Below are positions 1 to 64,000 of a DNA stretch of 64,000 bases, one piece after another. The notes beneath the pieces are model-generated. The model worked only from the letters and a program-made list of their open reading frames with translations, was not told the origin of the DNA and made no database searches. This DNA is from Chaetoderma sp. LZ-2023a (lineage: Eukaryota; Mollusca; Caudofoveata; Chaetodermatida; Chaetodermatidae): NCBI GenBank assembly GCA_034401795.1, contig CM067371.1, positions 83,269,306 to 83,333,305 of the forward strand, written 5' to 3'. The translations under genes and the position numbers were made by a program. Position 1 is the first letter of the stretch, and every line of letters begins with the position of its first letter.

Positions 1-385
1 TGCTGAAAAGAAATTGTGAGTGTAGGTTCAAAACTGTTCGAGATCTACTTCGGACAAGACAAATTTTAGCTCTTCAAGGGAGATAACTCTGGCAAATAAG
101 TGCAGATTTTGCCGATACAAAATCATGACACTTTGTCCATCCCTAACACATCTGAAATAAAATTGTGAGTGTAAGTACAAAACTCGTCTAAATACGCCTC
201 GGACAAAATAATTTTGATTAATTTTAGCTTTTCAGGGGAGATAACTCAGGCAAATATGGGTGGATTTTACTTAAACGAAATCATTGCAATTCGTCTATCC
301 CTAACACATCTGCTGAAAAGAAATTGTGAGTGTAGGTTCAAAACTGTTCGCGATCTGCTCCGGACAAGAAATCGGACGGACAGAT
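1..385. repeat. Tandem repeat, unit about 155 bp, 2 to 3 copies
   Basis: The stretch around AAATTGTGAGTGTA recurs near positions 12, 155 and 322. Each time it is followed by a GGACAA(A/G)A segment and GGGAGATAACTC. The first and last units both begin TGCTGAAAAGAAATTG, and the window edge cuts the array. It lies in the intron upstream of the phosphatase exon. No coding function is seen. Confidence 0.75.
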
Positions 386-495
386 GCACGGATGGATGCT
401 TACCCGGAGGTATAAAAACGAAAGAAAAGGTTTTGACTCCCCACCACTTATCATATGGCCCTTTACTTGTATCATACACTATATATGTCTTACAG

Positions 496-604
496 ATTTT
501 GCGGGACGAGACTTTGAAAGACCGACAGAACAGTACATATCCGGCAGAAGAGGGTCGCAATGATTCCAACATCAGAAAGAATCGTTACAAGGACATATTA
601 CCGT
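496..604 (+). CDS. Protein tyrosine phosphatase, internal exon (N-terminal edge of PTP domain)
   Basis: This looks like one exon of a host gene for a classical cysteine-based protein tyrosine phosphatase, which removes phosphate from phosphotyrosine. The exon follows a pyrimidine-containing acceptor (TCTTACAG) and ends at a consensus donor (GTAAGT at 605). It encodes 36 residues plus one base. The end reads RKNRYKDILP, the hallmark start of the PTP catalytic domain, where K-N-R-Y lies just before the D-x-[ST]-R-V motif. The leftover base T joins the first two bases of the exon at 41628 to make a Phe codon, giving LPFDSTRV across the junction. The motif order is that of the family; whether this is a receptor or a non-receptor PTP cannot be told. 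The longer open frame upstream of 496 lies in repeat sequence and I read it as intron. Earlier exons lie outside the window. Confidence 0.85.
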
Positions 605-639
605 GTAAGTATTAATTATCCCCACGTCTTGAAAAAGTG

Positions 640-1430
640 TCGGGGATATTAAAATCTCCATTTGTCTGTATGTTTGCCCGCCTGTCATGCTATCTTCTAA
701 ACCGTTTGATGGAAATCACCGAAATTTGGTACATGTGTGTTACCCATATGATTGTGCTTTACAAGATAACATTTGGATTTGTTTCTGTCCGCGTGTGTGG
801 GGAGGTGGTGGGTAGGGAGGGGGGGGGGGAAATGTTAAAACGTAGACTATCCTGAAAACTGCCAGTCACTCTACATGTATCTCCTCCAAAACCGTTGTGT
901 GGAATTCAACCCGATTAGGTATGTGGGTTACCCATATAATTGCAGATTGTGTGACTACATTTGGCATTTGGCTCCGCCCCTATGGGGATTCAGGGGGATG
1001 GGTCCAAAGGTCAAATTGATTGTGCGTTGCAAGACAACCTTTGGATTTATCTCAGTTGGGGGTCAGGGGTCTGGGTGGGGGGAGGGGCCAAAGGTCAAAT
1101 ATCCTAAAAACTGTCCATCACACTATCTCCTCCAAGACTGTTGTGTGGAATTCAAGCAAATTTTAATTATTGTAGTTACCCATATAATTGCAGATTGCAT
1201 GACAACATTGCTGTTTGGCTATGCACCAGGGGATGGGGAAGGGGGTCAAACAGTCAAGAAATTGATTGTGATGCAACAGCTCCAAAACCTGTGGACAAAA
1301 TTGAACTAAGTTTGGTAGATGAGCTACTCATATGATTGTGGAGTGCAAGAAGACATTTACATTTGGCTCCGCCCCCAGGGGTGGGGTGTGTGAGTCAAAG
1401 CGGTGAATGTGGGGATTTGCAATGAAGCGT
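640..1430. repeat. Degenerate tandem repeat, period about 150-250 bp
   Basis: Variants of TTACCCATATRATTG, each followed about 20 bases later by ACATTTGG, recur near 739, 925, 1179 and 1330. Segments such as TTTGGCTCCGCCCC and a G-rich AGGGGATGGGG stretch lie between them. The open frames here are by-products of the repeat. Confidence 0.6.
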
Positions 1431-1468
1431 CATCGACCAAAGCAATCTAATTTTATTTATGGTCACCA

Positions 1469-2598
1469 TAGGCTTGCGCGATTTTTCGATTTAATCGTGA
1501 AGTTCGATTTATTTTTAAAATCGCGATTTTTACTGTGTAATTGAGGAAAAATCGGAAAATCGTAAAAAAAATGTCATGTTTTTTTAAAATCTGAGGTGTG
1601 TACTTTTCCGTCACATTTTATCAATACCTGAGTACAATTATAATCGATTCATGCCTGTGCTCATTGTGTTTATATCCCGTCGTGCCATGCAAGTGTCGAA
1701 TAATTACTAATCACAACACAAAGCGCTACAATGGCGAGGTACTGTAACACCTTTTGTCATTGAGACTCCGTCGAATCGCCATAAAATGTTCTTTCTTTCG
1801 CTGCAGACCCTGAGTCTGTCGTGAAATGTCAAGTATATACTTAGTTGCAGAGTGTTAGGCAATGTGAACATAAGTCTCTAATTCTATAGTTAGCAATTTC
1901 AGGCGGTGTAATACTTTTTCCTTTTTGATTCGGTTGTCATGTCAAATTAATGAAAATAAACCAACAGCATTCCAAATTGTTTGATTTTGAACTGTGCGTT
2001 CTGTTGATTACTCTTTAAATGTAACTCGTACATTCTGAAAGCAACTATAAACTGCACTATAGGACGAGTTTATGCCGTTCCACTCGTACCTACTCAAAAC
2101 TACCGTCCTACAAATGTATGTATGTGAATTGCGCAGTATCTCCCCGGGTACTAATATTAGCGTCTTCGCGTTACTTCGGTAATGACCTAAACTCGTCCCA
2201 CAAAGGGAGGCTATAAGCAGAAGCTGATACATCATGTAATTTAAATATTTTCTCGGCGACATTTTATCTCAAATTTTGATGAAATAAATAATGTTTATTA
2301 AACTATGCGCAATATTTAGGCGGTCACAATTAATAATTTCACTCCCGCGATGATGGATATAAGGCATATATTAAGCATAGATGTAGGATGGTAAGAATTC
2401 CTCGCATGAAAATATGTTCTAATTTTGTGCTATTTTTGTGTCATTTATTTCAACTTTTTCTAGAAACAAGTCATATTACACCCACACACCCACACACTTT
2501 ATACTTTTGGGAATTTGAACCTACGATTTAATCGAAAATCGCGATTTTTTAAATAAAATCGATCGCGATGTTTCAAAGCAAAAATCAAGCAAGCCTAT
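1469..2598. mobile_element. hAT-like non-autonomous DNA transposon (1.13 kb)
   Basis: The ends are TAGGCTTG and CAAGCCTA, perfect inverted repeats of 8 bp that continue imperfectly into subterminal AATCG/CGATTT-rich arms. The flanking 8-mers are GGTCACCA on the left and TGTCACCA on the right, a 7/8 match, which is the 8-bp duplication expected of hAT elements. No transposase is visible inside, so it would need one in trans. The AT-rich palindromic arms resemble those of the element at 5494. Confidence 0.7.
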
Positions 2599-2639
2599 GT
2601 CACCATGCTTGCGATATGTATAATTACTTAGTTTAGATT

Positions 2640-3600
2640 ATGTAGTATTTGGGGTGTTTCAAAATAACATGAAATTTGTGTCAACCATAATGTGAAAATT
2701 TCAAACATTCTGAAATAATGATATTTTTGTGAATTATAAATCACCAGATGTCATATTTACTGGATCTAAAACAGATTTGAAATGAACCTTCAAGTTAAGA
2801 ATCCATGAGCCATGGAAAATAGTCGTCGGATGAGCGTTATGTGTGGGACAAAGGACAAATCAATCATTCAGAAAGATTGTAAATGAGAAAATGCAGGAAC
2901 TTAAGTGAACAGTTTTATAAGAAATACAACTATTTGAAAGAAAAACTTCAAAATACTCAGAAAAATCTTTATTATTTTCATCAGCACTGTCTGTTAGAGA
3001 TTCAACTTAGACAAGTGAAGAATGAAGGAATGATCAACTACTATAAAGTTAACAAATATCAAAAAATATCATTGAATTATACATAGACAGTCTCCAGACA
3101 AACAGGGAAATACATAATATGAATACTGTTAGTAGTGGAGTAATTGTTTTCACTTGGTAGATAAAAGAATAGACATGGTATGTGGCGTTATGCATGGGAC
3201 AACCCCATTATGCATGGGACAACTTATAGAAATACATATATAATACAATTTTAGCTCATTTTAGTGGACCTTTTCATGTTGGTAATCATATCTTAGTTCA
3301 TGCTTGAGATCATAGGTAAGAGATGGTGTGGTTTATCTGTAAATTTCGACTTAATATTCTGGTATATACTAAATGTAACTGAGGCTTGCCAAACAGTACA
3401 TTAATATCATTCCTGCCTTTAACCATAAGGAATGAATCAATTACATACTAGGTAACCACTCGAAGAATTGTAGTTTGTTTCGCAAAGCAAAACAAATATG
3501 TATCATACACGTGTAGGTGTATATTTTTCACGCAATATGCATAACTTATTTAAATATGGGATTGTCCCATACATAACACAATGCTTTCTCCTTTTTCCAT
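2640..3600. repeat. Repeat region with recurrent GTTATGYATGGGACA motif (copy 1)
   Basis: The 15-mer or close variants occur near 2839, 3184 and 3208 on the + strand and near 3563 on the - strand, in otherwise AT-rich DNA. A second region with the same motif lies at 12640-13950. Both regions also share text such as GGAATGATCAAC / GGAATGATTAAAC. Read on the - strand the motif encodes C-P-x-H-N each time, but no long frame is open. Confidence 0.55.
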
Positions 3601-3609
3601 AACCTGATA

Positions 3610-4960
3610 TTGGTGAGGTAATGATACATGTAAGTGCACATCAAGATCTGAACATTTGATTTTCAATTAGTCAACATTTGAATTAGCAAACAATCTGTCA
3701 TGTCATGTTCAAATTTTATAATACGGATTATTCATCACTGACTGTCAATGAATGATGTTGTAATGGATGACTGGTTTTGAACTACCGGTACACCAGTCAA
3801 TTCAACTGGACCATATAGAATATTGCCATTGGACGACTTCCTCATTATCATCAAGGCCACAGGAAGTATATTTCTCAATCATAGGTTTGCTTTGAATTTC
3901 TGGTCTTTTGACTGTGGTACACGCTACATGTACATGCAAAGTAATTTTGTAGTGCAGTTACGGTGTAGTTTAAGGCTATAATTGACGTGATGAATGCACA
4001 CACATACCCAGTGATGTGACTCCTTAGCTTTTATGACATCTCTCAGCTTGGGTCAGTGGAATTGAGTGTTCAAAGTAAAGTGGATAATTTGAGTTACCCT
4101 GCTTGAAGAGTGCAAAAACCCTTTTCAGAGTCATCTCACATCTGTAGAAAAGCTTTAGGAATTCTGGTACCATCCTTTTCCTTCACATATTTGCCTAAAT
4201 ACAAGAGACTGGTTTTTGTCTGAAGAAACTCTGGATCTTATGGCACCACTCTCTAGCTGCCCTAGCATCCCTTCTTATGCATTATACTCCTGGCTTATCT
4301 CCTTAAATTCGCAGACATTTGTTCTCTAAGTTATGCTTAACTTTCAGCTTCATCTTTTTTATTCTTTATGCTGCCTTAAGGGAGATACATGTAGATACTA
4401 ATGCTTCCAGGATTGGAGCCTTTGCATACAGTCTGTAATCTATCATGTCTGTAGAGCATCCTTAACAGCATAAGCAGTCAGAGCTATAGCAGAATCTTCC
4501 TTAAGAAGAGAACTTTGCAATGCATGCTTGTGTTTTACTGCAAATTCATTTATTAACACAGTAAAAAAGGCTGCATCCTTGCCATTTGCCAGATGGAACT
4601 TTTCTTTGCCTGTTCCTTTTGACTTTGTACAGTGCATGCCTTGTATTAAAAAACAGGGTATTCTCATGTGCCATGTTGTGAAGCAGGTAGCTTCTCTTGA
4701 GTATTTGTCTTAAATAGTAAATTTAGTCTTAAACGAACAGCTAGTCGATTTCAATCTTGCTTCAACTTGTGCTCTCACCCTTTAGCTTCCATTTCAGTTG
4801 TCTTCAGTTTATGTGTTAAATACACAATTCTGTAGTGCTTTTTCCTCCTAAGATCATCTTCCTGTAGGCGGCTTTTCTATTTCTTTCACACACCCATTTG
4901 CCTCTTCTTTTTGAGAGATTGCAGGGACTGAAATAAGGCATTTTTACATGTACAACTCGG
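3610..4960. other. No recognisable gene; possible decayed reading frame on - strand
   Basis: I recognise no element here. The - strand from 4667 to 4443 reads 74 codons with ordinary amino-acid composition and lies beside the + strand frame that starts at 4968. It could be a relic of a transposon gene, but no family motif is visible. Confidence 0.3.
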
Positions 4961-4967
4961 GGCAAAA

Positions 4968-5493
4968 ATGGCTGGTGAATGTGCATCTGAAAAGCATTCC
5001 TTTTTTAATATATACGTAAAGTTTGTGAACTTACAGCTATCAACTGAAGGTGAGTCTGAGCATAGTAGAACTCAGTTTGCACTTGCAATACTTAGTTCAA
5101 TCAGCATGATTCGCCAACAACAACAGTTACTAACAAAGAATGAAATTAACATGCCAGAACAGACACAAAAGGAATTAGCTATGCACATAAATCAACAACT
5201 GTTTTTATTTCATTTTAGTTCTGGCCGTCACTGTAAGTTTGCTTTTTTAACATCCTTTGACAGCTTTGAAATAAAACAGGGCTTGAAGATATCATTAAAA
5301 GGGCAAGGCAATGTTGCCCTAACAGCTTTCAGAACTATGGCTCATGAGGAAGGGCATCAAGGCAACATTTGGACATTCACATGCAATCAGGATCAAGAAC
5401 CCCTTATTCTCCTAGAGTATAAACATTGCAGTCAGAGTATGTTCAGTGTTGCTATCTACATTTGGATGACTGTGTCACTGTGTACATTTACTT
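4968..5493 (+). CDS. Unrecognised open frame, interrupted by a hAT insertion
   Basis: The frame is open from an ATG at 4968 to the hAT element that starts at 5494. It encodes about 175 residues of balanced composition, including a Q-rich patch (IRQQQQLL) and a HEEGHQGN motif. I do not recognise the protein. Removing the hAT element and one copy of its target site joins the frame to DNA after 7412, where it continues for about 18 codons before a stop and repeats a DGHQGN motif. A related segment (GGGCACCAAGGCAA) also occurs at 12535, beyond the DIRS element. This suggests an older repeated unit into which both elements landed. It may be a relic of a repetitive element rather than a host gene. 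Confidence 0.3.
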
Positions 5494-5783
5494 CAGGGTT
5501 GATAAAAATCATGATTTTTTTATAAAAATCAAAAAAATCGGATTTTTTTTATTTTAATCGATTTTTTTGATTTAAATCAGATTTTTATAACCATGTTTTT
5601 TATATTACTAATAATGATAAGATATGCAATTTTAAGTCAATTTAATTAATTTATTTCAAATCAGATCAATATAGTTATACATGTATATGATGATTCATTT
5701 GTTAAGTAACTTGTAAACAAAAACAAGCTTGCCAGCTTTCTCAGTACCAAGACGGTTTCTCACTTTTGAATGCACAAAACCAA

Positions 5784-6205
5784 AATAATGTTGACATTAG
5801 TGTGCTAAGGGTTAACTGGCTGACTGCTCTGAGCTACTTGAGAATAGTTTCAAGCTGCATTACTCAAAACCTGCTAAATAGTGTGAAAACAATATAACTC
5901 AAAGTTGTTGGTGATTTATTCACCAAGAAGTTTCAGTCAAATTGTTTTCAAAATATTCAAGTAAATTTTTTTAGTTATTAATTTAGCAATATTACTGTTT
6001 CAGCCAGGAAAGGTAGACACATGTGGGATAATGTTGACATTAGTGTGCTAAGGGTTAACTGGCTGACTGCTCTGAGCTACTTGAGAATAGTTTCAAGCTG
6101 CATTACTCAAAACCTGCTAAATAGTGTGAAAACAATTTGACTGAAAGTTGTTGGTGATTTACTCACCAAGAAGTTTCAGTCAAATTGTTTTCAAAATATT
6201 TAGTA
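5784..6205 (+). repeat. Direct duplication of about 175 bp inside the hAT element
   Basis: The segment starting AATGTTGACATTAGTG occurs at about 5785 and again at about 6030, nearly identical through TGCTAAATAGTGTGAAAACAA and the following hairpin. Each unit ends in a GTTGTTGGTGATTT...CACCAAGAAG palindrome of the same family found at many places in the window. Confidence 0.8.
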
Positions 6206-6677
6206 GTTTTTAGATGAGTCTCACTATAGTTTTCTGACATAAATCTTTTTAGGAATTTGGGATTAAAATTACAGTACTATGCAGTGATAAGGTTAATGTG
6301 TCCAAATTAAGCCAATTAACTACCTGACTGCTTAACTGTTATGTAACACCACAGGTGTTATCACCTCACACAATCAATAAAGGGGTCTGCTCTTGAACAA
6401 CACTGCTGTCCTATAAAGATCTCACAGTAATAGACTAACTAAGGTGGTAACCCTTTGATTGCCTTGTTTATTTAATTTATTTTTAAATAAGGCAGTGTAT
6501 TTGTTTGCAAAATTATTTAACTGTAGAAAACATATAGACTGTAACTGAAGGATTAGCTATTAATCAGTTTTAATTACTTGGTCAAGAGTTAGGCTGAGTT
6601 AGTGTGTGGTCTGTCGGTCAGATTATCAGTCTGTTTGTCAGTTAAATTTTTATTCACAAAATATTATATTCTCTTAC

Positions 6678-6948
6678 CTGCACTGATTTTGGTTCTCTTG
6701 GTAGGCGTACACAACGGTGATGACTCCCCTGCCTCTGGGGCAGGGCGCTTCCTAGGCGTAGAGACTGTTATTGCTGGTGTATCTTGTGTATCAGTCTTAC
6801 ATTCACTATGATGCTGCTTCATACGTGCTACTATGCCTTGCATAGATTTGCCACATTCTTTACACTTAGCCTTACAACCAGATTTACCAATCTCAACATC
6901 CTTATCAAAGTACAACTTATTTTGAACAAATGATGAGTTAAGAAACAT
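6678..6948 (-). pseudogene. BED-type zinc finger exon of a hAT transposase
   Basis: Read from 6948 down, about 90 residues are encoded. Around residues 25-50 lies CKECGKSMQGIVARMKQHH followed by SEC: Cys29 and Cys32 pair with His46 or His47 and Cys50, the BED finger pattern used by hAT transposases to bind their ends. The segment after it is Lys/Arg/Pro-rich (TPRKRPAPEAG) and looks like a nuclear targeting linker. The coding stretch ends at ATCAGTGCAG followed by GTAAGA, a good splice donor, so this is probably exon 1 of a spliced transposase gene. The RNase H-like catalytic part is missing. Confidence 0.7.
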
Positions 6949-7478
6949 TCTATTTGCTTATATGTACTGTGGGATTCAATGTGTTTTCTTAACCTGGCTG
7001 CATGTAAACCAGATCTCTCTTACACGAGTGCTGTCTATGTTTTTTTATCCATCAATGTCCATCAGTTTACATACATTGTTTATCAAAGTCAGAGAAAGGA
7101 GTTAGCCTGAATGTTTTGATAATCTAGCAAAGTCTGGGCAGTAAATGGGGATAATGGGGTTATAGTATCAGGGACAGAAGCAACACCTATAAAACAACTG
7201 TGAGGCAAGGTCAAAACAACAGTTTTTAAAGGTTATTGGGTGTATACAGATGAAATAAAGCAAGTAATACAATATGATGATTTTATTAAAAAAACACTGA
7301 CTTTTAAAAAAATCGCATCATGATTTTTTTGATTTTTTTGGACTGATTTTAATCATGATTTAAATCACTGATTTTAATCATTTGATTTAAATCAAACAAC
7401 CCTGATTTACTTTGGATCCTTTATTTAGCAGTCTGAATGACGGGCACCAAGGCAATAGTGAATGACTTCTCCTTCGAT

Positions 7479-7644
7479 CAATACTCACCATTCTGTTACT
7501 TCTGATATACAGCTGGCCTTGACAGCGGCTCTAGGATTATAGACTTAGAAAGCTTTACCGACTCCTGGGAACCGGGTACTCGGCTCCCAACCGCCGAGTA
7601 CCCGTTTACCATAGAGCTCATTCTTGTTTGCATAGCAACAAGAG
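7479..7644 (+). repeat. Left inverted terminal repeat of the DIRS1-type element
   Basis: About 165 bp, from CAATACTCACCATTCTG to GCATAGCAACAAGAG, matching the reverse complement of 12285-12454 almost perfectly apart from a short indel near the inner end. It contains a strong hairpin, GGGTACTCGG paired with CCGAGTACCC, around 7576-7610. Confidence 0.9.
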
Positions 7645-8553
7645 CAATACATGCTTTCTGCATTGAGGATTTTAGTGTTTTTTTGTGAAAGAAAATCTAA
7701 GTCTTTAATCTGTAGTGATAGTTTGTGTGTTCGTGAAAGGATTAACTAAAGGATACTATGGAGAATACCGCCGAAGATAACTAGGTTGTATCATTCTTTA
7801 TTATCCATAGTTAAAAGACTTAGGTCTCTAAATTTCGCTGTGTCGCATGTTCCAATTTCTGACCCCATAGAATCTGGGACGTGTGCTAACAACGATATAT
7901 GCCAGATGATCGCCTTCTTTAACCCCCTACAGGCGATCGGCAGATATGAAAATAGGTGTTATGCTACGGTATTTCTAACACGAATATTGGCTGACGTCGT
8001 TCTCCGTAGGATCCGAGCAGGTGACGTCACACCCGGTCGCTCGGATGTTTATGTGAAGAAAAATTTTTCATTAATTCGCGCATCTTGTTCTGGGTGCTGC
8101 ATACTAAAAATGGTACCGGAAACTTTAGAATGATCAAGTTTACGTGCGATCACGATCGGTTTGCAATGATCGGTGGTTTCAAAATTCTTGAGTAGATGCG
8201 TGGTCTGCGGTTTTACCGTGTGATACAGCAGTTTGTTATACATTTTGTTGTTTTCTTCACATATCGTGCTGCTTTCGTTATGAGTATAATTTATATTGAT
8301 TAGTAAATATACCCCGAATGCGATGCGATGATTCCTGGAGCCGTTACACATCCTGGAGGATCTATTATGGGTGTGTTTAATGCCCGCCTCGTGCTTGTCG
8401 TCATAATCAATGCGATCGTTGTTGTAACGTGGCATGGTGGGGTGCGGGAGGGTTACAGTTAATTTATGAGTCAAATTATTTGAAAATTAATTGTCTGCCT
8501 TCCATCCGGGTCTCGTTCCGCTTGTTTATTGTAGGTTTGTGCTTATGTTATAG
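7645..8553 (+). other. 5' region of the DIRS1-type element, gag equivalent not identified
   Basis: DIRS elements normally encode a Gag-like protein upstream of RT. A 115-codon frame (7786-8133) is open here but shows no motif I recognise. The RT frame opens right after a TAG at 8551, and the text TTATGTTATAG just before it resembles a splice acceptor. A spliced leader exon is therefore possible. Confidence 0.35.
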
Positions 8554-10797
8554 GCCAAGCCAGCCCCGCCATCATGTGACGAATGCCATAAGTTTGTCCG
8601 TGTCGTGTTCAAGGACCATGTCTGTTTTAGGTGTTCCCTGTGTAATATTGATCATAGGTGTAATGTTTGTGCAGTGTGGTCCGTTGAGATGATGGTTAAG
8701 TTCCTTGCCCAGAAGGACTTGGCTGGGTCTGACGCGGGGTCAGGTGGTCCGAGAGTAAATCGTGGAGCGCCCGGTTCGGCCGGTGGGGGTGCTCCACATC
8801 CCCAGCTGGAGGTGGCGGAGATGGCACCGCTTGCGTGGTTTGGTCCAGCTATGCAGGGTTTTCTGCCGGAGTGGTGGGACTTTCCACCACAAAATCTGTC
8901 TTTGGCACCTGTCTGGACACCCGTACCAAGGGAGCCAGACAAGTTAGAAGCCGTTCAAAAGGAAGTGTCGGGTTTGCTTCTGAAGGGAGCAATAAAACCA
9001 GCAAACCGAAACACTCCAGGCTTCTATTCAAACATGTTCCTTGTCCCCAAGAGCACAGGGGGATGGAGACCCATACTCAATCTCAGGCCATTAAATTGGT
9101 TTATCCATACGCCTCGGTTCCAGATGGAAACGCCGAGGTCGGTAATGGCGGGATTGAGGAAAGGAATGTGGTGTGTATCGATCGATCTGAAAGATGCATA
9201 TTTCCACATTCCTATGAATCGGAGTTGGCACAGGTTTCTGAGATTTGCCTTTCAGAATCAAGTATGGGAGTTTACAGTTCTCCCGTTCGGCCTGTCGACA
9301 GCTCCGAGGGTTTTCACAAGAGTGGTCCTTGCGGTGACAGCGTTTCTCAGAAAAGAGAACGTGGCGCTACACACCTACATAGATGACTGGCTGATCAAGG
9401 CAGACTCGGCAGCCAGGTTGAACGTGGATACTGCTCTGACTCTGAGGTTACTTTCAGATCTAGGCTGGATAGTCAACGAGGAGAAATCCGAGTTGACGCC
9501 CACTCAACATTTCGTTTATTTGGGGATGCGATTCGATCTTGAGGGCAGGGTGTACCCGTCAGAGCCCAGAGTGGTGTCTCTGTTAGCCGTCCTCAAGAGT
9601 TTTCGAGTGGGAAACCACATTCAGGCGAGGCGGTTCCTTCAGATGCTGGGCATGATGGTCTCCATGGAGCAGGTTATCCCGTACGCTGCTCTAATGCGAA
9701 GGCCTATCCAGTTGTATCTGATGTCTCTGTGGAAACAGAGAACAGAACCCCTGTCAAAATTGGTACCAGTTTTGGAGCCGATAATGTCGCATCTTGTATG
9801 GTGGAAGGAGCGTCAGAATCTCCTAGTAGGGGTTTCGCTGCACCTACCCCACCCCCAGGATGCATCGCTGGAGGGGTGGGGGGCCTGCCTGGGAGAACAC
9901 CAGGTCTCGGGCACATGGACTCTCCCGGAGAGTCAGCTGCATATCAATCTGTTGGAAATGATGGCAGTGGAACTGGCGTTGGAAGATTTCCTTCCGATGA
10001 TCAGGGGCAAGGTGATATTGATACAGTCGGACAATTCGACAGTAGTATCATATATAAATCGGCAAGGCGGGACCAGGTCGCCCACTCTGTGTATCAGAGT
10101 GTGGCACTTGATTCAATGGTGCAGGAATTACTCGGTTGTTTTGAAAGCAGCTCATATTCCTGGCCGATTGAACATTCTGGCGGATGCTTTGTCTCGCAGA
10201 CAGAGAATTCTGCCAACAGAATGGTCCCTCAACCCTCCGGTTCTGCGATGGATCTTCGAGCAATGGGGCAAACCCAACGTGGACTTGTTCGCCACAAAGG
10301 AAAATGCTCAAATCATGACATATGTCTCGCTGATTCCAGATCCAAATGCCGTCGATACAGACGCTCTGGCGATAAGCTGGAGAGGGATGCACGCTTACGC
10401 GTACCCACCCACCATTCTTCTACCGAAGGTATTGGTGAAGGTCAGGGAGGAACCGTGTCTGGTCCTCTTAATAGCGCCGTATTGGCCTAGCAGGGCGTGG
10501 TTCACGGATCTTCTAGATCTGCTGGTGGAAAATCCTGTGCAGTTACCCGAGATTCCGAACATAATCTCCCAGGCCAAGGGACGCTTCCTACACGAGCGTC
10601 CCGAAATGTTCAAATTGACTGCGTGGATGTTATCAAACAACGTTCCACGTCGTAAGGCTTTTCTCGACAGGCTGCTGATTTCATCGCAGCTGCGAGGAGG
10701 TCAACCTTCAAGTCATATAACAACAAGGTTAACAGATTTGCAGACAGGTGTGAAGAAAAGGGTATTGATACCTTTCAATCCACTATTCAGCAAATAG
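8554..10797 (+). CDS. DIRS reverse transcriptase / RNase H polyprotein
   Basis: This protein copies element RNA into DNA. The frame is open from 8554. The first in-frame ATG is at 8689, so true translation may start there or from a spliced upstream exon. The N-terminal part before that ATG is rich in paired cysteines (CDECHK, CFRCSLC, RCNVC) and looks like a metal-binding segment. Counting residues from 8605, the RT core spans about 90-300, with LVPKSTGGWRPILNLRPLN, DLKDAYFHIP and the catalytic YIDD near 258. RNase H follows, with DASLEGWGA near 418, SDNSTVVSYINRQGG near 474 and ADALSR near 525. The last part, with VDLFATKENA and APYWPSRAWF, matches the region that in DIRS elements is described as a DNA adenine methyltransferase-like domain. 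No disabling mutation is seen. Its 3' end overlaps the recombinase frame. Confidence 0.92.
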   Translation, partial: AKPAPPSCDECHKFVRVVFKDHVCFRCSLCNIDHRCNVCAVWSVEMMVKFLAQKDLAGSDAGSGGPRVNRGAPGSAGGGAPHPQLEVAEMAPLAWFGPAMQGFLPEWWDFPPQNLSLAPVWTPVPREPDKLEAVQKEVSGLLLKGAIKPANRNTPGFYSNMFLVPKSTGGWRPILNLRPLNWFIHTPRFQMETPRSVMAGLRKGMWCVSIDLKDAYFHIPMNRSWHRFLRFAFQNQVWEFTVLPFGLSTAPRVFTRVVLAVTAFLRKENVALHTYIDDWLIKADSAARLNVDTALTLRLLSDLGWIVNEEKSELTPTQHFVYLGMRFDLEGRVYPSEPRVVSLLAVLKSFRVGNHIQARRFLQMLGMMVSMEQVIPYAALMRRPIQLYLMSLWKQRTEPLSKLVPVLEPIMSHLVWWKERQNLLVGVSLHLPHPQDASLEGWGACLGEHQVSGTWTLPESQLHINLLEMMAVELALEDFLPMIRGKVILIQSDNSTVVSYINRQGGTRSPTLCIRVWHLIQWCRNYSVVLKAAHIPGRLNILADALSRRQRILPTEWSLNPPVLRWIFEQWGKPNVDLFATKENAQIMTYVSLIPDPNAVDTDALAISWRGMHAYAYPPTILLPKVLVKVREEPCLVLLIAPYWPSRAWFTDLLDLLVENPVQLPEIPNIISQAKGRFLHERPEMFKLTAWMLSNNVPRRKAFLDRLLISSQLRGGQPSSHITTRLTDLQTGVKKRVLIPFNPLFSK

Positions 10798-11639
10798 CAG
10801 ACTTTCTCTGTGAGCTGTTCTTTTCAGGACTAGCTCCCGTCACAGTTGCTGGATACAAGTCAGCTTTGTCATCAGTTATCCCTTGTCTAGCCAACAGGGA
10901 TAGTCCAGAGGTGGCCCAGTTAAATGTGATGTTGAAGGGAATGAGCAATCTCCGACCGAGACAACCGGTAGTCATTCCAGCCTGGAGTCTATCTTTAGTG
11001 CTTAATGTACTGGCCAAGCACCCTTTCGAACCGTTGTGTTCGGCTAGTCTAAAGCATTTGACTCTAAAGGCGGTCTTTCTATTGGCAGCTTCCTCAGCTA
11101 GAAGGCGCAGTGAGATCCATGCGCTTTCGGCAGAGAGGAACCAATTTATTGTTTCTGGAGAAGGTCTGCGTCTTCTGCCAAGAGCAGAGTTTATGTCAAA
11201 GAACCAATCTTTGAGATATCCCGGCAAACCGATCATTATACCGAAGTTAACTAGGTTTGATCATGATGCCAGTGTCTGGTACCTGGTCCGTGCTTTGACT
11301 AAGTACAAGAAACGGACTGACTCGTTACGGTCGAACGATAGACATCTGTGGATCTGCCATAAAAAGCCTTATGGCGCCGCATCCATGGATACTATCTCTC
11401 GTTGGGTGGTCGAATGCATTCAGACTACTCACGAGATGGCGACTGGGCACCAGGTGCAAGGCGTAAGGGCACACGATGTCAGAGGAATAGCCGCCTCGAC
11501 CGCCCTTTACAATGGTGTTCCGTTAGAGGACATCATGGCCGTTGCACAATGGCACTGTGAGTCCTCATTTACGGATTACTATATGAGGGATGTGTCAGAC
11601 TCAGCCAATCCACTCGCTTTAGCTGTTTTGAAACGATAG
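10656..11639 (+). CDS. DIRS tyrosine recombinase
   Basis: Integrates the circular DNA copy. The frame opens after a TAA at 10653 and overlaps the RT frame by about 140 bases in the -1 frame. There is no obvious early ATG, so it may be made by frameshifting or from a separate transcript. The N-terminal segment (NRFADRCEEKG, GYKSALSSV) resembles the SAM-like core-binding domain of the family. Catalytic features in order: ARRRSE (first Arg) near 11100, HDVRG starting at 11472, then AQWHCESSFTDYY with the likely nucleophilic Tyr near 11579. Trp stands where some families have the second His, as is usual. About 327 residues, the expected length, and no stops. Confidence 0.9.
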   Translation, partial: GFSRQAADFIAAARRSTFKSYNNKVNRFADRCEEKGIDTFQSTIQQIADFLCELFFSGLAPVTVAGYKSALSSVIPCLANRDSPEVAQLNVMLKGMSNLRPRQPVVIPAWSLSLVLNVLAKHPFEPLCSASLKHLTLKAVFLLAASSARRRSEIHALSAERNQFIVSGEGLRLLPRAEFMSKNQSLRYPGKPIIIPKLTRFDHDASVWYLVRALTKYKKRTDSLRSNDRHLWICHKKPYGAASMDTISRWVVECIQTTHEMATGHQVQGVRAHDVRGIAASTALYNGVPLEDIMAVAQWHCESSFTDYYMRDVSDSANPLALAVLKR

Positions 11640-12142
11640 TTAGTGACCACACTGCTCTTCACCCTTTTTTCACTTCGGTAAGAAAAGAACCTAAAGCAGG
11701 CATGGTCAAGCGAGAGGATGACAACCAGATTGTGTCACTGATGGCCGAACCAGTGAATGGTTGGAGGCGGTACGTCTGGAGTCCAATTATCATAAGGTAA
11801 TTCAATAGTGAGAGTTTTTTGTATTATGGATGTGTATCATGTTCATTCATCTTATATATTCATGCTCATTCCCAGGCTAATACATGGAATATGCAGGGAG
11901 CAGTTAACCCTCTTGGCATATTTGTGTTTTCAGGCGAGATACATGTTCGTGAGTTCTCTCCCTTTTCTTAGGAGGAAAAAGGGGGGGGGGAGGCGGTGAT
12001 GCAAATGTGATTCGGTTCCGTAAACTTGACGGTCCTTTTAGGTCTCCGTTAGTCAAGTTTGAAGTCTAAAATCTTTCTCCAAGCGTCAAAATTAGCATTT
12101 ATGGCTTGCCCCTTCCCACCAGGTTACTGATCAAATCTGGTG
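11640..12142 (+). other. 3' noncoding part of the DIRS1-type element
   Basis: No frame with family motifs. It includes a G-run near 11979-11990 and leads into the internal complementary region. Confidence 0.5.
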
Positions 12143-12243
12143 TATATCAGAAGTAACAGAATGGTGAGTATTGATCGAAGGAGAATGAAGGAAATGTCAA
12201 TTTCCCTTTCTCCGAGATCTGACAATACTCACCATTCTGTTAC
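12143..12243 (+). repeat. Internal complementary region of the DIRS1-type element
   Basis: The first half, through GAGTATTGATCGAAGGAGA, is complementary to the left end of the element. The second half, GGAAATGTCAATTTCCC through ACCATTCTGTTAC, is complementary to the right end. The junction between the halves gives the circle junction and so fixes the element ends at about 7467 and 12491. Confidence 0.9.
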
Positions 12244-12284
12244 GGACCCAGCCTCCCAGCCCCACGGAGGCAAGCCATAGTTTT

Positions 12285-12454
12285 CTCTTGTTTGGTGGCT
12301 ATGCAAACAATATGAGCTCTATGGTAAACGGGTACTCGGCGGTTGGGAGCCGAGTACCCGGTTCCCAGGAGTCGGTAAAGCTTTCTAAGTCTATAATCCT
12401 AGAGCCGCTGTCAAGGCCAGCTGTATATCAGAGGTAACAGAATGGTGAGTATTG
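12285..12454 (-). repeat. Right inverted terminal repeat of the DIRS1-type element
   Basis: Reverse complement of the left repeat, including the GGGTACTCGG hairpin and the outer GGTGAGTATTG end. It is followed by about 37 bases (to 12491) that are mirrored in the internal complementary region. Confidence 0.9.
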
Positions 12455-12639
12455 TTAGATCTCGGAGAAAGGGAAATTGACATTTCCTTCAATCTAAGGC
12501 AGTTGTTGTCTTAAAAAGATAGCAGAATGGAAGGGCACCAAGGCAAGAGACACGGTTAACCAAGGCAATTGCCTTGTTTGCCTTGGCTTATTCCGAGCCT
12601 TGCTAAAAACTAAGATTGTTTGGAATCTGTGTGAACGTT

Positions 12640-13950
12640 GTCTTTTCCAATCCTTTATCTAAAAACAATATATGCACAAATGACATTTGCTAGCTACATA
12701 ACCATGATTTATGCTATTCCATGTATATATTCCTTTTACTGCAGCCCACAAGTGAAATTTACTAGTTCTAAATCAGAAAGTTTGAAATTGGACGAAATGA
12801 TGGCCATTAATTCAAAGTTTTGGAATTTTGTCCCATACATAACAACATAGCTGCATGTGTTATGTATGGGACAGTGTATTTTCTAGCATACCTCACAATG
12901 AGCTACACTGGACTTTAAACAGTTTTTCACTTCTCTTTCATTCCTATGTGAAAGAGCAACAGAATGGAATGATTAAACATTGACTTGAAGCTTTAGCATA
13001 AAAATAAAATATGGTGTTATGTATGGGACAAAGCACTTTTCCCTCAAATATTCTATCAGATTTTGTAAATGTGTAATTCCAGAAAAATGCTGATGATACA
13101 AAAGGCATACACCTATTTAAAATAAAAATATAGATATCTAAGTTCAATTAGACGAACATTCATCCTATTTCTAAGTATGTTGCGTCAGGAATTAGGTACA
13201 TCTTTAGATTTTGAGACATCTCGTGTTATGCGTGGGAAATTGCCACTGACATTAACAAAAAAACATACAAAAATCTATCCAGGGTGCTGTGGTTGCCTTT
13301 AGATGATTTAGGTGTTACATGCTTGACTGGTGAAGCACTAATTTTTTATGTAATACACTTACCAACCATCATTCCTTTAGACAATAACATGGGAATATAA
13401 TCATGCAAAATATGCATTATGCGTGGGACAGCCTTCCCATCAGAAATTGATTTTATTACTTTTGAAATTGGAGCTATTCACACTCCTGTATCCTGCTTTA
13501 TATGAAAGTTAGCATATTTAAGAAACTTCCAGTAGTATCAATTGCAATATATGTGTTAAATGGATAATCCATTTGGAAGTATGAAAAATTAAGCATAAAA
13601 TTTATGAAAAGCGTTACGATAACCCCTAAATTCCAAGGTGCCAAGATGCTTTTTCTCAAGGAAAAACTGAGAATCTGCTTGCTTTCTTTTTGTTATACTT
13701 TTAAAATCTTCAGTTGAAATTATGATATCCGTTCTGGTTGACGCAAAATTGGCAAAAAAGGCGTTATGTAGGGGACATGTCTGTGTTATTTTTGAGAAAA
13801 TTATCATTCTAAGATGAACTTCTGAGCTACGGACATTCTAGGGAAGTCTCAGGAAGGAAGAAAATGTATACAGCATATCAATAAATAGGCATGTTTATTT
13901 TTCTGTAGTGTGTTACATGCCCTTCAAATTTCATATTATTTTGAAACACC
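12640..13950. repeat. Repeat region with recurrent GTTATGYATGGGACA motif (copy 2)
   Basis: Variants occur near 12860, 13015, 13223, 13416 and 13763 on the + strand and near 12828 on the - strand, spaced about 150-350 bases apart. On the - strand they read C-P-[ILT]-H-N (13223 has Phe in place of Cys), but the frames between them are short and broken. It matches the region at 2640-3600. The nature of the element is unknown. Confidence 0.55.
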
Positions 13951-14925
13951 CTATTTACATTTTCTTCCATTCACCTGTCTGATGATAACTAGTTTTCTTA
14001 ACAAATCTTGGCAAACACTGACTGACACTGACCCACAGTTCTCCTATGCAAGTCTAAGGAATACAGTATTATGGGTGGCCAATGACAAAGTGGTGATGCA
14101 ATGATGGAATCTGTGAGACTAAGCAGTAGTTTGAGTTCTACTGAACAAACTTGGCGTGCATGTTCAGGCTGTCCTTGGCAGACCTGAGTGCCCTATATTG
14201 ATCTGGAGGCCAAAATATTAAGATCATACTGATCATTAAAAGATTGATTAAGTGATATGCTGAATGTGGTTGTCAGTAAGTTCTGCTCTCTTTGATCCCT
14301 AGATTTGTTTATGGTTTGCATCCTCTGCTCTGATATTCTTTAAAATTTGTCCATGCCAATGTTGTAGAACTTGTGTCACGAGTGTTTCGTCTTTCCAATA
14401 GGAATGTTGTAAAATAACAAGTAGTAACAAATACTCATTCATGACAGAGCCAAAATTTTATGTGTAAAAAGCAGTATGTGGTATCAATACAGCAATAGCA
14501 TTATATTTATATTATCAAAAGAAAAAGATCGAGTATTCCAAAATTGATTTAGATCTATCAACTAGCGTGGTATCGGGTGTACTACGTATATGCTCTAATA
14601 GATAACATGCCGGGCAAGATTTAACAACGTATACATGCGGTCATAGTTCAGAAAAATGGCAAACCATCTTTTTCCCGAAATACACATATTATTAACTCTA
14701 CGACTACAGCTATGCGTCTGTTACAACTTAGTCCCAAGAAAGATGAGCGTATTCTTGGCTCGATTGAGTGTTGGATGTATGTACCGGTACTCTCAAGTAC
14801 ATTCACATTATAAAACAAAAGTTATCGCTAGAATTTGGCATTTATTGTTTTAAAGATCGTGTCGGAACGAGCATTTGTAAAAAAAAAACCCATCCATTAA
14901 ATTTACTTGGCCGAGTTCATCTAAT
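13951..14925. other. No recognisable feature
   Basis: AT-rich intronic sequence with short spurious frames only. Confidence 0.5.
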
Positions 14926-15341
14926 TCACCTTTCCAAAATATCCATCCATCATCTGACCTCGTATGACTTCATAATCAGCTCAGCGCATTTATGTTTACG
15001 TTACAATCATTACATCACAAAGGTTTCCATATAGACCGTCATAAAATCTCAAATGGTCCGACACATTGTATGAATTGTATGTCTTTGTAATTCTTTGCTA
15101 TTTAATAAACATGCTGTTGAATATTTTGAAACTAATTTGACTGGTTGCTGTTGCTGCCTTAGGAAGCTAGGCAGCAACAGCACCCACTCAAATTAGTTTC
15201 AAAACTGTCAACAGCTTACCTCTGTGGTTTTGGAAATTGATAGTCAGGGTGTTCAGAGATCGATCGATCTGAACACGAGTGAGGTGTAGGTGGAGCTTAG
15301 CTAGAGATGGGCGGGGCATAGCTAAAACCGGAAAGGGCCAT
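14926..15341. mobile_element. MITE, family with TTCACCTTTCC ends, copy 1
   Basis: Begins TTCACCTTTCCAAAATATCC and ends GGAAAGGGCC, an imperfect inverted terminal repeat. It shares its left part and the GAGGTGTAGGTGGAGCTTAGC segment with the copy at 16921. Near 15120-15212 it carries a long hairpin: GAAACTAATTTGACTGG pairs with a mirror ending TTAGTTTCAAAAC, around a GCTGTTGCTGCC / GGCAGCAACAGC stem. Confidence 0.6.
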
Positions 15342-15784
15342 TATCATAATGTAACCCAATTATTCCAAACTAAATTGACCAAGTTAACCAAATTTTCATC
15401 AATAAATACGTGTATAATGCTAGATGCATTTGCTGATAGGATATAGTGAAATAATCGTTACACTGTTTTAAAAACATCTGTACCTAATATCATATTTACG
15501 TTCGCTACGTTGCAAAGTCTGTTTGTATTTTGGCTTCCAGTCATTATATGCATGTAGTTCAGTGGAATGCCTCCAACCACATAAGACGTTTAATTTGCCA
15601 GTTGCCACTGGCCCGCCAACATAAGGAGTGATCTACGTCATTTTATTTTCTTGCGTGTTCAAGCAATTTTTGTCATATGTCTGATTCCGTTTTGGATAAT
15701 TTTATGTTGGTCGCTTTCATTACTTAAAATGGATACGCAATAACATAGACTACGTTGATATTATACGCATTCAAGAGACTAAAG

Positions 15785-17350
15785 TAGCTACCAACTCAGA
15801 GCAGCAACTTCTGAGATGCTACAAGTTAATAATCATGGAGCAAAAACAGGCCACATATCGGGCTTTGGGCTTCGTAATACACTCGTAGGACAAACGTTTC
15901 TGGACCATGTCATTAGTTTTGGATATGTCAGTGATCGTGTTGCATTCATTGACCTGGCTATACCAACACGAAATCGCACCACCACTAAGTGTCGCATAGT
16001 CAATGCATATGGCCCAACTGCTGAAAACACCAAAGAAAATCCATCAATATATGGTTCTTTCTATGTAGAACTGAGCTCCGCTATTACTATTCCAGCATGT
16101 CTAGCCAGATGGGAACTGTTCTTGTATGGTAATTTCAATTTGAAGCTGGGTAAACTCAGGAATGCTGACAAGAATTCAGGGCTTGGATTATGCATAGGGT
16201 CTTATGGAGAGGGCACACGTAGCAGCAATGGGGTTACACTGGTGACATTCCTTAGTTTCAATGGCCTGTTTGCCACAGATATGGCGTTCAAACACAGGAC
16301 AACATGGACAGGACATGGCTGATCACGAAGCCCCAACAGGCTTTAGTGCTGCACCAGCAGTCTTCAACCAAATAGAGTTCATACTATGTAAAACAGAGGC
16401 AAAGCCCCTACTTTACTGTCATAATTAAAACAGCAGAAGTTGAGACGACACTGAAAGCCCTAAAAATGGATGTGCATCCGGACCTGATGGCATGAGAAAT
16501 GAACAATGCATATACGCAAGTATCATTATCTCAAAACTGATCACTACAAATGTACCTAATCAATTCAGCCTTTATGCACCAACTTACCATCGATGCTGTA
16601 GACCAAGGCATCCTTATCTCGCTACCTAAGCCCAAGACGCCAACCGGCCCTGTGGCCCATTGTGTTCCTCAACAACATACGGAAAATCCTATTCAAGGTT
16701 GCTCTCTGCCACATCTGAGACAAGATCGATGACTTCACTGGATCATGTCAAAGTTGCTTTAAACATGAACGCAGCTGCACAGACATTATATGGGCTCAAC
16801 ATATGCTTGTGTAAGTAGTCGGGTTCAAGCACAGGGATTTCTACAAAATTGGCATTGGCATGTCACAAGCCTTCGACACAATTAAACCCTCAAAGATCCT
16901 AGATGTACTACACCAAGCAATTCACCTTTCCAGAGTATCCATCAATGATCTGACGTCATACTCAGCTAAGTGGCATGTAGCATGATGTCATAATCATTTA
17001 GTCACAATCATTACATCTTAAATGATTCTATTAGGACTGGTCTGACACGTTGTACGAATTGTAGGCCCTATATCTCTACTATTTAATAAACATGCTGTGG
17101 AATATTTTGAAACAAATTTGACTGGACGCTGTTGCGAGGTGTGGGTGGAGCTTAGCTAGAGATGGGTGGGGCATAGCTAAACATGGAAAGGTCCATTAAA
17201 ATGAGTTAGCGAGACTACTGCTTGCAGACACCAAGCTCAGAGTACGGGTTAAGACAGTGAAGTTTGCATAGTTTGAGACATCAGTCGGCTCCCACAGGGA
17301 GCTGGACTATCTATCCCCTGTGCTTTTCACCTGCTACCTTGCTGCTGCAT
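15785..17350 (+). pseudogene. Decayed LINE (endonuclease and reverse transcriptase fragments)
   Basis: The first open part (15816-16322) is an APE-type endonuclease: RIVNAYGPTAEN, then LFLYGNFNLKLG where an active enzyme has GDFN, then LFATDMAFKHRTTWTGHG, the family's typical C-terminal motif. Beyond it, in broken frames, come EVETTLKALK, ISLPKPKTP, MSQAFDTIKPSKILDVL and, near 17270-17330, a segment matching G-S-x-x-G-D-x-L-S-P-V-L-F with changes. These are RT blocks in the right order, so this is a non-LTR retrotransposon of RTE- or Jockey-like type. A MITE (16921-17196) interrupts it. It is inactive, with several frameshifts, stops and a lost Asp in the endonuclease. Confidence 0.75.
16921..17196. 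mobile_element. MITE, family with TTCACCTTTCC ends, copy 2, nested in the LINE
   Basis: Begins TTCACCTTTCCAGAGTATCC and ends GGAAAGGTCC. It shares both ends and a GGTGGAGCTTAGCTAGAG segment with the copy at 14926. LINE reverse transcriptase motifs lie on both sides, so it inserted after the LINE. Confidence 0.65.
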
Positions 17351-17878
17351 TTCAAATCTGGGTATGCCACTAGTGATGGAATATGCCAGTGATGTGGATT
17401 TAAAGACGAGGAAAAGAAACCCCTTGAAGGTGCATATTCACACCGAAATGATTCAAAATGAAATTGTTAAAATTATATACTTTTAGATGATTAAATTGTG
17501 TACTTAGATGTAATGAAACGAATTAAGTCTTAACATATGATGTTTTCCGTACGTACAAATTAATCACATTTTTAAAGTTATTAAATCTTATTAGAGACAC
17601 TAGTCCATCAGGCCTAACTATATATATGGTTGGCCACTCACTCCAAATACCTGGCATGGTACCCAGATAAAGATCAGAGAATAGGGGAAATTTATGTCTA
17701 AATCAAGGGTTTTATAAGTACTACATGTTCTGTGGATATGATGTGAGCTATATGTCTGATATAATTAATAAATTGTGTATACTATTTAGACGTAGCTGAC
17801 TAATTAACAATTTTAATCGACAAAAAATTACAATTAAAGAATTACCTCCCTTGATTTTACTAGTTTATATTTTCCGTT

Positions 17879-18272
17879 CTTGCCAGTCTATTGTCAGGCT
17901 TATTTTTAATGTACCACTTTGACAGTCAATTATCAGACTTATTCTTTAAACTAAAATTGTTAAATCTTCTTGCCAGTCTATTGGCAGGTAAGATTTTAAT
18001 ATATTTCCTTGCCAGTCAGTTGCCAGCTGTAGCTAAACAGCAAAGTTTTTGTTGTCAGACTCAACGATACTGCAACTATTTCTTGCCAATCTATGGCCAG
18101 ATTATTGTCAGCCTATTACTATATTTGAGAATAAGCTGACAATATTGCCAGATTATTGTCAATTCCCTTTCACCCACTGTGTCAGATTATTGCCAGTTTA
18201 TTACCAGCATTCATTTTTTAATATCAGTTTATTGCCAGACTGTTACCATCATTTGTCGGTTTATTGCCAGAC
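17879..18272. repeat. Dense cluster of TTGCCAG / TTGTCAG motifs
   Basis: Over about 390 bp, T-T-[GA]-[CT]-C-A-G and its variants occur roughly every 15-25 bases, often as TATTGCCAGTTTATTACCAG. Spacing is irregular, so this is a motif cluster rather than a simple tandem repeat. There is no TATA box next to it of the type seen beside the PLE arrays. It lies about 1 kb before DIRS-B1. Confidence 0.65.
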
Positions 18273-18591
18273 ACCTTTTCATAAGTGAATGACTTCATTG
18301 TGATGCAGTGATTCTCATAAGGTTCCTTTTGAGGGTTTACACCCTCAAAATGCAACTTTAGCCCCGCAAATAGTAACAGTGGGTCCTATGAGACCCCCAA
18401 AATTTGTGTATGATATTAGATATTACAAAATCTATTAATTAGTTTTATATGGATTTTTTTAACAAAAATACCCACAATCTAGCATGAACCCCATTTAATG
18501 CATAGCTGTGACTGTGCTACCCGCTAATTTTAGCGTGTATGCAGAGAATTGAATGGGAGCCCCAGATTTTAAGGTTTGGTGGCCCTGGCAT

Positions 18592-18828
18592 CAGAGCTCT
18601 AGATAAGCTTTTCAATAATTGGGTGATTCACTTTTAGAAATTTAGTAAATTTGTTTTTTGGGAAATTAATTGGGTTTTTTTAAATTAAGTTATTATACAT
18701 TATTAGCAATAGAACTGAAATTAATTGGGTGATTGGCTATTTTGGTACTCATGATGGTAAAAATTAATTGGGTGGTTGCCCATTTTTATTGGGTGAAAAC
18801 GCAAAAACTCTGCTTATCTACAGCCCTG
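18592..18828. mobile_element. hAT-type MITE, 237 bp
   Basis: The ends CAGAGCTCTAGATAAGC and GCTTATCTACAGCCCTG form an imperfect 17-bp inverted repeat. The flanking 8-mers CCTGGCAT and CCTGGCAC match at 7 of 8 positions. The interior repeats AATTGGGTG several times and has no coding potential. Confidence 0.75.
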
Positions 18829-19054
18829 CCTGGCACTTCCAAAATTTAGATACCATTACATGCATGAGAGAGACTTGTGTTGCAATCAAATTATGTTCAA
18901 AATAACCTACACAATCTTATAAATGCATTGTTCAAACAAGACCAATCCGAGATTACAGACCCTCACCCCCTCACATCTGATTTTTTTTTACCTGATTTTT
19001 TAGAATTTTCGAGATTTTAAAAAAACATTAAATTTTTTTTAGCTCACATGTCCT

Positions 19055-19294
19055 TTGCCTGTCGTCTGTCCGTCAACTCTTGCTTAAAAATGCTACTCCT
19101 CATTAACCGCTTGGCGGATTTCAATTTTGATTGGTCAATTATTTTGGTGAAAAACTACCGGAAATTGTCAAAGTGCTACTCCTCATTAACCGCTTGGTGG
19201 ATTTCAACCTAATGTGGCTGAGAGGACTATTACTGTAGGCTTCTGAACTGTATACAGAAGTTTAATTTGTCAATTTTTTGGGTTGAAAATCTTA
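19055..19294 (+). repeat. Tandem-unit repeat 'F', left half, split by DIRS-B1
   Basis: Two to three units of about 120 bp built on CTCCTCATTAACCGCTTG, GATTTCAACC and TTTTGATTGGTCAATT, opening AGCTCACATGTC. It stops at GGTTGAAAATCTTA and resumes at 28278 with ATTTTATGAAAA, exactly as in uninterrupted units at 29330 and 29480. Confidence 0.8.
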
Positions 19295-19595
19295 GTTGTT
19301 ATTACACTACAAAAACATCCATTACCGTTCAATCACTACTTGCTAAATCAAATATCTGCATTTAGCTATCAGAATAGAATTTGTATGCTCGCTTACATAC
19401 TCCCTAATGCCAATACCATCACCATGTAGACCCTCAACCAGGCTTCTGGTAGAGGGACCCCCTGCATTAGCCTTACAATAGACTGGCACCAGTCTGTAGA
19501 CACTCCTTGGTGACGCCTGTCACTAAGCACGCTCGCGCATGCGCAGTAGGTCCCAAATGTGAAAACTGATTCACTTTTCAAATATTCTGCTATCA
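19295..19595 (+). repeat. Left inverted terminal repeat of DIRS-B1
   Basis: Starts GTTGTTATTACACTAC and contains ACCGTTCAATCACTACTTG, CTCAACCAGGCTTCTGG and an NRF1-like GCGCATGCGC (19533). The last feature, and a TATAGC further on at 19631, suggest promoter activity. A close relative starts DIRS-B2 at 44815. Confidence 0.85.
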
Positions 19596-19984
19596 GATCA
19601 GTTCGCCTGCTATCATATGGATAAAGGTTTATAGCTTTGCACTGAAAAGTTCAGCTACATTTAATTCTCTGTCTCACAAAAACATGCCTACCATGAAATC
19701 TTTCTTGCCTATGTTATGTTTAACTTTCATGTCATGGTGTTTTAGAGGGTTTTGTAACTCTAGTTTGGAGTTACCAGTTTTTGTGTTAGTACTCCCGTTT
19801 TCGAGGTTTGAGAAACCATGCCTATTATATACCATCAAATTACCATGTTATAAAATAGCCAAGTACCACTCTTATTACGTAGATCCTTTATAGTGCTTTC
19901 AAACATTTTATTCAGGAATCACTGTGATTCCAGTCTTAATTCAGATTTCACGCACTTCCAGACAAGAGATGAAATCTCTGAAGT

Positions 19985-20126
19985 AAAAGTCTGGTGATTC
20001 AAAGAATAAGTCTGGTTATTCATCCTCAGGTAGGAGCCAGACAAAAGACCATATAAGTCTCGAGGGTCTGCATAACCCTCATGCGATGGCATCGGTGGCG
20101 GAAGCTTCCGATCCTTCATCTCATGC
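19985..20126 (+). pseudogene. Gag-like relic of DIRS-B1
   Basis: One + frame reads KSGDSKNKSGYSSSG, then HISLEGLHNPHAMASVAEAS, ending at a stop. It aligns with the frame at 48026 in DIRS-B2 (KDSKKRLSK ... HISLEEGHYAQAVVSATE). The gene is cut short by stops on both sides. A longer open frame on the opposite strand here is a shadow. Confidence 0.6.
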
Positions 20127-20309
20127 ATAAGTTCATCTTTCCCGTAATTCTTATTGCCAGAAAAGAGATCGTCCATCTCTGCTCCTGTCTCTGCTCCTGG
20201 CTTGTCCGGGCAAGCGGGTTTGCATTCCGGTTTGTCTTCTTGGTTTTACCGGGCATCCGGATATGAGCACTGTGATTGTCTGGCTTGGCTGAACATCGGG
20301 TGTCTCATG

Positions 20310-20880
20310 ATTTTCTGGCATTTCCGTCCACTTCCGGTTTTTCCGTTTCCGGCAGTAGGGCATCTATTTCCGTTTCCGTTTTTTCAGCTTCCTCTTCCGG
20401 TAGTAGTGTTGCTACTTCTGGTAGGAAGAATGTTTATCTGGGTCTGTTGGACCTGGCATTGCATCATTCATCTATTTCCGTTTCCAGTTTTTCAGCTTCC
20501 TCTTCCGGTAGTAGTGTTGCTACTTCCGGTAGGAAGAATGCTTATCTGGGTCTGTTGGACCTGGCATTGCATCATTCATCTATATCCGTTTCCGGTTTTT
20601 TTCAGCTTCCTCTTCTGGTAATTCTGTACATCCGGGTTGTAGGATCTTGATCAGTTTCCGGTAGTCTACTTCCAGTTTACACATTTCCGTTTCCTATTTT
20701 TTCCGCATCCGGATTTCGTACAGCCAGGGATACGGTCATTTCCGGTTTTCATGGATCTTTCTGGTGTTCTAGGATTATCTTCCGGGTCTGTCTTCCTGTT
20801 TTGGATTTCAGGTGATAGAGAACTTCCTGGGGTTCCAGTTTTGTTCTTCAAGTCCGGTTTACATGTTCGCTTTCCTAGAA
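20310..20880. repeat. ACTTCCGGT / TTTCCG motif array, with a 108-bp tandem core
   Basis: More than fifteen TTCCGG or one-mismatch variants lie in about 570 bp. An exact 108-bp period is visible: the start TCTATTTCCG occurs at 20363 and 20471 and, as TCTATATCCG, at 20579. The equivalent part of DIRS-B2 (48620-49030) has the same motif but not the same tandem core. ACTTCCGGT is the classic ETS-family binding core, so a transcriptional role is possible. The array follows the Gag-like relic. Confidence 0.7.
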
Positions 20881-21463
20881 TCTTGTCATCTTCTTGCCTA
20901 AGATTTAGTCTTATTTCCGTATTTGTTTAATATAGGAAACGTTTAATGGCTTAAAATATTCATACCGAGTTATTGCCAGTCTTGTAGTCTCTCTTGGAAT
21001 TGTAGTCTATTCAGACATTTATTCGTTTATCAATGACAATTTTCAACGTAATTAAAGACTCTTCTGACTGGTTGCCGTATGGGTTTTTCTGTTGCAGATT
21101 ATTTTATATGCGCATATCATCAGCCGATAAGTCAGTCTGTATTCTACGCATTATCTCAAGATACGATTTTTACTTAAATCCAACTTTAGATGGCCAGTTG
21201 TCTTCGGGCCATTCAGCCTTTCTTCGCCCTCCTTTTACCTCTTATGTCAGCAGGTTGACATATTTATTTTAACCAAAGGGAGTGAATTTGTAGAGGGAAA
21301 AACTCTGATTCTTGCGTAAATCGTAGTCTAATTTGTCAGTCGCTGAAAAGAATTAGATTCAGTAAAGGTTGCATAGGGATCAGTATGACTACAAGATTAA
21401 TGTCTACAAGAACAATAGTCGTTTAGAAAAGATAATCAAGCGGATAAGGGGGCAGGAAGAAGG

Positions 21464-21490
21464 AATATAAGCACGCATTCTTCTTCTGCG
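21464..21490 (+). promoter_or_regulatory. Possible TATA-type core promoter of DIRS-B1
   Basis: GAAGAAGGAATATAAGCACG is followed about 45 bases later by TTTCGGCGAGTTCG. The same block occurs in DIRS-B2 at 51362 as GAAGAAGGAATATTAGCCGAG with TTTTCGGCGAGTC. The element conserves it outside any coding region. Confidence 0.4.
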
Positions 21491-21711
21491 CTGACATAGT
21501 TTCGGCGAGTTCGCTTTGTTTTCATTTATTTTTTTCCAGAATTTTGGTTGTTTTCCCTTTTCTAGCGTAAAATTTTGCTCTATTTTGACTGGGTTGCTGC
21601 AGGCCTCAGGATGGTGGTTTTCTGTGGGCGGGGACTCAGGATTTGCTGGGTCTTTTGGGGGCGTTTTGTCTGAGGGTTGTTGGTGAAGCGAATTCCAGTC
21701 GAGTCGGTCCA

Positions 21712-22562
21712 ATTGCCAACCCGGCCTGCTTAAATTAGTCAGCTCGGCCTAGGATAAAAAGTCCTGTCGGCCCGATCTAATAAAAGTCAAATAGGCCTAG
21801 GAATGCATTCACCTGGCTTCTTTCTTCTTCTTTTTGATGGCTGGTATCACACTTGGAGAGCCGTTCTCAAGATGAAATCTTTTCACCTGGCTGGAAGCAT
21901 GGAATAATTGGGAATCCCATATTTCTATATCCTTGATTTCGGAACTTTTCTTCAAGAATTGATGATATGGATATATGAGATCCCTCTTATACCCGTCGCA
22001 TTATACCAGCATTAGTCGTCTGTTGGTGTAACTAATAATATTTACTGGCGTTTACGTCTCTTTATTAAAAGACAGTCAGAATTATTAGTGTCTATTATTT
22101 TCACTAGCGCGGAACTATTATACATAGACATAGACAATCTTTATCCTAAAAGCACTATCTTTTTAAGACGATGGCAATCTTAAGATATTACCGAGATTTC
22201 TGTGTGAGTCATGGTAATCAGATTATCGTGTGTAGTAGCTACCATAGAAGTCTAGGTAGGCCTGCTACACTCAGTAATCTTTATCCTATTAAGCGTGCTG
22301 GTTAGCCCAATAATATTGCTATAGCTATGTTCATATGTACATTTAAATGCGCAGTGTCGGTTCAGCCTAATAGTGCACCTATAGGCATATACATGTGTGC
22401 GCATATGTGCATTCGTATGTGGCTATGGGTGGTACTGTAGGGTCAGCTCGACCCAAGGGTATAGTCGCACATGATAGGCATAAACATGGGTCGAGTTGAG
22501 CTGGGCTGAGTTGGATCTAGGCCGAGTTGAGGCTCGGCCGGTGTGTATTTGGGCCGAGTTGA
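21712..22562 (+). repeat. GGCCGAGTTG-rich leader region of DIRS-B1
   Basis: GGCCGAGTTG and variants (GGTCGAGTTG, GGGCTGAGTTG, CTCGGCC) cluster at 21712-21805 and 22484-22562. No coding motif is seen. The function is unknown. Confidence 0.45.
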
Positions 22563-23929
22563 CTGGATACTGGTGAAGCCACTGGCAACTTTCGGTCGGA
22601 TTGTTCCCGGACTGTTCGGTGGGTCTTGGGTTTTTTGCTCGTTGAAGTTGTTGTCTGGGGGCTGGTGGCGGGCCGGTTGGAGTGGGGTGGGGGTTGCGCT
22701 GGAGGGGTGGAAGAACGGCCGAGAATCTTTGGATTTAAGCAACCACCTACAATTTTCGGTCAAAATGTTTTCAAAATATTTTGCAGGTCCAGTTGTAATA
22801 TGTTGTCTGCAAAATTCAGTATCCAGACCATTAATATCAAGTATCAGTGTTCAATCTTTCCTTTTATTGGGATTTCTAACACAATGTCATTTGTTATTAC
22901 AAAGCTGAAATTATTGATTCTAAGTCTATAAATATAAGAATCAATAAATATATAAAAAATCTTTTAAGTTTTCTGCCTCTTGGCATAACTATCAAATGGT
23001 TTAGGATATCAAATTGTTCAGTATACCTAAGCCAAGTCTTGAAGCTGGCTTGTTTTCCTATGTCGTTGATTTAAATATGGGACACAGTTTTGCAATTATT
23101 ATAGGATCCTGTGTCACGTTCAGGCTGATGATTTTCTGTGATTGCAGTCTAATACTTCAGTGTAGAAGAAGTGAGTGCAATCTTGGGAGTTAGTCGACCT
23201 TAGGTCTATATATAAAACCCTGTGACTTGAAGAATGAGTCTAGGTTGTTTTTTAATGTGTTTTATGTTGGAGCGTTAATTGCTTCTGTTGGTAAAGGATT
23301 CCATACATTAACACTATTTGTAAGAAATACTTGCGTAGATCAAGTATTATTTGACAAGCTGACAAGATGATCTGTCAAGCCCGAGCGGCTAGGCAACCAT
23401 TGATGTATTCAATAACAATTTTTTATTAAATCTGCTCCATTATTATACGATTTTTAAATTAGATAGTCAAATGTTTGCCATAGTTCTTTTAACAGGACCT
23501 TGTCATGCATTCTATTCGTAGAATTGTGATGATGTCATCACAAGTAAGTTTCCCTTATTTCATCTTTTTGAGTGGTGGTTTGGGAAACCGTAATTTCTTT
23601 TCTTCATTCTATCTTGCTAAATTCTGTCACGATTTGAGGTTTTCGAATTCCAGTCAGGATTATTGCAGATCTCAGGTACAGGATTTGGCTATATCTTGAC
23701 TCTAAGCACTCCCTTAGGCTTACTATGGGTTTTTTGATTTGCCACAATATCTGGTTAAATCTCTATAAATAAAATTATCTATAATTTTTGCAGAGTCTTT
23801 AGCATTTTAATAAGTTAGGCTATACTGATATGAGACTTTTCTCCATTCAGAGTAAGCGGTATTATTAAAATATCCATAATAAACATGAGTTACCTCTTTA
23901 GGGAGGGCTAAGCAATAAGGATATAGCCC

Positions 23930-24900
23930 AGGATTTTGGTTGGAGTATCATGGCATATGTAATCTATGTGTTTTCTATGAGCAGTCCTCTTTAGCATATA
24001 GTAAGTTTGCCGCATCTTTAAGGGCGGCCCTTATCAAAAGGGCCAGATATTCTTGGATCTAGAACCCTTCTCTGCAGTCTCCTCCCAAATGGTCTTCTGT
24101 TCCTTCTAATCAGAAGCTATTAGCTTTAGAGGGGTTGTTGTCTTCAATGCTTGTCAAGGAGTCTAAGAAGAGGCTCTTCTTTGGAAAGTAAATCCAGGCT
24201 TCTGTTCATTGGTTGGATAGTCTGATAGGCATCTAAATCTCGATTCGTTCAGTCATTGCCATGGGGTTTTCTTTCATTTTTAGAAGGAGGATCGAGTTTT
24301 TCTTGGGATGTCACTAGATCCAATCTTTTTGCGACATGTCTGATTGCCCAGATTTTATCTTTCATGTCTCCCTTTTTGGACAGTCAGGTTAAGGGTCCCT
24401 AGTTCTCGATTCGATCGGACATTTCGACAGTAGTCTCTTATATCAACAGGCAGGGGGGCACAAAGTCGTCACTCCTGTACTTGGAAGTGTGGAACCTCCT
24501 CATGTGGTGTCGCATGAATCAGATTTTCCTAGTGTCCACTCATGTCCCAGGCTGAATGAGTTTTCTTGCGGACCAATTGTCACGGGCGTGGGCTGTGGAC
24601 GCCCTGTCTCAGTCCTGGTCAGGAATCTTCGCTTATGCATTCCCTCCCACAATCCTGATTTCTTTTGGTTCTGAAGAAAGTCAGGGACCAGATCTGCGAG
24701 ATCTTGTTAATAGTTCCCTTTTGGCCAATAAGGATCTGGTTTGTAGACCTTCTCGATCTTCTAGTACCTACCATCATCCAAACCCAGGAATCTTAAGTCT
24801 GTGCGTTTGGACTATATCGAGTGCTCCATCCTTGAGAATAAAGTTTCTACAAGATCTCAGGAAATCTTCGATTCTGCCAGGAGGGAGTTGTCTCGAAGAG
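23930..24900 (+). pseudogene. DIRS-B1 reverse transcriptase / RNase H relic
   Basis: The start of RT is recognisable near 24110-24215 (LLALEGLL...) and matches the QKEVSGLLLKGAI region of the intact element at 7467. The RT core with the catalytic YIDD is missing: sequence jumps from that block to the region just before RNase H. RNase H appears as DISTVVSYINRQGGTKSS near 24420 and FLADQLS near 24560, followed by the ALSQSW / FAYAFPPTILI part of the methyltransferase-like region. Frameshifts, stops and a local rearrangement of the LFATCLIAQ block are present. Non-functional. Confidence 0.75.
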
Positions 24901-24953
24901 TTTACAAGGGTTGGCTTAAGTTTTTTGGAGAATAGTGTTCAGATCAAGGTCTT

Positions 24954-25841
24954 GTGCCTGATTCTGTTTCTATTTCCCAGGTGTTAGACTCTTTATCTTA
25001 TCTGTTCGACTCTTTACATCTGTCTGCTAACACTGTAAGAGGATATAGATTTTCTTTTGCATCTTCTCTTCCTTGTTTGTGGAATGCTGAAGTTGAAGAT
25101 ACTATGGTTCTTAATCTTTTGATCAGAGGTTTAGGTCATATTCGTCCTCCAGGTGTTAAACCTTTGCCTTCCTGGAACTTGGCTCTGGTTCTTCAGGTTT
25201 TTGGGCGGGTCATCATTTCCAACCTATCTCTATGATTATCTTGAATCTTTTAACTTTTAGGACCGTTTTTCTAATTGCATCTGCTTCTGCTAGAAGACGA
25301 TCCGAAATCCATGTTTTCTCCGCTGAAAAGGATAGGTTTATCGAATCTGGGGACGGTCTGGTCTTATATCCGTGAAGGGATTTTTTTATCAAAGACTCAA
25401 TCAATCCGTTATCCAGCTAAGCCGATTATTTTACAATCTTTAACCTCCTTTTCTCCGGCTGACAGATTTTGGTGTCCTGTCAGAGCTCCAAAAGTTTATA
25501 AGCGTCGTTCTGATTTTTAGAGATCCGATCTGTCCCTTTTCTGGGTTCCGTATGAGGAGGGGTTAGCCAGTCCAGTCTCTAGGGCATCTATTCCCAGATG
25601 GATTTGTGAGACCATTCACATTAAAGCTCATGTCATTAGAGGGATGGCTACCTCTTTTGCCCTTTTTGCTGGCTCTTCTGTAGACGAAGTTATGCAAGTT
25701 ACAGGATGGAAATCCGAGTCTACTTTTACTACTTTTTATTTAAAACACCAGCGCACAGCCGCTTCCTTTTTTAGGAACTTTATGATTTTAACTAAAAAGG
25801 CTGAAGACCATTTACCAAGCACATCCCACCATTTTCGTTAG
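24954..25841 (+). pseudogene. DIRS-B1 tyrosine recombinase relic
   Basis: In broken + frames the core-binding part (LHLSANTVRGYRFSFAS, RPPGVKPLPSWNLALVLQVFG) is followed by ASARRRSEIH near 25285, then HVIRGMATSFALF near 25630 and VTGWKSESTFTTFYLKH near 25705. All catalytic positions, including the final Tyr, are still readable. Several frameshifts, for example near 25240 and 25520, break the gene. Confidence 0.8.
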
Positions 25842-25952
25842 GAGCATGCATCTGCGTGTAATGGTGTGAGTTGTTCTTTGGTTTTTATTTATTTAAGTTT
25901 AAAGAAGTCCGTGTTTGATAATCACTGTGTGATTGGTTAAGATGCACCATTA

Positions 25953-27650
25953 TTAGCTCACCTGGCCAGAATGGCCAAGTGAGCTTATGCCATGGCGACC
26001 GTCTGGCGTCCGTCCATCTGTCTGTCCGTCCGTCCGTCAACTTTTCCCTTTAAACGACTTCTTCTCAATAACCACTGGGCCGATTTCAATTATATTTGGC
26101 AGGAAGTATCCTTAGGGCATAGGGATCCAAGTTTGTTCAAACAAAGCCGATCAGCCGATTTGGCCGGTGGCCATCTTGGATTTTGGCCGATTTTAGGAAA
26201 TGGCTTTAAAAATCTTCTCCGAAACCGCTTGGTGGATTGATTCAAAACTCACTAAATATCATATAGGGCAAGAGCTAAACCAAGTTTGTTCGAAGGAACG
26301 TGATTGGCCAAATGGTTCGGCGGCCATCTTGGGTGACTTAGTTTTTGTAAAAACGACTTATTCTGCAGACCCGCTGAACGGTTCGGGCTGAAATTTTGGG
26401 GATATGATTATGGACTAAGGGCCATTAAAGTTTGTTCATGGGAAGTTGATAGGTAAAAAATATGGCCGCCGTGGACCAATCAAATTTTAGCGTGTTTGGC
26501 TGCCATATTCAATTTTTTATTTGATGGCTTGTGAAGCTGAAATTGGTTTTCTTAACTCCGCTTATTTGTCAGTCAGCTATCGTATAGCGATGAACCCATC
26601 CGTCTTCTGTATGTCCGTTCATCCATCTGTTTGTCTGTCACCCACAATGACGGCTCATTTTGTTATTTCTTGATGGATTGACACCAAACTTGGTCACAAT
26701 GTTAATGACGGCATCTACTATCTGTGTTGTGAAAATGAAACTGATAGGACCTCAAATGCCAGAGTTATCACTCCTTAAATATTTGCAGTCTCACTTTCAT
26801 AGGGCAAATGGTTTGTTCCCACCCTCTTATCACCATGTCTAATTTTATTGCCAAACTAGATATTAAATTCCAATTAACAGATTAGCCTTTCCAATACTGC
26901 AGAAATATTTAAGATATGTATTATGTGCTCTGACATCTATGCTCTTAAAAATATTTGAAATGTATTTGATTGAAATTTGTTGATGCCTTTGGCAGCAATG
27001 AAAGTTGTTGCTGCCTAAGGCAGCAATGACTTTCAGTCAAACTATTTTCTAAATCAACTCCAGCTCACCCTACCCCTGCTGCTAACTTGGTGATTCAGCC
27101 AGATGTGCATGTGTTAAATGGATTGTGTGGTGGTGGGGAAATAACCTGCTATAAAGACCACCTACCTGCCTTTAGAAACCATTTTCTTCAAATTGTATTT
27201 ACACCTCTAGTAAGCGTCTGACTGAGTTTTTGCAGACAACATATTCCAAAGGTTATATCTCTGAACGTGATAAATATTTTGAAAACAATTGGACTGAAAG
27301 TTGTTTGTGGCTAAGCCACCAACATCTTTCAGTCGAATTGTTTTCAAAATATTCAACAAGTCAAGAGCTTTTGAAAATTGAAATTATTGGCTGCACTGGC
27401 TTGCAGCAATGAGACAGTTAAGAAACCAGCTGTTGTTAGCACTGATATCATCTACTTTCACTTAAACATTGTTCAAAATCACTAATGCAAAAAAAAACCA
27501 GTCCAGAGATTGTTGTCAATATCTCGAAAACTAAATCATTTGACTGAAAGTCATTGGAAGTGACACCGATAGATGTAAAACTTAAGTAAGATTAGTTTGA
27601 TATGCCAATGTTCCAGGTGAGCGATACAGGCCCATTGGGCATCTTGTGTT
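25953..27650 (+). mobile_element. Long interspersed repeat 'D', copy 1, inserted in DIRS-B1
   Basis: Opens with the hairpin AGCTCACCTGGCC / GGCCAAGTGAGCT and closes with CCAGGTGAGCGATACAGGCC and a GGCCCA/TGGGC hairpin. The outer GCTCACCTGG and CCAGGTGAGC are inverted repeats of each other. The interior repeats blocks on CCAAGTTTGTTCAA and GGCGGCCATCTTGG about every 150-200 bp. No protein of known type is encoded. The open frames within it are by-products. Confidence 0.8.
27269..27357. repeat. Palindromic element 'A' (GAAAACAATTGGACTGAAAG arms)
   Basis: AATATTTTGAAAACAATTGG and its mirror CGAATTGTTTTCAAAATATT flank a GTTGTTTGTGGC loop. The same hairpin family occurs at about a dozen sites in the window. 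Confidence 0.7.
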
Positions 27651-27749
27651 ATGTTATTAACATTTGGGTATCTTTTGATTTTTATCCTTGCTTATGGATT
27701 CTCAAATCTCCTCCCACCAAAGTTTTGTAGTGGGACACTGACCAAATCT

Positions 27750-27890
27750 ATGGGTTTAGCAAGTAGTGATTGAACGGTAATGGATGTTTTTGTGGTGTAA
27801 TAACAACCCCCACAGACCCCCCCTTTAGTGGGTTGGTATGTAGTTTTATTAACCACTATAAAAACATACTTACCATTCAATAACTACGAC
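27750..27890 (+). repeat. Internal complementary region of DIRS-B1
   Basis: The first half (TAGCAAGTAGTGATTGAACG to GTGTAATAACAAC) is complementary to the left end at 19295. The second half (CCCACAGACC to TTCAATAACTAC) is complementary to the right end at 28200-28277. Confidence 0.85.
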
Positions 27891-27949
27891 CCGCTCTCAG
27901 CCACCCCGCTGGGTATTGATTTGAGAATCAATGGATATATGGCACTTAA

Positions 27950-28277
27950 ATTTAGAAAAGTGAATCAGTTTTCACATTTGGAACCTACTGCGCATGCGCG
28001 AGCGTGCTTAGTGACAGGCGTCACCAAGGAGTGTGTACAGACTGGTGCCAGTCTATTGTAAGGCTAATGCAGGGGGTCCCTCTACCAGAAGCCTGGTTGA
28101 GGGTCTACATGGTGATGGTATTGGCATTAGGGAGTATGTAAGCGAGCATAAAAATTGTATTCTGATAGCTAAATGCAGATATTTGATTTAGCAAGTAGTG
28201 ATTGAACGGTAAGTATGTTTTTATAGTGGTTAATAAAACTACAGACCAACCCACTAAAGGGGGGGGTCTGTTGGGGG
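27950..28277 (-). repeat. Right inverted terminal repeat of DIRS-B1
   Basis: Near-perfect reverse complement of 19330-19595, including GCGCATGCGC. It extends outward through TGGTTAATAAAACTACAGACC and a G-run to the element end. Confidence 0.88.
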
Positions 28278-28320
28278 ATTTTATGAAAAGGTCGGAAATT
28301 GTCAACGCTACTCCTCATTC
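28278..28320 (+). repeat. Repeat 'F', right half, resuming after DIRS-B1
   Basis: ATTTTATGAAAAGGTCGGAAATTGTC and GCTACTCCTCATT continue the unit broken at 19294. Confidence 0.75.
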
Positions 28321-28730
28321 ATGGTTCCCAGCCACGCTGGAAATAAGGGAAAACCTTGAAAATGTGCTTCCATTTTTCCATTCAGGAAAAACTCAGGGAA
28401 TTTGAAAAAAGCACCAAAAATCAGGGAAGTCTCGGGGAATTTGATACTAGTGACCCAGCAGGGAAGGTTTTCATATTTTGTTAGTTTGCAGTAGGTGCAT
28501 CTTGTGTCATGTATACAAGCTGTATCCACTCACTAAAAACAGTATATATTAGAATTATTGTAGGCAGAGGCTACCACTCTGTTGTATATCTTGTCAATAT
28601 CTTAGTTGCTTTGCTGCAGCCAGCCACCTCTTGACTTCCAAGTAACCCCGCCCGTTTAAGTGAAAATATTTCTCATGGAATTGTGGAAACTTCTCAGGGA
28701 ATTTTATATTGATAAATTGCTGGGAAGCCT
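28321..28730. mobile_element. Probable MITE with GGTTCCCAGC / GCTGGGAAGCC ends
   Basis: The left GGTTCCCAGCCACGCTGG and right TGCTGGGAAGCC are inverted. Inner sequence repeats CTCAGGGAATTTGA/TTTTA. The exact ends and target duplication are uncertain. Confidence 0.45.
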
Positions 28731-28735
28731 GTCAT

Positions 28736-28930
28736 TAACCCTTAGCACACTGATGTCAATATTCTATCTTTTACGGTGTCAATAGCAAAGAAACTAGTGT
28801 ACATTTTTCAACAATGTTGGTGGAAGATGTTGCTGTCGAATTCCACTGAATTTGTTGAAAAATAAACAGCAGTGTATCTTTTACTTTAATTTGACAATTT
28901 AAAGTTTTTGCATCAGAGTGGTAAGGGTTA
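28736..28930. mobile_element. MITE 'C', copy 1
   Basis: Bounded by TTAACCCTTAGCAC and GAGTGGTAAGGGTTA inverted ends, with TTTTTCAACAATGTTGGTGG and its mirror AATTTGTTGAAAAA inside. Related copies lie at 30568 and 58178. Confidence 0.65.
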
Positions 28931-28944
28931 AGTGCTTAGCACAT

Positions 28945-29880
28945 TTCAGCTTAATTTGGCATGAATGATCCTTTGGGGCTAAGCTTCAGAACCTGTACAC
29001 AAAATTTTGATTGGTCAATTTTTGTGGGTGACAAACTTAGATGTTATGAAAACGCTACTGCTCATTAACACTGGCCGGATTTCAGCCTAATTTGGCTGAA
29101 GGACCCTATCCGTGACGGCTTCAGAATTTGTATACAGAATTTTGATTGGTCAATTTTCATGTTGAAAATCATAGATTTTATCACAAATTTACCGGAATTG
29201 GTCAAAATGCTACTCATGATTAACGGCGTGATTGATTTCAACCCTTGTTGGCTGGATGGACCCTATTGGGGTAGGCTCCATAACCGCTGTTCAGAATTTT
29301 GATTATTACATTTTTTGGGTGAAAACTTAGATTATATGAAAAATTTACTGAAAATTGTCAAAACTCTTCTCCTTAGCGATAGCTGCTTGACAGATTTCAA
29401 CAAAATCTGACTAGAATGACCCTATCATGGTAAGCTCCAGAACTCTATTCAGAATTTTGCTTGCTCAAGGTTTCTGGTGAAAATCATAGATTTTAAGAGA
29501 AATTTACCGGAAATTGTCAAAACGCATCTCCTTAATCACTTGGTGGATTTTATCTATGGCTGGAAGTATTCTGTTGTCATATGCCCTAGAACTTATATTC
29601 AGAATTTTGGTTGTTCGACTCTTTGGTGGTCAATTCTTGGATTTTTTTGAAAATTTTCCGTAACCATTTAAAACGTGACTCCTTAGTTAATGTCCCAAAT
29701 TCAACGAATCTTGTGTGGAATGATCCTATGGCGCTAGGCTTCAACATAGACAATTTTGATTGGTCAATTTCTTTGGTGGCCATCTCAGATTTTTCAAACA
29801 TTATCTGTCATATCTATATAATGATCAGTCAAAGTTGTGTAATCCTTTTGTACATTCACACCATTTCTTGTGCTAATATT
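28945..29880 (+). repeat. Repeat 'F', tandem units of about 120 bp
   Basis: At least five diverged units carry ATTTCAACCTAATTTGGCTG, an AGAATTTTGATTGGTCAATT block and AAATTTACCGGAAATTGTC, at about 29040, 29150, 29270, 29400 and 29520. It continues the element split by DIRS-B1. No genuine gene is seen. Confidence 0.7.
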
Positions 29881-30567
29881 TAAGGCTTATCGGACATCCA
29901 TAGATCCAAAATTTAATCCAATCCAGATTCAGGCTCGTTTGGGTGGGTCACAGCCAACGTCTGAAAGGCCGAGCTGTAAGTAGCAAGCTACTTCATTGTG
30001 TTAAAATTTGAGTAAAATTGAATCAGCAGTTTTTGAGGACAAACAGATGGACAGACAAACCTGAATGCAATGCCCTCTTCTCCCTTACAAGATGAGGGTA
30101 ATAACTATTATCTTCATGTACAATGTCAATGTATACGCATGTACATGTATCGTCAAGTGGACTAATCAAATTATAAATGTTTTTGTATATTTGTACATGC
30201 CTGGTAAATATTGGTAGCTCATGTTAATGCAGTACACACAGTGCAGACAAATACACTTGACAATCCTTACATTAATTTGCATTGTTTTGATAGCAGATTG
30301 CATTGAACGTTTCAGTGGATTTATTTAACAATACTTAAAGAGGCTGTCGTCGATACAGCTATAAATTTAATATACACAATCCTATCCATAAAACGCTTCC
30401 AGAGCGACAATACTCTCAGTTTAACAACAATTCTTACATTGTATATGTATGACTACTCAATATCCATGAAGACGCAAATTATAAATTCCATGAATATAAA
30501 AAATCTAAACACAAATCTGACGGTCGACTTTATATCCGTTTCGCAGAGAAACCAGAGTATTTGAGAC

Positions 30568-30722
30568 TTAACCCTTAGCACTATGATGCCAATATTCTAT
30601 CTTTTACTGTGTCAATACAAAAGAAACTGGTGTACATTTTTCAACAATTTTGCTGGAAGATGTTGCTGTCTAGCAAATTATATATTTATTTATAATTTTG
30701 ACACCAGAGTGGTAAGGATTAA
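30568..30722. mobile_element. MITE 'C', copy 2
   Basis: Opens TTAACCCTTAGCACTATGATG and closes CACCAGAGTGGTAAGGATTAA. The centre is shortened compared with the copy at 28736. Confidence 0.6.
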
Positions 30723-32400
30723 TGGTTGATTGCGAGTCGTCGATGATCTTGTACAATGTATATAAACAAAAAATATTATTATGCAACATAATTGTTTTCA
30801 TGTCATGATACATCTACCAAGGTAGTAAAACTTCATAATTGATAATTAGTTACCAAGTCGCTCTACCCTTGGTGACGCTTATAACGTTAACGTAATTCAA
30901 TTATGTCACACCCGTAATGATGCAACACTGTATATGACGTCATCTACACCAATGTCAAAGCTAATTAAGACCAGAATCACTCTTATCACTCTTAGAAAAC
31001 AGTTAGCGGTAAGAAACTACTACCTGATTAATGTGGTTAAACAAACTATCTTAAAACTGAGATTCATTAAGATATAATACAACCTAATCATATTATTAAT
31101 ACAGCTTATAATATCTCATTGATCTATTAAAAAAACTGAATAATATCAGTCCTCTTGTTATGTCGCGATTCGCCACCTATCTCGAAACACGGGGGATTAG
31201 CCGGGTGGGAATAGGTCGTTAACACTTCAGGATGAGACGACAGTTGAAGATACTCGAATAGACAATAAGTAAGATCTTCTTCAACTATAACTGTTATTAA
31301 GCTTTTATTACTATCCAGAACTATACTTCAAATATATACTTGATTCAAAATAAACTTTATAAACACTAATTAATAATATAACTCTAACAATCTAACTCTA
31401 AAGACTAACTCTGTATCTCTAAATCTAGCTCTCAATCAATCTCTAGCTGTCTCTCTAATTCTAAGTCTAATGCTATCTACCCTATCTCTCTCTAATGCTA
31501 ACTCTAAAGCTATCTCCCTAATTTACAAAATCATCTGTCTTTTATAACAAGTGGTATCTATGAAAACAGTGATGTCATAAATGTAGTCAAGAGACATGTT
31601 TTGGATTCCAAAACATGTCTAAAAGCATTTATGAGAATTAACTAATTTAAATCAATTTATAATAGTTCATTTTAATTATACAGGATTTATAGAAATGAAT
31701 GAGAAATATAATATAGTTAACCACTTTAATAATTCTAACTAGCAGCAGATATTTTCCCTACAAAAATTAAGTATTAGTAAATCCTGATGACTATTTTGAA
31801 AATAATCAAAGTGAAAGTTGTCTCTGCTTTAGGCAGCAACAACTTTCAGTCAAATCATTTCTAAAATATTCTGCAGGCTTAATATTCCAATATTTCGAAA
31901 CTATGTTTGTGGGAATTCAGAGTGAAAAGGGTCATCAGATTATAAACACACTTAATACAAACAGAATAATAAGCCTACATGAATCTACGGGTATGTGCAA
32001 GACTCAAGATATTATCCTTACTACCGGCTTATAGGTATATTGATTGTTCTGACAGGTAATTGGGCTATTGTCCTTGATCCACTATACACTGGGCATGGTC
32101 GCACTTGGTTTCACGCAGGCTCTGGTCATAACAGCTAACAACATTATATGTAAAATCACTGATATATTATAATCCACTGAAATCTCTATGTCTGACCTAA
32201 TAGCCCCATGACACTCTGATGAGTACAGCCATCACATTAGGCACGGAGCGCCAGTAGTCTGGAATACTCTGGATCAACAAAATGGACAGTTCACGCAAAC
32301 ACACCTACATGTAAGAATGACCGACATACTCTAATTACCACAAAAATGGGACTATGTAAACCTATATAAGCCTGCAACCATCTCTCATCCCTCCATTGTT
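30723..32400. other. No recognisable gene; low-complexity CTCTAA tract inside
   Basis: Positions 31380-31530 are an irregular run of TAACTCTAA/AATCTCTAG units. A palindrome of family A lies at 31794-31873. I identify nothing else. Confidence 0.4.
31794..31873. repeat. Palindromic element 'A'
   Basis: TATTTTGAAAATAATCAAAG with the mirror CAAATCATTTCTAAAATATT, around TTGTCTCTGC/GGCAGCAACAA. Confidence 0.6.
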
Positions 32401-32439
32401 TAATGTCTCAACCATCCGATTTGTATATAAACATTACAA

Positions 32440-32830
32440 AAATGTACAACTGGGTACATTTATACATATACACATCCAACCGCATACATGACATTAACAA
32501 TTCAGGCAACTACCCCCACAACCGGGTACATAATATACAGCCAACCGGGTACATGCGAAACACATATACACGACCAACCGGGTACAGAAGGATGATACAT
32601 GTAACAATAAAAAATACCACAACAACTGGGTATAAGAACACATATACGGGTAAAACCGGGTACACATACACAGCCAACCAGGTACAACTGGGTACACATA
32701 CACAACCAATGGAGGGATCCAAATGGGTACAGCCGGGTACATTTGGTGTAGCCCAAAGGTATAAAAGGCGCGCGCAAACGGCTCATCAGCATCCAGACTC
32801 AACTGACTATTCAGTTCGCATCAGGACAAC
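32440..32830 (+). promoter_or_regulatory. PLE-type promoter array 1: CCGGGTACA motifs plus TATA box
   Basis: Eight exact GGGTACA motifs, mostly within AACCGGGTACA, plus at least three one-mismatch copies lie between about 32447 and 32742. A single inverted TGTAGCCC sits at 32747, then TATAAAA at 32760-32766 and a GCGCAAAC segment. ATCCAGACTCAA begins 31 nt after the first T of the TATA box, where transcription would start. Arrays 2 and 3, with the same layout, are tied to Penelope-like insertions, so this is probably a PLE control region left alone. An open frame of 143 codons crosses it, with repeated GY/TGY units, and is most likely a by-product. Confidence 0.7.
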
Positions 32831-32884
32831 TTAGCAAAGCATCAAGTTTTCGGAAAAGGTTTTTGTCAAAAAAATGTCCCGTTA

Positions 32885-32985
32885 GTTTTGAAAATTTATG
32901 ACTGGAATGACTGGCTTGGTTGTGGGCAAAGGGACATTTCTCAAGACCACTGCATAAGCCGTTTTTGGCTAATATAAAAGGTTAG
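32885..32985. repeat. MITE 'B' fragment
   Basis: TTTGAAAATTTATGACTGG and CATTTCTCAAGACCACTGCA match the arms of MITE B described at 35133. Confidence 0.5.
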
Positions 32986-33525
32986 TGTTATAAAGTAAAT
33001 AGTTGTCATGGTTGCTGACCATTGTTGAACTAAACTTGGTGTGTGTACGTCATCTCACCCTAGCCATCCTGCTTATAATGTTATACAATGCCATGTAAAT
33101 ACATGTAGCAAATACAACACAGGACACGGTTAAATACACTGGTGTAATTGGGGGAGAATCAAAGCAAATGTCAGTCCGCTTGTAAAGCCGATACCCGATA
33201 GATATTTATATAGTATATCAGTATTACTCTAAGTAACCATTGGATCAATGTATTACACCAGTCTTTCTTTTGAACTATTTACAAGAAAGATTTTAGTTCT
33301 TGACTATAACTCATAAATCAACCTGATAAAACCCGTGTGCCTATTTTAATGTCCTTTCATAATAGAGTGATCCATTTCCACCTGTAGCTATATCTCCACC
33401 CATTTCTAACTACACTTCGCCCACTTTGTACGTACGTTTGAATTGACAATTTAAACACCGAAGCCTTAATTCCCATCTCAATTTCACGATATCTTTTAAT
33501 TAACATCCATGATCCTGTTGATTAT

Positions 33526-34742
33526 TAGCTCACCTGGCCAGAATTGTCCATCGTCAGTCCGGCGTCCGTCCGTCGGTCCATCCATCCATCCGTCAGTCCG
33601 TTCGTCAACTTTTTCCTTTAAACGACTTCTTCTCAAGAACCACTAGGCCGATATAAGTTATCTTTGGCAGGAAGTATCCTTAGGGCATATGGATCCAAGT
33701 TTGTTCAAACGAAGCCGATCGGCCAATTTGGCCGGTGGCCAATTTGGATTTCGGCCGATTTTAGGAAATGTCTTTAAAAATCTTCTCCGAAACCGCTTGG
33801 TGGATTGAAGCAAATCCCATGAAATATGATCTAGGGCAAGAGCTGAACCAAGTTTGTTCAAGGGAACTTGATTGGCCAAATGGTTCAGTGGCCATTTTGG
33901 TTGACCTAGTTTTAGCGAAAACAACTCCAGAACCGCTGAAGGGGATCAGGCTGAGATTTGGCAGATATGATTATGGACTAAAGGCCATTAAAGTTTGTTC
34001 AAGGGAAGTTAATCCGTCAAAAAACATGGTGCAGTCGGCCAATCAAAATGCAGCATGTTTGGCGGCCATATTGGATTTTTTTATTTGATGGATTTTGAGG
34101 CTGAAGTTGGTTTTATATAAGTTTTTGGGTATTCTGATCACAAATTTGCAATTTTCAAAGCTGTCAGATAAACAGCTTGGCGGCCATTTTCGCTCATTTT
34201 CCCGCCAAAAACCCCCATACTAAGGCAATGGGAAATTTAAAATGTCTACGTCTCGAGAACTACTGGACCGATTTCAATTATATATGGCAGGACGCATCCT
34301 TAGGGTGTATAGGAGATTCAAATTTGTTCAAACGAAGCCGATTGGCCATCTTGAATTTTGGCCGATTTTTAGAAACGTCTTTAAAAACCTCCGAAACCGC
34401 TTGGTGGATTGAAGCAAATCCCATGAAATATGATCTACGGCAAGAGCTGAACTAAGTTTGTTCAAGGGAACTTGCTAGGCCAAATGGTTCAGCGTCCATT
34501 TTGGTTGACCTAGTTTTAGCAAAAATTACTTTTCTAGAACAACTGAAGAAATCAGGTCGAAATTTGGTAGATATGATTGGGGACTAAGGGCCATTAAACT
34601 TTGTTCAAGGGAAGTTGATCTGTCAAAAAACATGGTGCAGTCGGCCAATCAACAAACAGCATGTTTGGCGGCCATATTGGATTTTTTTTGGATTTCAACC
34701 ATGCCATTTCTGAATCTATCAGATAAACAGCTTGGCGGCATG
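33526..34742 (+). mobile_element. Long repeat 'D', copy 2 (3' truncated)
   Basis: Starts TTAGCTCACCTGGCC and contains two successive 600-bp superunits (CAGGAAGTATCCTTAGGG near 33670, CAGGACGCATCCTTAGGG near 34287). It lacks the GGTGAGCGATACAGG end. Confidence 0.75.
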
Positions 34743-34861
34743 TAGTAAAATTGGCATTTAGTACAGGTGGTCTTTATAGCATGTTTAACTGCATTCTAAA
34801 ACCCTTGTAATCATTTGACAGAGTGACCAAACTCACTTAGCAGCAGTTGTTCACTAGTTCA

Positions 34862-34935
34862 AAATAATAATTTGGCTGAAAGTTATTGCTGCCTTAGAAT
34901 GCAACAACTTTCTGTCAAATAAATATCAAAATATT
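34862..34935. repeat. Palindromic element 'A'
   Basis: AATTTGGCTGAAAGTTATTG and TGCAACAACTTTCTGTCAAAT arms. Confidence 0.55.
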
Positions 34936-35132
34936 CAAAGTTATAGATGTCAGCACACACAATACATATCTTAGATATTTAGCCAGCATAGGAAAACATT
35001 TAATCTTGTAATTTAAAACCACAACTTTAATTCCCAAGATTGAAATGAAATTAATACCCTGTGAGGTAGTGAGCTGATGAAGTGTACCATATTCACATAC
35101 TGATTCTAAAAGATTTATTTAATTAATTCATC

Positions 35133-35328
35133 ATTAACCCTTTAGTACTCATATCAGCAAAAAAGTGCTTCTGTAGTGATCTTGGGAAATGCTCATTTGC
35201 CGATAACTGAGCCAGTCATTCCAGTGATAAATTTTCAAAAATAGTCTTCTCTTGGTCTGCAAGTGGACATTTTCTTTGAGAAAATTGAAATTGTCTTGAA
35301 TCAATTTGAGGGTTAAAGGGTTAAAGCC
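35133..35328. mobile_element. MITE 'B', near-complete copy
   Basis: Bounded by TTAACCCTTTAGTACTC and GAGGGTTAAAGGGTTAAA. Inside are GAGCCAGTCATTCCAGTG, AAATTTTCAAAAATAGTCTTC and TTGGTCTGCAAGTGGACATT. In fuller copies the two arms mirror each other. The TTAA-rich ends hint at a TTAA- or TA-targeting family. Confidence 0.6.
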
Positions 35329-35680
35329 GATTAATTCTAGCAATAAATTTAGTTCAGTATTGCGTTATTCACAAGTTTTGTTGGATAGCATGTAGCATGG
35401 TGACGACCATTTTGAAAATAGTTTTGTTGATGATATCTGTTACTGTCAAGTGCAGCAACAGTTTTCAGCCTGACTATTCAACCCTTGTCACACCAATGTC
35501 TAAAGATTAATTGTTACAAAGCCATTATTAGAAAGGCTGCTGTACAGTTTGTAAACACCATTGCTGAAGACCATTGCTGTCATAGACAGTGCTGTTGCTG
35601 TTATATAATTGACAGCAACAGCTTACACAACCCTTATTTCCAGTTAAATGCGGTAATAAGATTCGCTTCTTATCAATTTA

Positions 35681-37382
35681 TTAGCTCACCTGGCCAGAAT
35701 GGCCAAGTGAGCTTATGCCATGGCGACCGTCCGTCGTCTGTCTGGCGTCTGTCCGTCCGTCCGTCAACTTTATTCTTTAAACGACTTCTCAAGAACCACT
35801 GGGCCGATTTCAATTATATTTGGCAGGAAGTATCCTTAGGGCATAGGGATCCAAGTTTGTTCAAACAAAGCCGTTCGGCCAATTTGGCCGGTGGCCATCT
35901 TGGATTTTGGCCGATTTTAGGAAATGACTTAAAAAATCTCCAAAACCGCTTGGTGGATCGATTCAAAACACACGAAATATCATATAGGGCAAGAGCTGAA
36001 CCAAGTTTGTTCGAAGGAACTTGATTGGCCAAATGGTTCGGCAGCCATCTTGGATGACATAGTTTTCGTGAAAACGACTTATTCTGCAGAACCGCTGAAC
36101 GGATCGGGCTGAAATTTTGGGGATATGATTATGGACTAAGGGCCATTAAAGTTTGTTCATGGGAAGTTGATCAGTAAAAAACATGGCCACCGTGGACCAA
36201 TCAAATTTTAGCGTGTTTGGCTGCCATATTCTATTTTTTTTATTTGATGGATTTTGAAGCCCAAATTGGTTTTCTTAACTCCGCTTACTTGTCAGTCAGC
36301 TGTCGTATAGCGATGAACCCATCCGTCTTCTGTATGTCCGTCCATCCATCTGTCTGTCTGTCTCACCAACAATGGTGGCTCATTTTGTTATTTCTTGACG
36401 GATTGACACCAAACTTGGTCACAATGTTAATGTCGCCATCTAATATCTGTGTTGTGAAAATGAAACTGATAGGACGTCAAATGCCAGAGTTACCACTCCT
36501 TAAATATTTGCAGTCTCACTTTCATAGGGCAAATATAGGTTTGTTTCCACAGTCCATTGATTTATCACTATGTCAGATTTTATTGCCAAACTAGATATTA
36601 AATTCCAATTAATGGATTCACCTTTCCAGTACTGCCTAAATATTTAAGATACTGTATGTATTATGTGCTCTGACATCTATGCTCTTAAAAATATTTTGAA
36701 ATGTATTTGATTGAAAGTTGTTGCTGCGTTAGGCAGCAGGGAAAGTTTTTGCTGCCTAAGGCAGCAATGATTTCAGTCAAATTATTTTTTTAATCGACTC
36801 CAGCTCACCCTACCTCTGCTGCTAACTTGGTGATTCAGCCAGATGTGCATGTGTTAAATGGATTGTGTGGTGGTGGGGAATAACCTGCTATAAAGACCAC
36901 CTACCTGACTTTAGAGACCATTTTCTTCAATTGTATTTAAACCTCTAATAACCATCTGACTGAGTTTTTGCAGACGACATATTCCAAAGGTTATATCTCT
37001 GAACCTGATAAATATATTGAAAACAATTGGACTGAAATTGTTGGTGGCTAAGCCGCCAACAACTTTCAGTCGAATTGTTTTCAAAATATTCAACAAGTGA
37101 AGAGCTTTTGAAAATTGGAATTATTGGCTGCACTGGCTTGCAGCGGTGAGACAGTTAAGAAACCAGCTGTAGTTAGCACTGATATCATCTATTTTCACTT
37201 AAATATTGTTCAAAATAACTAATGCAAAAAAACAGTCCAGCGATTGTTGTCAGTATTTCGAAAACTAAACCATTTGACTGAAAGTCATTGGAAGTGACAA
37301 CGATGGATGTAAAACCTAAGTAAGATTAGTTGAAATGCCAATGTTCCAGGTGAGCGATACAGGCCCATTGGGCCTCTTGTTT
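35681..37382 (+). mobile_element. Long repeat 'D', copy 3 (full length)
   Basis: Carries both the opening hairpin AGCTCACCTGGCC...GTGAGC and the closing CCAGGTGAGCGATACAGG. It is close to copy 1 along its whole length, including the palindromes at 36695 and 37012, so those palindromes were already part of this subfamily. Confidence 0.8.
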
Positions 37383-37661
37383 TGAAACCGATTTGGCTGT
37401 GAGCTGTTGTTGCTAATGGCATCGTGTATATACCCATGGCCTAGTAAAAATACTATTGTGGTTCTGATTTCCCTATCTACCCTAACTTATGCCTGCTGCT
37501 GTAAAAATTTTAGTAAAAAATTCAAAAATAAACATGAGACATACATGTACCTTCTGATCCTAATTTTATCAAAGACCAAAGTAGAAATCTTTTCCAATGT
37601 CCAAATTTGACAGCAAGCTATGTCTTTATCTGTATAACTAATGCAAACTGCAACTGTTGCA

Positions 37662-38020
37662 GCTAAGAGACTACCTGCTTTTAGCGACCACCTTTTTGAC
37701 GGACCACATGGTGTCCATTATAGACACGGTTGATAATAAAAGGCTTAACCCTTTAACCTTCGAATTTGTTTAAAAAATTAGAATTTTCACATTTCCTAAG
37801 AATAAAACATGCAAATACTAGCCTATCCTATTTTATCAGCCTAAAAAAACACAAATAAATGTCCCTACCCTAATTTCAGATGGTGATGTAATCGGAACCA
37901 TACCATCATGTTTAACCATTTAACACTCATCGGCCAAAAATGGCTTCGGCACTGGTCTTGAAAAATGTCCATTTGCAGACCAAGAGAAGACTATTTTTGA
38001 AAATTTCCAATTGGAATGAC
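37662..38020 (+). repeat. Direct repeat of about 350 bp, copy 1 (pairs with 40332)
   Basis: CTAAGAGACTACCTGC through TTTTTGAAAATTTCC is nearly identical to 40332-40680. A third, partial copy (AAAACATGCAAATACTAGCC to TTTAACACTCATATC) lies at 38270-38408. A Penelope-like insertion sits between the outer copies. Confidence 0.8.
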
Positions 38021-38515
38021 TGACTCGGTTATCGAGCCAGTCATTCCACTGGTAAATTCTCAAAAATTGCCTTAAAAAATACAAATAAATGTCCCTACCC
38101 AAATTTCAGTACCAATTATTAGACTCGTAAGATAATATTTATCTACCAAATTTCAATGTTTTTTCATAAATCACATATTTCCCCCAGAAATACACAAAAT
38201 GATATTTTCTATGGAGAATATCAACTATCAAGAAAAATTATGTGTCAATAAATTTCATAAGACTAAAACATGCAAATACTAGCCTATCCTATTTTATCAA
38301 CCTCAAAAAACACAAATAAATGTCCCTACATGTACCTACCTACAATAACTTCAGATGGTAATGTGATCGGAACCATATCATCAGGTTTAACCATTTAACA
38401 CTCATATCAGGATTCAGACTTCTGGATTCACAATCGTATCCAAGCGTCAGGCTTAAAAACCCATATTGGTTTACTAATCACTGACTACGTCGTTATCATC
38501 TTTTAAGTTTACACG

Positions 38516-39172
38516 ATGAGCTTACCTAGCAACCAGTTGCCAAGGGAAAAGGAGATAGTCATCCTGCCGTCTATCTCAGGACTGAGTCTTAACTCAGTCG
38601 ACGCGGACGCATTATTGGCACCGTCGACCACCGATGCATCCATACGCCGTATCCTACCTAAACCGGTGGCACTAATGCCCATGGGGGAGGCCAGCTCCTC
38701 CACCGTCGACCCTCCAAGGATGGAAAAAGAGAGGGCTTTAAAGAGAAGAAGGGTAGAAGCAGATTCCGCCCCCGCATCAGTAGCAACGGAAACCGATCCA
38801 GGAAGCAGTGCCAAATACCAAAAACCGGCAATCACTGAACAGCATCAGGGAGCCTACAGGCTGTGGAGAAACGCAGCCTGCAAGCTTACAAAACTTGAAT
38901 TTCAGACTGAGAAATTAGAACAGGCTCTGTCTGACGGCACCACGCCGGGCATGCTCCGTACGAGGGTCACCTGGACCCCCGATACGGAGGATCCCGAGTA
39001 CAAGAAAGAGTGGACAGAACGCATAAAAGCGTTTGAAGCTTCACTGACAAAATCAGTACTTGACCACACCAAGACCAAATTATCTGGCCAGTATGAAGTA
39101 GTCAAAGGACTCAAATTATCCTTCGAAAGATGCAACAGTAACACTGCCACCAGGGAAGCAGACTGGCCATAG
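38516..39172 (+). CDS. PLE ORF1-like protein, function unknown
   Basis: The 218-residue frame has a clear ATG about 100 bases after the predicted transcription start. The N-terminal 120 residues are Ser/Pro-rich and low in structure, with a basic patch (ERALKRRRVEA near residue 77) that may be a nuclear signal. The rest (about 105-210) is helical and charged (LTKLEFQTEKLEQAL, EWTERIKAFEASLTKSVL) and could form a coiled coil. I recognise no domain. After the stop at 39172, another frame continues with an Arg/Pro/Gln-rich stretch (RPTTIRRQQQRQNERPYRPP near 39240), so a frameshift may have separated a basic nucleic-acid-binding tail. Its place upstream of an RT start suggests an accessory or Gag-like role in the PLE. 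Confidence 0.55.
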   Translation: MSLPSNQLPREKEIVILPSISGLSLNSVDADALLAPSTTDASIRRILPKPVALMPMGEASSSTVDPPRMEKERALKRRRVEADSAPASVATETDPGSSAKYQKPAITEQHQGAYRLWRNAACKLTKLEFQTEKLEQALSDGTTPGMLRTRVTWTPDTEDPEYKKEWTERIKAFEASLTKSVLDHTKTKLSGQYEVVKGLKLSFERCNSNTATREADWP

Positions 39173-39569
39173 CCACAACCACCGTAAGGCATAGCCGGCT
39201 GCATAGGTCACAAAGCCCAAGAAGACGACCCCGCCCGACCACCATCCGCCGCCAGCAACAGAGGCAGAACGAGAGGCCCTACCGCCCACCGGCTGGACGT
39301 CCATCACAGGCACCAAAGGGGCAGTACACCAGACCAGACTGGGTCGAATGCAGAAGAAGTAACAATAGACCGGCGCAGAGTAGACGGCCCCCTTAATGGG
39401 CACTAATAGTACACAAGCCATCGAGCAACTGTTGATAGCAGTCCAGAGGCTAGCAGAATCAAGGAGATGACTACTGGATAACCGTCACACCATTTGTGAT
39501 TTTTATTTCAAAAACTCTAATTGTAATAGTCATCCTCTGTTTAACAATACCAATATTCACCATACTATT

Positions 39570-39961
39570 ATGCATTGCTCATTACCAAACCGTAACAATA
39601 ACGCTGTGAACAAAGAAGATGAAACTTACATCTCTTCGTTTGTCTTTAACCACTCATCAAACCCCCTCAACCAGGGTACCGTCAGCCTACTGGATAAGGG
39701 TTTGGGCTTCAGCCCAACGGTTTCAGAACAACAATTAGGCAACCTGTACACCGACCTACAGGTTTTCTTCAGACGCAGTGAGTGACCTTTTTCCTGAAAA
39801 TAATGTTATAATAATAACTACCTACTAAAGATCGACATGATCGATGTACAATGACAATAGGGCTGATTTTGTCTATATCGATATTCAATTTCAGTCTTCC
39901 AGATTTTGTCAAGAAATCACCTGTCCCAAATCACAATGCCGGTGTTAACTCCCTCCTTCAC
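39570..39961 (+). pseudogene. PLE reverse transcriptase, N-terminal fragment with a probable intron
   Basis: The first 70 codons (39570-39777) include FVFNHSSNPLNQGTVSLLDKGLGFSPT, which matches the conserved N-terminal motif of Penelope-like RTs (N-x-S, then L-L-x-K-G-L-x-F-x-P). A consensus donor GTGAGT lies at 39778 and an acceptor TCTTCCAG ends at 39902. Splicing would join RR to NFVKKSPVPNHNAGVNSLL, which fits the next stretch of PLE N-terminal regions. The family is known to keep introns. The fragment ends at the insertion border, before any catalytic motif. Confidence 0.6.
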
Positions 39962-39962
39962 T

Positions 39963-40145
39963 TTAACCCTTTAACCCTCATATCTGCCAAAAATGGTTTC
40001 TTCAGTCATGTCAGTGGTCTTGAGAAATGTCCATTTGCAGACCAAGAGTAAATTTTCAAAAATAGTCTTCTCTTGGTCTGCAAATGGACATTTTCTATCA
40101 GAAAATAAAAAATTTCTTGAACAAATTCGAGGGATAAAGGGTTAA
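39963..40145. mobile_element. MITE 'B' copy
   Basis: TTAACCCTTTAACCCTCATATC on the left, GAGGGATAAAGGGTTAA on the right, with AAATAGTCTTCTCTTGGTC inside. Its left end overlaps the flank of the PLE insertion, which therefore landed in a MITE B copy. Confidence 0.65.
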
Positions 40146-40331
40146 GGGGCCCAATCATACTGACAAAAATGTATGTCTGTAATTGACACCACCCACCCAC
40201 CCGACTTCCGCTTTAGGCATGAAATCATTGTAGTTCTTTAAGATGCATGATCGTACACGTAAGACTACCCATCTTAAGAAAGATCCATCAATTGGCCCCC
40301 CAAATGCTAATTGTCAGAGCCAGTAAGTTGC

Positions 40332-40690
40332 GCTAAGAGACTACCTGCTTTTAGCGACCACCTTTTTGATGGACCACATGGTGTCCATTATAGACACTGT
40401 TGATAATAAAAGGCTTAACCCTTTAACCTTCGAATTTGTTTAAAAAATTAGAATTTTCACATTTCCTAAGAATAAAACATGCAAATACTAGCCTATCCTA
40501 TTTTATCAGCCTAAAAAAATACAAATAAATGTCCCTTCCCTAATTTCAGATGGTGATGTAATCGGAACCATACCATCATGTTTAACTCATATCGGCCAAT
40601 AATGGCTTCAGCACTGGTCTTGAAAAATGTCCTTTTGCAGACCAAGAGAAGACTATTTTTGAAAATTTCCCATTGGAATGACTGACTCAT
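40332..40690 (+). repeat. Direct repeat of about 350 bp, copy 2 (pairs with 37662)
   Basis: Nearly identical to 37662-38020 apart from a short deletion in the ACCATTTAAC segment. Confidence 0.8.
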
Positions 40691-40945
40691 TTCCAAAGAC
40701 CGCTGCAGGTGCCATTTTTGGCTGATATGAGAGAAAATCGCCTGCAGTGGTCTTGAGACATCAGTCATGACCATTTACAAGCCAAGAAAAGACTATTTTT
40801 GAAATTTTATCTCTAGAACGACTGGCTTGATAACTGAGCCAGTCGATTCTGTGGTAAAATGTCAAAAATATAGTCTTCTCTTGGCCTGTAAATGGACATT
40901 CACTCAGCAAAATTTTCTTGAGCAATCTTGATCATAAAACTGTTA
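40570..40945. mobile_element. MITE 'B' copies, two in tandem or one complex copy
   Basis: GGTCTTGAAAAATGTCC at 40616 and GGTCTTGAGACATCAG at 40750 are each followed by an AGAAAAGACTATTTTTGAAA arm. The second is mirrored by AATATAGTCTTCTCTTGGCC around 40870. Confidence 0.55.
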
Positions 40946-40973
40946 AATAAAGGAATATTTGTATGGTGAATAT

Positions 40974-41046
40974 TTTGAAACTAATTTCTCGGTGTCCGAG
41001 CCATGGCAGCAAACAGGGGCCAGTAAAATTAGTTTTGAAGTATTCC
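40974..41046. repeat. Palindromic element 'A' variant
   Basis: GAATATTTTGAAACTAATTT and AAAATTAGTTTTGAAGTATTC arms around CCATGGCAGC. Confidence 0.55.
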
Positions 41047-41627
41047 ACAGCATTCCTGTATAGATGTTTTGAAATTAAGACACCGCAATTTCAAGGAAGA
41101 AGGGTTCAACTATTATATCCAGATGAGCGTCAAAGTTCTTAGGCCTCTTAGTAGACTTTAACCTTTTCACTGTCAAATCCCAGAAAAAATATTTTCTTTA
41201 TGATTTAGAATTTATTCTATTGAATATTTTGAAATTAATTTGGCTGGAAGCCATTGCTGCCTTTAGTAGGGAAGGAGGAAATTTTTTTTCAATTTTTTAT
41301 TTATTTTAAAAAGGTCATAAGTATTTGTTTTTCAGATATTTAACTGTCCATTAAATATGTTTGTAATTACCAAATTTGTCAATTTTTTTATGTCACAATT
41401 AGCAAAAGGGATTCACATGGCATACAAATGGCCTTAAAACATTGTAATTTGTATAGTTTGACAAATGTACAGATGTTTTAACATTTATGCTATGTATAAA
41501 AAAAAATCTTTACTCCCGGCCTGGTGAAAAAAAATGAAAATTTCACCAGGGAGGTTTGCAGGAAAGGAAACGATTTTTTATTTTGGCCTAATATATACAT
41601 GTAAATTGTATGTCTTATATTTGACAG

Positions 41628-41704
41628 TTGACAGCACTCGTGTTACCTTGACACTGGATCCAAGTGTACCTGGTTCTGACTATATTAATGCAAACTTTGT
41701 AAAG
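41628..41704 (+). CDS. Protein tyrosine phosphatase, internal exon (D-x-x-R-V ... DYINAN)
   Basis: The 77-bp exon lies between an acceptor (TTATATTTGACAG, ending 41627) and a donor (GTAATT at 41705). It encodes DSTRVTLTLDPSVPGSDYIN followed by ANFVK, the conserved PTP motif D-x-[ST]-R-V and then S-D-Y-I-N-A. The first two bases complete a Phe codon begun at 604, and the exon ends in phase 0 at Lys. The next block in the family would be an A-T-Q-G-P region. I found no such exon between here and 64000, so the following intron probably exceeds 22 kb. The protein acts on phosphotyrosine; receptor or cytosolic type is unknown. Confidence 0.9.
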
Positions 41705-41767
41705 GTAATTTACAACCATTTCTCATAATTACACTCGCCTGGTAAGGGGAAGAAGGTATTGCAAATG

Positions 41768-41815
41768 GCTGGATCTGTCTGTCTGTGTGTGTGCCTGTCT
41801 GCCTGCCTGCCTGAT
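41768..41815. repeat. CTGT/GCCT simple repeat
   Basis: CTGTCTGTCTGTGTGTGTGC then CTGTCTGCCTGCCTGCCTG. Confidence 0.8.
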
Positions 41816-42019
41816 TTTGACATTTCTGAAAAGGCTGCCTAAGACTAAATTGAAATTATATGGTGTGTCACCCTTTTTTTTTAAATATTAAAAATTATTT
41901 ATAGCTCCATTGGACAATGTCCGGTCCCTTGATTGGCATGCTACAGTATTTGTTGGCACAGTGTGCATGTAGGATATATTCCTTGAATATTTAAATAATG
42001 ATCATGTATATGTGACTTA

Positions 42020-42450
42020 TCACTTTAACCCTAAAATTTATTCAAGAAAATTTTTTCAGAAATGTCCATGTGCAGGCCAAGAGAATATTTTTGAAAAATT
42101 CCAGCGATAAATTTTCAAAAATAGTCTCCTCTTGGTCTGCAAATGGGCATTTCTCAAGACCACTATAGAATCCATTTTGTCTGGATCGAGAGTTAAATGG
42201 TTAATGAGGCTAATTAGCAGGCTCATCTACATGACCATTACTCATGGCACTATCCATCATTCTGTCAAGGTCTTAGTGATAGCTTTAATTCTCAAGCAGG
42301 CCAAAACAAGCCTTTTGCTGTGGTTTTGAGGAATGTCCATTTGTGGACCAAGAAAAAACATATTTTTGAAATATTACCACCAGTCATTCCAGTGGTAAGT
42401 TTTCGAAAATATTCTTTTCTTGCTTTGCAAATGGGCGTTCACTATAGAGA
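42020..42450. mobile_element. Two MITE 'B' copies in succession
   Basis: 42020-42203 runs from TTTAACCCTAAAATTTATTC to GAGAGTTAAATGGTTAA with AAATAGTCTCCTCTTGGTCTG inside. 42320-42450 has GTTTTGAGGAATGTCC, an ACATATTTTTGAAATATTACC arm and the mirror ATATTCTTTTCTTGCTTTGC. Confidence 0.55.
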
Positions 42451-42516
42451 AATGAAAGTGCAAACAGGCTATCGTTGTGATATGTAGGCAGTTTTGCCAA
42501 AATTGTATAAAAATTG

Positions 42517-42650
42517 ACAGACAGACAGACAGACTGACTGGCAGACTGACAGATTGGCATACAGACAGACTGACAGACAGATTGGCATACAGACAGACTG
42601 CCAAATAGACTGGCAGACAGACTGCCAGACAGGCAGGTAGGAAGGCTTAT
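42517..42650. repeat. GACA/CTGGCA microsatellite-like tract
   Basis: Irregular GACAGACAGACTG and GACTGGCAGA units over about 130 bp. The - strand frames rich in Ser/Val/Cys here are artefacts of the repeat. Confidence 0.85.
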
Positions 42651-42918
42651 AGTTAGTTGCAAGTCACAATTAACAGATGCAATTTTTATGGCCAATTTCG
42701 ACCCTTTAGCATGTTTAGGGCTAAACAAGAGTAATTGTGCTCATTTTATTTTGTAATTTATAGCCGACATGTCTGAGTAAAATTGAATATAAATATTTTC
42801 ATAAAATCTTTACCACGTACAATTATACATTGATTGAACAAAACGTCTAGTAGGATCTTATGTTCATTTTGAAATAATCTTGCTGTCTATTGCTTGCGCA
42901 TGTAAAATAGTACCATTG

Positions 42919-44520
42919 TTAGCTCACCTGGCCTGAAAGGCCAAGTGAGCTTATGTCGTGGCGACTGTCCGTCGTCTATCCGTCAACTTTTCCTTTAAAC
43001 AACTTCTCAAGAACCGCTGGGCCAATTTCACTTATATTTGGCAGGAAGCATCCTTAGGGCATAGGGATCCAAGTTTGTTCAAATGAAGCCTATCGGCCAA
43101 TTAGGCCGGTGGCCATCTTGGATTTTGGCTGATTTTTAGAAATGTCTTTAAAAATCTTCTCCGAAACCGCTGGAGGGAGTGAAGGAAACCTCGAAATAAG
43201 ATCTAGGGCAAAAGCTCAACCAAATTTGTTCAAGGGAACTTAATTGGTCAAATAGTTTGGTGGCCATCTTCTCCAGTACCGCTGAAGGGATCAGGCCGAA
43301 ATTTGGCAGATATGATTAGGGACTAAAGGCCAGTAAATTTTATTCAAGAGAAGTTGATCCGTCAAATAACGTGGCCGCTGTGGGCCAATCAAAATATAGC
43401 ATGTTTGGCGTCCATATTGGATTTTCTTATTTGATGGATTTTGAGGCCGAAATGGTTTTTGGGTAGGTTTTTGGGTATTCTGATCTCAAATTTGCAGTTT
43501 TCAAAACTGTCGGATAACCAGTTTGGCGGCCATCTTGGATCATTTTCCCGCCAAAAGCTCCCATACTAAAGCAATGGGAAATTTAAAATATCTCGAGAAC
43601 AGCTGGGCTGAGTTCGATTATATTTGGGATGAAGCATCCTTAAGGAATAGCGATTCAAGTTTGTTCAAACGAACGCAATTGGCCAATTTGGCCGGTGACC
43701 ATCTTGGATTTCGGCCAAATTTTAGAAATGTCTAAAAATCTTCTCCAAAACCATTTGAGGGATCGATTCAAAACTCATGAAATATGATCTAGGGTAAGCG
43801 CTGAATCAAATTTGATTGACCAAATGGTTCAACGGCCATCTTGGATGACCTAGTTTTCACAAAAACGACTTCTTCCCCAGATCCACTGAAGCGATAAGGC
43901 CGAAATTTGTGATATATAATTAGCGACTAAGGGCGATTAAAGTTTGTTCATGAGAAGTTAATTTGTCAAAAAACATGGCCGCGGTGAACCAATCAAAATA
44001 TAGTATGTTTGGCAGCCATATTGGATTTTTTTATTTGATGGATTTTGGGGCCGAAATTCGTTTTATATAGGTTTTTGGGTATTCTGATCACAAATTTGCA
44101 ATTTGTCGGATGAACGGTTTGGCAGCCATCTTTGGTCATTTTCCTGCCAAAAGCACCCATACTAAAGAAATGGGAAATTTAAAATGTCTTCTTTTCGAGA
44201 ACTGCTGGGCCGATTTGAATTATATTTGGCAGGAAGCATCCTTATGGCATAAAGATTTCATTTTGTTCAAATGAAGCCGATCAGCCAATTTGGCCGGTGA
44301 CCATCTTGGATTTCGGCAGATTTTTAGAAATGTCTTTAAAAGGGAAAGGGAAGTTGATCCATCAAAAAAACATGGACGCTATGGGCCAATCAAAATGTAG
44401 TGTGTTTGGCGGCCATATTACACTTGCAAAAATGTCCACAAACTCATTTAAAAGACTGCTAAACCACCCACCAACAATTTTGACAAAAATTGATGGTGAT
44501 CCAGGTGAGCGACACAGGTT
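42919..44520 (+). mobile_element. Long repeat 'D', copy 4, showing about 600-bp superunits
   Basis: Opens AGCTCACCTGGCCTGAAAGG and closes CCAGGTGAGCGACACAGG. GGAAGCATCCTT-type blocks at about 43043, 43630 and 44230 show a 600-bp period. Each superunit holds three related blocks that start at AACCGCTG-like sequence. No protein is recognised. Confidence 0.78.
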
Positions 44521-44565
44521 TAAAAGATGTGCACCAGTATTTAGTTGCAACTAGTATCAGTCAGA

Positions 44566-44661
44566 TGGTCGGTCGGTCGGTCGGTCGGTCGGTCGGTCGG
44601 TCGGTCGGTCGGTCGGTCGGTCGGTCGGTCGGTCGGTCTGTCTGTCTGTCTGTCTGTCTGT
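44566..44661. repeat. (GGTC)n then (TCTG)n microsatellite
   Basis: About 18 GGTC units switch to about 5 TCTG units. The V-G-R-S and D-R-P-T frames across it are meaningless. Confidence 0.95.
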
Positions 44662-44814
44662 CAAATCTTTGGTATTTCTGACAGAGCTGCACATCGACGG
44701 ATCTGGTCTGTCACTCAGGTATATGACGTTATAATCCATTGTCACATGTAGGCTGCCTTTACAATCAAACTGATGTACCTATAGTTCTGTCATGAACATT
44801 GAATAGTCAGTATC

Positions 44815-45115
44815 TATAGTTGTTATTACACCACAAAACATCTATACCATTCAATCACTACATGGTAAATCAACTACTCTGCATTTAGCCATCAGAATAG
44901 GATTTTTATGCTTGCTTACAAACCCCCATATGCCTATTCCATTTCTATGTATACCCTCAACCAGGCTACTGGTAGGGTACACCCCCAGCATATGACCTGA
45001 TATAGACTGGCACCAGTCTGTACTCACTCCTTGGTGACACCTGTCACTAAGCATGGTCGCGCATGCGCATAGGAGCCCAAATAGGAAACAGATTCACTTT
45101 TCAAATATTCTTCAA
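44815..45115 (+). repeat. Left terminal repeat of DIRS-B2
   Basis: GTTGTTATTACACCAC, ACCCTCAACCAGGCTAC, ACTGGCACCAGTCTGTA and GCGCATGCGCA match DIRS-B1 positions 19295-19595 at perhaps 80% identity by eye. The following TTTTTATAGCTTTGCGCTGA (45151) matches TTTATAGCTTTGCACTGA at 19628. Confidence 0.8.
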
Positions 45116-45471
45116 GCAGTAAAGTCTGCAAATATTCCAGCTAAGTTTTTATAGCTTTGCGCTGAGTTCAGCGTACGTATTTCAGTGCTTCAATCCATGA
45201 TTATGCTTAATATGAAGCCTATCCTCCCTAATTTATGTTTATCGAGTATGTCATGGTTTTTACTGCATTGTATACTCTGTATATGTGTGTTACCGGTTTT
45301 CATGGTAAACAAAATGCCTAAGTCATCATCGTCATCTCTAACCCTCAATTAAACTCTAAGAGCCTTTATATTCACTTATTTCTAGAATCAAATCTTTTAG
45401 TACATTTCGTTTTATATCCCTAAGAAAGTTTGAAATCTAATGTAAGTTTTACTACCAAAGGTCGATGATGG

Positions 45472-47345
45472 TTACCAATCAGCATGATTGATGCCGATTG
45501 GATCCATACAATGTAGTTGATGGATCCAGAATTTTTCACGGTCCTTGCAGAAAGCTGTGGCTTCCGTGCTCTCGGGATCATGACGTAACACTTCAATGAC
45601 GCTGTAGTTGACATTTGTGGGTCCGTGGCTGGGGAGATTAAAATGTTGTGCTACAGGTGTGTCTTTGTTGTTTTTAATGTCCCTCATATGTTCTTTGATG
45701 CGAACCTGGAATTCCCGTTTAGTTTCACCTACATATTGTTTAAGGCATTTTTTGCAGGTAAGGAGGTAAATAACATTCATAGTGTTGCAGAATGTTTTTG
45801 TTTTGATAAAGTATTTTAGCCCAGTGTGTGAGCTTTTGAAACTTTTTGTGCCGTTCATGTTTTTGCAAAATAAGCGGTTATCTTTGGTGCATGGATGTAT
45901 GGGATTCGCTATGCTTTTCCCGTGTTATCCACATTTCCTTGGGTCTGTGAATTTAGCAGTGACCAATGTGTCGTTGAAGGATGGATTGCGTCTATGGCCG
46001 AAGATAGGTGTCTCTGTAAATGTTGCCCGACATTTTGGACTGGACTGTAGTGTTGGCCAATGGCGTTTAGTTATTTTTGGGGCTAGTTTGCTGTGTTGGT
46101 GGAAATCAGTGATACATGGTATCCGAGTGTTGATTTCCTTGGTTGGTTTTGGCAGGAGTAGGTCTGTGCGATTTTGTTGCATTGCTCTGTGCAAGCTAGT
46201 AATGAGGGTATCTGTTGGGTATCCTCTAATTGTATAGTGGTGTACCATTTCATGTGCGTTTTTGAGAAAATCCGTTTCTCTACTGCAGATCCTCCGTAGC
46301 CTCAAGAATTGTCCATATGGGCTCGCTTGTTTGGAAAAATTTGGGTGAGCCGATGAGAAGTGTAGATACCCGTGTGTATCTGTTGGTTTGGTGTAGAGGT
46401 CAAAGCCTAAGTGTCTGTTTTGGAGGATAAACACATTTGTATCCAAAAAATTGATGGATTCTGTGGATTGTTCTGCTGTGAATTTAATCGTGGGGTGTGC
46501 GTTGTTCATATGTGTTATGAATTTTGCCAGTGAGTCGGAACCTTGGGTCCAGATTATGAAAATATCATCAATATAGCGATAGTATAGGGCTGGCTGAATT
46601 TCAGCTGTCCTGAGTAGTTTTTCTTCGAGTTGGGCCATAAAAATGATGGCATAGCTGGGTGCTAGTTTTGTGCCCATAGCTGTACCGCCAATGGAGATAA
46701 TGTTCGTCATTAAACTCGAAGTTGCTGCATGTGAGCACTATTTTGAGCAGTGTTAACAATCTGCGTGGTGTTAGCGTGCTTGGACAGCCATGTATTCTTA
46801 AATGTTGGGATACAGCTCTAAGTCTCTCATTGTGAGGGATGTTGGTGTATAGTGATGTAACATCCATAGTAACTAGAATGGCATGTGGAGGGATGGCGCC
46901 AAAAGTTTCTAGTTTATTTATGAAATCAGTGGTGTCCTGGATATATGATTTAATTTTGTGAAGATGAATTTTGATATGTTCATCGACAAAGCTACTGATG
47001 AGTTCAGTAGGGCTTCCATTGCCACTGATAATTGGTCTCCCTGGGGTGAGTGGGCCATTCATTTTTTGTATGCACTTTAGGAAGTAGATAGAACCTGGCT
47101 GTTCGTGGGTTGTCGGTTCTGAGACTGTTAGCTATGTCTCTTGTGATTTCACCACTGAGAATCATGTCCGTGATGGCGGTTTCTACCTTCTCTGCGTGGT
47201 GCGTGGTGAGATCTGTGGCTTGTTTAATATAGTAGTGGGTGTCACTAAGTTGTCGGAGTGCTTCCTTTTTATATGTTTCCGTATCTTGGATGACGGTATT
47301 CCAGCATTCACTTGCCAATTCTACTCCAATTATACTTCTCCTATA
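45472..47345 (-). pseudogene. PLE reverse transcriptase with GIY-YIG endonuclease, 5' truncated
   Basis: Reads from 47345 down. An early block, ALRQLSDTHYY and RFYLLPKVHT, belongs to the PLE N-terminal/finger region. Then comes the RT core with VTMDVTSLYTNIPHNE (motif A), GTAMGTKLAPSYA (motif B) and YRYIDDIFIIW (motif C), followed by a linker and the endonuclease: VIYLLTCKKCLKQYVGETK carries the GIY/YIG-type pair, RIKEH the next block, and the chain ends WIHQLHCMDPIGINHADW. Two frameshifts (near 47045 and 46700) and one in-frame TAA (45925, between RT and endonuclease) disable it. The conserved N-terminal K-G-L-x-F region is absent. The few disruptions point to a fairly recent insertion. Confidence 0.88.
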
Positions 47346-47394
47346 CATAAACGGCCACCCGCCAGTGGCTCCTTGATCAGAAAACCATAATTCC

Positions 47395-47800
47395 AAATAT
47401 TTTCTGGTCACAGCTGCACAAATGCGGCTGCTACCGGCTACAAAACAAATCTGGCTACACCCTTCAAAATTCAAACCAATCCGGCTACAGTAGCTACCTC
47501 TACTGGCTACACAACAAAACAAATCTGGCTACACCTTTCAAGTTTCAACCCAATCCGGCTACAGTAGCTACCTCTACCGGCTACACACCAAGCCAATCCG
47601 GCTACAGGATGACCTAATCCCGGCTACATAACTTGATTAACCGGTTACACAAGCCATAAATCCGGTTACAAAATGTCTAATCCGGCTACAAAATCAAATC
47701 TGGTCACACGCCCCTCGTGTAGCCGCATCTGGAGAGTATAAAAGGAAGACGCAAACTGTGTATTGGTATCCAGACTCAAACTTGCACACAAGTTCGCGTA
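47395..47800 (+). promoter_or_regulatory. PLE-type promoter array 2: CCGGCTACA motifs plus TATA box
   Basis: Ten exact GGCTACA motifs, most as TCCGGCTACA, with two GGTTACA and one GGTCACA copies, lie between 47420 and 47710. About 78 bp of the array is duplicated (CAAATCTGGCTACACC to GTAGCTACCTCTAC). One inverted TGTAGCC at 47718 precedes TATAAAA at 47737. ATCCAGACTCAA begins at 47768, exactly 31 nt from the start of the TATA box as in array 1. It belongs to the insertion bounded by AAAGTTTGAAATCT repeats. Confidence 0.8.
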
Positions 47801-48025
47801 AGGGCAAACAAGCACAATCAAGCTTCTTAAAAAAGTTTGAAATCTGGTTCTTTTTCATTAAGGATATTTGAATTTCAATTTTCCTGCTTTCTCTGAGCAG
47901 ATGCTTGTCTTTCCTTTTATCAGAATCATTAATTTAGAGAAGTTCTCTTAAGTTTTCGAAGCTGTATGCTTCATTCTCTATTTTTAATTCGTTTTTAGGA
48001 GTCTCAAATCACTCGAGAAGGTGAA

Positions 48026-49048
48026 ATGCACGTGTGCAAAGGATGGTCGTCGACTGTCTCTAAAGAATATTTTACGGATTTTGTGGCCAAGGCCGCGTTG
48101 CCCATTGATCGCTTCCCCTCTATTGTTACCAAATCTAAAGTTGTGTCTTTTGCAAGCACTTCTTTATCTTCTACGCCAGCAACGGAGGGTGGGGGGGGGG
48201 GCACTTCTAATTCTGATGGCGTTTTAGCTCTTTTTGCGCGATTTTTGACAAAGTTGTTAGATGAGCGAATTTCATCTGCCATTCGCATGGTTAGAGATGT
48301 TTCATCCAAGTCGGACAATAACCAGAAGGTTAGCGGACGTGTCCGCAAATGGGGGAAGCCTACTTCCCTCACGTCCAAGCAAGAGATTTGGTCCCCGAAA
48401 CCGAAGGCTAAAGACTCAAAGAAGAGGCTCTCGAAGGTGAACTCGAGCAGGTCACCGGGTAAAACCCACATAAGTCTTGAGGAGGGGCATTATGCTCAAG
48501 CAGTGGTGTCGGCGACTGAAGTCCCTGATTCAAACGCCTATGCCAACGTCACGTTTTCTGTTATACCGGTAGTCAGTAATGTTATAAGATTGCCTGTTTC
48601 TAGCTTAATGCGGTCAGGAAGTTCGGTAGCTTCCGGTTTATCAACCACTTCCAGTTTGTGCTTAGTAGATTCGGGTCTCCAAGACCCGGGGCTACTTCTG
48701 GTTTCCGTTTTCTCCTTCCTTTTCCGTTTCCGCTTTTTCTTCCGGTTTGCGTGTTTCCGGTTCCTATGCTTCTTCTGGGTTTTTTACTGTACATCTGGGT
48801 CTGTAGGATCCTGTTCAGTTTCCGGTCGTCTACTTCCGGTTTGCGTATTTCCGGTTCCTATTTTTTTCCACTTCCGGTTTCATACATCCGGGAATAGGGC
48901 ATTTACGGTTTTCATGGATCTTTCTGGTGTTCATGGATTAACTTCCGGTCCGATCTTCCTGTTTTGGATTTCCGGTGATAGAGAACTTCCTGGGGTTCCA
49001 GGTTTGTTCTTCAGGTCCAGTTTACATGTTCGCTTTCCTAGGATCTAG
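48026..49048 (+). CDS. Gag-like ORF of DIRS-B2 (C-terminal part is low-complexity)
   Basis: The frame starts at an ATG at 48026 and is open for 340 codons. Residues 1-190 look like a real protein: a Ser/Lys-rich region with a poly-Gly run near residue 53 (a G-tract, possibly hypermutable) and a basic region (PKPKAKDSKKRLSKVNSS near residue 132). The piece KTHISLEEGHYAQAVVSATE aligns with the relic at 19985 in DIRS-B1, which shows it belongs to the element. From about residue 200 on, the frame runs through the TTCCGG array and encodes only Phe/Leu/Arg-rich sequence, so the true C-terminus is probably earlier or has been replaced. No zinc knuckle is seen. I infer a Gag role from position; no domain proves it. 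Confidence 0.5.
   Translation: MHVCKGWSSTVSKEYFTDFVAKAALPIDRFPSIVTKSKVVSFASTSLSSTPATEGGGGGTSNSDGVLALFARFLTKLLDERISSAIRMVRDVSSKSDNNQKVSGRVRKWGKPTSLTSKQEIWSPKPKAKDSKKRLSKVNSSRSPGKTHISLEEGHYAQAVVSATEVPDSNAYANVTFSVIPVVSNVIRLPVSSLMRSGSSVASGLSTTSSLCLVDSGLQDPGLLLVSVFSFLFRFRFFFRFACFRFLCFFWVFYCTSGSVGSCSVSGRLLPVCVFPVPIFFHFRFHTSGNRAFTVFMDLSGVHGLTSGPIFLFWISGDRELPGVPGLFFRSSLHVRFPRI
48620..49030. repeat. TTCCGG motif array of DIRS-B2
   Basis: At least ten CTTCCGGTTT or TTTCCGGT motifs plus many TTTCCG half sites lie between the Gag-like gene and the conserved AATTAAAGACTCTTC block. It corresponds to 20310-20880 in DIRS-B1. Confidence 0.65.
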
Positions 49049-49340
49049 TCATCATCTTGCCTAAGAGTGTCTTTTTTCCGTAATTGTTTAAAAAAAATTT
49101 AAATGTTTAATGGGAAAATAGTCATACCGAGACATTGCCAGTCTTCAAGTCTCTCTTGAAATTATATAGATATTCAGCATTTATTCTTTTGTCAGTGGCA
49201 ATATTTCAACGTAATTAAAGACTCTTCCGACTGGTTGCTGTGTGGTTTTTTTGTTGCAGCTTATTTCATATGCGCATATCATCGCTTAATTTCGAATGGG
49301 CTCACTCAGCCGATAAGTCGGTCTATTCTCCGTTGCAAAA

Positions 49341-49514
49341 CATTTTAATTTACCCAACCATACTGGACAAAACGTGTCCTATAAAATTATACATGTTCTC
49401 CCTCACGATCCTGAGGACATCGATAAAACTTATATCAGGAAAGAACAAGAGAAGTACTGGATACACCAACTACACACGTTGGACCCCATAGGGATTAATC
49501 ATGCAGATTGGTGA
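49341..49514 (+). pseudogene. GIY-YIG endonuclease C-terminus of a PLE
   Basis: Reads HFNLPNHTGQNVSYKIIHVL, then RKEQEKYWIHQLHTLDPIGI and NHADW with a stop. It aligns residue for residue with the end of the - strand PLE at 45472. The catalytic half is missing. Confidence 0.85.
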
Positions 49515-49693
49515 TTCCAAAAATCTGAGTTGTTCCTTAAAACTAATTAGAATCACCAAACTCCATGCCATGGAAACCCTTCTATGACGTCGTAATAGAT
49601 GTCTACCTCTAAACGTCACACTGACCATTACGTTTGCTCCTTTCCACGTTATAAACATAGAATCAGTTAGCCAACAGTCTCATACTCACCTGT

Positions 49694-50386
49694 ATGGACA
49701 AATTTCAGTGTAAAAAGTGCAATGCACAATTTGCTCAACGCACCGGGCTAAGGAGGCACATAAGAGTCATACACGAACTGAGTGGCTTCTGGAGCTGCAG
49801 TTATTGCAGGATCAGCTTTACACGTTTAGAGGAAGCCAGAGGCCACTGTGAAAAAATTCATCTATTTTCAAAACACCAGATCAAAGAACTTGTTCGACAG
49901 GCCAGCTACACTAGAGTGATCAAAATCAGAGATTACTCGAGTTTCAGGATACCTGTCCCTCCACCAAGACCGACTACTCCAGCAACCAACGCCAGTGTCA
50001 CAGAATCTCTCTCTGGAGATAGACAGGTAACACAGGAAGTGAGCACACCCACCGCCGAACAACTAAACGAGGTAGACACGCCAGCCACAACACCCACAGA
50101 ATCAACTGGGATCGAACATACCACCGACATTTCATCTGAGCCATCCTTTCACACACAGACAGAAGATAGTGGACCTCTTCCACAAATCACAGAGGAGGAG
50201 GCTGATCATATCCACACGCAGTACGTAATCCATATTCCTGAGGGTAGTATACCATACACCAGTAACACAACAGACGATGAACTCTTCTCATTTCTCTTTG
50301 TCGAAACTGGTTTAACCGACACAGTGACATATCTTACTCCTGGACTAGAACCACGTCTAGTCACAGACCGGGGAACTGACCCGTAG
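49694..50386 (+). CDS. Two-finger C2H2 zinc-finger protein, probably carried by a PLE
   Basis: This 230-residue ORF starts 180 bp after the GIY-YIG stop and lies within the target-duplication-bounded insert. Finger 1 is C6-x2-C9-x12-H22-x4-H27 (FQCKKCNAQF...LRRHIRVIH). Finger 2 is C35-x2-C38-x12-H51-x4-H56 (WSCSYCRISF...HCEKIH). A short basic stretch follows (RQASYTRVIKIRDYSS). From about residue 77 on, the chain is Pro/Thr/Ser- and Glu/Asp-rich, like an activation or interaction region. It is intact, unlike the neighbouring PLE coding parts. It probably binds DNA. Because it sits 250 bp before the GGTTACA array, that array is the obvious candidate target, but this is inference. It could instead be a captured host gene fragment. 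Confidence 0.65.
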   Translation: MDKFQCKKCNAQFAQRTGLRRHIRVIHELSGFWSCSYCRISFTRLEEARGHCEKIHLFSKHQIKELVRQASYTRVIKIRDYSSFRIPVPPPRPTTPATNASVTESLSGDRQVTQEVSTPTAEQLNEVDTPATTPTESTGIEHTTDISSEPSFHTQTEDSGPLPQITEEEADHIHTQYVIHIPEGSIPYTSNTTDDELFSFLFVETGLTDTVTYLTPGLEPRLVTDRGTDP

Positions 50387-50644
50387 AGAGGTAAGCTTAA
50401 ACGCACTCAACACTTACTCTTTTAACCCTTCATACAGGATAAACTAATCTGACTTCTATTTTTCCCTGATGAGTATAACCACACAAAGTACGAAATGCCA
50501 TAAATCTGAATCATTCCACTTAAGGTTATCCAACAAAATGCAAACCCGTGTCATCAAATGCTATTTATACCCCATAAATTCCCGCCACACTGGGATATCA
50601 AAGAAACACAATATACTCAGTCAAAGAGTCACTCTTGGCTACTG

Positions 50645-51048
50645 GGTAAAATGCTTATATAAAACTTTATTTTTCCGGTTACATCACTAGTTTTTTACGG
50701 TTACACGTAACCTAGAAAACAACTATTACAATTTTCCGGTTACACAACAAATGACTTTAACGGTTACACAATCTAGAAGTCAAAAATTTCCGGTTACCAA
50801 CAAACAGACAATTGGTAAATTCCGGTTACAAGATGTTAAATCCGATTACAAAATCAACATTTCCGGTTACAAGCATGAAATTCCGGTTACATGTACCCAG
50901 ATTTTTACTCGTCCCGGTTACACCAAGGAGCAACTGTAACCGGCCCGAGAGTATAAAAGCAGGCGCAAAACACTGCACTGACATTCGGATTTCGATCCAA
51001 CTGATCAGCATTAGAAAATCTTTAGAAGTTTTCATGACCAGTCAAAAC
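50645..51048 (+). promoter_or_regulatory. PLE-type promoter array 3: CCGGTTACA motifs plus TATA box
   Basis: Eight exact GGTTACA motifs (mostly TTCCGGTTACA) plus GGTTACC and GATTACA variants lie between 50670 and 50925. An inverted TGTAACC at 50935 precedes TATAAAA at 50952. GGCGCAAAAC follows, and ATTCGGAT starts 31 nt from the start of the TATA box, aligning with ATCCAGAC in arrays 1 and 2. The 60 bases after it are leader sequence up to the insertion border. Confidence 0.8.
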
Positions 51049-51059
51049 CTATTCTCTGT

Positions 51060-53700
51060 ATTATCTCTAGACACGTAATTTGTCCTTTCATCCAACTTTA
51101 GATGGCCAGTTGTCTTCGGGCCGTTCAGCCTTTTTTCACGTCTTTTTTTCCTCTTATGTCGGCAGGTTGACATATTTATTTTAACCAAAGGGAGTTAATT
51201 TGTTGCCCGGATTCTAACGTAATTCTTATTCTAAATCTGACAGTCTCTGAAAGAAAATAGAATCAGAAGAGGTTACATAGGGAAGAGAATGCACCAAGAA
51301 TAATGTCCACTAGAATAAAATGACACTAGGAAAGAAGATATAACCCAAGAAATGGGAAAAGGAAGAAGGAATATTAGCCGAGTTTTCTTCTCTGTCATCA
51401 TGGTTTTCGGCGAGTCATTTCGCCCTGGTTTCATATCGCCTCTGTCTTTTCAATGTTTTTCTTACTGTTTCTCTATTATTTTTCATCTTTTTGGCTCGCT
51501 TCTAATTTTATCCTTTTACTTCAAAGCTTCTTCTTTCCTTACATCTTGGCGTCAGTCTCTCGGCTAGAAAAATGTTAAAATTTTGTCGTTTCCTACTTCC
51601 GGTATCTTTTGATCATCGTCTCTGCGTGTGATTCAACCCAGAAGTGTGTATTTCGCTTTATTTTATCATAAATGCGTATTTATGTCTTCATTTGTTGTTA
51701 ATTAGAATCAGCATTTTGTGTATTTAATATTCGTGCTGATCCCGGAGATTCTTTATCAATCAATCTATCAATCTTTTTATTGGCATATCACACCCAATGA
51801 CATAGGCCATGGTACAATCATTTAACTACATTTTACACAGATGAAAGTATACATGTATGTCCTAAACAATAAAAATAATAAATAAATAAATTAAAATGTA
51901 CAGGTTTAATGTGTAGGGATATGATTTAAATTTACTGCAAATAGGCATAAATATCGGATTGTTCGGGATATCTAATTAATCAATATATCGTAACACTCTG
52001 ATGGTCCAGGGGGGAACTTAGCTCTAACCGTGGGTCAGCAGACGAAAGGACTGCCCAATGGACTGATATAAATGTCTATCTTAGTATGACTCTGATGGAC
52101 TGACTGATGGACTGGCTGATTACTACTTGTTGGCTGATTGACTGACAGCCCCACAGCTGGTTTATTACTTCTTAAATATGAACAACAACTCAGACTAAAT
52201 GTTAAATAACTTGTTTTTCAGTAAAATTTCATCGTTTAATAATCATCAGTTGTACTTATACATTCAGCAGTTACAGTTTTATTCCGGTCTTACTAGTGTG
52301 GTCAAGTTAGAACCAACACACTCTTCTGTCATTCGCTCTCCCTGCACACAACTTTCAGCTCACATTTATACAGAAATTTACCCATTCATCACCATGTCAA
52401 TAAACAGAAATAGCTTTTACATAACAGCAGGTGGAGAGCCATAATAGAAATAATTAATTATCCCTTTCATTTCCAAGTTCCAGAATCTGATTATTACGCA
52501 AGTAATTCCCTGTAGATTTGGATGATTATTTTGAGAATAATGTAATCAAAAGTGGTTGCTGTTTAGACAGCAACAACCCTGAGTCAAATTACTTTAGCAA
52601 TTAATCATCAGAGTCTACATGGATACCAATATGGTCAGTATATATTGTTTGTGTTACTTAGAGAATGAAAGGGTTAAAAGCAGTTGGTCAAACATTACAT
52701 AAATTATAATATAAGGCATACAGGAAAATTCCACCTGTGACATGTTTACATCTAATTCTGTAAGTATTCTTTTATCAAGGTATAAACTTGTAAAACCTAA
52801 CTTATGCCCTGCTAATTGCACACCTGCCTCACCATTTGTAGTCTATTCTTGTTGATTGGGCAGATTACTGGACAATGGGCATAATTATGGCACAAGTCTG
52901 GCCTTTAATGGACAATAAGTAGGCTGTATACCTTTTAATGCTGAATGGTTAGTCTGCTATATTCAATGTCTTGTTTGTTGACTAGCTGGTATCAATTTTA
53001 AACTGTGTTGCATTCAGCTGTTGCTGGTATGCAACTCTTTTAGCAACGCCTCTAAAATTGACAGCAGAAGTATTAGAAGGCAATACATAATAATTTTATT
53101 TGCTTGATTGAATGTAGAAATTTATTAAACTAATTTTTATAACTTTCAGCACAATAATTCAAGTATCATAAATATATCAAATACAGTGAGGTGTGGTGAA
53201 TTTACCAGGAATCATGAAGTTGGCTAGTTTCCCAATGAAATTGATATGGATGTTGATTAAAATATTGGACACAGTTATGCAATCATTATATGAACCTGCC
53301 TCATGTTCAGCATAACAATCTGACATATTGTGTCATTACATAGGATTTAAAGTACAAGCCCAAGCAGCTAGGCAAATGTTGGTGTACATGTATTCAATAA
53401 CAATTTTTATTTGATCACTATCACAATTATTTCTGACACAAAAAATTTAAATTTGCTACACCTATCAAGTGAGACAAAATTAAGGTGTGTGCACTTATCC
53501 TGAGTTTTGTAAAATTTCTTCGTTTTGTTAAATTCTTTTCAAAATGAGGATAATTTTCTATGGCAAAGCTTTGTTTATATTTTGAGCCCCGGTTATGCCA
53601 GTCTCCAAGCCAGTCAAAGTATTGCCATAGTTCACTTATCAGGCCATATCATGCATTCAATTCATAGAATCGTGACGACGTCATCAAAATTAAATTTCCG
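51060..53700 (+). other. DIRS-B2 interior, noncoding
   Basis: Resumes homology to DIRS-B1 (GATGGCCAGTTGTCTTCGGG at 51101 and 21190). Later shared landmarks are TTGGACACAGTTATGCAATC (53272) and AAGCAGCTAGGCAA (53363). The stretch 51650-52500 has no clear counterpart and may hold further insertions. No gene is recognised. Confidence 0.5.
52524..52610. repeat. Palindromic element 'A' variant
   Basis: ATTTTGAGAATAATGTAATC and TTACTTTAGCAATTAATC arms flank GTGGTTGCTGTTTAGACAGCAACAAC. Confidence 0.55.
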
Positions 53701-53704
53701 TTAG

Positions 53705-55560
53705 TGGTGGCTAAGAATAAGGATATAGCCCAGGATTTTATGGTTGGCGCATCATGGCATATGTAAATTATGTGTTTCTATGAGCAGTCCTCTTTAGCAT
53801 ATAGTAAGTTTGCCCCATCTTTAAGGGCAGCCCGTATCAAAAGGGCCAGATGTTCTTGGATCTAGGACCCTTCTCTGCAGTTTCTTCTCCCAAATGGTCT
53901 TCTGTTCCCTCCAATCAGAAGCTATTAGCATTAGAGGGGTTGTTGGTTTTCTATTGTTATCAAGGAGTCTATAGAAGAGGCTCAGTAGACCCAGGCTTCT
54001 GTTCAACGGTCTTCATAGTTTTGAATTCTTATAAGGCTGTCGTCCTTTTATCTTCCTGAAGAAGATATCTTCTTTTTTTATCTCCTAAATTCAGGATGGA
54101 GTCCTCCCCTATCGCAAGTCTATTTTTCAGGCATGTGATCCTCTTTTATCGATCATTAGGATGCTTTTTTACCTTTCCTTCCGAAAGTATATGAGTTTTG
54201 CTTTCAAGGATAGGGAATGGCAGTTTGAGCCATGCCCTTCGATCTGACCTTGGCGCCTTTCTTTTCACACGTCTGGTCTCAGCCATGGCAGGTGTCTTGC
54301 ACCATCGTTTTATTCTTCTTCAGTCTTTATAGACGTTCGGTTAATAAAAGCTAGGTCTTTCTCAATTCTTTCACGATTTGTTCCAATGGTTTGCAGTTCG
54401 CCTTGCAGCCTAGGTTGAATTTTATTTTTCAATAAGTCAAACCTAGTTCCTTCTCAAGTTTCTCCCATCTAGGCATCTCCTCGAGCTGTTTTCAGGGTCA
54501 AGTTTTTTCCTTCAGACCTGTAGTGGCAATCTTGTTGACAGTGTTCACCCTGACATTCTCTTTCTATGGCAGGGCAAGATTTTTTCTTAGGATTCTAGGC
54601 TTGATGATCAGCATCGAGAATGTCATTCCCAAGGTGACGTTTATGAGAAGACTTTCTGATGTTCCTGATCTTCTGATGGGCATCCCATTAGTCAAAACCT
54701 CCCTCAGGTGATTATTTCATGTTTTTTTCACAGGGGGAGTGGGGAGCAGTTTGGGCTCCCTGATTTTGCCAGTCTTTGGTCACTGGAGGAGTCATTTTGT
54801 CACATCAATTTAGTGGAGTTGTGACTTGTCAGGAAGCCCCTCCACTTTTGGTTGGATCGAGTGTTAGGCATCAAGATCTCGATTCGATCAGTCAGTGCCA
54901 CAGGGTTTTCTTTCATTTTCAGACGGAGGAACGAGGTTTTTTCTTCTTTTTATGGGGATTTTAGATCCTTTTCTCGGGATGTCTCTAGATCCAAATCTTT
55001 CTAGTTCCCAGTCATGTTCCAGTCAGTCGAATATTTCTTATGGTCCAGTAGTTCAGTCCTAGCAAGTTCTCACTCGCTGAGTGCCAGTTTAGGAGGTTAG
55101 TTGCCAAAAGCATTTTCAAGCTTCTGAGTTTTCCCCATGTAGATCTTTTTGCTACATGTTTTATTGCCTAGATCTCATCTTTCATGTCTCTCTTTTTGGA
55201 CAGTCAGGTTTGGGCAATGATCGCATGATGGTCTCAGTTCTGGACAGGATTGTTTGATTTCATGTTCCTTCCAATATTCCTGATTCTAATGGTTCTGAAG
55301 ACAGTCATGGACCAGTTTAAAGAATTTCTTCTAGCAGCATCCTTTTGGTCAAAGAGGATCTGATTGATAAGCTTTCTTGATCTTCTGATAAGATTTTGCT
55401 ATCCTTCTCCCAGTATCATCAGATCTGGCTCAAGTAAGGGCTTACATCTTCATCCAATCCAGAATTCTTCATCCTGTGTGTTTGGAGAATTTTCGAGTGT
55501 CCGGTCTCTGTGAGATCAACTTTTCTTCAAGATCTCAGGAAATCATTTGTACAAAGGTCG
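53705..55560 (+). pseudogene. DIRS-B2 reverse transcriptase / RNase H relic
   Basis: In broken frames the order matches the intact element at 7467: LLALEGLL and PGFCSTVF near 53920-54010 (RT start), SFAFKDREWQFEP near 54200, a degraded FIDVRLIKA near 54330 where YIDDWLIKA is expected, then RFFLRILGLMISIENVIPKV and TFMRRLSD near 54570-54650, and PHVDLFATCF near 55130 in the methyltransferase-like part. It keeps the RT core that DIRS-B1 has lost, but stops and frameshifts are frequent. Confidence 0.78.
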
Positions 55561-55599
55561 ACTATTAAATCTTTGGAGAATGGTTTTAAAACATGGTTT

Positions 55600-55998
55600 C
55601 TTGCCTGATTCAGTTTCTATTTCCTAGGTGTTAGAGTTTTAATCGTATATATTCAATTCATTTCATTTATCAGCCATCACCGTTAGGGGTTATAGATTTC
55701 TTTGGCTGCTTCTTTTCCTTGTCTTCTGAATGCTGATATCAAGGATTCTCAATGGTTTTATTAGAAGATTGGCCAATATTTGTCCTCCAGTGGCTAAGCC
55801 TTTGTCTTCCTGAAATTTGGCCTTAATTCTTCAAGTTTTGGCAGTTCTCCATTTTGAGCCAATTGGATCTATCAGTCTCAAACTGTTGACTCTTAAGGCT
55901 GTTTTCCTTGTTGTTGCCACATCAGCCAGGAGAAGATCCGAAATTCATCCTCTTTCCGTAGAAAAGGACAGATTTACATCTTACTTATATAAGGATTG
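55600..55998 (+). pseudogene. DIRS-B2 tyrosine recombinase relic, C-terminus missing
   Basis: LALILQVLAVLHFEPIGSIS and LTLKAVFLVVATSARRRSEI (near 55815-55945) match the intact recombinase, including its first catalytic Arg. The HxxR and Tyr blocks are absent: sequence changes at about 55990 to unrelated DNA, and the element's 3' tail returns near 57405. Confidence 0.78.
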
Positions 55999-57400
55999 AA
56001 AAAGTGAAATTCTGGGATTTCAGGTTCAAAGCGGTGAAATTTGATAATTGGTTTTGATTTGGCCCACTTCCCTAATAGTGCAGGTTACTACAGTGAAATA
56101 TTTGTCTTCTCCAGCATCATTATAATTATTAAGTTATTAAATGTGATGTCACTGATTATTTTCACAAGTTACTCAATAGCTGATTTAACCAAGAAAGTTA
56201 TAGATTGTCGCAAGAGAGCCGCAGAAACAATAATATATATGTATATATATCCCTTTCGTTTACCACTGGTTGTGAAATAGTAATACGGTTCAAGATAAAC
56301 AATCCTATAGGCTCAATCAATGATGCATGTCTTATATACAATTTTTGAAAAAAATTCAACTTCAATCACTGTCAGTAATACGGCCGAGTTGAGATGCCGA
56401 AGCGGTCAAATATATCGCCATCACGCTTGCTAATTGGCTTTTTCATTAATCTAGTCATCTGTCTACTTTTTAGTCTGTAGCGTACAAGAAATATACATAG
56501 ATTGATGTATTGGCACACACAGTTTTGCAAAACAGCCATTTTGCTGGAAAAAATTAATATGCGTGGATTCCCGACCAATCAGATACGTCAGTCTTATAGC
56601 ATGTGATACGGTATCGCCAATAATGGGTAATGAGCTTGGTACTCGGAAATTAGATAGGGGTCGGATTCTACAAAATTCTTCTCGTGCTCTGACAGTCTTT
56701 CACGCTAAACGATTCCTATCGGAGACGCCGCGTTGAAAAAACTTCCGATGCTATTGAAGGTTAGTGTAAAACATTCGCCTTCGCTGTTTAGATTGGTGAT
56801 TGAAACCAGCAATGATACATAGCATAAAATTTGCCATTTATTCGCCGTCAATTCTGAGCAACTCTGGTATTTATTTGGTTATGTATAAAGGAATTATTCA
56901 ACATTGAATGAGGCCTCCCCAAAAAATTTGGAGTGGAATTTCTCGAAATTTTACGGTAACATGGCATAATATAATCATCATTTTCACATCTTATCGGCTG
57001 AAAATCTTGACGAAACTTTTGTATCTGTTAGTTTTAATACCATTGTGATTAAATTTATCAATGGCATTCGTAAAATTTAAAAAAAATTTGATAAATTAAA
57101 AAAAAATAGACCAATGTATTTATCCTACAACAATCCTTTGAGAGGCACATTGACTAACTAAAATATATTTTATTCATACAAATTTTATATGTACTTAAAT
57201 CTAATGATATAAAATTTTATATATAGTGGTCTGTTACTTTGCCAATAATAGTTAATATAGTTGGCATGGTAGCACTACACCGCTATCATGCCACTACCGC
57301 TTATAGGCTAGGGTTCTAAGCAAGTTTCTAGCTTTTGGCTGTAGGGTTTGTAGCACTTTTTTGTAAATTCTTGGTAGGGCCCAGAGGGTTAACAAAACAA
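55999..57400. other. Sequence of unknown origin replacing the end of the DIRS-B2 recombinase
   Basis: About 1.4 kb lies between recognisable DIRS-B2 parts. I see no coding motif and no clear terminal repeats. It may be an insertion combined with a deletion. Confidence 0.4.
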
Positions 57401-57543
57401 GACAAGAAGCATTTACCAAGCATATCTCACCAATTTCGTTAGTCTGTATGTCTGTCAGATATGGTGAGAATATTCTCTTGTTTTGTTTATTTCATTGAGT
57501 TGACAATTTTTGTCAATTTTGCTGCCTAATGCCTATGATTAAA

Positions 57544-57948
57544 TAGTAAAGATATACAGTTCATACACGTGACAAACTATTCAATGTTCATGACAGAACC
57601 CCCAACAGACCCTCCCCCCCCCCCCCCCTTTAGTGGGTTGGTCTGTAGTTTTATTAACCACTATAAAACATACTTACCGTTCAATCACTACTTGCTAAAT
57701 CAACATAGAAATGGAATAGGCATATGGGGGTTTGTAAGCATAAAAATCTTATTCTGGTGGTTAAATGCAGAGTAGTTGATTTAGCAAGTAGTGATTGAAC
57801 GGTAAATATGTTTTATAGTGGTTAATAAAACTACAGACCAACCCACTAAAGGGGGGGGGGGGGAGGTGGTCTGTTGGGGGTTCTGTCATGAACATTGACT
57901 AGTTCGTCACGTGTATGAATTGTATATCTTTACTATCTTGAAAACAAT
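57544..57948. repeat. Large near-perfect palindrome at the right end of DIRS-B2
   Basis: The arms are roughly 160 bp: AGTAAAGATATACAG...CAACAGACC and CCCACTAAAGG on the left return inverted on the right, through TCATGAACATTGAC and CACGTGTATG. The spacer (about 57708-57780) carries CATAGAAATGGAATAGGC and GGTTAAATGCAGAG, which match the DIRS-B terminal repeat. It is either the internal complementary region plus right ITR or an inverted duplication that includes flanking DNA. Confidence 0.75.
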
Positions 57949-57992
57949 TTGACTGAAACAACTTTCAGTCAGATTGTTTTCAAAATATTCAG
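57947..57992. repeat. Palindromic element 'A', minimal
   Basis: GAAAACAATTTGACTGAAAC and GTCAGATTGTTTTCAAAATA with almost no loop. Confidence 0.6.
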
Positions 57993-58177
57993 CATATCCA
58001 GAGTTAAACCCCATGAGAAATGTATTCTGTAGAAATTCAGCAGGCAAACAGATACAAATGTAACAAAGATATTTTCTGTCATTCAGCGTGAAAATCTGTT
58101 AATTGGTCGATTCAAGCATATCACCACCGGATTAGTTTTAAATATCACACTAATAGAATAGCTCAGCCAGGTCGTGA

Positions 58178-58380
58178 TAACCCTTGATACTCTGATGTTA
58201 ATATTCTATCTTTTAGTGTGTCAAACAAAGAAACTGGTGTTAATTTTTCAACAATTTTGGTGGAAGATGTTGCTGTCTGCGACAGCACCATCTCCCACCA
58301 AATTTGTTGAAAAATGAACACCATTTCATCTTTTAATTTAATTTGAAAGTTTAGTTTTAACATCAGAGTGGTAAGGGTTA
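58178..58380. mobile_element. MITE 'C', copy 3
   Basis: Starts TAACCCTTGATACTCTGATG and ends CATCAGAGTGGTAAGGGTTA. The inner AATTTTTCAACAATTTTGGT mirrors AATTTGTTGAAAAATGAAC. Confidence 0.65.
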
Positions 58381-58789
58381 AATATACATGCGTACCAGTA
58401 ATTATCCCCAAGGTATAAGCGTCAAATTTGCTACAGTAGAGTAAAAAAAGCTTATGATTACATGAAACACTGATCTGTAGCAGAACAGGAGACATCATGC
58501 GTGCACTTATATCTTGTGACTGATGTAACCTTGTGAAATTACAACAATTTGACAGGCAGACAGGCAGGAAGGGGTTTGGGGGGAGGGCGGGCAGGCATGC
58601 AGCTAATGCGTTCAACTGATATGCTTAACTTATTAAGTCCTGAAATAATGAAATTTAAGATTGTTTTTACCTGACCAGTGGCTCCTTAATGTGAATGTGA
58701 ACCACATGGCATGACAACAATCCATCATTATATCCGACCAGACTCGATCCAAATTTGTTTTATTTTTAGAAACTCCTTTAACCACACTA

Positions 58790-58965
58790 GTGTCAAAACC
58801 TTCAAATTAAGTTAAATGATGATGAACTGGTGTTCACTTTTCAACAGTGTGTGTGTGTGTGTGCGTGTGTGTGGCGTGTGCGCGTGTGTGTGCTGTCATA
58901 GACAATTGTCAAAAAACGTACACCAGTTTCTTTGATACTGTTCCAGTAAAAAATATGATATTGAT
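58790..58965. repeat. MITE 'C' relic containing a (GT)n microsatellite
   Basis: AACTGGTGTTCACTTTTCAAC and ACGTACACCAGTTTCTTTG are arms of MITE C. The centre is replaced by about 50 bp of GTGTGTG (58845-58893). Confidence 0.6.
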
Positions 58966-59400
58966 ATCCCATATCAGCTAAAAACGGCTTTTACAGTGGT
59001 CTTGAGAAATGTAAATTTGCAGACCATGAAAAGACTATTTAAAAAATCTTACGACTGGAATGACTGACTTGATAACCGAGCCAGTCATTCCAGCGGTAAA
59101 TTTTCAAAAATAGTCTCTTAGTCTACAAATTTACATTTTCTTTGAGAAAATAGAAATTTTCTTGAACAAATTGAAGGCTTAAGGTTTAAAATCGTCTGCA
59201 TATCACCAGCTGTAGCTCAGAAACTGTTTCTCTGATTTTTCACAAAGGGTTAACCCTTTACTGGTCAAATTTGGTCCCGAAAATAAAAATATTTGCTTAA
59301 TGAATGTTAATTTGCAGGCCAAGAAAGGACTATTTTTGAAAATTTACCATTGGAATGACTGGCTAGGTTATCGAACCACGCATTCCGGTGGTTAATTTTT
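58966..59400. mobile_element. MITE 'B' copies, complete and partial
   Basis: 58966-59190 carries both arms: AAAAGACTATTTAAAAAATC with ACTGGAATGACTGACTTG, and GAGCCAGTCATTCCAGC with TTTTCAAAAATAGTCTC. A second copy (59254-59398) is cut off by repeat D at 59399. Confidence 0.6.
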
Positions 59401-62400
59401 AGCTCATCTGTCTTTAGCTGGCCTGAACGGCCAAGTGAGCTTATGCCGTGGTGACCATCCGTCGTGTGTCTGTTGTCCATCCGTCATCCATCCGTCAACT
59501 TTTCCTTTAAACAACTTCTCAAGAACTACTGGGCCGATTTCAGTTATATTTGGCAGGAGTTAGCATCCGTACAGTATAGGGATCCAAGTTTGTTCAAATG
59601 AAGCCGATCGGCCAATTGCCGGCCATCTTGAATCTTGGCTGATTTAAACGTCTAAAAATATTCCTCCCAGAAACCGCTTGTAGGATCGATTCAAAACCCA
59701 TGAAATATAATCTAGGCCAAGAGCTGAACCAAGTTTGTTCACGGTAACTTGACTGGCTAAATGCTTCGGTGGCCGTCTTGAATGACCTACATGTAGTTTT
59801 AGTGAAAACAACTTCTTCAGAACCCCTGAAGGGATCAGGTCGAGATTTGGGAGATATGATTAGGGACTAGGGCCATTAAAGTTCGTTCGCGAGAAGTTGA
59901 TCCATAAAAAAACTTGGCCGCTGTGAGCCAATCAAAATATAGCATGTTTGGTGGCCATATTGATTTTTTTATTTGATGGATTTTGCGGCCGAAATTGGTT
60001 TTATATCTGTTTTTTGAGTATCCTGATCTCAAATTTGCCAATTTCAAAACTTTCGAATAAATGGTTTGGTGGGCAAAAGCTCCCATACTAAAGGAATGGG
60101 AAATTTAAAATGTCTTCAAGAACCACTAGGCCAATTTCAATTATATTTGGTACATGTAGGAACAATCTTTAGAGCATAGAGATTCAAGTTTGTTCAAATG
60201 GAGCCGGTTGGACAATTTGGCTGGCAGCCATCTTGGGATTTGGCCGATTTTTGGAAATATATTTTTAAATCGCTGAAACCGCTTGGCGCATCGATCCAAA
60301 ACTGATTAAATATGAAATAGAGAAAGAGCTGAACCAAATTTGTTCAAGGGAACTTGGATGGCCAAATAGTTTGGCGGGCATCTTTCCGAAAGCGACTTCT
60401 CCAGAACCGCTGTATGGTTCAGGCTGAAATTTGGGAGATTTGATTAGGGACTAAGGGCCAATAAAGTTTGTTCAAGGGAAGTGGATCCATCAAAACATGG
60501 CTGACGCGGGCCAATCAAAATGTACAATGTAGCATGTTTGGTGGCCATTTTGAATTTTTTTATTTTGACAAATTTTGATGCCGAAATTGATTTTATATTT
60601 GTTTTTGGGTATTCTGATTTCAAATTTTGCCATTTTTGACACTCAGATTAACGGTTTAGTGGCCATGATGGATCATTTTGCATCCAGAAATTCCCATGTA
60701 CTAAAGCAGTAGGAAATTAGAAGTATATTTGGCAGAAAGCAAACTTAGGACAGAGATACACGCAGAGTTGCCCTTATGCGTCCTTTTGCGCGTATATACG
60801 CATAAAAATGGCGGAGGGACGCATAAAAATGAACCCTCTGCGTCCCCGAGGATGCACGAGGGACGCAGTAAAAAGTGTAACGGAAACTGGTAACTTTGCG
60901 TGCGCTTAATTATCGATTATATTATCGTGTGTATATTTATTTGTGCATGTTTTTACTTTAAAAAATATACCTAATGTATTGTGTTCAATAAAAACGAACT
61001 TACTGCGTTGTTTAAGACTATGATTTGTTGTATGTTTTCTTGCACAACTCAAAGTTGCTAATGCCCATAAATTAGATTCAACCGCCAAAATTAATTGTAA
61101 ACACAATCCCCAGATCATCCTTAGTATTCCATTTGATCTAATTTTTTATAAATAATGAGTTTACAAGTCCGATGTCAGTCGCCTTGTTTGGCCTACAAAT
61201 TGCAAAAATACCCGCCATGTTTCTGTCTGTTGTGCTAAAGTCAGTGTGACATATTTGATTGGGTAACAGCGGAATTTCCCTCTAGAGGAACTCAGGCTTG
61301 AGAAATCCAATACAACTGATCAAGTGTATGCAAACATGTCTGGGCGTCTAACCGTTTCACAGCTCAGAACATTGGACAGATCACAAAGTTGTTATCACTA
61401 ATATGCTAAATATTTTGAAATTAATTTGCGCATGCCTACTTGCCTAAAGCACGACTAACAGGCAAAATATTTTTTTCTATTTACTTATCAAAATATCTAA
61501 ATGGATGAAGGAACATATGGAAGATATTGTGATATCTTTTACATTTGAATGGCCATTTGACGGATTAGCGGCGGTGTCTTTGTATTGCTGTTTGAATAAC
61601 GGTATCAATACGCTGTCTTTTATTTAGTAATAGCGGCTGATTGATTGACTGATGGATTAGTGTTTATAATGTTTAACAATACTCGATTTAGGTGTTCCCA
61701 ATTTCTCAACTAAAAAGCTCATCCCAGCAGCGATGTATTCCACTATATTTAGTCATTCCAGTTACATTAAAAAAAGTATGCGCACATTATATCGAAGAAG
61801 GTCAAGTCGTCCTTGAGAAAACTCGCCCCAGACACTCGTAATTTTTCAATTCATCCAAAGTCAAGTCAGGGTTTAATAGAAAAACTAATGCAGTGGTCTT
61901 TGCTAATTACTAATGTAGTGGTCTTTGGAAATGTTAATCATACAAGGGTGTCAATGTAGGTTGGTTGGTTTATCAGACAACAAACAAGTACAGTGCTTTA
62001 AGTTATTGTTTATTGACATGCAGTTCAAATGTTATTAGGTAAATATACAATGGCCATTTCAATAGATCAATTTTAGCCACCATTGTAGATCACAGAATAC
62101 ATATTTTTGAAAATTTACCACTGCATAGTTAATATTCTCTATATATACGTTGACAGTATTTACACAATGTCATAACTAGTGCTTTCAACATGTTTAATAA
62201 AGTACTTTATAATTAGATCAATGTGTTGTGTTTATTTTAAGAAAAAAACATGAGACCCCCATATTTCAGATGAGGACCCCAAGGGACCCCCCAATTTTAC
62301 AGTGGGACCCCCAAATCTGAGTGTGGGGTCCTTAGGACCCGCAAAAATCAGATGTTGTGGGCAACACTGGATACACATTTGTTCAAATGAAGCTGGTCGG

Positions 62401-62822
62401 TAATTTGCCTGGCGGGCATCTTGGATTTTTGAAATGCCTTCAAAAATCTTTTCCAAAAACGCATGGGGAATTGATTCAAAACTCATGACCGGTTAATCTA
62501 GGGAAACAGTTGAACCAAGTTTGTTCAATGGAACTTGATTGCCTAATGCATTAGCAGTCATCTTGGATTACCTGTTTTTCATGAAATCGACTTCGTCTCC
62601 AGAATCGATGAATGGATGGGGGCCGAAATTTGGGAGATATGATTACGGACTAAGGGCCATTAAGGTTTGCTCAAAAGATGTTGTTACATAAAGAAACATG
62701 GTCTCTGTTTTCTTGTTATAATGCTGCTCAACTCTTTAGGGTTCTACTTATTGTTGATTGACTTTCTAGTTGAAATGCTTATGTTGCAGGTGAGCGATAC
62801 AGGCCCCTTGGGCCTATTGTTT
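59399..62822 (+). mobile_element. Long repeat 'D', copy 5, split by a hAT element
   Basis: Opens AGCTCATCTG...GGCCAAGTGAGC and closes GCAGGTGAGCGATACAGGCC. GGCAGGAGTTAGCATCC (59550) and CCAAGTTTGTTCAA blocks repeat as in the other copies. Without the insert at 60763-62369 it is about 1.8 kb, like copies 1 and 3. Confidence 0.78.
60763..62369. mobile_element. hAT-like element nested in repeat D (1.6 kb)
   Basis: The left end CAGAGTTGCCC and right end GGGCAACACTG are inverted with one mismatch. Flanking 8-mers GATACACG (60755-60762) and GATACACA (62370-62377) match at 7 of 8 positions. The sequence of repeat D rejoins across it. The left subterminal part repeats ATACGCATAAAAATGG and GGACGCATAAAAATG. 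The right part repeats GGACCCC/GGGACCCCC. No transposase frame is found. Confidence 0.8.
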
Positions 62823-63296
62823 AAAATAGTCATCTCTTGCCAGTCTTGGTCTGTAAATGGACATTCATCAAGAAATGTGAAAAAATCTTTAAAATTTGGT
62901 CAAATATTTCTTTACTTAATAGGTAAATACTGGTTTATTGCGCTTATGAATATATTATTTGAATTAAGAAAGCTAAATTATTTGGTTTGAGGGATTCAGA
63001 ATATTTTTTTGGCTTGCATCAAATACATCAGGCTAGTTGCTGGTTGAATTAGCCTGGCTGACCACTGTTATAATTGTTGTTTACATGTATATAAATTTAG
63101 ACAGATATCCCCTATATAGCACACATACATTGTAGATCATAAGTTAATAACAAGAGTTTACAGACTTTATAGTTTTACTCGCACTCTTCTAGATAGGAGC
63201 ACAATTGTATTGCTAAAAGCTGTTTGGTAGTTAAGTTAACCCTTTCAGTGATAAATCCCTAAAAAATCTGGTACTTTACGATATAAAATTTATTCT
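62823..63296. other. No recognisable gene
   Basis: A short MITE B arm (TCTTGGTCTGTAAATGGACA) near 62846, otherwise AT-rich sequence. Confidence 0.45.
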
Positions 63297-63389
63297 GTTG
63301 AATGTTTTGAAATTAATTTGACTGGAAGCACTTGGTGCCGAAGGCAGCAACGGCATCCAGTCAAGTTAATTTCAAAATATTCAACAGTT
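63297..63389. repeat. Palindromic element 'A', well preserved
   Basis: TTGAATGTTTTGAAATTAAT and TTAATTTCAAAATATTCAAC form long arms. The inner GACTGGAAGC/GCATCCAGTC stem surrounds GCCGAAGGCAGC. Confidence 0.7.
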
Positions 63390-63442
63390 TTCCTTGAAGA
63401 TGAGGTATGGGGAATTCATCGGTGAACGGGGTTAAGCGTAAT

Positions 63443-63676
63443 TAACCCTTTGATAGTCACACAGACCAACAACGGATTCGTCAGCTGTCTTGTATAATAT
63501 ATCATGTCCATTTGCGAGACAAGAGGTTATAATCTTGTAAATTTTACGACTGGTGTGACTAGCGCGATAACCAAGCCAGTCATTCCAGTGGTAAATTTTC
63601 AAAAATTGTCTTAGTCTGCAAATGGACAGTTTCCCTGTGAAAGTTGAAATTTTCTCCAACAAATTTGAGGATTAAA
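63443..63676. mobile_element. MITE 'B' copy
   Basis: Starts TTAACCCTTTGATAGTC and ends AATTTGAGGATTAAAT. Both arms are present, with CCAAGCCAGTCATTCCAGTG in the centre. Confidence 0.6.
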
Positions 63677-64000
63677 TCATAGTTGTGCTGGATTAAGTGA
63701 TATAAAATATGTTATTGACTCACAGAAGTACATGTACATGCCAAATTGATTATATGTAATTAAATGTTGTTTGCATAAAGCGATGACATGTTGTCGGCGC
63801 ATGTGCGATGCTTCATCGATTTAAAAGTGACTGCGACGTTAGGCTTTTTATTTGATTTAGCCTATCATTTTCTCAAATCAAATATATTCTCAGATTGCAG
63901 AAATCTGGTAATTTGTTTTCACTCTGACTTAAAAAAGTTAATATTACATTTCATTATTTTCAACATTCTTTCCATCTAACAATATTTTGCACCCAAATCT

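Follow-up and report, generated by a model that had tools for sequence, protein, structure and literature searches.

What keeps three promoter arrays of one genome alike in architecture and different at a single base of their repeated motif? The question arises from a stretch of 64,000 nucleotides (hereafter, the window) of Chaetoderma sp. LZ-2023a (GCA_034401795.1, contig CM067371.1, positions 83,269,306-83,333,305, forward strand), in which an initial annotation described arrays of a GGNTACA motif, with N = G, C or T, next to Penelope-like elements (PLEs). We propose, with slightly more confidence than doubt and from sequence evidence, that the arrays would be activated by a zinc-finger protein, ORF3, encoded by the elements themselves, in a family-specific positive loop in which fingers and arrays change jointly and which copies lacking ORF3 would use in trans.

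Architecture of the window arrays

The three arrays and their promoter parts are as follows; array A belongs to PLE subfamily G2, family A being another N = G group.

32452..32741, + strand: array A (N = G), eight GGGTACA by exact motif count, starts 32452-32735
32747..32753, - strand: inverted promoter-proximal copy of array A, GGCTACA (N = C, unlike its own array)
32760..32766, + strand: TATA box (TATAAAA) of array A, with start-like CATCC from 32790
47436-47690, + strand: array B, ten GGCTACA (starts 47436-47684) and two GGTTACA (47643, 47664) by motif count
47718, - strand, and 47737, + strand: inverted GGCTACA and TATAAAA of array B
50677..50922, + strand: array C (N = T), eight GGTTACA by exact motif count, starts 50677-50916
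50935..50941, - strand: inverted promoter-proximal copy of array C, GGTTACA
50952..50958, + strand: TATA box (TATAAAA) of array C, with start-like CATTC from 50982

The arrays are genuine and far from chance expectation: a 400-bp stretch holds as many as 12 GGNTACA, whereas 200 dinucleotide-shuffled versions of the window never exceeded 4. The counts first given for them (8 GGGTACA, 10 GGCTACA and 8 GGTTACA at 32.4, 47.4 and 50.7 kb) were all reproduced, with TATAAAA after each, and the start-like sequence (CATC, TATC, CATT) does fall on the 31st base counting from the first T of the TATA box. Other elements of that description need amendment. Array B, described like the others as fixed for one base, includes the two GGTTACA copies; an inverted copy does precede each TATA box, starting 13, 19 and 17 nt ahead in A, B and C, but in array A it reads GGGCTACA (32747) and carries N = C against the G of its array. 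The GCGCAAA segment held to be common to all three is ACGCAAA in array B, and CCGG is not an invariant beginning of the motif, the first bases of which vary (CCGG, CTGG, TCGG, ACGG).

Carrier elements

The association with PLEs proved closer than the adjacency first noted, the arrays lying within the pLTRs of PLE families that are dispersed in the genome. The pieces of these elements in the window are the following.

30814..31155, + strand: upstream piece of the PLE copy of array A (subfamily G2), blastn 83.7% to L075
32214..32862, + strand: pLTR of subfamily G2, with hammerhead remnant, array A, TATA box and leader
45434..47297, - strand: truncated family B copy, head to head with array B, blastn 87.6% to L040
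45472-45924 and 45925-47131, - strand: GIY-YIG and RT pieces of that copy, by Pfam
47429..47836, + strand: pLTR fragment of family B carrying array B
49330..51055, + strand: 3' end of a family C copy, blastn 93.2% to L039 (length 1,728)
49694..50386, + strand: ORF3, a frame open for 230 aa with two C2H2 fingers followed by an acidic tail
50454..50525, + strand: predicted hammerhead ribozyme fold of family C, core CTGATGAG...GAAA from 50466

The order of a complete element is seen in L039 (family C): hammerhead, array, TATA, ORF1, RT with GIY-YIG, ORF3, and again hammerhead, array and TATA, the two pLTRs lying 4.76 kb apart and being 100% identical over 719 bp. RT and GIY-YIG share a single ORF there, ORF2, in which RVT_1 lies above the Pfam cut-off (3.8e-09) and GIY-YIG below it (0.0038). 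Two family B loci, L040 and L041, with frames broken in places, agree with this order where readable (TATA, RT, GIY-YIG, ORF3, hammerhead, second TATA), their pLTRs being 96% identical over 187 and 249 bp, respectively. In the window, the family C copy runs from a GIY-YIG tail (to ~49514) through ORF3, hammerhead, array C and TATA to the start of the leader, and the family B copy has GIY-YIG above the Pfam cut-off (8.3e-07) and RVT_1 below it (4.2e-05). The G2 pLTR has relatives elsewhere in the genome (blastn 80.8% to L073, 80.9% to L075); the upstream piece, which over 30925-31155 matches L073 at 85.3% in blastn, is split from it by ~1.06 kb of other sequence (31156-32213). Head-to-head and tandem PLE copies are both present.

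On this anatomy the arrays are, as judged from sequence, promoter parts of PLEs with RT and a C-terminal GIY-YIG domain. An identity as LTR elements was rejected because of the GIY-YIG domain and the hammerhead. We also rejected the idea that the arrays drive the ORF at 47999-49048, just after array B: in L039, L040 and L041 the pLTR precedes other ORFs, followed by RT/GIY-YIG.

The hammerhead assignment relies on a hand-written fold of 12 pairs, in which 83.9% of cells are paired, against at most 38.9% when the fold is slid; three of five measures lie beyond all 500 shuffles and two do not. An Rfam search gave no match at the gathering score, and at E<=10 returned no hammerhead family and mostly hairpin-like miRNA matches.

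Distribution in the genome

A pattern combining the inverted motif, TATA and CGCAAA occurs at 218 places in the genome, against one for the reversed-pattern control. Among 30 loci cut out from these places, at least three motif copies precede TATA in 28, a hammerhead core lies upstream of the array in 19, and ORF3 is matched in 17. Patterns relying on the motif alone were less informative: the three-copy pattern CGGNTACA gave 4,884 matches against 5,485 in its reversed control, satellites swamping the signal, and served only as a list of places. An N = A array pattern likewise gave 4,898 matches against 5,873 in the control; it revealed no N = A class, without proving that there is none, and among the matches listed all are on C1 and nearly all, by eye, are satellite or simple repeats. 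One match of this pattern, at C1:19740929, is a single irregular triplet.

Uniformity and spacing of the motif copies

Of the 58 arrays read, many of which are related copies, 47 are fully uniform for N, and 395/408 motif copies carry the majority base of their own array. As to the inverted copy, 12 of 20 N = G arrays, all of family A (L001, L004, L006, L007 twice, L008, L042 twice, L047, L048, L051 and L053), have none in the last 40 bp, and the remaining eight, including array A of the window, have a TGTAGC inverted copy beside TATA, with N = C.

Motif spacings favour multiples of ~10.5 bp when arrays are pooled. For 104 spacings from 13 arrays, R = 0.58 at 10.2-10.6 bp, a value reached by none of 2000 jittered sets, and 27 spacings pooled from families A, B and C are also helically phased (0 of 5000 jittered sets); tested singly, three of six arrays show no significant phasing.

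ORF3 and its first finger

ORF3 lies between GIY-YIG and the array. The window copy, of family C, has its fingers beginning with cysteines at 49709 and 49796 and matches Pfam zf-C2H2 at 8.7e-06 (26.4 bits, cut-off 25.2); it is the only copy to reach the cut-off, those of A, B and T3 falling below. The C-X2-C-X12-H-X3-5-H pattern is nonetheless found in ORF3 of families A, B, C and T3, and fingers were also read in C2 and G3. The tail is acidic in the one copy scored from each of families A, B and C (D+E 16, 19 and 15; K+R 0, 0 and 2). A single-sequence AlphaFold2 model reached a mean pLDDT of 36.3. In the finger block, dN/dS is 0.05-0.25 in seven of nine within-family pairs, another pair has no replacement change, and the exception, B40 against B31, has 1.52 on seven differences; by these ratios ORF3 is under purifying selection. 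Copies of subfamily G2 keep the array yet have no ORF3.

Residue -1 of finger 1 tracks N in 11/11 representative loci from seven subfamilies, a match that may rest on only two changes, since the N classes go with ORF3 groups. It is W or F with N = G (A, three G3 loci, one G4 locus), H with N = C (B, three C2 loci) and Q with N = T (C, T3). Three decayed copies break the match, namely L034, with N at -1, and the nearly identical pair L048 and L049, both with G there, and six further columns of the 56-residue finger block also separate the three N classes. Two fingers normally read fewer than the 9 bp of the motif. The usual C2H2 code fits the constant CG-G part, through R at -1 and mostly D or E at position 3 of finger 2 and R at position 6 of finger 1, but places N under position 3 of finger 1. 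Position 3 was rejected as the determinant of N, because S is found with N = C as well as with N = G (A, L095, L097), and G is found in two N = G loci (L101, L107) as well as with N = T; the code yields no clean assignment for N.

The initial annotation had attributed uniformity within and difference between arrays to concerted turnover of sites with a changing DNA-binding partner. The idea of a changing partner gains support, the finger-1 helix differing among the families of the three N classes; turnover itself was not directly observed, and the uniformity seen in the window is partly a matter of family descent, the three arrays coming from separate dispersed PLE families within which it is shared.

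A proposed self-encoded activator and its rivals

In the model that we propose, the arrays would serve the pLTR promoter as its upstream activating region. ORF3 would bind the motif copies, whose spacing by whole helical turns would set several molecules on one face of the DNA, and would recruit the transcription machinery to a TATA box ~30 bp ahead of the start site. In this way every PLE family would encode a positive loop specific to itself. Where the finger-1 helix of a lineage changed, the array would have changed too (N = G, C or T), and copies devoid of ORF3, such as those of subfamily G2 with array A, would depend on an N = G relative acting in trans. We put at about even the prospect of the full scenario, in which a PLE group with its own activator and helically phased sites split into lineages with the codes G, C and T by joint change of finger 1 and array, the copies without ORF3 using the regulator in trans. 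The N = C retained by the TATA-side inverted copy in 8/20 N = G arrays counts against an ORF3 activator, as do the further finger-block columns that split by N class, the length of the motif, the poor fit of N to the finger code, the copies that break the residue match, the B40-B31 pair, the left-hand flanks and the arrays that show no phasing singly.

A host transcription factor, with related zinc fingers or similar, might instead bind the arrays, ORF3 being employed otherwise, for instance in RNA binding or packaging, and the match with N reflecting common descent. The association of N classes with ORF3 groups, the other finger-block columns that split likewise, a motif exceeding the usual reading length of two fingers and the retention of the array in G2 all agree with this alternative, which we nevertheless regard as rather unlikely: by itself it would leave unexplained why PLE families of one genome that encode different fingers differ in the core base, and the acidic tail of the scored copies is unlike a basic RNA-binding protein. 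We find it improbable that ORF3 binds the array for anti-silencing or for steering insertion to its own pLTR, instead of classical activation. Head-to-head and tandem copies occur, as that would suggest, but inverted copies are usual among PLEs generally, and activation best fits an array placed directly before TATA and a start-like sequence with its motif copies nearly all in one direction. Anti-silencing would have a precedent in VANC, which, in the passages of PMC5735166 consulted, acts on short, often tandem-repeated motifs varying between related elements.

The arrays might also be passive tandem repeats that spread inside the pLTR and are uniform through recent duplication. Array B does contain 2.3 copies of a 74-bp unit, A and C have short repeats, and in each window array the left-hand flanks of the motif resemble one another more than shuffled flanks do. 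This reading is nonetheless very improbable: the right-hand spacers of A and C resemble each other no more than shuffled ones, information is low 3' of the motif, and helical phase is kept in the pooled spacings. Because right-hand spacers are mostly unrelated and spacings favour multiples of ~10.5 bp, plain tandem duplication is insufficient for the uniformity, and maintenance of binding sites appears favoured over it.

Binding of the arrays by ORF3, if real, would mean that Penelope-type retroelements possess a private promoter code. The several diverged protein-site pairs of one genome would then form a natural series for studying the joint change of a factor and its many sites. Such a code could also account for the avoidance of cross-activation between PLE families and for the survival of copies that lack ORF3 at the expense of fuller ones.

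Comparison with known systems

Element proteins that bind repeated or short sites near their own promoter are known from the En/Spm TnpA subterminal repeats and from foamy-virus Tas, the proteins and elements in both cases being unrelated to ORF3 and PLEs. VANDALs are DNA transposons, and the carrier here is an RT/GIY-YIG element instead of a VANDAL (MULE) DNA transposon. It shares with Penelope-like elements the order of RT and GIY-YIG, tandem pLTRs, truncated head-to-head copies and the hammerhead ribozyme. A putative TATA box and initiator have been proposed in the pLTR of Adineta vaga Penelope, according to the part of that study consulted (PMC3846280). The elements here differ in having an added ORF, placed after GIY-YIG, that encodes two C2H2 fingers, and in the phased array of the 9-bp motif that precedes TATA; neither feature was found in the passages and listings of the PLE literature consulted. 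The giant rotifer PLEs known as terminons share a Penelope-like RT and hammerhead motifs and, unlike the elements here, are telomere-attached; the main text that describes them (PMC6431247) lacks the term "zinc finger".

The Arabidopsis VANDAL elements encode VANC proteins, whose short target motifs build up in repeats and vary from one related element to another, according to the sections seen of PMC5735166, and an element-encoded protein with short repeated motifs differing between related elements is what we find here. In the same sections VANC has an anti-silencing role and demonstrated binding, while we infer binding for ORF3, and it is not called a C2H2 protein, whereas ORF3 has C2H2 fingers. 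In mode of action, VANC proteins and the VANDAL motif arrays would be the closest analogue, and the PLEs described here, if the model is right, an animal counterpart of this plant system.

Arrays and promoters in the window

Re-reading of the window (G000:C13:83269306-83333305) places the three clusters of GGNTACA (arrays A, B and C, near 32.4, 47.4 and 50.7 kb), their TATA boxes and the start-like sequences where the initial annotation had put them. The densest cluster holds up to 12 copies per 400 bp; when the window was shuffled 200 times with its dinucleotides preserved, no cluster exceeded 4. Array B, described as fixed for C at the variable core base (N), proved to be mixed (10 GGCTACA and 2 GGTTACA). 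The inverted copy reported beside the TATA box is present in array A, but it reads GGCTACA, not GGGTACA. The arrays lie in remnants of Penelope-like elements (PLEs), whose terminal repeat (pLTR) carries hammerhead, array and TATA box.

PLE sequences in the window
30814-31155 and 32214-32862: array A copy (subfamily G2, distinct from family A), in two parts with other sequence between
45434-47297: family B piece, inverted, 87.6% identical to locus L040
47429-47836: pLTR fragment with array B, head to head with the inverted family B piece
49330-51055: family C copy ended by array C, 93% identical to locus L039, with ORF3 (the gene between GIY-YIG and array) open

Other features in the window
8554-11639, + strand: DIRS-like element with reverse transcriptase (RT; RVT_1, 3.8e-23); the next ORF matches the phage-integrase N-terminal domain only weakly and looks by eye like a tyrosine recombinase
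47999-49048: 349-aa ORF directly 3' of array B, TTCCGG-rich, resembling 20148-20650, without Pfam match; perhaps a DIRS gag piece displacing the PLE body
25950-26522, 33589-34688, 35666-36245, 42916-44341, 59418-60566 and 62369-62701, minus strand: repeat family of about 500 bp with many copies, found also near PLE copies L040 and L041
37004-37097 and 40017-40102: long hairpins with sub-threshold miRNA matches, perhaps small inverted-repeat transposons

Carrier elements in the genome

The repeat style of the 2.44-Gb genome invites the guess of an animal host, perhaps a mollusc. Across this genome, the succession of inverted copy, TATA and CGCAAA occurs at 218 places, versus 1 in the reversed control. 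In a sample of 30, each cut with 1.5 kb on either side, 28 loci show at least three copies of the motif within 450 bp upstream of TATA, 19 a hammerhead core upstream and 17 an ORF3 match, many of the others adjoining other sequence. Six longer stretches (L039-L044) were read. The association of arrays with PLEs that had been proposed is borne out by element order in L039, L040 and L041, where the arrays are located in pLTRs; the identity of RT and GIY-YIG is backed by Pfam.

Element order in L039 (family C, sense)
Hammerhead 2038; TATA 2523; ORF1 2586-3422; RT with GIY-YIG to 5860; ORF3 5937-6719; hammerhead 6802; TATA 7287

The two family B loci, L040 and L041, follow the same order (TATA, RT, GIY-YIG, ORF3, hammerhead, second TATA), with no hammerhead match in the first pLTR; L040 has a broken RT frame and L041 a broken ORF3. 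The pLTR stretches are 100% identical over 719 bp in L039 and about 96% identical over 187 bp (L040) and 249 bp (L041). No full element was found in L042, L043 or L044: L043 adjoins DIRS-like sequence, L044 returned no query match, and L042 (G000:C5:7222000-7231900) contains tandemly repeated N=G pLTRs at a distance of about 4.0 kb. Between the arrays of L042, LINE-like ORFs occupy the opposite strand, and a third TATA match follows another 4.45 kb further on. Two family C pLTR pairs, on opposite strands and with 4.76 kb within each pair, occupy G000:C3:66751547-66763044, part of which is L039. Among G2 relatives, ORF1-like sequence (by eye) leads into the C-terminal half of GIY-YIG in L073 and L075, with no RT or ORF3 match in the 3.2 kb covered for each; in L076, RT and GIY-YIG precede a G2 pLTR, ORF3 is missing from the interval, and a piece of ORF3 lies inverted at the edge of the locus.

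The hammerhead core is kept in 15 aligned copies from seven subfamilies. In its 12-pair fold, 83.9% of cells are paired, versus at most 38.9% when slid, a control biased toward the fold because the fold was hand-written from the same sequences. Both-side changes occur at four pairs; this measure (shuffle mean 3.8) and that of further pair types (6 vs 7.8) are the two of five that fall within shuffles.

Motif uniformity and phasing

We tabulated 59 arrays with at least three motif copies before TATA and the expected tail, excluding rows with fewer copies, other tails (e.g., T2, T3) or identical last 200 bp, and used 58, because the second-TATA row of L036 recounts four copies of its neighbor. 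The majority base is G in 20 arrays, C in 21 and T in 17, and is carried by 395 of 408 copies (G 130/136, C 151/156, T 114/116). The homogeneity anticipated by the initial annotation is seen in 47 of the 58 arrays, which are fully uniform; this count ignores kinship within families and, since copies of one family are related, the arrays are not independent cases. Among the 20 N=G arrays, 12, all of family A, lack an inverted copy anywhere in their final 40 bp. The remaining eight (window 32747; L060, L064, L066-L070) keep a TGTAGC, N=C inverted copy beside TATA, which may be a relic of an N=C ancestor or be bound by a different factor.

High base-frequency values within the motif are partly built in, because TACA was fixed and three of the four letters of CGGN were required. 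Information is low after the motif (0.1-0.7 bits) and reaches 1.1-1.4 bits at single positions before it in the G and T classes. Right-hand 12-bp spacers are about as alike as shuffled letters in arrays A (0.27 vs 0.26) and C (0.27 vs 0.27) and slightly more alike in array B (0.32 vs 0.29), which contains a 74-bp duplication; left-hand spacers exceed shuffled likeness in all three. Spacings cluster near 10, 20-22, 30-33, 41-42, 51-54 and 62-63 bp. Their phasing at 10.2-10.6 bp (R=0.58; 104 spacings, 13 arrays) was matched by 0 of 2000 jittered sets, and none of 5000 random sets reached that of families A, B and C alone (R=0.55; 27 spacings). When six arrays were tested one by one, phasing was significant in B, T3 and C2b and not significant in A, C and array A of the window. 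Pattern counts are swamped by 46-bp satellites with TGTANCCG at G000:C1:5195218-5196145 and C1:42154804-42156047.

ORF3 and the variable base

ORF3 comprises two C2H2 fingers and a D/E-rich tail (D+E 16, 19 and 15 and K+R 0, 0 and 2 for families A, B and C, respectively, a single copy being scored per family). Identity is 44% between A and B and 28-30% between A and C. Over the 56-codon finger block, dN/dS is 0.05-0.25 in seven of nine within-family pairs; A51-A47 shows zero replacement changes, and B40-B31 gives 1.52 from one synonymous and six replacement changes. Synonymous sites between families are mostly saturated.

Finger-1 helices (positions -1, 1, 2, 3, 4, 5, 6), grouped by N in the array that each element carries
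N=G, family A: WRTSLVR (L047, L051; L053 with H at 6)
N=G, G3: FRTSLVK (L095), FRTSLVR (L097), FRTGLVR (L101)
N=G, G4: FRTGVIR (L107)
N=C, family B: HRTSRRR
N=C, C2: HRTSCRR (L082), HRTSRHR (L088), HRTSRRR (L091)
N=T, family C: QRTGLRR
N=T, T3: QREGVSR (L056)

Residue -1 matches N in these 11 loci, representing seven subfamilies, a match indistinguishable from group membership because 7 of 56 columns, -1 included, split the three N classes in a column-by-column comparison of eight rows. Their arrays hold few minority bases, but L102, the array of L101, has just three G, plus one A and one T. Residue -1 does not fit in L048 and L049, where it is G, or in L034, where it is N (asparagine); copies with finger 1 broken or unread (e.g., L010, L024, L057, L103, L105) were excluded. 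Under the usual finger code, xCG would be read by finger 2, which has R at -1 and, at 3, D or E (N in L097). Finger 1, with R at 6, would then begin at the next G, with the variable base N inside its site. Position 3 of finger 1, which would then face N, does not track it.

Discussion

The most economical reading, which we lean toward, is a positive loop in which ORF3 would bind the phased motif array and, once bound, would activate its own family's pLTR promoter. Fingers and arrays may have co-evolved, and G2 may use ORF3 in trans. Anatomy, phasing, selection on ORF3 and class match are the observed steps of this loop.

Other readings assign array or protein differently. The phased array may be bound by a host factor, which we consider possible on the less probable side, the match of residue -1 to N being shared with other columns. 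ORF3, with its fingers and acidic tail, might act in anti-silencing or targeting, which appears unlikely. That the arrays are passive repeats, against which the phasing may be set, seems very improbable.

Within the literature searched, including passages of PMC6431247 and with incomplete coverage, no PLE was found to carry a C2H2 ORF or an array of this kind, and the word "zinc" is absent from the main texts of PMC3846280 and PMC11167929. In the former, the pLTR of Adineta vaga Penelope elements is described as having a putative TATA box and initiator; in the latter, an Anolis element is described with a hammerhead and a likely promoter in its pLTR. For VANC, PMC5735166 describes motifs that are repeated and diverging.
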